A stretch of DNA of 35,642 nucleotides, taken from assembly GCF_937910895.1 (NCBI RefSeq), contig NZ_CALEMI010000119.1, forward strand, positions 1-35,642. The letters run 5' to 3'. Shown piece by piece: positions 1 to 35,642 of this stretch. How positions within the stretch are numbered: the first letter of the stretch is position 1; each line of letters starts with the position of its first letter. Origin of the DNA: an uncultured Dokdonia sp. GTDB taxonomy: Bacteria > Bacteroidota > Bacteroidia > Flavobacteriales > Flavobacteriaceae. The position numbers and the translations under genes were made by a program. The notes below the pieces were generated by a model. The model saw only the letters and a program-made list of their open reading frames with translations, had not been told where the DNA came from and did no database searches.

Positions 1-753
1 ATCAAATTGATTAATCCGCCTAAAATAGCTTTATTGAAAGGCGATGGCACGTCTTCTTTAAGTTACGGAGCGACTTGGTATTATTTTGAACAAACATTGG
101 AATATCCTGTAACGTCTATAGAAGCAGATCGTATTGGAAGTGTCAATCTGGATCAATTTGATATTATTGTAATGCCAAGCGGATGGTACGGAAGTACACT
201 TAATGAAGGAGCGCTTACCAAGGTACAAAGCTTTGTACGTGGTGGTGGAAAAATCATTGCTTTAGATAGAGCTGTTGGTGCTTTTGCAGGAAAAAGTGGT
301 TTTAGCTTAAAGCGAAATACGTCTTCTGATGAGGATAAAAAGGAAGATAAAAAAGACAACTTAATCCCGTATGCTGATCGTGAAGAAGAAAGCGTGACTA
401 ACTTTATCACAGGAAGTATTTTTAAAACCAGCGTAGATCCAACGCATCCTATGGCTTTTGGTTATGGCGATACGTATTACAGCTTAAAATTAGGAAGTAG
501 TGCTTACCAATATCTTGACAATGGGTTTAATGTAGCCTACATCGCAGATGATGTAACGAATGTTGCTGGGTTTGCTGGAGATGCTGCTAAATCGAAACTT
601 GGAAAATCACTCGTGTTTGGAGAAGAGCGTATGGGACGCGGAAGTATCATTTATATGGTAGACGATCCATTATTCCGTGCTTTCTGGCAAAACGGAAAGT
701 TGTTTTTTGCAAATGCCATTTTCTTTACCAATAATAATAAGTTTAGACTTTAA
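1..753 (+). CDS. M14-type zinc carboxypeptidase, C-terminal part (gene starts before the window)
   Basis: The reading frame is open from the first base, so the 5' end lies outside the window and the TTG at base 7 is not a real start. The visible 250 residues resemble the C-terminal class I glutamine-amidotransferase-like (flavodoxin-fold) domain that follows the M14 peptidase domain in large secreted flavobacterial zinc carboxypeptidases. Supporting segments are LKGDGTSSLSYG near the start, a GGGKIIALD strand-turn, LITGSIFKT-like and THPMAFGYG segments, and FGEERMGRGSIIYMVDDPLFR near the end. An acidic/lysine-rich insert (DEDKKEDKKD, about residues 104-114) looks like a surface loop. No catalytic M14 residues are visible here. 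The likely role is degradation of peptides outside the cell or in the periplasm. The assignment rests on remembered family resemblance, not on a search. A clear terminator follows. Confidence 0.75.
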   Translation: MKLINPPKIALLKGDGTSSLSYGATWYYFEQTLEYPVTSIEADRIGSVNLDQFDIIVMPSGWYGSTLNEGALTKVQSFVRGGGKIIALDRAVGAFAGKSGFSLKRNTSSDEDKKEDKKDNLIPYADREEESVTNFITGSIFKTSVDPTHPMAFGYGDTYYSLKLGSSAYQYLDNGFNVAYIADDVTNVAGFAGDAAKSKLGKSLVFGEERMGRGSIIYMVDDPLFRAFWQNGKLFFANAIFFTNNNKFRL

Positions 754-790
754 TACTCAAAAAGTATATTGTCTCCCACAAGATTGATTG

Positions 791-836
791 TTCTCTATCA
801 TTTGTACAGAAAAAGTAACAAATGATAGAGAATTTT
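791..836 (+). terminator. Strong intrinsic terminator after the carboxypeptidase gene
   Basis: Perfect 15-bp stem (791-805 with 818-832), 12-base loop, then TTTTT. It sits 38 bases after the carboxypeptidase stop and between convergent genes. Confidence 0.85.
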
Positions 837-844
837 TGGTTTAC

Positions 845-882
845 ACGCTTTCGCGACCTGCATGACGGCAGACAGAAGCGTA
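845..882. repeat. Interrupted copy of the dispersed TTTCGCGAAA palindrome
   Basis: The left part ACGCTTTCGCG (845-855) and the right end AAGCGTA (876-882) match the palindrome found elsewhere in the window. Twenty bases at 856-875 lie between them and contain a small CTGC/GCAG stem of their own. It lies between the terminator and the stop codon of the TPR membrane protein gene. Confidence 0.65.
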
Positions 883-883
883 C

Positions 884-1699
884 TTATTTTGATTGTAATG
901 CTGCTTGTATTTTTTGAGCTTCTGTATAATTGTAGTTGTCAGGATTGCTTAAGATGAGGGTGAGCATTTCATTTGCTTTCTCTGTATTTTCAACCTTTAA
1001 ATACATCAAAAGTTTATACCAATATCCATAGGAACTTTGAAGTGAATTTGTCGCAATTAGTGTGTTGTATGTTTGGTGTGCTTTCTCTAGATTTTCAGTT
1101 TGAAAATAAGAAGCTCCAAGATACATGAGTGCATACGAATAATAGGGATCACTGGCATCTATCGTATCTTTAAAATAACGGATTGCCTCTTTGTACTTTT
1201 GAGAAATGTACAGCGATTCTCCTTCTATAATAGCAGCTTGTGTATCTCCTTTTTCTCGTAGAGATGGTAATGTTTCCCAGTTGGCATATTGATCATAAAC
1301 GCTGCTAGATTGGGAGTTTATAAAGAATGGAAGTGCACATAATAAAAGGACAGCAGCTGCAATCGCCATACGATAATATATACGTCTGTCTTTCGTGTCT
1401 TTTTTCTTTTCGTAGTCTGCTCCTACCTCTCGTATAGTTTCTGATATTTCTGTAAAGGGATCGCTACGCAGTGTCTTTTTCAACTCTTGTAATTCTTGGT
1501 TGTCAGAATCATTTGTTAGTGTTGCCCAATTATCTTCTTTAAAAGAATCTTGTAATGATTCTTGAAGCAACACATCTTCTTGTAGAAGTTGATCATTAGT
1601 CAATTTTTCTTCAAAATTCACTACTTCTTCCTGAGACATCTTTTTTTGTAAATATGCCTCTATCTCTTGTTGTCTTTTGTCATCAAAAATTTGACTCAT
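884..1699 (-). CDS. Membrane TPR protein, probable anti-sigma factor of the adjacent ECF sigma factor
   Basis: This 271-residue protein has three parts. Residues 1-105 are charged and start with a helix (EIEAYLQKKMSQEEVVNFEEKL) of the kind that opens many Bacteroidota anti-sigma proteins. One membrane segment lies at about 110-127 (MAIAAAVLLLCALPFFI). Residues 140-271 carry two to three TPR-like helix pairs (SLYISQKYKEAIRYFKDTI; YLGASYFQTENLEKAHQTY). With lysine/arginine-rich residues just before the membrane segment, the N-terminus should be cytoplasmic and the TPR part periplasmic. Its ATG overlaps the sigma factor stop by four bases (ATGA), implying translational coupling. No zinc-finger cysteines are present, so it is not a ZAS-type anti-sigma. 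The anti-sigma role is inferred from position, topology and the N-terminal helix; a TPR scaffold without sigma binding is the alternative. Confidence 0.7.
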   Translation of the reverse strand: MSQIFDDKRQQEIEAYLQKKMSQEEVVNFEEKLTNDQLLQEDVLLQESLQDSFKEDNWATLTNDSDNQELQELKKTLRSDPFTEISETIREVGADYEKKKDTKDRRIYYRMAIAAAVLLLCALPFFINSQSSSVYDQYANWETLPSLREKGDTQAAIIEGESLYISQKYKEAIRYFKDTIDASDPYYSYALMYLGASYFQTENLEKAHQTYNTLIATNSLQSSYGYWYKLLMYLKVENTEKANEMLTLILSNPDNYNYTEAQKIQAALQSK

Positions 1700-2253
1700 C
1701 TCTTTAATTTACGGTATTTTCGATCTTCTTTTATTAACTGAATGATTTTTGCCTTACATTTAAAAACGCGTTGTCTTACGGTGTTTACAGATGTATAGTC
1801 TAATTCTTGAAGAATATCTTCATAACTCATTCCATTAAAATAGCTTCCTAAAATCTCTTTACAATTTGGAGATAATAATTGAAACTTTTCTTGGTAAAAT
1901 TCTAATCTTTTTTGTTCTAAAATAAATAATCCTAGGTCTGCTTCTTTATCTACATAGTGTGCTGGATCATGATTCATTACCCTATTTTTATTACTTTTTA
2001 GAGTTCTTCTCCAAATATTTTTACAAATGGTAAAAAAATAGGCTTCAAAAGAATTTACTTTTAATGGGCTTTCTTTATGTTTTACAATAAGATACATAAG
2101 ACTATCGTGAAAAACGTCTTGCACATCTTCTTCTTTTCCTTTGTTATCTAAAACAAACGATTTTACTTTAGGAAAAAAAGTTTCATAAATACTCGCAACT
2201 ACTTTTCTATCATTATGTATTAATCCATTCAAATACTTTTCAGTTTCTTCCAT
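1696..2253 (-). CDS. ECF-type RNA polymerase sigma factor
   Basis: 185 residues, the usual size for an extracytoplasmic-function sigma-70 factor. Region 2 is seen at about residues 20-90, including VQDVFHDSLMYLIVKHKE and FEAYFFTICKNIWRR, the core-RNAP-binding and -10 recognition part. Region 4 is seen at about 120-180 with a helix-turn-helix (LSPNCKEILGSYFNGMSYEDILQELDYTS, then VRQRVFKCKAKI). It would direct RNA polymerase to a small regulon, probably including its own operon. The gene is followed with a 4-base overlap by the membrane TPR protein and is divergent from the subtilase gene across 116 bases. The start ATG at 2253 is preceded by AT-rich DNA without a good Shine-Dalgarno, normal in this phylum. 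The family call is firm; the trigger and regulon are unknown. Confidence 0.92.
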   Translation of the reverse strand: MEETEKYLNGLIHNDRKVVASIYETFFPKVKSFVLDNKGKEEDVQDVFHDSLMYLIVKHKESPLKVNSFEAYFFTICKNIWRRTLKSNKNRVMNHDPAHYVDKEADLGLFILEQKRLEFYQEKFQLLSPNCKEILGSYFNGMSYEDILQELDYTSVNTVRQRVFKCKAKIIQLIKEDRKYRKLKR

Positions 2254-2320
2254 AGATTACTTTGTAGCGTTTTTAAAAAAAATCCTTAAATTAATTTGGG
2301 TAATAAATTCTAACTAATAC

Positions 2321-2332
2321 TACTTTAAAGTA
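2321..2332. promoter_or_regulatory. 12-bp perfect palindrome in the divergent sigma/subtilase promoter region
   Basis: TACTTTAAAGTA is its own reverse complement. An AGAGT-A-ACTCT inverted repeat (2333-2343) follows directly. Both sit roughly midway between the divergent start codons (2253 and 2370). They could be an operator or overlapping promoter elements; no phylum-standard TAnnTTTG box was found in this gap. Confidence 0.4.
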
Positions 2333-2369
2333 AGAGTAACTCTTTTTATTAATTTTTAACACCATAAAG

Positions 2370-3641
2370 ATGAAAAAAATAATTGGTAGTTTTTTAATAG
2401 TCATAAGTTTATTGATAGCATCTTGCTCTCATACTGATGATACTATAGAGGAAAACATCGTTACAGGAGCAAACTACAAAGCACAATCTACAGCTGTAAA
2501 TTCTCCAAAATTTTCTGATAGAGAACTTATTATTCAATATAAAAAAAATACAAGACCTAGTAAAAAAGCGGCATTAAGGCAATACTATCATGTCGTAGAC
2601 TATGAAGTATGTACGCACTGTGATGGTACTATTGAGAAATGGGATTTTGGCCCTGGAATTGATTTAGAAAATAAATTTGGCTCTGTAAGTTCTGGTAGTG
2701 GTGGCGCAGAAAGTATCCAAAATGTAACTATCGAATTTAGTTTTGAAAATGAAGAAGAGATTGCTTCTCTTATAGGAGGATCTGGTTATACAAATGATGC
2801 TGATCATATTGCTTCTAGTAATCAAAACGCAGTGATCATAGCTGTTTTAGATTCTGGTATTGATGTTAATTATCCTACTTTTGATTCCAATCCTTTTTTA
2901 TACAATGCTGCTAGTCATGGTATCTCAGGATTACATTCTGGATGGGATTATGTAAATGAAGATAATACTTGTTATGATGATTATGAACAAGTACACGGTA
3001 CTGCAGTAAGTACACTTATTTACGAATCACTTAATCACGCTGATATCCCCTACCGAGTATTGCCTGTAAAAATCGCAAATCAGGACGGTGAAGTAAGTAT
3101 ATTTGATATGTTATGTGGTATGATGTTCTCACTACCTAAAGCAAATATTCTTCATATAAGTGCTGGTTGGTATGACGCTGCAGGTGCAAATCCAAACACC
3201 ACTAGTATTTTTTTAGATATATTATCTCAGTATGAAGATGTACTCGTTGTTACTTCAGCAGGGAATTATTCGAATAACAATGACGATACCATCGCTCATT
3301 ATCCTTCCAATTTTTCTGCTATGATTTCTAACGTCATTGCTGTTGGCGCTACGAATGAAGAGGTTACAGATGCTGCTTATTTTACAAATTACGGTAGATA
3401 CACCGTCGATTTTATGTCCAATGGAACTAATCTCCCTTTTGTAAATAGTCTGGAACAACCTGTGCCTATTTCTGGGACTTCCTTCTCAACTCCTTTAGTA
3501 ACTGCTGTTGCCGCTAAAATACTCTATGATTCTGGTATGAGCTATACTCCATACGAAATCAAACAAGAATTAGATAGTAATGGTATCCCCGTTACCTACG
3601 CAAAACAAACCATATATAATAAATATATTATGCCTTTATAG
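2370..3641 (+). CDS. Subtilisin-like serine protease (S8 family), lipoprotein
   Basis: 423 residues beginning with a lipoprotein signal peptide whose lipobox LIASC gives an acylated Cys19. Residues 48-130 form a pro-region-like segment (ELIIQYKKN, then a C81-x-x-C84 pair in a VCTHCDGTIEKW motif). The S8 domain follows with all four expected residues: Asp161 (AVLDSGID), His209 (VHGTA), Asn299 of the oxyanion hole (TSAGNYS) and Ser371 (SGTSFSTP). The enzyme is therefore predicted to be active, and anchored facing the periplasm or the outer membrane. There is no T9SS sorting domain. It is divergent from the sigma factor and 94 bases upstream of the CHAT gene, with a terminator between, so the two plus-strand genes may be transcribed separately. 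A role in cutting the CHAT protein or the anti-sigma is a hypothesis. Confidence 0.9.
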   Translation: MKKIIGSFLIVISLLIASCSHTDDTIEENIVTGANYKAQSTAVNSPKFSDRELIIQYKKNTRPSKKAALRQYYHVVDYEVCTHCDGTIEKWDFGPGIDLENKFGSVSSGSGGAESIQNVTIEFSFENEEEIASLIGGSGYTNDADHIASSNQNAVIIAVLDSGIDVNYPTFDSNPFLYNAASHGISGLHSGWDYVNEDNTCYDDYEQVHGTAVSTLIYESLNHADIPYRVLPVKIANQDGEVSIFDMLCGMMFSLPKANILHISAGWYDAAGANPNTTSIFLDILSQYEDVLVVTSAGNYSNNNDDTIAHYPSNFSAMISNVIAVGATNEEVTDAAYFTNYGRYTVDFMSNGTNLPFVNSLEQPVPISGTSFSTPLVTAVAAKILYDSGMSYTPYEIKQELDSNGIPVTYAKQTIYNKYIMPL

Positions 3642-3669
3642 TAAATATACATATAGCATAATTTAGAGG

Positions 3670-3703
3670 AAAAGTCTTTGATTGATAATCGAAGACTTTT
3701 TTT
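3670..3703 (+). terminator. Intrinsic terminator after the subtilase gene
   Basis: A 13-bp stem (3670-3682 with 3688-3700, one G-U pair), a 5-base loop and a run of T. It separates the subtilase from the CHAT gene. Confidence 0.8.
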
Positions 3704-3735
3704 ATACTTATTTTTAAGGTAACTAACTCCTAATT

Positions 3736-6486
3736 ATGTACAAACCAATTTATTATTTCTTCGTGTGTTTTGGTGTACTCTGTAATCTCCAAACATACTC
3801 TCAAGAAAATTTAAAAGTCACTTTTGATCGTATATATTCTGATAGTCAACAATCCAATGGAGATAAAATTGAAAATATACATCAGTTACTTTCTAAAACA
3901 GATACACTCACTGTGACGCCTGAATTAGGGTATGCATATCACAAACTAGGGTTGCTATATAATGCTAAACAAAGCTATGAAAAAGCAATACAAGAAACTT
4001 TAAAAGCAATAGAAATAAGAAGTTCCATTAAAGAGATAGATTCTAAAGATTTAAATAATAGTTTATATAATACTTTTATTTATTACAAAGCATTAGGAAA
4101 AGATCAAGAAGGACAGATATACTTAGAAAAAATTCTAGAAAATAAAGGTGCCGATAAATTTAATTTTAAAGCCCTTATCGAATTAGCACTACTACAAAGT
4201 AATGAAGGTGATTATTTTAAAGCGCTTCAATATTTAGAACCTGTTGTATTATCATTTGACATTTATAAAGATGAAAGGACGTTTATTCTTGGTCATCTAT
4301 CCTGTATAGAGACGTATAGTAAAATGAGCATGCCTCAAAAGTATTTAGAAAAAGTATCGCTACATAAAGAAAAAATAGAGTCGCTTAAAGACTATGTTTC
4401 TTCTAAAGAGATAGCAGATATGCATACAAATTTAGGGACTATTTTTGAGAAAGTAAATGAAAAAGAAAAAGCGATTATTCACTATGAAAAAGCGCTGTCT
4501 TTATATATACAAGCTGAGGATTCTAATAATATCGGTACTTTATATACTAATATTGCCGCTATACATTCAAGAAAAAATGAACATGAAAAAGCAAAAAAAT
4601 ACTATGCAAAAGCTTTAGAAATAAATGATGATCCTATCAAAAGAGCTGATGTTTATGACAACCAAGGATTTTATCTCCTAACGGATGATCCCAAGGAAAA
4701 GATTCCTTATTATCAAAAAGCTATTTATACAGCTTTGAATCAAGACTATGATTCTACTAATATTAGTCAGTTACCTCCTATAAACTCTTTTAAAGAGTAC
4801 ATATACAAGCCTGATGTACTAGAATATCTCGTCAATAAAGCTAGTGCTTGGTTAGATGCATATCATTTAGAAAAAAATCGCACCTATCTTGAATATGCAA
4901 AAGAAACTCTTTACTTAGTAGATGAGTTAGTATCTTTAATTCGACTAGATAGTGACGTAGATCAATCTAAACTTTTTTGGATCAATAGTGGTGTAGACTC
5001 TTATATGCTTGCCGTAGAAGCTTGCTATTTATTAAATGAACCAGAAGATGCCTTTTATTTTATGGAAAAAAATAAAGCTTTACTCCTTCTAGAACATTTG
5101 GACAAACGCTATACACGACAGAGTCTAGATATCCCTGTCTCTATTTTACAAAAAGAAAAGCACCTTCTTAAAAAGAGAATAGCCATTAAACAACAACTTC
5201 AAAAAACAAAAAACAACATTAAACTGCAACAGGAATTTATAGAAGTAGACAACGTATATGTTATGTTTTTGGATTCTATAAAGCGTGAATTCCCAACATA
5301 CTATACCATAAAAACCGAACCTAAAATTTTATCACTTAAAGAAAGTATAGAAAAACACGTCACAAATGACACCTACCTTATAGAATATATTATCAATACA
5401 TCCAGTGGATATGGTATCTTCTGTTCTAAGGATATTACTCATTTTTTTAAGATTCAAGAAGTTCCAGAATTACTACAACAAGTCCAATTTCTCAAACGTG
5501 AATTAAGCGCTCCATTTACAACAAGAGAAGCGTTTAGCACCTATCAAGATACTTCGTATGTGGTATTCAAAAAACTATTCCCATTTGTAGAAAAAACAGA
5601 AGATCTTGAAAAGAAAAAACTAGTTATTATTCCAGACTATGAACTTCATAACCTCCCGTTTTCAGCGCTTACTTTAAGCAATGAAGCAACAAGTTTCAAA
5701 CTAGATTACCTACTTCATCATACAGAAACAGTGTACTTACATTCTGCTTCTGTTTTTCAACAGATTAACAAAACAGCAAAGACATCAGCTCCTAGGATTA
5801 CTGGATTTGCGCCAACTAATTTTAAAAATAACAACTTAATAGATTTAAATAAAAGTGAAGAAGAAATGAAAGAACTCGCTTCTTTTTTACCCATGTCATT
5901 ACAATTAAAGGAAGAGGCTACAAAATCTTCTTTTATTTCAAGTTTAAAAAACACCAGTATTATTCATATAAATTCTCATGCAGGATATAGTACAAATAGT
6001 ACCCCATGGCTACAATTATATGATGATAAGATTCTTCTAGATGAATTATATGATGTAGTGAATAATACTAATCTTATTATTCTGGATGCCTGCAAAGGCG
6101 CACAAGGAGATCAAGAAGCTGGCGAAGGAATTATGAGTTTGTCTCGTGGCTTTTTCTATAGCGGTACTCAAAGCGTCATTGCTTCTCATTGGAATGTAAA
6201 TGAAACAGCTAATAATGAAATTTTATATACATTTTATAAAGAACTTAAAGAAGGAAAGACTAGATCTAAAGCATTACATACAGCACAAAAGTCTTATATA
6301 AACAATCATCAACTAGAGCAAACCTCTCCTTATTTCTGGGCAGCTAACACCCTAACAGGCGATGACACCTCACTAGAATTAGCACCAGATTATTTTTGGC
6401 TTAAAATAGTGGGGATTTTGATCCTAATAGGTATTATCGTATTTGCTTTAATATATATCAAAAAAAAGAGGGTATCTACAAACTAG
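3736..6486 (+). CDS. TPR-CHAT protease, exported and membrane-anchored at the C-terminus
   Basis: 916 residues. A signal peptide occupies about 1-23 (IYYFFVCFGVLCNLQTYS, then Q). TPR repeats run from about 70 to 330 (ELGYAYHKLGLLYNAKQSY; LGTIFEKVNEKEKAIIHYEKAL; IAAIHSRKNEHEKAKKYYAKAL). A helical linker leads to a CHAT (caspase HetF associated with TPRs) domain at about 540-880. The caspase-like dyad is present: His748 in HINSHAG and Cys786 in LDACKGAQGD, followed by GFFYSGTQSVIASHWNVNE. One membrane segment is at about 886-907 with a KKKR tail. This topology (cleaved signal, C-terminal anchor, positive tail) puts the protease domain outside the cytoplasm. The partner genes are an ECF sigma factor, a TPR anti-sigma candidate and a subtilase. 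CHAT proteins are known as cysteine proteases, for example TPR-CHAT of the type III-E CRISPR complex. The substrate here is unknown. Confidence 0.9.
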   Translation: MYKPIYYFFVCFGVLCNLQTYSQENLKVTFDRIYSDSQQSNGDKIENIHQLLSKTDTLTVTPELGYAYHKLGLLYNAKQSYEKAIQETLKAIEIRSSIKEIDSKDLNNSLYNTFIYYKALGKDQEGQIYLEKILENKGADKFNFKALIELALLQSNEGDYFKALQYLEPVVLSFDIYKDERTFILGHLSCIETYSKMSMPQKYLEKVSLHKEKIESLKDYVSSKEIADMHTNLGTIFEKVNEKEKAIIHYEKALSLYIQAEDSNNIGTLYTNIAAIHSRKNEHEKAKKYYAKALEINDDPIKRADVYDNQGFYLLTDDPKEKIPYYQKAIYTALNQDYDSTNISQLPPINSFKEYIYKPDVLEYLVNKASAWLDAYHLEKNRTYLEYAKETLYLVDELVSLIRLDSDVDQSKLFWINSGVDSYMLAVEACYLLNEPEDAFYFMEKNKALLLLEHLDKRYTRQSLDIPVSILQKEKHLLKKRIAIKQQLQKTKNNIKLQQEFIEVDNVYVMFLDSIKREFPTYYTIKTEPKILSLKESIEKHVTNDTYLIEYIINTSSGYGIFCSKDITHFFKIQEVPELLQQVQFLKRELSAPFTTREAFSTYQDTSYVVFKKLFPFVEKTEDLEKKKLVIIPDYELHNLPFSALTLSNEATSFKLDYLLHHTETVYLHSASVFQQINKTAKTSAPRITGFAPTNFKNNNLIDLNKSEEEMKELASFLPMSLQLKEEATKSSFISSLKNTSIIHINSHAGYSTNSTPWLQLYDDKILLDELYDVVNNTNLIILDACKGAQGDQEAGEGIMSLSRGFFYSGTQSVIASHWNVNETANNEILYTFYKELKEGKTRSKALHTAQKSYINNHQLEQTSPYFWAANTLTGDDTSLELAPDYFWLKIVGILILIGIIVFALIYIKKKRVSTN

Positions 6487-6493
6487 ATAACCC
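6460..6493 (-). terminator. Terminator of the cysteine/tryptophan lipoprotein gene, embedded in the CHAT gene end
   Basis: On the minus strand a GGGT(T)ATCT...AGATACCC hairpin (arms 6485-6493 and 6470-6477, one bulged base) is followed by CTC and eight T (6460-6467). It lies over the last codons and stop of the CHAT gene. On the plus strand the hairpin has no T run. Confidence 0.7.
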
Positions 6494-6528
6494 CTTCTCT
6501 TACTAAACCAAAATTAATACACTACCGA

Positions 6529-7428
6529 TTAACACCAAGAACATCCATTATCTATAAAATCCCAAAAGAAATCAAAGCTATTCCAACCTCCAAATTCATT
6601 ACCACACCATGAAATTCTACTCATAGTCACACGCCCTCCATCAGATAATTCGCCCTCAAATAAGAAAATAGGCTCGTTTTCATAGGTATGCCATACATAT
6701 ACAATCTCGCCATTAATAAGATGCTCTGCAGCAGCCGTTCCTGTAAATCTCCCTTCTAAGAATCGATATTCTACCAAATCATCTGGAGTTACTCCTAAGT
6801 CTTCCATAAAAGCTTCTACTGTAAGACCTCCTCCTACAGGAAAATCTTGTGCATCAATAGCACCATATACAGCGTGCTGATCTAATTCGATCTCTTTAAC
6901 AGTAATATCTATAAGTGCTTCTCCATGTTCAAGGTTTGTAAAATCCAATACATAATCACCAGCTTTTAACGTAATTTCTTGTACACCTAACCTTCTAGAA
7001 ACCTCTTCAGTAAGGATGACATCCTCGCTTATACGTACAGATCTTTCTCCTAAACCTCTAGAAAAGGCAACACGTAATTTATCTTCATATCTCTGGTATC
7101 CTACAAATCCATTTTGAGGACTAGAATCATTAGCCATCATAGTTTCAAATACCTGACCTGCTGACCCTGTATCATTGCCTGAATCTGAAATATTAGAGAA
7201 GATAAGGATATCACCGTCACCATTACTAAAACAGACTCCCCCGCCTGGTCCGCACGTTCTACCATATCTCCAATCCATCACAAATACCCAAGGGGCATAT
7301 AATGCTCTATTTGAAGACTGTAGATTTGCGGTTTCTAAATTGTTTGAAGCATCATTTGCTTCGTTTTCTGTTTCACACGAAAACAGAAAAAATACTGCTA
7401 ATACTACTAAAGCTACATTTTTTAACAT
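6529..7428 (-). CDS. Lipoprotein of unknown function with conserved-looking cysteines
   Basis: 299 residues; I do not recognise a family. A lipoprotein signal peptide ends in FLFSC (Cys18), followed by an Asn/Glu-rich tether. The mature part has five further cysteines in two clusters: C59 and C66 near the start (in YGRTCGPGGGVC) and C275, C296 and C299 at the very end (WCGNEFGGW; NGCSWC). These clusters are also rich in tryptophan, which suggests disulfides linking the two ends of a beta-rich domain. The middle (about 90-260) looks like beta strands. It is convergent with the CHAT gene and its terminator lies within that gene. A role as a surface substrate, sensor or partner of the neighbouring proteases is possible but unsupported by the sequence itself. 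Confidence 0.75.
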   Translation of the reverse strand: MLKNVALVVLAVFFLFSCETENEANDASNNLETANLQSSNRALYAPWVFVMDWRYGRTCGPGGGVCFSNGDGDILIFSNISDSGNDTGSAGQVFETMMANDSSPQNGFVGYQRYEDKLRVAFSRGLGERSVRISEDVILTEEVSRRLGVQEITLKAGDYVLDFTNLEHGEALIDITVKEIELDQHAVYGAIDAQDFPVGGGLTVEAFMEDLGVTPDDLVEYRFLEGRFTGTAAAEHLINGEIVYVWHTYENEPIFLFEGELSDGGRVTMSRISWCGNEFGGWNSFDFFWDFIDNGCSWC

Positions 7429-7737
7429 AATATATTGATTTTCAGACCTACTCTATTTAATAATTCGCTTTTCGGTGACCGCGCTTTATAAACAAGTAGT
7501 AGAATAAAAGATTCATTACCCAAAAAATTTATCTATTCCTTAATTTTTTAAATTACTCATTACCAGAAAGATAAACAATACAAGATATATACGCTTTCGC
7601 GAAAGCGTTATTTCACAAACAAAAGCCTGAAAATTGAAAATAGACATACGTATTGGAAGTCTTGTTTTTGTATGTCCTGAAAGAAGTTGAATTTTAAAAA
7701 ATGAGAGAATACGAGTATCTTCCTAATAATTATTATG
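7429..7737. other. 309-base gap upstream of the lipoprotein gene
   Basis: Holds the 5' region of the minus-strand lipoprotein gene, one perfect copy of the dispersed palindrome (7591-7608), and a weak 7-bp inverted repeat (GACATAC 7643-7649, GTATGTC 7670-7676) downstream of the propeller lipoprotein that could be part of its terminator. No convincing promoter box and no small gene were seen. Confidence 0.5.
7591..7608. repeat. Dispersed palindrome, perfect 18-bp copy
   Basis: ACGCTTTCGCGAAAGCGT, identical to its reverse complement. Intergenic; no T run follows on either strand, so it is not an ordinary terminator. Confidence 0.9.
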
Positions 7738-8973
7738 TTACAACTCAAAAGAAACCATCTCTATCTGAGACGAATCGCCCTGTAGATCTGCCCACGTTAC
7801 ATATACAGTTGTATCCATAATTTCTATTTGAGGAAAACCACTGGCGCGTGCTGCCGAAGTTGTCGTAATCGTAATAGGTGCCTCTTTACGTCCATCTTGA
7901 TAGACCCGCACGGCTTGCAATACGACCTGATCACCCAAAGGCTCTAACCAACTGACCAACGCGCTTCCATCTTTTAAAAACGCAGTATCCACACGCCCTA
8001 TCGCCATCCCTGCATCTACACGAACGGGAGTTCCAAAAGTAGCGCCATTATCTTGAGAGAATGTAACTAAAACTCTTGGCATATCTTGAGAAGCCGTAAA
8101 CCAAGAAACGACAAGATTTTCTTCTTGCGTCGCTATAGCAGGACCATTTACGGGACATCCATTCAATTGCCACTGATCGTTATACACTGCTTTAGGTGTT
8201 GTCCAAGAACCATCTACCCATCTCACAATATACGTGTCACGTATTTCTTCTGCACCTTTAGACCGATCTCGATAGACGACTATAGGACCATTGTACGTGA
8301 TTCCAATAGCGGTGTTACAACAATCACAAACCCTTGAATCTATAACCGTATCTTCTTTAATCGTTCCATCAAGAGTTACAATCGCTGCTCGTAAGGTCAT
8401 CTGATTATCTTCCTTCTTTTTATTTTTAGTATCGCGTCCGTCGAGCCAACTCACATAAAATCCATCATCATACGGACGCATAGCTACAAAGCCATGCTCA
8501 GCGGGGATGCCGTCAGTATTTAAAAGAAAATTAGATTTTACCACTTTATTACCAGCAATAAGATTCAGTTTGATATCATAATCATACGTTCCGTCTGCAG
8601 ATTTTTGAAGAATATTCGTCAGTACCGTTTCTCCATTCACAGCAAGTGCTGGAAAATCTGCCCAATTGACAAACCAATCTGTACCAGAAGTAATCTCTTT
8701 AGGCGTTGACCAATTTTGATCTTTATAGCTTGCATATTTTAGAACTGCTAGTGAATCTTCTTGTTCTACCCAAGTCATGTGCAGCGCTCCATTTTGAGTT
8801 ACCAATCTTGGTAAATGTGCTTTTCCTTTACTTGGGTTTCCTATATTCTTAAGTAGCGATTCTGATACTATTTCTTGTTTCTCTTCTACTTTAGGAGTTT
8901 CTTCTTTTTGTTTGCACGAAAAAGTGAAAGCTAACAAAACTAGTAGCAGAATAACAGATCTCATTTCGCGCAT
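7738..8973 (-). CDS. Sialidase-like beta-propeller lipoprotein
   Basis: 411 residues. A lipoprotein signal peptide (LLVLLAFTFSC) is followed by a Glu/Lys-rich tether, then repeated beta-strand segments of a six-bladed sialidase-like propeller. One clear Asp-box is visible, SQDNGATF at about residue 310, and further degenerate blades (GFYVSWLDGRDT; VYVTWADLQGD). A CDCC cysteine cluster lies in the middle (RVCDCCNT). The catalytic arginine triad of true sialidases cannot be established, so exo-sialidase activity should not be assumed. The gene starts 12 bases after the rimO stop, probably in one transcript. The start may be the first Met or the fourth residue (MRSVILL), which leaves the signal peptide intact. 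Confidence 0.75.
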   Translation of the reverse strand: MREMRSVILLLVLLAFTFSCKQKEETPKVEEKQEIVSESLLKNIGNPSKGKAHLPRLVTQNGALHMTWVEQEDSLAVLKYASYKDQNWSTPKEITSGTDWFVNWADFPALAVNGETVLTNILQKSADGTYDYDIKLNLIAGNKVVKSNFLLNTDGIPAEHGFVAMRPYDDGFYVSWLDGRDTKNKKKEDNQMTLRAAIVTLDGTIKEDTVIDSRVCDCCNTAIGITYNGPIVVYRDRSKGAEEIRDTYIVRWVDGSWTTPKAVYNDQWQLNGCPVNGPAIATQEENLVVSWFTASQDMPRVLVTFSQDNGATFGTPVRVDAGMAIGRVDTAFLKDGSALVSWLEPLGDQVVLQAVRVYQDGRKEAPITITTTSAARASGFPQIEIMDTTVYVTWADLQGDSSQIEMVSFEL

Positions 8974-8985
8974 AATTATTAATCG

Positions 8986-10332
8986 TTACGATTTAGCTCT
9001 TGCATGCATAGGTTTGGGTCTTTCTAAAATCTCAAGAGGTACTGCATACAAATCAAAATCTTCCGCTTGTGTGACTTTTACAGTTGTAAAACCACCCGTT
9101 TTTAGATAATATTTTGTTGCGTCTATCAACACTTCATTATCTACATCTGGACTATCAAACTCTGTACGACCTACAAAGTAATTTCCTTCTTTTCGATCGA
9201 CAACTATTTTGAATTCTTGCCCAATTTTTTGTTGATTTAACTCCCAAGAGATTTGCGATTGAATCTCCATAATTTGATTGGCTCGGTCCATTTTTACTTC
9301 TTCAGGAACATCATCCTCCAAGTTATACGCATGCGTATTTTCTTCGTGAGAATAGGTAAAGCATCCCAAACGCTCAAAACGTTGGTCTTTTACCCATTGT
9401 TTCAGCAGTTGAAAATCTTCTTCAGTTTCTCCGGGATATCCTACGATCAAAGTGGTACGGATGGTCATATTGGGTACGCTTTCGCGAAAGCGGTCTAACA
9501 AGGCATTCGTCTTTGCCATTGTGGTTCCTCGTCGCATCGACTTTAAAATGGAATCCGAAATATGCTGTAACGGAATATCAATATAATTACACACTTTGGG
9601 TTCACGATTCATTACCTCTAGGACATCCATCGGAAATCCTGTTGGGAATGCATAGTGCAAACGAATCCACTCCACACCTTCTACTTTTACAAGCGCTTCC
9701 AAAAGCTCAGCAAGATTACGCTTTTTATAGAGATCTAGTCCGTAATAGGTAAGATCTTGTGCAATAAGAATCAACTCCGAAACGCCTTTTGCTGCTAATT
9801 TCTCAGCTTCTGTGACAAGATGCTCTATAGGTTTTGATTTATGTTTTCCACGCATTAAAGGAATGGCACAAAACGAACATGGACTATCGCAACCCTCAGC
9901 AATTTTAAGGTATGCATAGTTTTTTGGCGTTGTGGTTATACGTTCTCCAATAAGTTCGTGCTTATAATCTGCTCCCAAAGCTTTTAATAATCCAGGCAAT
10001 TCTGTCGTACCAAAATACTGGTCTACATCTGGAATTTCTTTTTGTAAATCAGGCTTATAACGCTCAGATAGACATCCTGTTACAAACACTTTATCAACAT
10101 CCCCTTGCTCCTTTTGTTTTACGTACTCCAAAATCGTATTTACCGATTCTTCTTTGGCATTATCTATAAAACCACAGGTATTAATTACGACAATATTCCC
10201 TTCTTCTTCATGAACAACTTCTTTACCATTAGCTTTCAATTGTCCCATCAGCACTTCACTGTCATACACGTTCTTAGAACATCCAAGAGTAACTACATTG
10301 ATCTTATTCTTTTTCAGGGTTTTTGTTCTCAT
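8986..10332 (-). CDS. rimO: Ribosomal protein S12 methylthiotransferase RimO
   Basis: 448 residues, the normal length. The enzyme is a radical-SAM protein with two iron-sulfur clusters that adds a methylthio group to an aspartate of ribosomal protein S12 in the cytoplasm. The N-terminal UPF0004 domain has its three cysteines (C18 in LGCSKN, C53 in NTCGFI, C87 in VTGCLSE). The radical-SAM motif CxxxCxxC is C148, C152, C155 (EGCDSPCSFC). A C-terminal TRAM domain follows (KEGNYFVGRTEFDSPDVDNEVLI). The S12-specific RimO form rather than MiaB is favoured by LGCSKN and overall similarity. A dispersed palindrome is inside the gene, translated as DRFRES at about residues 280-286. It lies downstream of ftsY, behind a terminator, with its own TATCTTTG promoter box. 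Confidence 0.95.
   Translation of the reverse strand: MRTKTLKKNKINVVTLGCSKNVYDSEVLMGQLKANGKEVVHEEEGNIVVINTCGFIDNAKEESVNTILEYVKQKEQGDVDKVFVTGCLSERYKPDLQKEIPDVDQYFGTTELPGLLKALGADYKHELIGERITTTPKNYAYLKIAEGCDSPCSFCAIPLMRGKHKSKPIEHLVTEAEKLAAKGVSELILIAQDLTYYGLDLYKKRNLAELLEALVKVEGVEWIRLHYAFPTGFPMDVLEVMNREPKVCNYIDIPLQHISDSILKSMRRGTTMAKTNALLDRFRESVPNMTIRTTLIVGYPGETEEDFQLLKQWVKDQRFERLGCFTYSHEENTHAYNLEDDVPEEVKMDRANQIMEIQSQISWELNQQKIGQEFKIVVDRKEGNYFVGRTEFDSPDVDNEVLIDATKYYLKTGGFTTVKVTQAEDFDLYAVPLEILERPKPMHARAKS
9477..9492. repeat. Dispersed palindrome inside rimO
   Basis: CGCTTTCGCGAAAGCG, perfect 16-bp palindrome in coding sequence, read as R-F-R-E-S. Confidence 0.9.
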
Positions 10333-10353
10333 ACCTCTATTTTATTCGGGGTG

Positions 10354-10361
10354 CAAAGATA
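10354..10361 (-). promoter_or_regulatory. Probable promoter -7 box of rimO
   Basis: Minus strand reads TATCTTTG, matching the Bacteroidota TAnnTTTG element, 22 bases before the rimO ATG. The -33 TTG is not clear. Confidence 0.5.
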
Positions 10362-10475
10362 CGTTTTAAAAAATAGTCGCGATACAGAAAGTAAAAAAAC
10401 AACAATGTAGGGAATCTATGCTTTTTTATATCTTATGGAACCACATCTAAATTAGAAAATCGAAGTCGTATAAAT

Positions 10476-10508
10476 AGAAAAAGGCTTTACAAATCTGCAA
10501 AGCCTTTT
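10476..10508 (-). terminator. Intrinsic terminator of ftsY
   Basis: AAAAGGCTTT (10479-10488) pairs with AAAGCCTTTT (10499-10508) over a 10-base loop. On the minus strand a TTTTTCTATTT stretch closes it. It separates ftsY from rimO. Confidence 0.8.
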
Positions 10509-10530
10509 CTATTTTATCTAAACGTGCATT

Positions 10531-11484
10531 TTACTTGAAGAAAGAATCTACAAATTCTATTTTATTAAAGACTTGTAGATCTTCTATCCCTTCACCTACG
10601 CCTATATATTTTACAGGGATTTGAAATTGATCTGAGATACCAATCACAACTCCACCTTTGGCAGTACCATCCAGCTTTGTCACGGCAAGGGAGGTAACTT
10701 CTGTAGCAGCGGTAAATTGTTTGGCTTGTTCAAAAGCATTCTGCCCTGTAGAGCCATCCAAAACTAATAATACCTCATGTGGCGCATCTCCTATCACTTT
10801 TTGCATCACACGTTTTACTTTGGTCAACTCATTCATTAAGTTGACTTTATTATGTAAACGTCCCGCAGTATCTATAATGATCACATCTGCGTCTTGATTG
10901 ACACCACTTTCTAACGCATCAAACGCAACTGAGGCAGGATCACTTCCCATTTGTTGTTTTACAATCGGAACATCTACTCTATCTGCCCATACTTGTAATT
11001 GATCTATGGCTGCTGCTCTAAATGTATCTCCAGCGCCTAACACCACTTTCTTTCCTTGTTTTTTGAACTGATACGCAAGTTTACCAATAGTCGTCGTCTT
11101 CCCTACCCCATTCACTCCTACCACCATAATCACGTGTGGTCTGGTACCTTCAGGGAGTTCAAAATCGGTAGCGTTTCCTGTATTAGTCTCACTTAATAAG
11201 CCTGCAATTTCTTCTCGAAGTATTTTATTAAGCTCATCGGTTCCTAAATATTTGTCTTTAGCGACACGGGCTTCTATGCGCCCTATAACCTTAAGTGTTG
11301 TTTTGACACCTACATCACTTGTGACCAATACTTCTTCAAGATTATCTAAGACATCATCATCTACCTTCGATTTTCCAGCAACGGCTTTACTCATTTTATC
11401 AAAGAAACTTGTCTTTGATTTTTCGAGTCCTTTATCTAAGGTTTCTTTTTTTTCTTTCGAAAATATTTTTTTGAAAAAACTCAT
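10531..11484 (-). CDS. ftsY: Signal recognition particle receptor FtsY
   Basis: 317 residues, a short form without the long acidic N-terminal A domain of E. coli. FtsY is the SRP-type GTPase that docks ribosome-SRP complexes at the membrane for co-translational insertion. The N domain is at about 25-100 and the NG GTPase domain follows: G1 GVNGVGKTTT at 123-132, GDTFRAAA at 152-159, DTAGR at 205-209, TKLDGTAKGG near 270 and a C-terminal GVGEGIEDL. The N-terminal helix (FFKKIFSKEKKE) is basic, suited to membrane contact. It has its own promoter upstream, with TTG and TATTTTTG 19 bases apart, and is separated from secDF by a terminator. Standard housekeeping gene, nothing odd. Confidence 0.97.
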   Translation of the reverse strand: MSFFKKIFSKEKKETLDKGLEKSKTSFFDKMSKAVAGKSKVDDDVLDNLEEVLVTSDVGVKTTLKVIGRIEARVAKDKYLGTDELNKILREEIAGLLSETNTGNATDFELPEGTRPHVIMVVGVNGVGKTTTIGKLAYQFKKQGKKVVLGAGDTFRAAAIDQLQVWADRVDVPIVKQQMGSDPASVAFDALESGVNQDADVIIIDTAGRLHNKVNLMNELTKVKRVMQKVIGDAPHEVLLVLDGSTGQNAFEQAKQFTAATEVTSLAVTKLDGTAKGGVVIGISDQFQIPVKYIGVGEGIEDLQVFNKIEFVDSFFK

Positions 11485-11506
11485 GTTTGATTTTTGGTTG
11501 TAGTGT

Positions 11507-11536
11507 CAAAAATAATGCCTTTTACTGAGAATGCAA
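11507..11536 (-). promoter_or_regulatory. Probable ftsY promoter
   Basis: On the minus strand TTG (11534-11536), a 19-base spacer and TATTTTTG (11507-11514) match the Bacteroidota -33/-7 pattern. It implies a leader of roughly 20 bases before the ATG at 11484. Confidence 0.6.
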
Positions 11537-11598
11537 TTATGTCAGGTGTGGATCTGTTTTTAACTTTTTATGGTTTGCAAATTAGAGGGTTACTTTAT

Positions 11599-11616
11599 AC
11601 GCTTTCGCGAAAGCGT
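11599..11616. repeat. Dispersed palindrome, perfect 18-bp copy
   Basis: ACGCTTTCGCGAAAGCGT, in the gap between secDF and ftsY, upstream of the ftsY promoter and downstream of the secDF terminator. Confidence 0.9.
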
Positions 11617-11717
11617 GTACACCTTATGTATCTTTTTAAATCACTATCTAAAATATTAGACACATCTTAAATCTCGCTGAAGAAGTGAGATACATTGAAA
11701 GAGCCGTTTTAATAATA

Positions 11718-11750
11718 AAACCCGCTATACATGACATATAGCGGGTTTTG
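11718..11750 (-). terminator. Intrinsic terminator of secDF
   Basis: Perfect 12-bp stem AAACCCGCTATA (11718-11729) with TATAGCGGGTTT (11737-11748) and a 7-base loop. It lies 19 bases after the secDF stop, with TTTT on either side. Confidence 0.85.
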
Positions 11751-11768
11751 TATTTCAAATAGAAAATA

Positions 11769-14700
11769 TTAGGCTTCTTCTAAAACTTCTTCTTTATTTT
11801 CTTCTTTTAATCCTTTTTTCTGAACGGTATCAAACATCACTGGTGTTGCGATAAATAGTGATGAGTAGGTTCCTACAAGTACCCCTACTATTAATGCAAA
11901 CATTAATCCTCTAATAGAATCTGCTCCTAAGAAGAAGATGGCTAATAACACGATTAATGTCGTTACAGAGGTATTTAACGTACGACTTAATGTACTGTTT
12001 AATGCTTGATTGATCAATTTACCAAATCCGCGTGTTGATCCGTGCTCCTTGATATACTCACGAATACGGTCAAATACAACCACGGTATCATTCAGAGAAT
12101 ATCCAATCACGGTCAGAATAGCCGCAATAAAGTTTTGATCTACCTCCATATCAAATGGCATAATGTTTTTGAAGATCGCAAAGATTCCCAATACAATTAA
12201 TACATCATGGAATACCGCTGCAACCGCTCCTAAAGAGAATTGCCATCTACGGAAACGTAATAAGATATATAAGAATACCACAATGAGAGATCCGATAATC
12301 GCTAACAAAGCGCCTCTCTTAATATCATCTGCAATGGTAGGTCCTACTTTGTTATAACTCATCTTTCCAATTTCCTTTCCATCATACGATCTGCTAAAGT
12401 CTTCAAAACTTAAGTCGCTTGGCAGATAGTTACTAAGAGACGTATATAATTTTCTTTCTACAGCCTCATCTACTTCTAGACCTGTTTCTTGAATTCTATA
12501 CTTCGTTGTGATTTTTAATTGATTGTCTGCTCCATACGTTTTTACGATAGCACTTCCAAATACATCTTCACTAGATAAAAGATCTCCTACTTCTGAAGAG
12601 TTGATTGCTTTTTCAAAACGAACAGTATATGAACGTCCTCCTACAAAGTCAACCCCAGCATTTAATCCGCCAGTTACTAAAGAGAAAATACCAATACCTA
12701 TTAATACCAATGAGATTGCATAAGCGATCTTACGTTTCCCTAAGAAATCGACTTTATTATTTACAAATAAGTTCTTTGTGATTCCTGTTGAAAATGCTAA
12801 TGATTTTCCATTCTTTCCATATCCATCTATAAAGAGTCTGGTGATGAAAATCGCACAGAATAAAGAGGTTGCAATACCTATCATTAAGGTAACAGCAAAT
12901 CCTTTTACAGGTCCTGTTCCAAATAAGAATAATATCAATGCCGTTAAGAAGGTTGTAATGTTTGCATCAAGAATTGAGGATAATGCATTATTAAATCCAT
13001 CTTTAATCGCATCTTTTTGAGATTTCCCTTTACGCAACTCTTCTTTGATACGTTCAAAAATAAGTACATTGGCATCTACCGCCATACCTATGGTTAATAC
13101 AATACCTGCAATACCAGGAAGGGTTAATACCGCTTCAAAACTCACTAATACTCCAAAAATGAATAAAATATTCACCACAAGTGCAACATCTGAGTATAGT
13201 CCTGCTCTACCGTAGTAGAATACCATCCATACTAATACAAAAAGAAGTGCGATAATAAACGAAATCACACCACTATTAATTGCTTCTTTACCTAAAGTAG
13301 CTCCAATTTCTTCTGCTTCGATCACATCTGCAGAAGCAGGAAGTTTACCAGCGTTTAAAACTGTAGCAAGATCTTGTGCAGATTGTACAGTAAAGTTTCC
13401 AGAAATCTCTGTGCTTCCTCCTTTAATTTCTTGTCTTGCGGTTGCCGCAGATTGTACGGTATTATCAAGTACAATGGCGATTGCATTTCTTTTTTGTGCT
13501 ACGGTACGTGTTAATTTTGACCACTGACTTACCCCTTGACCTTCAAAATCAAGACCTACAGAAGGCTGTTGGGTTTGTGTAAACTGTTGACGTGCATCAT
13601 TTACAACGTCTCCACTCATATAAGGCTCACCAGAACGATTAGATTCTAATGCGTATAAAGGCACTCTTTCGATAGTTTCATCCCCATCACCTATCTGAAC
13701 CGTTTCTGCATCTCCCCAAGCAAATTTTGCAAAACGTAAATTTGCTGGACGTAAACGTACAATAGACGGCGTTCTTAAATATCCATTAATCGTTGCAGTA
13801 TCTTTCACAGCGGCATATCCTACAGTAGGTACTTCTCTATACTGAAATGCTGTTGCATTGGGTGTGAATATCTCAAGAAGAGGATTATTTTGCGCTACAT
13901 CCTCATCTTCGTCACCTTCGGCGTCTTTTAATAAGTCATCTACAACACTATCTACATTTGTAGAATCTTGTACTACTTCAGTTTCTTCTTTTTCATCCTT
14001 TTTGATCGTTGCTGCTAATGTCTGATCTACCAATCCTAAATAATTGATGACATCTCCTGCATAATGCGTTTCATAAAACTCTAATTGCGCTTTTGCAGAT
14101 AAGAAACGTACAGCTCTCTGAATATCTTTTGCACCAGGAAGTTCTACTAGAATACGTCCATTATCTCCAAGGTTTTGGATGTTAGGTTGTGTTACCCCAA
14201 ACTTATCAATACGATTACGTAAAGTCTCAAAAGCAGATTGAATTGTTTCTTTAATCTCTCCTCTAAGTACAACAGCTACTTCGTCATTACTCATGTTAGG
14301 ATCAATCTTATCTCCTAATATGACGTTAGAAAATATATCTGGAGACGCTAATTTTACATCTCCACCCTGATCTTCAAAAGCGGTTAAGAAATCTTCAAAA
14401 TAGGTGTTTTGACTATTCTTCTGTGCTTCATCTGCTGCATCTAGTGCTGCAATAAACGCAGGATCTCTTTTTCCATTGGCAAGACCTCCCAAAATATCTC
14501 TTACAGAAATTTGAAGGATTACGTTAATCCCCCCTTTAAGGTCAAGTCCTTTATTTAATTCTTTTTCTTTAGCTTCATCATAGGTGATTCCAACATAAAT
14601 TGGTTTATTCCCTACGCTATCTAGATAGATGCGTTCATAGACATCTCTTTGATCTGCATCATCTCCTGCTTTACTAATTGCAAATTCCTTTGCTGCTGTC

Positions 14701-14813
14701 TCTGTTTTATTTGTTAAATATGTAAATGAGAGTTGGTAAATACATACCAAACCAAATACAATAGCAAATATTCGAATGAGTCCTTTATTTTGCATTTTTG
14801 TGTTTTTTGTCAT
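11769..14813 (-). CDS. secDF: Fused protein translocase subunit SecDF
   Basis: About 1014 residues, one chain carrying both SecD and SecF as is usual in Bacteroidota. SecDF uses the proton gradient to pull secreted proteins through SecYEG on the outer side of the cytoplasmic membrane. Visible signs: an N-terminal membrane segment; the SecD signature KGLDLKGGINV; a large periplasmic region with an acidic insert (about 260-310, VVQDSTNVDSVVDDLL, low complexity); six SecD membrane helices with GMAVDANVLIFERIKEEL; then the SecF half beginning FVNNKVDFLGKRK, with AGVDFVGGRSYTVRF and GYSLNDTVVVFDRIRE. I chose the ATG at 14813 over a TTG three bases upstream; an ATG at 14795 (MQNKGLIRIF) is also possible. 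Inverted repeats upstream suggest a structured leader. Confidence 0.96.
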   Translation of the reverse strand: MTKNTKMQNKGLIRIFAIVFGLVCIYQLSFTYLTNKTETAAKEFAISKAGDDADQRDVYERIYLDSVGNKPIYVGITYDEAKEKELNKGLDLKGGINVILQISVRDILGGLANGKRDPAFIAALDAADEAQKNSQNTYFEDFLTAFEDQGGDVKLASPDIFSNVILGDKIDPNMSNDEVAVVLRGEIKETIQSAFETLRNRIDKFGVTQPNIQNLGDNGRILVELPGAKDIQRAVRFLSAKAQLEFYETHYAGDVINYLGLVDQTLAATIKKDEKEETEVVQDSTNVDSVVDDLLKDAEGDEDEDVAQNNPLLEIFTPNATAFQYREVPTVGYAAVKDTATINGYLRTPSIVRLRPANLRFAKFAWGDAETVQIGDGDETIERVPLYALESNRSGEPYMSGDVVNDARQQFTQTQQPSVGLDFEGQGVSQWSKLTRTVAQKRNAIAIVLDNTVQSAATARQEIKGGSTEISGNFTVQSAQDLATVLNAGKLPASADVIEAEEIGATLGKEAINSGVISFIIALLFVLVWMVFYYGRAGLYSDVALVVNILFIFGVLVSFEAVLTLPGIAGIVLTIGMAVDANVLIFERIKEELRKGKSQKDAIKDGFNNALSSILDANITTFLTALILFLFGTGPVKGFAVTLMIGIATSLFCAIFITRLFIDGYGKNGKSLAFSTGITKNLFVNNKVDFLGKRKIAYAISLVLIGIGIFSLVTGGLNAGVDFVGGRSYTVRFEKAINSSEVGDLLSSEDVFGSAIVKTYGADNQLKITTKYRIQETGLEVDEAVERKLYTSLSNYLPSDLSFEDFSRSYDGKEIGKMSYNKVGPTIADDIKRGALLAIIGSLIVVFLYILLRFRRWQFSLGAVAAVFHDVLIVLGIFAIFKNIMPFDMEVDQNFIAAILTVIGYSLNDTVVVFDRIREYIKEHGSTRGFGKLINQALNSTLSRTLNTSVTTLIVLLAIFFLGADSIRGLMFALIVGVLVGTYSSLFIATPVMFDTVQKKGLKEENKEEVLEEA

Positions 14814-14820
14814 CAATATT

Positions 14821-15002
14821 GATACTAAAAGACGTCTAGTATCATTTGATCGTTATATTATTGATATTTTATTGTTGGTTTTCAACCTTAAAAAAGATAC
14901 AATTCTAACGTGTTACCACTTCACATTCTTTTTTATGATTAAACGGAGTTCATAAGTGATGAAACGTATGTCAATACATACGGTAAGTTTAAAATCACTT
15001 AT
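14821..15002 (-). promoter_or_regulatory. Inverted repeats in the secDF upstream region
   Basis: Two structures: a nested one, ATAAGTGAT (14952-14960) with ATCACTTAT (14994-15002) enclosing a CGTATGT-CAAT-ACATACG hairpin (14965-14982), and a GATACTA...TAGTATC hairpin (14821-14843) only a few bases before the start codon. Only very short ATG reading frames (up to 6 codons) were seen between them. The outer structure could instead belong to the end of the upstream gene, but no T run follows it. Confidence 0.4.
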
Positions 15003-15015
15003 ATCGAGAGTTTCA

Positions 15016-15627
15016 TTACGTTGTCGGGCCAGCCCTCACTTCAGGTATATTATAAGATGCGTCATCTATTGCGATGGCAATATTCCTGTGTACTATGTAT
15101 GCTAATTTTTCAGTTTTATTTTTTTCCTCGTTACGTTGCTTACTAATAGAAGCATAGGTGTCTGGAGTAAAAAAACGAATGATTTCTGATTTTAATTCTA
15201 CGATATTTCCACTAGAACCTGCTATATCAATATTCTCTTGAATTTCATAAACATCAAGTTGATACGGTTTTCTATCTTCTTTTGAAGGTAATCTAGTATT
15301 CTCTTTATCAAAATCATAAGAAGTATGACTTATTGCGAGATCTATGTCTTCTAAAAATATTTTTTTTACTTCACTAACGTCAATATCACTGTAATAGGTG
15401 ATTTTTAATGTGCCGTTTCCAGATTCTTGTATTTGTATATTGTCGACCTCTAACGCTTCAAGCTGACTCTTAATCTGAGTGATTGCATCTTGAGTTTCAT
15501 CAAGTGTCACTTCAAGATCTGCAAACTGAAGAACAATTTCCTGATTAGGCACAGAAACTTGCTCCAAGCTTATACCAACGATAGCTAGGGCAAAAATCAA
15601 AGCACTTACGTACCATTTGTTTCTCAT
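15016..15627 (-). CDS. Small membrane-anchored protein of unknown function upstream of secDF
   Basis: 203 residues from the ATG at 15627 (MRNKWYVSAL). A longer reading frame reaches 15705, but a good promoter (TTG, 20 bases, TATATTTG) at 15689-15719 would place the transcript start downstream of that codon, so the shorter start is preferred. There is one N-terminal membrane segment or uncleaved signal (VSALIFALAIVGISLEQ). A region follows (QFADLEVTLDETQDAITQI, KSQLEALEVDN, GTLKITYYSDIDVSEVKKIF) that looks like a beta-alpha-beta ferredoxin-like fold, somewhat reminiscent of the periplasmic domain of SecD. The C-terminal half is charged. It lies between mdh and secDF on the same strand. No known family was recognised; a link to SecDF is inferred only from position and the fold impression. 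Confidence 0.7.
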   Translation of the reverse strand: MRNKWYVSALIFALAIVGISLEQVSVPNQEIVLQFADLEVTLDETQDAITQIKSQLEALEVDNIQIQESGNGTLKITYYSDIDVSEVKKIFLEDIDLAISHTSYDFDKENTRLPSKEDRKPYQLDVYEIQENIDIAGSSGNIVELKSEIIRFFTPDTYASISKQRNEEKNKTEKLAYIVHRNIAIAIDDASYNIPEVRAGPTT

Positions 15628-15688
15628 GCGCCAAAAATAAAGATTGTGTTTTGCAGTATAGACGTTTCGGTCATTTTTACAAAACGTG

Positions 15689-15719
15689 CAAATATAGGAT
15701 TTCAATTACGATTAGCCAA
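15689..15719 (-). promoter_or_regulatory. Promoter of the small membrane-anchored protein gene
   Basis: Minus strand TTG (15717-15719), a 20-base spacer and TATATTTG (15689-15696). It decides the start codon: transcripts from here cannot include the longer reading frame's first codons. Confidence 0.65.
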
Positions 15720-15773
15720 TATTTTTTATACTCCTAGAATTGATTTTTCTGACTTAGGAGTTATTTTTCTAAC

Positions 15774-15810
15774 AAAAAAAGGAAGATCATTTTTCAACGA
15801 CCTCCCTTTT
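15774..15810 (-). terminator. Intrinsic terminator of mdh
   Basis: A 12-bp stem with two G-U pairs (15799-15810 with 15777-15788), followed on the minus strand by seven or more T. The mdh stop is 54 bases upstream and a dispersed palindrome lies between. Confidence 0.8.
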
Positions 15811-15830
15811 TAAATTTATGTGTTGCTTTA

Positions 15831-15850
15831 TACGCTTTCGCGAAAGCGTA
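15831..15850. repeat. Dispersed palindrome, perfect 20-bp copy
   Basis: TACGCTTTCGCGAAAGCGTA, inside the mdh 3' untranslated region, between the stop codon and the terminator hairpin. Confidence 0.9.
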
Positions 15851-15863
15851 TCCATTCTTATTT

Positions 15864-16790
15864 TTATGCGTCTAGAAGTGCATTGGTTTTCTTCACCCCT
15901 TCTGCGCTTTCTGCTAAATGTGCTTTTTCTGCATCACTTAAATTGATTTCTACAATTTTATCAATCCCATTACTTCCTAAAATAACAGGTACGCCAATAC
16001 AAAGATCTGAAAGTCCGTACTCTCCATCTAATAATACAGAGCAAGGGAATATTTTCTTTTGATCACAAGCGATGGCTTGCACCAATCCTGAAACAGCAGC
16101 TCCTGGTGCATACCAAGCAGATGTTCCTAAGAGTTTTGTTAACGTTGCTCCTCCAACTTTGGTATCTTCCAATACTTGTTGTAAACGTGCTTCACTTATA
16201 TATTCTGAAACAGGTACGCTGTTACGTGTAGCAAGACGAGTTAAAGGTACCATTCCTGTATCAGAATGTCCTCCGATTACCATGCCATCTACATCAGAAA
16301 TAGGCGCTCCTAAAGCTTCTGCTAGACGGTATTTGAAACGCGCACTATCCAATGCGCCTCCCATACCAATGATACGGTTTTTAGGAAGTCCCGTTACTTT
16401 ATGTGCTAGGTACGTCATTGTATCCATAGGATTGGACACTACAATTAAAATGACATTTGGAGAATGTTCTACAAGACTACTCGCAACAGATTTTACAATC
16501 CCTGCATTGATCCCTATAAGTTCTTCACGTGTCATTCCTGGCTTACGAGGTATCCCAGACGTAATTACCGCAATATCACTGCCTGCAGTTTTACTATAAT
16601 CACTAGTAGATCCAGTGATTTTTGTGTCAAAACCATTGAGAGAAGCTGTTTGCATTAAATCCATGGCTTTGCCTTCGGCATACCCTTCTTTAATGTCTAA
16701 TAATACAACCTCACTTGCAAAATTCTTAATAGCGATATATTCGGCACAACTTGCTCCTACGGCTCCTGCACCTACTACGGTAACTTTCAT
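15864..16790 (-). CDS. mdh: Malate dehydrogenase (LDH-like type)
   Basis: 308 residues, the normal length for the lactate-dehydrogenase-like MDH found in this phylum. It reversibly oxidises malate to oxaloacetate with NAD in the TCA cycle. The Rossmann nucleotide-binding motif is VVGAGAVGASCA at the N-terminus, with an acidic residue (LLDIKEG) at the end of beta-2 that favours NAD. The substrate loop arginine lies in RKPGMTREEL, VSNPMDTMTYL is the conserved Asn-Pro segment, and the catalytic histidine is in GGHSDTGMVPL. The gene stands alone, with its own terminator. No oddities. A lactate dehydrogenase is less likely because the substrate loop carries the Arg typical of MDH. Confidence 0.95.
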   Translation of the reverse strand: MKVTVVGAGAVGASCAEYIAIKNFASEVVLLDIKEGYAEGKAMDLMQTASLNGFDTKITGSTSDYSKTAGSDIAVITSGIPRKPGMTREELIGINAGIVKSVASSLVEHSPNVILIVVSNPMDTMTYLAHKVTGLPKNRIIGMGGALDSARFKYRLAEALGAPISDVDGMVIGGHSDTGMVPLTRLATRNSVPVSEYISEARLQQVLEDTKVGGATLTKLLGTSAWYAPGAAVSGLVQAIACDQKKIFPCSVLLDGEYGLSDLCIGVPVILGSNGIDKIVEINLSDAEKAHLAESAEGVKKTNALLDA

Positions 16791-16967
16791 AAATTATTTT
16801 TTTTGGATTTGTTATTGTTTTTTTACTCGTTGCAAAATACGATTTCTTTAACATTTAATTCCTAAGGAAGGGTTAAAAGAAGCGGATGCTACTTCTCACC
16901 ATCCAGCCTACTATTTACAAATAGTTATTGAAAACCTAAAGAAGTACCTTATTTTACAAAAGCAGTA

Positions 16968-17001
16968 TGCTTGTCTATATATTTAAAATAATAGACAAGC
17001 A
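16968..17001 (-). terminator. Hairpin after gyrB, probable terminator
   Basis: Perfect 11-bp stem TGCTTGTCTAT (16968-16978) with ATAGACAAGCA (16991-17001) and a 12-base loop, 24 bases after the gyrB stop. The T run on the minus strand is poor (TACTGCTTTTG). Confidence 0.6.
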
Positions 17002-17025
17002 CTTATTTATTTTGTAACGAACGTG

Positions 17026-19137
<2,112 letters not shown>

Positions 19138-19177
19138 TCAAAATCGAATTTATTTACAAAAGAGGTGAAATGAAGCA

Positions 19178-19206
19178 AAAAACGCCGACATATTGCCAGC
19201 GTTTTT
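19178..19206 (-). terminator. Intrinsic terminator of asnB
   Basis: A 13-bp stem with two G-U pairs and a 3-base loop, left arm AAAAACGCCGACA and right arm TGCCAGCGTTTTT, with the arms' A and T runs forming the tail. It is 21 bases after the asnB stop. Confidence 0.8.
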
Positions 19207-19227
19207 AACTCTTAAAAGACTTGTGTT

Positions 19228-20898
19228 TTAGTAGGCATCATCGTGCACCATTGCCACGGCTCTCCCCGAAGGATCATTCATATTTTTAAACGCTTCATCC
19301 CACTCTAAAGCTATAGGGGTACTACATGCTACAGAAGGCACCGAAGGCACACATAAAGCAGCAGCATCACTTGGAAAATGCTCTTCAAAAATAGAACGGT
19401 AATGAAACTCTTCTTTATTTTGTGGTGTATGGATGGGGAAACGATGGTGTGCGTTTTCCATTTGGAGATCGCTCACAGCGGTTTCTACTACTTCTTTAAG
19501 TGTATCTATCCAACTGTAGCCTACACCGTCTGAAAATTGTTCTTTTTGCCTCCAAGCAACGCTTTCTGGTAGATATTTTTCAAATGCTTTACGCAATACC
19601 CATTTTTCCATCCCACGACGTTCTTTGGTAATCATCTTATCTTGTGGATTTAAACGCATCGCTACATCCATAAATTCTTTGTCTAAAAACGGTACACGTC
19701 CTTCTATTCCCCATGCCGCGAGTGATTTGTTAGCACGTAAACAATCATACATGTGCAATTTATCTAATTTACGTACAGTTTCTTCATGGAATTCTTTTGC
19801 GTTTGGTGCTTTATGGAAATATAGATAGCCTCCAAAAATCTCATCGGCGCCTTCACCAGAAAGCACCATTTTTACCCCCATAGATTTGATCACTCTTGCC
19901 ATTAAATACATAGGAGTACTAGCTCTTATGGTCGTAATATCATAGGTTTCTAAATGATAAATCACATCACGTATCGCATCTAGTCCTTCTTGAATTGTAA
20001 ATTGTATAGGATGATGTACTGTCCCAATATGATCTGCCACAATTTGAGCGGCAGCAAGATCTGGAGATCCTTCTAATCCAATACTAAACGAGTGCAATTG
20101 TGGCCACCAAGCATCTTGCTCATCACCAGACTCTATTCGTTTTTCTGAATATAATTTTGCAATAGCACTTGTTATAGAAGAGTCGAGTCCGCCAGATAGT
20201 AAAACTCCGTAAGGCACATCACTCATTAATTGGCGCTTTACAGAAGCTGCTAGTGCATCGTGCAACTCTTCAATGCTGGTCTCATTATCTTTTACAGCAT
20301 CGTATTCCATCCAATCTCTTTTGTACCATTGTACCAACTCTCCGTCAGTACTAGAAAGATAATGCCCTGGAGGAAATAATTCTATTTTGGAACAAACACC
20401 TTCTAATGCTTTTAACTCGGATGCAACATAAAAAGTCCCATGTGCGTCCCAGCCCATGTACAACGGGATAATTCCCATGTGATCACGCGCAATAAGATAA
20501 CTATCCTTTTTGGTGTCATACAACGCAAAACCAAAAATACCGTTAAGATCGTCTAGAAAATCAACACCTTTTTCTTGGTATAATGCTAAGATAACCTCAC
20601 AATCAGATTGGGTTTGAAAAGCATAATCTGTCTTGAGTGTTTTCTTTAATTCTTTATGGTTATAAATTTCCCCATTAGCCGCTAGAATTAAAGTTTCAGA
20701 AGCATCTACTAAAGGTTGTTTTCCTGAAGCTGGATCAACAATAGCTAAACGCTCATGAGAGAAAATCATTTTTTCTGTAGCATAAATACCACTCCAGTCT
20801 GGTCCTCTATGACGAATTTTTTTCGACATTTCTAATAATTGAGGACGCAAGATTGTCATATCTTGTTTTAATTCGAAGGCGCATATAATTCCACACAT
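19228..20898 (-). CDS. asnB: Asparagine synthase B (glutamine-hydrolysing)
   Basis: 556 residues, close to E. coli AsnB (554). It makes asparagine from aspartate, ATP and glutamine. The start MCGIICAF exposes the catalytic Cys2 of the N-terminal class II glutaminase domain after Met removal. RHRGPDWSG, LAIVDPASGKQP and AANGEIYNH are further glutaminase motifs. The synthetase domain has the PP-loop VLLSGGLDSS and LSGEGADEIFGGY, which binds ATP and aspartate. It stands alone between a terminator and a 413-base gap shared with the divergent DUF2911 gene. No odd residues were seen. Confidence 0.96.
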   Translation of the reverse strand: MCGIICAFELKQDMTILRPQLLEMSKKIRHRGPDWSGIYATEKMIFSHERLAIVDPASGKQPLVDASETLILAANGEIYNHKELKKTLKTDYAFQTQSDCEVILALYQEKGVDFLDDLNGIFGFALYDTKKDSYLIARDHMGIIPLYMGWDAHGTFYVASELKALEGVCSKIELFPPGHYLSSTDGELVQWYKRDWMEYDAVKDNETSIEELHDALAASVKRQLMSDVPYGVLLSGGLDSSITSAIAKLYSEKRIESGDEQDAWWPQLHSFSIGLEGSPDLAAAQIVADHIGTVHHPIQFTIQEGLDAIRDVIYHLETYDITTIRASTPMYLMARVIKSMGVKMVLSGEGADEIFGGYLYFHKAPNAKEFHEETVRKLDKLHMYDCLRANKSLAAWGIEGRVPFLDKEFMDVAMRLNPQDKMITKERRGMEKWVLRKAFEKYLPESVAWRQKEQFSDGVGYSWIDTLKEVVETAVSDLQMENAHHRFPIHTPQNKEEFHYRSIFEEHFPSDAAALCVPSVPSVACSTPIALEWDEAFKNMNDPSGRAVAMVHDDAY

Positions 20899-21311
20899 AG
20901 CTAATATTTTTTAATTTTTTATAATAATTTATAGTTCAAATATCTAATTATGGTTTCATTAACAAAATCCATAACGCATATTTAATTACAATATGAAACA
21001 AAAAACAACACTATAAGTTCAATGCATAAGGTATACGCTTTCGCGAAAGCGTATTTAGAAAAATTTTGAAAGTTTTTATCTGATGCTACGACTTATTTTA
21101 TTGTGTTCTGCTTTTTGTTTGATACAAACATATATTGAAATCACACTTTAAAACAAGTAAAGGCTATGTGTTTTCTGGAAAAGACACCCGCATTTCGCGG
21201 AAAACAGACATCAACAGTGCTAGTCAATTAGTTGATGGAATAAATCTTAAGCTTTATTTAACAGCCTAGAATTAGAACCCACAGTATCTTTAAACCAAAA
21301 TCAAATATACC
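20899..21311. other. 413-base divergent intergenic region between asnB and the DUF2911 gene
   Basis: Contains a perfect dispersed palindrome (21034-21053) and a degenerate one, TTTCGCGGAAA (21194-21204). Two hairpins lie toward the DUF2911 gene: TGTTTTC/GAAAACA (21169-21175, 21200-21206) and CATCAAC/GTTGATG (21209-21215, 21231-21237). A TATCTTTA box about 20 bases before the plus-strand gene is near the -7 consensus. No protein-coding signal was seen. Confidence 0.5.
21034..21053. repeat. Dispersed palindrome, perfect 20-bp copy
   Basis: TACGCTTTCGCGAAAGCGTA in the divergent gap between asnB and the DUF2911 gene. Confidence 0.9.
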
Positions 21312-21848
21312 ATGAAAAAATTATTTACACTTGCTCTTGTCGTAATGGCTTTTATAGCTACTCCAACTGCAAATGCTCAAGAATTTGAAGGTCTTCAAAA
21401 AAGCCCAACAGATATTGCTTATGCAAAAACAGATCGTCGTGCAAAACCGACTATCAAAGTAATTTACAGTCGCCCACAGAAAAAAGATCGCGAACTTTTT
21501 GGAAAATTAGTTCCTTATGGAAAAGTATGGCGTACGGGGGCAGATGAAGCTACCGAGATCAAATTATTTAAAGATTATAAGTTTGGTAACAAAACCATAA
21601 AAGCAGGAACGTATTCTTTATTCACCATTCCTGGAGAAAAAGAATGGACGATTATTCTAAATTCAGATCTTGATGATTGGGGTTCTTATGCGTACAATGA
21701 AAGTAATGATGTTGCCCGTATAAAAGTGCCTGTATCAAGCGGAAAAGATGTTGAATCTTTCTCTATAGGTTTTAAAGGCGTTGATGCTGGATACCACCTT
21801 GTCATGGGATGGGGAACAACACGTGTTGAAGTACCTTTCTACAACTAA
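21312..21848 (+). CDS. DUF2911 family secreted protein
   Basis: 178 residues. A signal peptide (about 1-22, cleavage after ANA) is followed by one DUF2911 domain, recognised by KVIYSRPQKKDRELFGKLVPYGKVWRTGADEATEI, AGTYSLFTIPGEKEWTIILN and the closing WGTTRVEVPF. The family is abundant in Bacteroidota and exported; no biochemical function is established. The gene stands alone between a long leader region with two hairpins and a strong bidirectional terminator. The start is firm because the signal peptide begins directly at the ATG. Family assignment is confident, function is not. Confidence 0.88.
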   Translation: MKKLFTLALVVMAFIATPTANAQEFEGLQKSPTDIAYAKTDRRAKPTIKVIYSRPQKKDRELFGKLVPYGKVWRTGADEATEIKLFKDYKFGNKTIKAGTYSLFTIPGEKEWTIILNSDLDDWGSYAYNESNDVARIKVPVSSGKDVESFSIGFKGVDAGYHLVMGWGTTRVEVPFYN

Positions 21849-21866
21849 AAAACTTATTTTTAGTAT

Positions 21867-21901
21867 AAAAAAATGCCTTCCCAATGGGAAGGCATTTTTT
21901 T
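21867..21901. terminator. Strong bidirectional terminator
   Basis: Perfect 16-bp stem ATGCCTTCCC...GGGAAGGCAT flanked by seven A and seven T, with a 3-base loop. It serves the convergent DUF2911 and DUF922 genes. Confidence 0.92.
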
Positions 21902-21917
21902 GTTATGTAGTACTTAA

Positions 21918-22448
21918 TTACTGAGGTAAAAGCAATCTTGCGATTCTTGCTTCCCACTTTTTTTCTTCTTCTGTATTGATAGAGTGATTGGTTTCTTTAT
22001 CAAAGGTTTTTTGCATCGCGCGACGCTCTTCTTCTACTTGTCCATACAATGCTTTTACTTCTGCTTTAGAATTGGATGTAAAAGGATAAGATTGAATACG
22101 TCCGTTCAATAGACGCGCATGAATTTCTGTAATATCAAAATGGGTTTGTTCATGTTTCAATAAACTTGCTGTGGTATCTTTAGCTATATACCAAGAATAC
22201 TCAGGATAAAAATGCGCGATCACGTGGGTTCTTTTTTTATCTAATACTCCATTGCTTGCTATTACATACGACTGACTCATACCACTACCAGTACTCGCTA
22301 CAAAATTACCTTTTCCATTAGGACTTCCTTTAAAATCTGCCCAAGACAACATTGTGTTAGATTGCCAAGCAATACGATCAGGAACTACCGTAAATGAAGA
22401 TAGTATTACTAAAGCAATTAAGAGTCCTTTAAATTTCTGTATCATCAT
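21918..22448 (-). CDS. DUF922 family putative zinc protease
   Basis: 176 residues with an N-terminal signal peptide (about 1-22, LLIALVILSSFTVV). The DUF922 domain carries a HExxH zinc motif, H99-E100-x-x-H103 in LLKHEQTHFDITE, preceded by WADFKGSP and HVIAHFYPEYSW, as in the family. It is therefore a predicted periplasmic or secreted metalloprotease; activity is inferred from the motif. It begins one base after the stop of the upstream broken gene, so the two share a transcript. Two consecutive Met codons open the gene and either could be the start. The C-terminal 60 residues are charged and helical. Confidence 0.85.
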   Translation of the reverse strand: MMIQKFKGLLIALVILSSFTVVPDRIAWQSNTMLSWADFKGSPNGKGNFVASTGSGMSQSYVIASNGVLDKKRTHVIAHFYPEYSWYIAKDTTASLLKHEQTHFDITEIHARLLNGRIQSYPFTSNSKAEVKALYGQVEEERRAMQKTFDKETNHSINTEEEKKWEARIARLLLPQ

Positions 22449-22449
22449 G

Positions 22450-23709
22450 TCAGGTCTTTTGTTTTTTCTTACGGGCAGCTGGAAAAAGCACGTTATTTAA
22501 AATTAAACGATAGCCCGGAGAGTTAGGGTGTAATTCTAATTCTGTTTTAGGATCCCCTACACGATGACGGTAATCTTCAGGGTCATGCCCTCCGTAAAAT
22601 GTAAAAAAACCTTTTCCTTTAATACCGTGTATGTATCGCGCTTCCCCGTTCGTCAGATTCTCTCCCATAATCAGCACGTTTGACTTAATCAAGTTAGAAT
22701 CATACGAGGTAGTTTGCCCCATAAATCCTTTGACTAACGCTGTGTGATTTTGACAAAGCATTGTTGGGATGGGATCCCACTTGGCACTATAATCTTTCAA
22801 CGTAAAATAATCGGTTTCAAAAGGGATCCCGCGTTTACGTGTCATATCAATAGATGAAAACTCGTATACGGTAGGAGAACGTTCTAGAGTAAAATTTTTA
22901 AAGGCAAAGGTTTTACCAAAATCAATTTTAGATTGGTAATCGGCATCTGAGGCATCCCCATCAAACATCGGTTCACAGATGTCAACACCTTCGGCGGCAA
23001 GCGCAATATCAAAACTATCGGTAGCACTACACATGGCAAACATAAAACCTCCTCCTACTACATAGTCACGTATTTTTAAAGAAACATCTCTTTTTTCTTC
23101 AGAGACTTAATCATAGCCTAATTTTGTAGCTAAGTTCTCAGCCGTTTTCTTTTCTTCTATATACCAAGGTGCTGCTCGGTAGGCACCATAAAACTTCCCG
23201 TATTGTCCTGTAAAGTCTTCGTGATGCAAGTGTAACCAATCATATAAAATCAATTGATCGCTTAGTACTTCTTCATCATAAATTGTTTCATACGGAATCT
23301 CAGCATACGTCAATACCATGGTTACGGCATCATCCCAAGGCACTTTACTATCGGGTGTATATACCGCAATTTTAGGTGCTTTTTCGAGAACGACGGCTTC
23401 CATATTTTGAGAAGGGCTACTAATCATCGTTAAGAGTTCTTCGGTACTTCCGTCAGATAATACTTCATAAGAAACTCCACGGATGGTGCATTCTCTTCGG
23501 ATGTCCTCTGTGTCGGGTACTAAAAAGGAACCGCCTCTATAGTTGAGTAACCATTTTACTTTGATTTGTTGGTCTAAAGCCCAATAAGTGATTCCATAGG
23601 CTTTTAAGTGTTCTCGTTGACCGTCTACATCCATGGGTAATAAAATATAGGACGCTTGCGCGAAAGCATATGTAAATAAAAATATAACTAAAAATAAAAT
23701 TTTCTTCAT
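22450..23709 (-). pseudogene. Secreted protein gene broken by one in-frame TAA (family often labelled asparagine synthetase B)
   Basis: The frame opens at 23709 with a signal peptide (FLVIFLFTYAFAQA) and runs to GYD, then meets TAA at 23107-23109. It continues in the same frame without any shift (VSEEKRDVSLKIRDYVVGGG, FMFAMCSATDSFDIAL) to the true stop at 22450. Together the parts give about 418 residues, the size I recall for a Bacteroidota family often labelled asparagine synthetase B; it lacks the SGGLDSS motif of real asparagine synthases, so that label is doubtful. A lysine codon changed by one base (AAA to TAA) explains the break. Possibilities are a recent nonsense mutation, a sequencing error or readthrough. 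The downstream part could also be made from an internal ATG at 23043. The gene precedes the DUF922 protease with one base between. A degenerate palindrome copy encodes part of the signal peptide. Confidence 0.8.
23652..23669. repeat. Degenerate dispersed palindrome inside a signal peptide coding region
   Basis: ACGCTTGCGCGAAAGCAT, the consensus with one change in the core. On the minus strand it is read as A-F-A-Q-A at the signal peptidase site. Confidence 0.65.
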
Positions 23710-23831
23710 AAAAATCTAACGTTCAAAAAACATACCATATTGATGTACTAATTTACAAATAAGTTCCTACCTTATACTGTAAACGCAACCTTTTATCATT
23801 TATTTGGTCTAGTATATAGAACTCTTACAAT

Positions 23832-24566
23832 ATGTGTAAATCAATAGGTATAACCCTACTCCTCTTTTTAAATTCCTTTGTTGTAGACGCCCAGAGTGTA
23901 GAATTACTTGAAAATACTTGGTATGCAGAAATAATGGCTCCCTTTGTAGACGATCCTCCAAATTCTCAAATCTTTATTTGTCCTGAAAATTTTAATGCTA
24001 TTGCTCAATTTTCTGAAGATATGCTTGTCATTACACATCCACAATGCGAAGTAGGATTTAGCGCTGAGATAGAATATCTAGAGGGAGATTCTTTCGACTT
24101 ACTATCCCCATTTACTATTGATGAAAACACATGTGAAATCTCAGAGTTTGCTGAATTTATAGAAGTACATTTTAATTTCTATTTTAATGATGACATAGCT
24201 CGGAATACCTTTTTTTATTTAATCATTGAACGAGCAGATGGCTCTTTAGAATTAGCGATAGTTAATGAAAACGCTAGCTTTGATAGTATTGTTTATAATA
24301 ATTCAGCTAATCTAAGTGTAGAAGAATCTTTAAGGAACACCATAAGAATTTCCTATACTAACAACACGGAGTCACTAGCTATTTTTAACTTAGAAGAACC
24401 TGCCCAGTTTTCGGTTTACAATACACTCGGTCAAAAACAAAAAGAGGTTTCTATCACTCATAATAACGAATCCTTACTCTTAGATAGCCTAGACAAAGGA
24501 GTCTATATAGCAATTCTAAAGAATGACAAAGGCATTCAAAAAACCTTTAATTTTTTAAAATACTAG
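23832..24566 (+). CDS. Secreted protein with a type IX secretion C-terminal sorting domain
   Basis: 244 residues. A signal peptide (about 1-20, ending VVDAQ) leads an unrecognised beta-rich domain of about 140 residues with three cysteines (ICPE, PQCEVGF, NTCEIS). The last 75 residues match a type A T9SS sorting domain: FNLEEPAQFSVYNTLGQKQKEV, LDSLDKGVYIAIL and the closing KTFNFLKY. The protein should therefore cross the outer membrane by the gliding-linked type IX system and be attached to or released from the surface. It may belong to a family of short lipocalin-like T9SS cargos, but I could not confirm this. The gene is convergent with dnaB with 13 bases between stops, both inside one hairpin. 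Confidence 0.82.
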   Translation: MCKSIGITLLLFLNSFVVDAQSVELLENTWYAEIMAPFVDDPPNSQIFICPENFNAIAQFSEDMLVITHPQCEVGFSAEIEYLEGDSFDLLSPFTIDENTCEISEFAEFIEVHFNFYFNDDIARNTFFYLIIERADGSLELAIVNENASFDSIVYNNSANLSVEESLRNTIRISYTNNTESLAIFNLEEPAQFSVYNTLGQKQKEVSITHNNESLLLDSLDKGVYIAILKNDKGIQKTFNFLKY

Positions 24567-24582
24567 AAAATGTGATTTTCTA
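24564..24582. other. Hairpin containing both convergent stop codons
   Basis: TAGAAAAT-GTG-ATTTTCTA, a perfect 8-bp inverted repeat. The TAG of the T9SS gene and the TAG of dnaB (opposite strand) are its two ends. No T run follows on either strand, so terminator function is uncertain. Confidence 0.5.
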
Positions 24583-26109
24583 AAAAGGAACCCCATCATC
24601 TTCGCCACCAAAGGCTTGGTCGGGTGAAGGGAGACTATCTGTTTTAAACGTATCATCATTTGCAGCGGCGTTCATACTACTATGAAACTCATAAGGCGTA
24701 CTAAAGTCATCTAGGTTATCAAACTTACCAAGATGCCCAATAAACTTCAGTCGGATGTTATCCAATCCCCCATTACGGTGTTTAGCAACAATAAACTCTC
24801 CCTGTCCTTCGGTTGGGCTGCGTTCTTCATCATCCCACTCTTCGATTTTATAGTACTCAGGACGGTAAATAAAAGATACAATATCAGCATCCTGCTCAAT
24901 CGCCCCAGATTCACGAAGGTCAGATAGGAGTGGTCGTTTACTTCCTCCACGAGTTTCTACCGCACGTGATAATTGAGAAAGTGCAATTACAGGAATCGAT
25001 AGTTCTTTTGCTAATGCTTTTAGGTTACGAGAAATCATCGAGATTTCTTGTTCACGATTTCCGCCTCCTTTTTGTGACGATCCTCCTGTCATTAATTGCA
25101 GGTAATCAATCATAATAATCTTAATCCCAAATTGAGAAGCAAGACGTCTCGCCTTTGCTCTTAAATCAAAAATAGAAAGGGATGGCGTATCATCAATGTA
25201 TAAGGGTGCTTTTTCTAAGCTTTTTACTTTTACGTTTAATTGTTCCCACTCATGTTTTTCTAACTTCCCGGTACGTAACTTCTCTGAAGAAAGTCCTGTT
25301 TCTGAGGAGATCAAACGAGTAATTAACTGTACGGAAGACATTTCTAGAGAGAAGAAAGCCACAGGTATATTATTATCTACCGCCATATTACGCGCCATAG
25401 TTAGCGTCATTGCAGTTTTACCCATACCTGGACGTGCTGCCACAATAATTAAATCACTTGGTTGCCATCCAGAGGTAAGTGCGTCTACTTTTGTAAATCC
25501 AGTCGGAATCCCTGACATTCCTTCTTTGTTAGACATTTCTTCAATCTTCTTCTTGGCTTGAATCACCAAGTTTTGCGCAGACTCACTACTTCGTTTTACG
25601 TTTCCTTGTGTAACTTCGTAAAGTTTAGATTCTGCGGTATCTAATAAATCAAAAACATCGGTGGTATCGTCATACGCCTCTTCGATAATTTCATTCGAAA
25701 TTTTAATTAATGAACGCTGAATATATTTCTGTAAGATAATACGAGCGTGATACTCAATATGTGCCGAAGAAGCTACTTTTTGCGTAAGCTGAATTAAATA
25801 ATAATCACCTCCTACAGCTTCCAACTTTGCCATTTTCTTTAATTGCTCAGAAACCGTTAATAAGTCAACGGGTTGCCCTTCTTCAAAGAGAATTCTAATG
25901 GCTTCAAAGATGTGTTTATGCTGATCTTTATAAAAAACATCTGGAGAGAGGATATCAATTACCTCATCAACTCCTTTTTTATCAATCATTAAAGCACCAA
26001 GCACAACTATTTCTAAATCAAGTGCTTGTGGTGGTATTTTTCCTTTTTCCAAAGAAATTACTTGTCCTGAGGATATGTTATATGCTGGAGTGGGCTTGAT
26101 TTTTTCCAT
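24580..26109 (-). CDS. dnaB: Replicative DNA helicase DnaB
   Basis: About 509 residues from the ATG at 26109 (MEKIKPTPAYN); a TTG 18 bases upstream is possible but less likely. DnaB is the hexameric helicase that unwinds the replication fork. The N-terminal DnaB domain (PPQALDLEIVVLGALMIDKKGVD) is at about 25-125. The RecA-like C-terminal domain has Walker A ARPGMGKTAM, VAFFSLEMSSVQL, Walker B IIMIDYLQLM and LSQLSRAVETR, with the arginine-finger region near ISFIYRPEYY-like sequence. No intein is present. The C-terminal 50 residues are acidic and low in complexity. A standard single-copy gene. Confidence 0.96.
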   Translation of the reverse strand: MEKIKPTPAYNISSGQVISLEKGKIPPQALDLEIVVLGALMIDKKGVDEVIDILSPDVFYKDQHKHIFEAIRILFEEGQPVDLLTVSEQLKKMAKLEAVGGDYYLIQLTQKVASSAHIEYHARIILQKYIQRSLIKISNEIIEEAYDDTTDVFDLLDTAESKLYEVTQGNVKRSSESAQNLVIQAKKKIEEMSNKEGMSGIPTGFTKVDALTSGWQPSDLIIVAARPGMGKTAMTLTMARNMAVDNNIPVAFFSLEMSSVQLITRLISSETGLSSEKLRTGKLEKHEWEQLNVKVKSLEKAPLYIDDTPSLSIFDLRAKARRLASQFGIKIIMIDYLQLMTGGSSQKGGGNREQEISMISRNLKALAKELSIPVIALSQLSRAVETRGGSKRPLLSDLRESGAIEQDADIVSFIYRPEYYKIEEWDDEERSPTEGQGEFIVAKHRNGGLDNIRLKFIGHLGKFDNLDDFSTPYEFHSSMNAAANDDTFKTDSLPSPDQAFGGEDDGVPF

Positions 26110-26222
26110 GGTTACGAATGTAGTCAAATTGTGATGCTAATGAAACCCATCTTGCTAGGTGAATCTTAACACCTCATCAACAATTCAACTGTTAATAACT
26201 CTTATTTATTGTTAATAGTCAT

Positions 26223-26255
26223 AAAAAAATCCGAAACTCAAATAGGTTCGGATTT
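26223..26255 (-). terminator. Intrinsic terminator of accA
   Basis: AAATCCGAA (26227-26235) pairs with TTCGGATTT (26247-26255); the minus strand continues with seven T. It is 24 bases after the accA stop. Confidence 0.85.
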
Positions 26256-26278
26256 GGTAGTAAGTGAAAAAATGGGGA

Positions 26279-27232
26279 CTAACCTTTAAAGACGCCCATT
26301 TCTAAATATTTCTTCATCCGCTCATTCATCAATTCTTCTGGTGATAAGTTTTTCAATTCATTAAAAGATGCTTCAATCGCTCCTCTTACGGTTACAAAAG
26401 TTTCTTCTCTATTTGCGTGTGCGCCTCCAAGAGGTTCTTTAACAATCTCATCTATCACTTTAAGTTTCAGACTGTCTTTTGCTGTTAGTTTTAAAGCTTC
26501 TGCAGCAATTTCCTTTTGATCCCAACTTCTCCATAAGATCGAAGAACAATTTTCTGGAGAGATCACAGAGTACCATGCATTTTCTAGCATTAATACTTTA
26601 TTACCTACGCCTATTCCTAAGGCTCCTCCACTGGCGCCTTCTCCTATAATCAAAACGATAATAGGCACCTTGAGACGTGTCATTTCTAGGATATTACGTG
26701 CAATAGCTTCTCCTTGTCCGCGCTCTTCTGCTTCCAATCCTGGATACGCACCTGGAGTATCTATAATCGTCACTACGGGTACCTTAAATTTTTCTGCACT
26801 CTTCATAAGACGAAGTGCCTTACGATAGCCTTCTGGATTTGCCATCCCAAAGTTGCGATATTGACGCGTTTTTGTATTGTATCCTTTTTGCTGTCCTATA
26901 AACATATAACTCTGATCACCGATCTTTCCTAGACCTCCAATCATTGCTTTATCATCTTTTACATTACGATCTCCGTGAAGTTCAAGAAAGGTGTCTCCAC
27001 AAAGCGCCTTAATATAATCTAACGTATATGGGCGGTTAGGATGTCTTGACAATTGCACACGTTGCCATGCGGTCAAGTTTTTATAAATATCTTTTTTAGT
27101 TTGCTCGAGCTTTTTTTCGATCTTCTTACAGGTCTGACTTACGTCTACATCACTTTCAGTTCCTATAATAGCACATTTTTCTAATTGCTCTTCTAGCTCT
27201 TTAATGGGTAATTCGAAATCTAAATATTCCAT
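26279..27232 (-). CDS. accA: Acetyl-CoA carboxylase carboxyltransferase subunit alpha
   Basis: 317 residues from the ATG at 27232 ([17 protein letters not shown]), the usual AccA length and N-terminus. An in-frame extension to 27289 is rejected because a TATATTTG promoter box at 27287-27294 overlaps it. AccA with AccD transfers the carboxyl group from biotin to acetyl-CoA, the first step of fatty acid synthesis. Seen are a helical N-terminal region, [39 protein letters not shown], the crotonase-fold core [25 protein letters not shown]-like segment and [13 protein letters not shown]. No anomalies. Confidence 0.95.
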
Positions 27233-27286
27233 TTTCAGTTTGTTACCTTTTACGATCCCTCGTAATGGTTTGTTTGGTTTATAATA

Positions 27287-27294
27287 CAAATATA
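27287..27294 (-). promoter_or_regulatory. Probable accA promoter -7 box
   Basis: Minus strand TATATTTG just after the EamA gene stop, 54 bases before the chosen accA start. The -33 element is not obvious. Confidence 0.5.
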
Positions 27295-27301
27295 ATAGTT
27301 T

Positions 27302-28213
27302 CTACTTGACTATGCCTTTTTTTGAACGTAAACGGTTTCTATTTTTCAGAATCCCATTTGCAATGACCACAAGTAAGATCACCACTGCTCCGTAATAAAA
27401 TTCTGTCTTCATTTGTTCTTTATCGCCTAGTACCATAAATGCTAGTAAAATTCCGTAAACTGGTTCTAAGTTTATCGTCAACATAATGGTGTACGGACTG
27501 AGGTGTCTCATTACTTTGACGGAAGCAATAAACGCATACGCTGTACAGATAGAGGCAAGAATCAATAGATAAATCCAATCTGTGTATGGCAACGTAAAAA
27601 AGTCTTGGGTAAAGAAGGAGTCCGCTTTCGCGAAAGCTAAATATCCCGTAATAAAAAGGGTGCCAATAAGCAGTTCGTAAAACGAGATTTTGGTAGGATT
27701 ATGATCATGCACAAACTTGCCATTGACCAACGTAAAGACAGCCGAAAGAAACGCCGAAAATAAGGCAAGTCCAATTCCTAATCTATATTCTGGTTGTACC
27801 TCAAAAATGAGATATAATGCGCCTATCACAATAGCTCCAAAGAGCAGCTCATACCAAATCAGCTTCCGTTTATAAAAAATAGGTTCTAAAATGGCTGTAA
27901 AAAAAGCACCCGTACTCATCATCGCTAGTGTGATTGAAACGTTTGACACTTTGATAGCCCCAAAAAATGTAAGCCAATGCACGGCGATGATAATGCCTGC
28001 GATGGAAAAGGAAAGGAAGGCTTTTCGCGAAAGCGAAATATCTATTTTTTTCCACTTGATATATGCATATATAAATAGAGAAGCAATGCCCATTCGGAAC
28101 CATACCAATGGCACCGAATCTATACTAATGAGAGAACCTAGTACGGCGGTAAATCCCCATATAAATACGATGAAATGAAAATGGAGGTAACTTTGGAGTT
28201 TAGCGTTTTGCAT
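27302..28213 (-). CDS. EamA/DMT family transporter
   Basis: 303 residues with about ten hydrophobic segments arranged as two EamA repeats, typical of the drug/metabolite transporter superfamily. Markers are FIWGFTAVLGSLIS at the N-terminus and the PLVWFRMGIASL segment of repeat 1, and ICTAYAFIASVKVMRHLSPYTIMLTINLEPVYGILLAFMVLGD of repeat 2. The substrate cannot be told from sequence. The ATG lies within the last codons of the upstream LptF/LptG-family gene (14-base overlap), implying coupled translation. Two dispersed palindromes lie inside the gene, read as AFAKA and SRKAF, both in predicted loops. Confidence 0.88.
   Translation of the reverse strand: MQNAKLQSYLHFHFIVFIWGFTAVLGSLISIDSVPLVWFRMGIASLFIYAYIKWKKIDISLSRKAFLSFSIAGIIIAVHWLTFFGAIKVSNVSITLAMMSTGAFFTAILEPIFYKRKLIWYELLFGAIVIGALYLIFEVQPEYRLGIGLALFSAFLSAVFTLVNGKFVHDHNPTKISFYELLIGTLFITGYLAFAKADSFFTQDFFTLPYTDWIYLLILASICTAYAFIASVKVMRHLSPYTIMLTINLEPVYGILLAFMVLGDKEQMKTEFYYGAVVILLVVIANGILKNRNRLRSKKGIVK
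27623..27638. repeat. Dispersed palindrome inside the EamA gene, copy 1
   Basis: CGCTTTCGCGAAAGCT; 14 central bases are perfectly palindromic. Read as L-A-F-A-K-A on the minus strand. Confidence 0.85.
28020..28035. repeat. Dispersed palindrome inside the EamA gene, copy 2
   Basis: GCTTTTCGCGAAAGCG; the TTTCGCGAAA core is intact at 28023-28032 and one T is inserted on the left. Read as S-R-K-A. Confidence 0.8.
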
Positions 28214-29285
28214 TCCGCAATAGATATACTGCTAAAATAGCAAACAGAACATTAGGAAACCATACAGCTACCAATGGTGGAAAATCAGATTGCTCGGCAA
28301 GCGTCCCAAATACTTTATCAAAAAAAATAAACACAAAGGCTAGTAAAATACCAAAAGCTAAGTTGGCGCCCATACCACCTCTACGCTTCATTGCAGACAC
28401 GGCTACTGCGATAATCGTAAGTATGTAGGCAGCTACAGGTAGACTTAATCGTTTTTGGAGGGTTACCTTATACCTACTTATATACGATGATCCTCTTAGT
28501 TCTTCTTTTGCAATAAACTTCCTTAACTCAGGCGTATTTAAAGTTTCTGCGATATATTCTACAGGAGTTAAATCATCGATATCAAAGGGAAATATAGTGT
28601 CTATTTTGGCTCTGCTTTCTAGAATATCGTCATCTACACCCACGATACGTTTTTTATATGTAAACAACGTATAGGTTGTATCTTCAGGATTGTATTTAAT
28701 TTTACTGGCAGACATTTTATAGGTCATTTCATTATTCTCAAAATGTTCCCACGTAAAGTCACGACCTGTCTTTGTTTTTGTGTTAAATGAGCTTACATAA
28801 ATGTAATCATTGTCTGCTATCTGCCGATAGACATCTTTTGTTTTTTGGCTATTATTTTTCTTCTTATCACTTTTAAGATACTCAAAGATAAACTCATTGT
28901 AGCCTTTGTTTGCTTTTGGCGCCAAATATGTACCTAATACAAAAGCGCCTAAACATACGATCGTTGCGCCTATCATATAGGGGCGTAAGAATCGCCAAAA
29001 AGAAACCCCACTACTTAAAAATGCAATTACTTCTGTATTGTTGGCTAGTTTTGACGTGAACCAAATCACAGAGAGAAAAAGAAATAACGGAAAAAGGAGA
29101 TTGGCGAAGTACACCGTGAAGTTTAAGTAATACAAAGCTACTTCCAAAAACGGAACTTCATTTGCAAGAATTTTATCAATTTTCTCCGCAAGATTGACAG
29201 TAATCCCTATAGGTATAAATAGAATAAGCATCATGAGAAAAGTCCCGATGTAACGCTTTAATATATACCAATCTAGGATTTTCAT
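28200..29285 (-). CDS. LptF/LptG family permease (lipopolysaccharide export)
   Basis: 361 residues of the YjgP/YjgQ family. Three N-terminal membrane helices (FLMMLILFIPIGITV; LNFTVYFANLLFPLFLFLSVIW; ATIVCLGAFVLGTYLAP), a periplasmic beta-jellyroll-like region at about 135-265, then three C-terminal helices (AAYILTIIAVAVSAM; LAFGILLAFVFIFFDKVFG; VAVWFPNVLFAILAVYLL). With LptB and LptC these permeases lift LPS out of the cytoplasmic membrane. Whether this is LptF or LptG cannot be settled from sequence by eye. The ATG directly follows the tgt stop with no gap, and the 3' end overlaps the EamA start, so tgt, this gene and the EamA gene are likely one operon. Confidence 0.88.
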   Translation of the reverse strand: MKILDWYILKRYIGTFLMMLILFIPIGITVNLAEKIDKILANEVPFLEVALYYLNFTVYFANLLFPLFLFLSVIWFTSKLANNTEVIAFLSSGVSFWRFLRPYMIGATIVCLGAFVLGTYLAPKANKGYNEFIFEYLKSDKKKNNSQKTKDVYRQIADNDYIYVSSFNTKTKTGRDFTWEHFENNEMTYKMSASKIKYNPEDTTYTLFTYKKRIVGVDDDILESRAKIDTIFPFDIDDLTPVEYIAETLNTPELRKFIAKEELRGSSYISRYKVTLQKRLSLPVAAYILTIIAVAVSAMKRRGGMGANLAFGILLAFVFIFFDKVFGTLAEQSDFPPLVAVWFPNVLFAILAVYLLRNAKR

Positions 29286-30416
29286 TTATAATCTTTTATC
29301 CATTTGTTTTACCATCATCTCTTTCCAAGTTACAAAGGTACCCTCAAGAATTTGCTTGCGTGCTTCTCGTACCAACCACATATAAAATCCTAGGTTGTGT
29401 ATCGTGGCTATTTGCATTCCTAAAAGTTCGTGACATTTAAATAAATGGCGTAAATAGGCTTTACTATATTCTGTATCTACCCAAGTGATACCCATCTCAT
29501 CTATCGCAGAAAAATCTTCTGCCCATTTTAGATTTTTGATATTGATGGTTCCGTGGGCTGTAAATAACATCCCATTACGTGCATTACGTGTAGGCATAAC
29601 ACAGTCAAACATATCAATACCTAAGGCTATATTTTCTAAAATATTAATAGGGGTTCCTACGCCCATTAAATATCGTGGTTTTTCTTCTGGCAATACGGCG
29701 GTAACCACCTCAGTCATGGCATACATTTCTTCGGCAGGTTCTCCTACAGAAAGTCCGCCAATGGCATTTCCAAAAGCATTGGAATTTGCAATATACTCTG
29801 CAGATTGTGTTCTTAAATCTTTATAGACACTGCCTTGTATAATAGGAAACAATGCTTGTTCAAATCCATACAATGCAGGTGTTTTTTCAAAATGTGTAAT
29901 ACATCTATCTAACCAACGGTGGGTCATGTGCATAGATCGTTGTGCATATCTATAATCACAAGGATAGGGCGTACATTCATCAAAAGCCATGATAATATCT
30001 GCGCCTATCTGACGTTGGATTTCCATCACATTTTCTGGAGTGAATAAATGCGTAGATCCATCTACATGCGATTTAAATTTCACCCCTTCCTCTTTGATCT
30101 TACGACGACCCGACAGTGAATATACCTGAAACCCTCCACTATCAGTAAGGATAGGACGATCCCAATTCATAAATTTATGCAATCCTCCTGCTTTTTGTAA
30201 GGTACCCGTCCCTGGACGTAAGTATAAATGGTAGGTATTTCCAAGAATAATATCAGGATTGATATCTTGCCGTAACTCACGTTGATGTACTCCTTTTACT
30301 GAAGCCACCGTACCAACCGGCATAAAAATAGGCGTTTCGATCACTCCATGATCTGTTGTAAGGGTTCCTGCTCTAGCTTGACTAGCAGGATCTGTTGTAA
30401 GAAGGTCAAATTGCAT
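29286..30416 (-). CDS. tgt: tRNA-guanine transglycosylase (queuine tRNA-ribosyltransferase) lacking zinc cysteines
   Basis: 376 residues from the ATG at 30416 (MQFDLLTTDPASQARAG); a TTG nine bases upstream is less likely. Tgt exchanges guanine for the queuosine precursor at the wobble base of GUN-anticodon tRNAs. The catalytic segments are present: LTDSGGFQVYSL with Asp92 and IDMFDCVMPTRNARNG. PIIQGSVYKDLR and GGLSVGEPAEEM are also typical. The CxCxxC zinc ligands normally before YSRAYLRHLF are absent; here residues 306-320 read DEMGITWVDTEYSKA. The later histidine (TIHNL, H340) is kept. I recall this as a trait of Bacteroidota Tgt rather than damage. First gene of a likely operon with the LPS permease. 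Confidence 0.93.
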   Translation of the reverse strand: MQFDLLTTDPASQARAGTLTTDHGVIETPIFMPVGTVASVKGVHQRELRQDINPDIILGNTYHLYLRPGTGTLQKAGGLHKFMNWDRPILTDSGGFQVYSLSGRRKIKEEGVKFKSHVDGSTHLFTPENVMEIQRQIGADIIMAFDECTPYPCDYRYAQRSMHMTHRWLDRCITHFEKTPALYGFEQALFPIIQGSVYKDLRTQSAEYIANSNAFGNAIGGLSVGEPAEEMYAMTEVVTAVLPEEKPRYLMGVGTPINILENIALGIDMFDCVMPTRNARNGMLFTAHGTINIKNLKWAEDFSAIDEMGITWVDTEYSKAYLRHLFKCHELLGMQIATIHNLGFYMWLVREARKQILEGTFVTWKEMMVKQMDKRL

Positions 30417-30802
30417 AGGGCGCAAAGATAGTTTTTATAAATACGATGTGCCATAGGGCTTTTGATAAAATCTCGTTAAAGGCAAGTTTTATAATAAAGT
30501 ATCATTATTATGAATATTTAGAAGATTTCATTAGCAATTAACTCCTTAGTTTTATTTTATTTGCAAATAATTATTTTTTAAGATCAAAAGAACCTTAAAT
30601 ATAAATTAACAAAGGCTGAGTACGTTAGAATTAAATATGGATCACAACTATAAAACAAGCCTTTTGTTACTAATAAATTTCAAATTTACAATATGTGCTT
30701 TACTCCTTTAAAAGTAAATACACTCTAAATAATGACAAAATAACGCATTATATTATAAAAAAAGAAACTCTATATTTCACTCCTAAAATCACAAATAAAT
30801 AA
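30417..30802. other. 386-base very AT-rich gap between tgt and the MBOAT gene
   Basis: Apart from the tgt promoter box, and a TATATTTC (30771-30778) that might be the -7 box of the plus-strand gene, nothing specific was seen: no repeats, no hairpin with T run, no coding signal. Confidence 0.5.
30423..30430 (-). promoter_or_regulatory. Probable tgt promoter -7 box
   Basis: Minus strand TATCTTTG only six bases before the tgt ATG, so the transcript would have almost no leader. The -33 element is not clear. Confidence 0.4.
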
Positions 30803-32251
30803 ATGCTATTTAACTCAATAGACTTTGCTGTATTTTTACCAATAGTATTCGTGCTATATTGGTTTGTTACTAATAAAAATTTAAGCATTCAAAATTTATT
30901 AATTGTTGTAGCTAGTTATTTATTTTATGGGTGGTGGGATTGGAGGTTTCTTTCCTTAATTTTCTTCAGCACATTAGTAGATTACGCTATTGGAGTAAAA
31001 TTATCTAGTGAAGAAAATAGATTAAAAAGGAAAGTATTATTATTTACAAGTATTTTTGTGAATCTTGGTTTTCTAGGTTTTTTTAAATATTATAATTTCT
31101 TTCTAGATAATTTTGTAAGTGCATTTTCATTTTTTGGAACAGAAATAAATTCAAATTCATTAAATATTATTTTACCTGTTGGAATAAGTTTTTACACTTT
31201 TCAAACACTTAGTTATACTATAGATGTTTATAAGAAAAAACTTGAGCCTACAAAAGATTTTATTGCCTTTACTGCCTTTGTGAGTTTCTTTCCACAATTA
31301 GTTGCAGGCCCCATAGAAAGAGCTACAAATCTACTACCTCAATTCTTTAGCAAACGAACTTTTGAATACGACAAAGCCGTAGATGGGCTGAGACAAATAT
31401 TATGGGGATTATTTAAAAAAATTGTTATCGCTGACAACTCTGCAAAAATTGCAAATGAGATATTCAATCATTCGGGCGATTATTCTGGTAGTACTTTGAT
31501 ATTAGGAGCAATTTTTTTTACTTTTCAAATTTATGGAGATTTTTCAGGGTATTCTGATATAGCAATAGGTACCTCAAGACTGTTTGGATTTAATTTAAAA
31601 CAGAATTTTGCATTTCCTTATTTTTCAAGAGACATTGCAGAGTTTTGGAGACGTTGGCATATTTCTCTTTCTACATGGTTTCGAGATTATTTGTACATTC
31701 CTTTGGGTGGAAGTCGTGGTGGGATTTGGATGAAAATAAGAAATACATTTGTGATATTTATTGTTAGCGGATTTTGGCACGGAGCAAATTGGACTTTTGT
31801 AGTTTGGGGTGCATTAAACGCTTTATATTTTTTACCATTACTTATCCTTAATAAAAATAGAGTACATACAGGTGTTGTTGCAGAAGATTCTATTTTTCCA
31901 AAGTTTAACGAACTTTATCAGATGGGAGTCACATTTAGTTTGACTGTCTTAGCATGGATATTTTTTAGAGCAGAAAACATTGGACACGCATGGTCTTATC
32001 TATCTACGATTTTCTCAAAATCGTTATTTACAATTCCTGATTTTCCGGGGATGCTTAAGGCGTTAACTACGTTAATTTTAATATTAGTTTTTTTAGGTAT
32101 AGAATGGCTTGGCAGAAATGAGCAATACGCAATTGCAAATTTAAAATTCACTTTGAAAAAGCCTGTTCGCTATGCGCTATACTATGCCATTATATTTTCT
32201 ATATTTTGGTTTATGGGAGAAGAACAAGAATTTATTTACTTTCAATTTTAA
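30803..32251 (+). CDS. MBOAT family O-acyltransferase
   Basis: 482 residues with about ten membrane helices. It belongs to the membrane-bound O-acyltransferase family of the DltB/AlgI type, which moves acyl groups from the cytoplasm onto cell-surface polymers. Signatures are SYLFYGWWDWRFL, LPVGISFYTFQTLSYTIDVYKK, FPQLVAGPIERA, the RRWHISLSTWFRDYLYIPLGG block with His286, and SGFWHGANWTF with the catalytic His326. The start overlaps directly with LFNSIDFAVFLPIVFVLYW, the normal N-terminus. The gene is followed after nine bases by an SGNH protein, the usual partner in glycan O-acetylation. DNA here is visibly more AT-rich than in the housekeeping genes, as in horizontally acquired surface-polysaccharide modules. 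The substrate is unknown. Confidence 0.93.
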   Translation: MLFNSIDFAVFLPIVFVLYWFVTNKNLSIQNLLIVVASYLFYGWWDWRFLSLIFFSTLVDYAIGVKLSSEENRLKRKVLLFTSIFVNLGFLGFFKYYNFFLDNFVSAFSFFGTEINSNSLNIILPVGISFYTFQTLSYTIDVYKKKLEPTKDFIAFTAFVSFFPQLVAGPIERATNLLPQFFSKRTFEYDKAVDGLRQILWGLFKKIVIADNSAKIANEIFNHSGDYSGSTLILGAIFFTFQIYGDFSGYSDIAIGTSRLFGFNLKQNFAFPYFSRDIAEFWRRWHISLSTWFRDYLYIPLGGSRGGIWMKIRNTFVIFIVSGFWHGANWTFVVWGALNALYFLPLLILNKNRVHTGVVAEDSIFPKFNELYQMGVTFSLTVLAWIFFRAENIGHAWSYLSTIFSKSLFTIPDFPGMLKALTTLILILVFLGIEWLGRNEQYAIANLKFTLKKPVRYALYYAIIFSIFWFMGEEQEFIYFQF

Positions 32252-32260
32252 ACGGGTCAC

Positions 32261-33151
32261 ATGAAAAAATTTATTTTCAAACTACTGCTTTTTATTCTAC
32301 CTGTCATACTATTCCCAGTATTAATTGCATCTATAGACGCCCTTGTATTTAAAAAAAACAACTCGCAGTCTGATGTAAAAATTCTGATTATAGGAGACTC
32401 TCATACAGAGACAGGTATTAATGATGGCTTAAATCCTAAAATAAAAAACATCTCTCAATCTGGTGAAACTTATTTTTTTACTTATTATAAATTAAAAAAA
32501 ATACTTTCTAATGAAGACCTTTCCAAAGTTGTTCTAAGTTTATCTCCACATAATCTGAGTTTTTTTCAAGACGAAAAAACCTATGCTCTAAATAATTCAG
32601 ATAGATATAAAAATTTGTACCCAAGATATTTTTTCAGTCTAGAGCCTCAAGGAGTTCAAAAATTAAATGAGAATTCCCAAGAAAATATTTATTCTGTTTT
32701 AAATTTAATTCTTAAAACCAATATCAAAACATTAATAAAAGGAAGAAACGCATACATTGGTAATTATAAAGAATCTCAAAAATCAAACTTAGATACCCTT
32801 TTAATCAATGAAAAAATTAAAACTCATTTTTACAATTCTAAAAATGAGTTGTATGATGAAAGCCAAGTTCAAATTGAGTATTTAAAAAAAATACACGATT
32901 TATGTATTGAAAAAGGCATCGGACTTTACATCATTAACTTACCCGTTCATAATCTTTATAAATCACAAATACCAACGAATGCTACTAGCAACTTCGAAAA
33001 GGTAATTCTTGAACTAAAAAATAAGGGAGTTAGTATTTTAGAATATTCTCAAATTGAATTACCAGATAACTATTTTGGTGATGGTGACCACATTAATTCT
33101 TTTGGAGCAAATCAGATTACTCAAAAACTAATCAAAGATCTTAAATTGTGA
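32261..33151 (+). CDS. SGNH-hydrolase-like protein, partner of the MBOAT acyltransferase
   Basis: 296 residues. One N-terminal membrane segment (about 6-27, FKLLLFILPVILFPVLIASID) anchors a soluble domain outside the cytoplasm. Block I of the SGNH/GDSL fold is GDSHTE (G45-D46-S47-H48) and the final block is D274-x-x-H277 (GDGDHINSFGA), so the Ser-Asp-His triad can be assigned. Between them is an unusual, lysine- and asparagine-rich region. In known pairs (AlgI/AlgJ/AlgX, PatA/PatB) the MBOAT passes the acyl group and the SGNH protein attaches it to the glycan, which is the proposed role here. Very AT-rich, with many AAA and AAT codons, like its neighbour. Confidence 0.82.
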   Translation: MKKFIFKLLLFILPVILFPVLIASIDALVFKKNNSQSDVKILIIGDSHTETGINDGLNPKIKNISQSGETYFFTYYKLKKILSNEDLSKVVLSLSPHNLSFFQDEKTYALNNSDRYKNLYPRYFFSLEPQGVQKLNENSQENIYSVLNLILKTNIKTLIKGRNAYIGNYKESQKSNLDTLLINEKIKTHFYNSKNELYDESQVQIEYLKKIHDLCIEKGIGLYIINLPVHNLYKSQIPTNATSNFEKVILELKNKGVSILEYSQIELPDNYFGDGDHINSFGANQITQKLIKDLKL

Positions 33152-33153
33152 TA

Positions 33154-33192
33154 TTTTAATAGAAACCAAAACAAAAAGGAAAGCTATTAAAA
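33154..33192. terminator. Possible shared terminator hairpin between convergent genes
   Basis: TTTTAATAG (33154-33162) and CTATTAAAA (33184-33192) form a 9-bp AT-rich stem with a 21-base loop, overlapping the stop codon of the transporter gene. No good T run is present, so this is weak. Confidence 0.3.
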
Positions 33193-34422
33193 CAGCGTAC
33201 TCACATACCAGAAACTAAAAGCAATTAATAACACAATACTAACGATAGCATATAGTTTCATAGGAAGCCCTAGTTTTGCTTTTTGGGGTACGTCTGTACT
33301 ATTAAAAACCAAGTAATTACAAATCGCATAAAAAGGCGCTGTCAAAAAGGATAAAATAGTCGCTACTTTAATTAATAGTCCCATCTCACTCACAAAAAAG
33401 AACAGAATCACGCAGGTTCCTATAATCAGGACAATTAACCAAAAGAGATAACTCTTAGCTATTTTCTTTAACCCTAAAAGTTCTGTTGCGGTAGACATTG
33501 CTCTCGGAGAAGCATCTAGCGTGGTTAAGGTAGTACTAAACATCGTAGTAAAAGCTGCAATCCCAATAAGAATTGCCGCCCAATCACCAAGACTACTTGT
33601 ATACATACTAATAAGCTGACCTGCAAAAACTCCGCCTTTATCAGAAAATGTATCGCCACTCCCAAACATGACCAAAGCACCCAGCGTGACAAAACAAATT
33701 CCTAAAACAACGGTTCCAAAATATCCAATGTTAAAGTCAAATAAGGAGGTTTTTATATCATTTTTTTGTGTTTTCCCTTTTTCTACAGTCCACAAAGAGT
33801 GGAATATAGAAATATCTAAAGGCGCTGGCATCCACCCCATAAATGCAATCAAAAAAGCAATACCTACCGCATCTGTAGGTAATAACTGTATCAGTCCTTT
33901 TGAAGATCCTAGACCTTCTGTTGTTATGCTTTCGCGAAAAGCGAACAACACAGCAAACAATGTACTCACGGTTAACACCAGAATTATAACTTTCATTAAG
34001 TTGTCTAGCAATTTGTAACGCCCTAATGCTAAAATCATAGCACAAAATAAGGTGATCACAACACTCCAAACAGCAATATCCCAATCAAGTCCAAAAAGTT
34101 GGACTGCCAATCCTGCAGTTACAATCGTTACTGCCGTTTGAATGGTAAACATCGTTAATAAAGAAAGTACAACATACGTAATAAGAACGCCTTTACCTAA
34201 CCCGAGATATCCGTGTAGTAAGCTTTTACCAGTCGCTGCCGCATACCGAGGTCCAAACTGAAATGATGGATATTTTATAATATTAATCAGTAATAAAGCC
34301 CATAATAAACCAAAACCATAATAGCCTCCCGCTTTGGTACTTTGCACCAAATGAGAAACGCCAATTGCAGCTCCTGCAAAAAGAAGTCCTGGTCCTAATC
34401 TTTTTAGAGAAATCCCACTCAT
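33187..34422 (-). CDS. NRAMP-related metal-ion transporter with a non-standard metal site
   Basis: 411 residues with about eleven membrane helices, of the NRAMP (SLC11) family, which import divalent metals with protons. The N-terminus RLGPGLLFAGAAIGVSHLVQSTKAG aligns with the canonical helix 1, but the metal-binding DPGN is replaced by GVSH (residues 21-24). In helix 6 the canonical MPH is MPAP (Met198-Pro199), so the methionine is kept. Metal choice may therefore differ from Mn/Fe. I recall this variant as widespread in Bacteroidota, but its substrate is not known to me. The ATG overlaps the sigma factor stop by four bases (ATGA). A dispersed palindrome is in a loop (AFRESI, about 161-166). 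Confidence 0.88.
   Translation of the reverse strand: MSGISLKRLGPGLLFAGAAIGVSHLVQSTKAGGYYGFGLLWALLLINIIKYPSFQFGPRYAAATGKSLLHGYLGLGKGVLITYVVLSLLTMFTIQTAVTIVTAGLAVQLFGLDWDIAVWSVVITLFCAMILALGRYKLLDNLMKVIILVLTVSTLFAVLFAFRESITTEGLGSSKGLIQLLPTDAVGIAFLIAFMGWMPAPLDISIFHSLWTVEKGKTQKNDIKTSLFDFNIGYFGTVVLGICFVTLGALVMFGSGDTFSDKGGVFAGQLISMYTSSLGDWAAILIGIAAFTTMFSTTLTTLDASPRAMSTATELLGLKKIAKSYLFWLIVLIIGTCVILFFFVSEMGLLIKVATILSFLTAPFYAICNYLVFNSTDVPQKAKLGLPMKLYAIVSIVLLIAFSFWYVSTLF
33928..33943. repeat. Dispersed palindrome inside the NRAMP-like gene
   Basis: GCTTTCGCGAAAAGCG; intact TTTCGCGAAA core at 33930-33939 with one extra A on the right. Read as A-F-R-E-S. Confidence 0.8.
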
Positions 34423-34985
34423 CGTTCTACTTTTTGAATAATATCTGCGAGAAGTCTCCTAGCTCTAAGTAATTTCACTTTTACATTATTCATAGGTTCA
34501 TCCAATGCTTGCTCCATTTCTTTATAGCTCATCTCTTGGAAATACCGTAAATTAATCATCTCTTGATAATGAGGCTTCAACATTTTTATATAGCGTAAAA
34601 GTTGTGCTAGATTTTGTTCTTTAATCAGAGCATCTTCTGGAGTAGGGTTTTCGTCAGGAACTTTATAAACGCCCTCTTCTTTTCTGGTAATCTGAGATCG
34701 AATAGAAGATTCTCGCTTTCTTAAAAGGTCAATGTGAATATTTTTAGAAATTGTAATAAGCCAAGTACTAAACTTGTATTGCTCTTTAAACGTATCAATC
34801 TTATCAAAAGCTTTTGAAAATGTTTGGATGGTAATTTCCTCAGCCTCATACTCATCATTTGTCCGTTTCAACTGAAATCTATAGACTTCGTTCCAGAAGG
34901 TATTTAACAAAAAATTGTAGGCACTTTGCTTGCCTTCTTTTGCTTTTTCAATTTCTGAAAGAATGGTACTGGGATTTATTTCCAA
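34419..34985 (-). CDS. ECF-type RNA polymerase sigma factor
   Basis: 188 residues. Region 2 is at about 20-95 (AEEITIQTFSKAFDKIDTFKEQYKFSTWLITISKNIHIDLLRKR) and region 4 at about 125-185 (LKPHYQEMINLRYFQEMSYKEMEQALDEPMNNVKVKLLRARRLL), the standard ECF layout. The apparent start is TTG at 34985, inside the last codons of the glycosyltransferase gene; no ATG exists until far into the protein, so TTG is likely real and may lower expression. The gene overlaps both neighbours: the glycosyltransferase by 10 bases and the NRAMP-like transporter by four. No anti-sigma gene is visible beside it, which is unusual and suggests control by another means, or none at all beyond expression level. Confidence 0.92.
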   Translation of the reverse strand: MEINPSTILSEIEKAKEGKQSAYNFLLNTFWNEVYRFQLKRTNDEYEAEEITIQTFSKAFDKIDTFKEQYKFSTWLITISKNIHIDLLRKRESSIRSQITRKEEGVYKVPDENPTPEDALIKEQNLAQLLRYIKMLKPHYQEMINLRYFQEMSYKEMEQALDEPMNNVKVKLLRARRLLADIIQKVER

Positions 34986-35642
34986 CGATTAGGTTTTGAG
35001 ATCAAGTTTGTGATAAAGATACTCAATTGGAAAAATAATAAAAATAGTTCGTTAATAGGATATAAAAAGGCAACATCTTTTTCTTTTAGCTTGTTGGCGC
35101 TTGCTCCTATGGCTATCCAAGAAATAAGATATCTTACTCCTATTATTCCAACTACCCATTCCCATTGAAAACCAAGTATAAGTAAAAAGATCGCTATAAT
35201 AAAAAACAATAATTGACTCGTATAAAACAATCCTAAAAAAAATTGATCTCTAAAGCGATAATGTGATGCTGTGCTCACATGCCTACGTTTTTGTGTATAC
35301 CATTCAGAAAAGGTTTTCTTAGGTATAGATATTGTAAAGCTATCTAGATTGAAGTTTACGGCAACATTTTCTTTAGTTCCTGCTTGATTTACAAAAAGAT
35401 CATCATCGCCACTTTGTACTTTCATGTGGTTTATAAAACCTCGTTGCTCATAAAAGAGATGTGTCGTATATGCAAGATTACGACCTACACCCATATAAGG
35501 TCTTCCTCCCATAGCATAACTGAAATATTGCATAGCAGTCAGTACGGTTTCAAAACGGATGAGTTTATTGATCCAAGATCCTTTTATCTTTTTGTAAGCT
35601 CCATATCCTAAGATCAATTCTTTTTTTCCTGCAAATTGATTA
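34976..35642 (-). CDS. Glycosyltransferase family 2, C-terminal part (gene starts beyond the window)
   Basis: The frame is open to the last base (NQFAGKKELILGYGAYKK at the window edge), so about 222 C-terminal residues are visible and the TTG at 35617 is not the start. The GT2 acceptor side is recognisable: YMGVGRNLAYT, the SGDDDLFVNQ aspartates that act with the catalytic base, and QKRRHVSTA, a variant of the QxxRW motif. Two or three membrane helices close the protein (FFLGLFYTSQLLFFIIAIFLLIL; VVGIIGVRYLISWIAIGA; LFLLFFQLSIFITNLI). It probably transfers sugar to a lipid or glycan at the cytoplasmic membrane. It is first, among the genes visible here, of an overlapping operon with a sigma factor and an NRAMP-like transporter. 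Confidence 0.85.
   Translation of the reverse strand, partial: NQFAGKKELILGYGAYKKIKGSWINKLIRFETVLTAMQYFSYAMGGRPYMGVGRNLAYTTHLFYEQRGFINHMKVQSGDDDLFVNQAGTKENVAVNFNLDSFTISIPKKTFSEWYTQKRRHVSTASHYRFRDQFFLGLFYTSQLLFFIIAIFLLILGFQWEWVVGIIGVRYLISWIAIGASANKLKEKDVAFLYPINELFLLFFQLSIFITNLISKPNRWK

Follow-up and report, generated by a model that had tools for sequence, protein, structure and literature searches.

Palindrome copies in the window

A palindromic sequence recurs in and between the genes of a 35,642-nt stretch of DNA from an uncultured Dokdonia sp. (Flavobacteriaceae; GCF_937910895.1, contig NZ_CALEMI010000119.1, positions 1 to 35,642; hereafter the window). An earlier note on this DNA had listed nine copies, and all nine were confirmed, with true starts within 3 bp of those listed. 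Their perfect TTTCGCGAAA cores start at 7595, 9480, 11603, 15836, 19118, 21039, 27626, 28023 and 33930, and the perfect palindromes around them measure 18, 16, 18, 22, 16, 22, 14, 10 and 10 bp in window order. The length of 16–20 bp given earlier therefore fits six copies roughly (16–22 bp) and fails for the last three. Degenerate or interrupted copies had also been placed at 845, 21194 and 23652; these proved to be an interrupted copy at 845, in which a 19-nt hairpin-like insert separates CGCTTTCGCGA from AAGCG, and two one-mismatch cores at 21193 and 23656. The copies are as follows (strand given where assigned).

846..880, palindrome CGCTTTCGCGA/AAGCG, split by a second hairpin-like unit (857–875)
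7591..7608, perfect 18-bp palindrome, intergenic
9477..9492, perfect 16-bp palindrome inside rimO
11599..11616, perfect 18-bp palindrome, intergenic, in the ftsY-like / secDF gap
15830..15851, perfect 22-bp palindrome, intergenic, close to the stop of a Ldh/malate dehydrogenase-type gene
19115..19130, perfect 16-bp palindrome, intergenic, in the gap between a gyrB-like and an asparagine synthase-type gene
21033..21054, perfect 22-bp palindrome, intergenic
21193..21202, + strand, one-mismatch core TTTCGCGGAA; may be a chance match (shuffle mean 1.84 at ≤1 mismatch)
23653..23668, degenerate copy around TTGCGCGAAA, with the one-mismatch core at 23656–23665
27624..27637, perfect 14-bp palindrome inside an EamA-like transporter gene
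28023..28032, 10-bp core in the same EamA-like gene
33930..33939, 10-bp core inside an Nramp-like gene

As claimed earlier, four copies lie in coding sequence (RimO aa 282, the EamA-like transporter aa 193 and aa 61, and the Nramp-like protein aa 162) and use all three reading frames, which supports the proposal that selection acts on the DNA and not on the protein. A second hairpin unit was found nested inside some palindrome copies.

Genome-wide excess and taxonomic spread

It was found that the copies could not be ascribed to chance, in agreement with the earlier note. With up to one mismatch, 11 core matches occur in the window (35.4% GC) versus a shuffle mean of 1.84, and none of 100 shuffles reached 11. 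In 4.81 Mb the core was counted 1092 times genome-wide, versus 22 times for the reversed word used as a control, so that the count was neither near expectation nor confined to this region. In the single-contig genome G001, 174 cores were counted in 580 kb versus a Markov expectation of 0.4–2.7, depending on model order. Shuffles, control and Markov expectation together rule out chance or composition.

The 12-mer was present in 383–937 copies in all 18 Dokdonia genomes. Among 299 genomes of the family, it exceeded 400 copies in five, belonging to three genera, and numbered 0–21 in the remaining 294; the palindrome is thus missing from most relatives of Dokdonia. Up to 11 scattered copies were seen in some species of genus g128, and one further genome (G059) held 11 scattered copies, which form no block of the kind described below. 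Sites occur about once per 3.6–6 kb, and their density drops as genome size grows (rho –0.64, 13 genomes). By gene context, 134 sites were coding and 131 intergenic.

Architecture of the site

The strict core spans 14–16 bp (GCTTTCGCGAAAGC, often TTACGCTTTCGCGAAAGCGTAA), and the site exceeds the palindrome. Each side carries an arm of ~17 nt that is poor in C and rich in G and T, and the two arms are mirror images across the centre; they extend about 26 nt from the centre, giving a whole site of ~55 bp. The C content of the arms was 0.073 versus a background of 0.185 for 271 Dokdonia sites, and 0.063 versus 0.174 for 39 sites in genus g11. This depletion was alike at coding and intergenic sites, and was not seen at eight unrelated viral copies of the core. 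The 5' arms show T peaks at –11, –14, –17 and –20. In G001, the half-site CGCTTTCG was found 285 times within full sites and only 10 times alone, and half-sites outside full sites were near expectation (7 versus 3.7; 7 versus 6.1). Because solitary half-sites are rare and near expectation, both halves are needed.

These features bear on the possibility of a bidirectional, Chi-like recombination signal in which the G/T arms would be preferred recombinase loading tracts. Recombinases prefer G/T-rich DNA, and a palindrome half resembles some Chi sequences; the T-peaked 5' arms, the site frequency and the presence on phage and mobile DNA (see below) also agree with it. Nevertheless, if a signal on one strand were read, half-sites should be favoured too; in G001 they are near chance, and we regard this explanation as improbable.

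The earlier statement that the copies are not ordinary terminators held: a run of five T adjoins only 4 of the 271 Dokdonia sites. Intergenic sites lie near stops (median 38 nt versus 96 nt for random positions). An intrinsic terminator as the main role was ruled out by the rarity of T runs and by the location of roughly half the sites within genes.

Spacing along chromosomes

In two of the three genomes tested, sites were spaced more evenly than random placement would give. In G001, the variance/mean ratio was 0.37 over 29 stretches (P = 0.0009), with 3–9 sites per stretch; for its first 100 sites the CV was 0.77 (P = 0.004), and 6 gaps were shorter than 1 kb versus 23 expected. One contig of G002 gave a CV of 0.54 (P = 0.003). 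In G207, a palindrome-rich genome of another genus (g191), the spacing was not significantly even (P = 0.08). No positional trend was observed along G001 (rho –0.11, P = 0.59).

Conservation and turnover

In one syntenic Dokdonia region, the core was kept in 233 of 265 directed aligned pairs, and cores persist at aligned positions while their surroundings diverge. The rimO core was intact in 11 of 11 other aligned Dokdonia genomes and in G207, and absent in both g11 genomes. No indel was found near the RimO site in any of 108 aligned protein rows; an insertion origin is thereby ruled out at this site, which arose by substitution. Elsewhere, 25 directed coding pairs had a partner without the core, and 19 of these partners show an alignment gap there, so that gains are poorly resolved.

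A self-copying spreading repeat, such as a REP-like or insertion element, would account for the high copy number and for the second hairpin unit inside some copies. REP/RAYT repeats are inserted and intergenic, whereas here the RimO site is indel-free, about half of the sites are coding, and the flanks are alike in composition and not in sequence. Such a repeat is very unlikely.

G207 looks half-decayed. Its cores were broken in 12 of 67 cases, its half-sites numbered 32 solitary against 55 (raw counts), and its arms were weaker (C 0.173 versus 0.232).

Copies on a mobile block and on phages

Sites flanked by the same arms as on the chromosome also occur on a large mobile-element-like block and on phages that encode an integrase. 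In the genome G093, all 19 copies of the 12-mer lie inside one such block of 78 kb. No conjugation gene was found among 20 block proteins scanned, and the block is therefore not called an ICE. The site-bearing phages encode capsid, portal and terminase. Ten phage contigs of 278.5 kb in total held 43 sites, a density biased upward because the contigs were chosen for carrying the 16-mer. The cultured Nonlabens phages P12024S and P12024L had no copy in 35.0 of about 35.7 kb each; their host may or may not be palindrome-rich. Since most copies are chromosomal, a virus-only or element-only signal was ruled out.

On blocks in palindrome-poor hosts, 17 of 90 cores were broken (as many as in G207) versus 18 of 306 in Dokdonia and g11; the P value of this comparison is descriptive only, because homologous block copies are not independent. 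The palindrome also marks provenance, since a block or phage that bears the site together with its arms has probably lived in palindrome-rich hosts.

The main rival is a palindromic DNA uptake signal, in which transformation would prefer site-bearing DNA and biased uptake with recombination would spread and maintain the site. The site is like the uptake sequences described in PMC7811141 and PMC2397512 in its copy number, its even spacing and its enrichment outside genes, and its arms are reminiscent of the segments that flank the Haemophilus motif in the former. The site is also common to more than one genus. On the other hand, full-length T2SSE (type IV pilus/T2S) ATPase PF00437, the sole pilus-type gene family searched for uptake machinery, was found in just three of eight palindrome-rich genomes and in two of 13 others. 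Uptake sequences are not known to be palindromes. Neisseria has very few DUS in horizontally transferred regions, according to PMC2397512, unlike the block (19 copies in 78 kb) and phages here. Taken together, an uptake signal appears unlikely, though it is the strongest of the alternatives.

Candidate readers

Among the families searched (ParB, PF00145, PF01555, PF00437), no candidate reader protein was found. Each of the eight palindrome-rich genomes encodes one ParB, which rules out a second ParB/Noc. A common C5 methylase (PF00145, three of eight) or N4/N6 methylase (PF01555, two of eight) was not found either; of these two classes, both were absent in four of eight, which speaks against the methylation signal suggested earlier, insofar as it would act through them. 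TCGCGA was not avoided elsewhere (45 versus 39.1 expected), nor were one-mismatch neighbours (41 versus 37.4), ruling out restriction-style avoidance, although CGCG was slightly low (507 versus 646). For the same reasons, a methylation-linked motif of the HIP1 type is quite improbable, even though the likeness to HIP1 proposed in the earlier note, an iterated palindrome in and between genes and patchy among lineages, was supported.

Proposed role

The best explanation, to which we give a probability of about 0.4, is that the site is recognised by a putative host-encoded dimeric DNA-binding activity, with a role that is most likely architectural. Such an activity would bind a two-fold symmetric, double-stranded site with a strict core and C-poor, G/T-rich arms. 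Resident DNA would work better with a site within a few kilobases, so that sites would be kept, perhaps as anchors or loop points at regular intervals. If DNA works better with a nearby site, the even spacing would follow, as would the slow turnover where a site is tolerated and the adaptation of mobile elements and phages. The symmetry, arms, excess, conservation, block and phage copies and, for G001 and one contig of G002, the even spacing are observed features; the protein itself, its architectural role and the view that selection maintains the sites are inferred.

An architectural role leaves the G/T arms unexplained. Several observations count against the explanation as a whole: density falls with genome size instead of being fixed, and G207 has broken cores, solitary halves, weaker arms and spacing at P = 0.08. 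The want of a protein candidate, the poorly resolved gains, the two Nonlabens phages that lack the site and the scattered copies in G059 and g128 also count against it.

More broadly, and tentatively, the ~55-bp symmetric dyad may be a new chromosome-wide signal that recurs at intervals of a few kilobases in the chromosome and likewise in mobile elements and phages. Its reader would be a putative undescribed DNA-binding protein that a small number of marine Flavobacteriaceae lineages acquired, and foreign DNA may adapt by gaining the mark, losing it elsewhere. No description of such a signal was found in the literature searched. Because related genera without the palindrome provide natural controls, the reader can be hunted by pull-down and by gene presence/absence.

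Comparison with known systems

Few iterated signals span whole genomes (Chi, uptake sequences, HIP1), and each of them founded a field of research. The present signal combines a strict, symmetric sequence with even spacing, and chromosome, mobile block and phages all carry it; the C-poor G/T-rich arms, even spacing, mobile-element and phage copies and the nested hairpin at 845 go beyond the earlier note. parS and NBS, bound by ParB and Noc, are palindromes with TTTC/GAAA halves, as is the present site; its half spacing differs from theirs by two bases, and its sites are everywhere and not regional, with G001 trendless and a single ParB per genome. Chi in E. coli occurs about once per few kilobases in core genome and phage DNA, a frequency and range shared by our site, which differs as a long symmetric double-strand site whose half-sites show no excess in G001.

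Like DUS of Neisseria and USS of Haemophilus, the site occurs in numbers from hundreds to thousands, is distributed fairly evenly, shows an extended flanking preference and lies in permissive places. It differs as a palindrome needing both halves, present on block and phages and accompanied by no common T2SSE-type ATPase; a large excess and, outside G207, relatively even spacing were found here, and scarcity on transferred DNA was not. HIP1, the cyanobacterial palindrome GCGATCGC, is repeated in and between genes, patchy and of unsettled function (PMC4390886). Compared with HIP1, the TTTCGCGAAA core differs in sequence, belongs to another phylum and has a longer dyad, C-poor arms and fewer, evenly spaced copies, and no C5 or PF01555 methylase is common to the genomes that were searched; what it shares with HIP1 is a short perfect palindrome, genome-wide, in and between genes, and patchy among lineages.

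Abundance and taxonomic range

Among named relatives, those from Dokdonia best match the RimO of the window. The perfect core occurs nine times in the window. The earlier note had set its genome-wide count as a check, and the abundance held: 1092 cores were found in the 4.81-Mb source genome, versus 22 copies of the reversed word. In 580 kb of the single-contig genome G001, 174 cores were observed against a Markov expectation of 0.4–2.7, together with 159 12-mers, 156 14-mers and 115 16-mers. The 12-mer CTTTCGCGAAAG was present in 18 of 18 Dokdonia genomes at 383–937 copies each (control, 0–2), the two lowest counts, 383 and 394, coming from genomes 78% and 85% complete. In the 13 Dokdonia genomes with a completeness of 90% or more, site density was lower in larger genomes (rho −0.64, P = 0.02), and the relation between copy count and genome size was only weak (rho 0.43, P = 0.14).

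At least one 12-mer was present in 78 of 299 family genomes. More than 400 were found in five, belonging to three genera (G000, G003, G027, G258 and G207), and the remaining 294 had 0–21. The maximum in 122 genomes from other families of the same order was 3. The genome of locus L052 (SAT51) contained 187 cores versus 15 for the control, and genome G059 contained 11 scattered 12-mers. Some species of genus g128 without blocks, the large mobile-element-like stretches described below, had ∼10 scattered 12-mers per genome. On a tree of a single gene, RimO (109 rows), the palindrome-rich label took three changes, two of them forced by well-supported branches; Dokdonia and G207 (genus g191) fell into one set, with L052 and g11, another palindrome-rich genus, apart.

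Anatomy of the site

Near-misses of the core were neither enriched nor avoided (41 vs 37.4). G001 had few solitary half-sites (10 vs 285 belonging to full sites); G207 had more (32 vs 55). Beyond the core, the 5' arm was poor in C and the 3' arm, by symmetry, poor in G, up to ∼26 nt from the centre. This arm composition was alike in coding and intergenic sites, and T peaks were observed at −11, −14, −17 and −20 in the arms of Dokdonia and g11.

Table. Fraction of C in the arms versus background
Dokdonia, 271 sites: 0.073 vs 0.185
g11, 39 sites: 0.063 vs 0.174
g191, 64 sites: 0.173 vs 0.232
Block stretches, 75 sites: 0.090 vs 0.182
Phages, 32 sites (some phages near-identical): 0.102 vs 0.196
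SAT51, 4 sites: 0.191 vs 0.219
G059, 4 sites: 0.125 vs 0.197
Unrelated viral core copies, 8: 0.312 vs 0.299

The strict symmetry, the need for both halves and the arms suggested that the palindrome is recognised by a dimeric double-strand reader.

Conservation

The site in RimO was intact in 11 of 11 other aligned Dokdonia genomes (DNA identity 78–83%) and in G207 (76%), and missing from both g11 genomes. The protein alignment near it was gap-free in 108 of 108 rows, implying that this site arose by substitution. In a syntenic region of 12 Dokdonia loci, the core was retained in 233 of 265 directed pairs, in which one pair may count twice; flank identity was 0.81 for coding and 0.65 for intergenic pairs. 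In pairs selected for having the core in both members, the inner five positions were identical by construction; in intergenic pairs of this kind identity was then 1.00 at position 6, 0.93 at 7, 0.70 at 8–9 and 0.85 at 10, followed by background. Where the core was missing from the partner in coding directed pairs, an alignment gap lay at the spot in 19 of 25.

Spacing and gene context

Across 29 stretches of G001, 3–9 sites were found per 20 kb, giving a variance/mean of 0.37 (P = 0.0009), and the counts neither rose nor fell along the contig (rho −0.11, P = 0.59). In G001 the spacing of the first 100 12-mers, which overlap the DNA of some of these stretches, had a CV of 0.77 (P = 0.004), with six gaps below 1 kb versus 23 simulated. 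For a single contig of the genome G002 the CV was 0.54 (P = 0.003); for G207 the variance/mean of 0.56 was not significant (P = 0.08). Such even spacing suggests a benefit depending on the distance to the nearest site.

By a naive gene caller, site density was 1.57 per kb in intergenic versus 0.16 per kb in genic DNA. For intergenic sites the median distance to a stop was 38 nt, versus 96 nt at random, and to a start 123 nt, versus 103 nt at random. The large site-free gaps included a giant gene in G001 and AT-rich subtilase-domain genes in G002. A SurA/PPIase gene cluster in G001 was also among them, which counts against a simple foreign-DNA reading.

Mobile blocks

In three otherwise palindrome-poor hosts the 12-mers were concentrated in blocks: 19 of 19 in G093 lay inside one 78-kb block, 20 of 21 in G303 in two contig regions, and 18 of 19 in G068 on two contigs. 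The G093 block is at G093:C3:32332-110028, with relatives in G303, G068, G104, G231, G095 and G118. Block copies in several flavobacterial genera had DNA identities of 67–99%, and a 12-mer pair 933 bp apart, inside an outer-membrane efflux gene in the G093 block, was repeated in seven genomes of six genera. None of 20 block proteins scanned matched a conjugation family. Metal efflux pumps and P-type ATPases were among the 20, as were a multicopper oxidase, Eco57I-type methylases, a Fic protein, a Zot-like ATPase and a serine recombinase.

Table. Broken cores
Block stretches in palindrome-poor hosts: 17/90
Dokdonia: 14/263
g11: 4/43
g191: 12/67

The comparison of blocks with Dokdonia plus g11 (P = 0.0005) is descriptive, because block copies are homologous. 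The restriction of the palindrome to few lineages, together with a larger fraction of broken cores on blocks elsewhere, points to a host factor.

Phages

In a scan of viral contigs the 16-mer was found in 41 stretches. Some of these contigs carried capsid, portal, tape-measure and terminase genes, and on one there was an integrase (E = 1.3e-13) as well as a weak match to a regulator. Ten AT-rich viral contigs (278.5 kb), chosen for having the 16-mer, contained 43 cores. A search from one capsid protein gave 14 cores in five near-identical contigs (81 kb) and zero in the other 30 loci (304 kb); the site-bearing phages L104, L116, L118 and L120 (∼64% DNA identity) were not recovered by it. No copy was present in two cultured Nonlabens phages, in 35.0 of about 35.7 kb of each. 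Sites lay within structural genes of the uncultured phages L121, L276, L277, L116, L111 and L128, whose hosts are probably palindrome-rich flavobacteria; if so, the motif could mark a phage's host.

Nested hairpin

A second hairpin unit, CCTGCCTG(A/C)CGGCAGGCAGG-like, was observed nested in the palindrome after GCG, GCGA or GCGAA:
Window 846-880
G000:C161
G003:C1, two places
L174 and L178 (both G207)

Six strict copies were found in the nine genomes searched, four of them inside recognisable palindromes. With a relaxed pattern, G207 gave two places and 1.49 Mb from other genera gave one, outside a palindrome. The unit may be a small mobile repeat targeting the palindrome site. A TPR-CHAT protease-type protein is encoded at window 3736-6486.

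Candidate readers and possible function

One ParB match was found in each of eight palindrome-rich genomes, and 1–3 in 13 others; full-length PF00437 was present in 3/8 and 2/13, respectively. The methylase families PF00145 and PF01555 occurred in 3/8 and 2/8 palindrome-rich genomes, and G007, G008, G017 and G258, all palindrome-rich, lacked both. No description of the motif was found among the papers listed by searches of open literature; PMC8034619 concerns ATTTCGCGAAAT-type words missing in human and other animal genomes. A palindromic DNA uptake signal ranked second among the explanations and is considered rather unlikely. An architectural role was the best guess for the palindrome, as a candidate to which we would give a probability of roughly 0.4.
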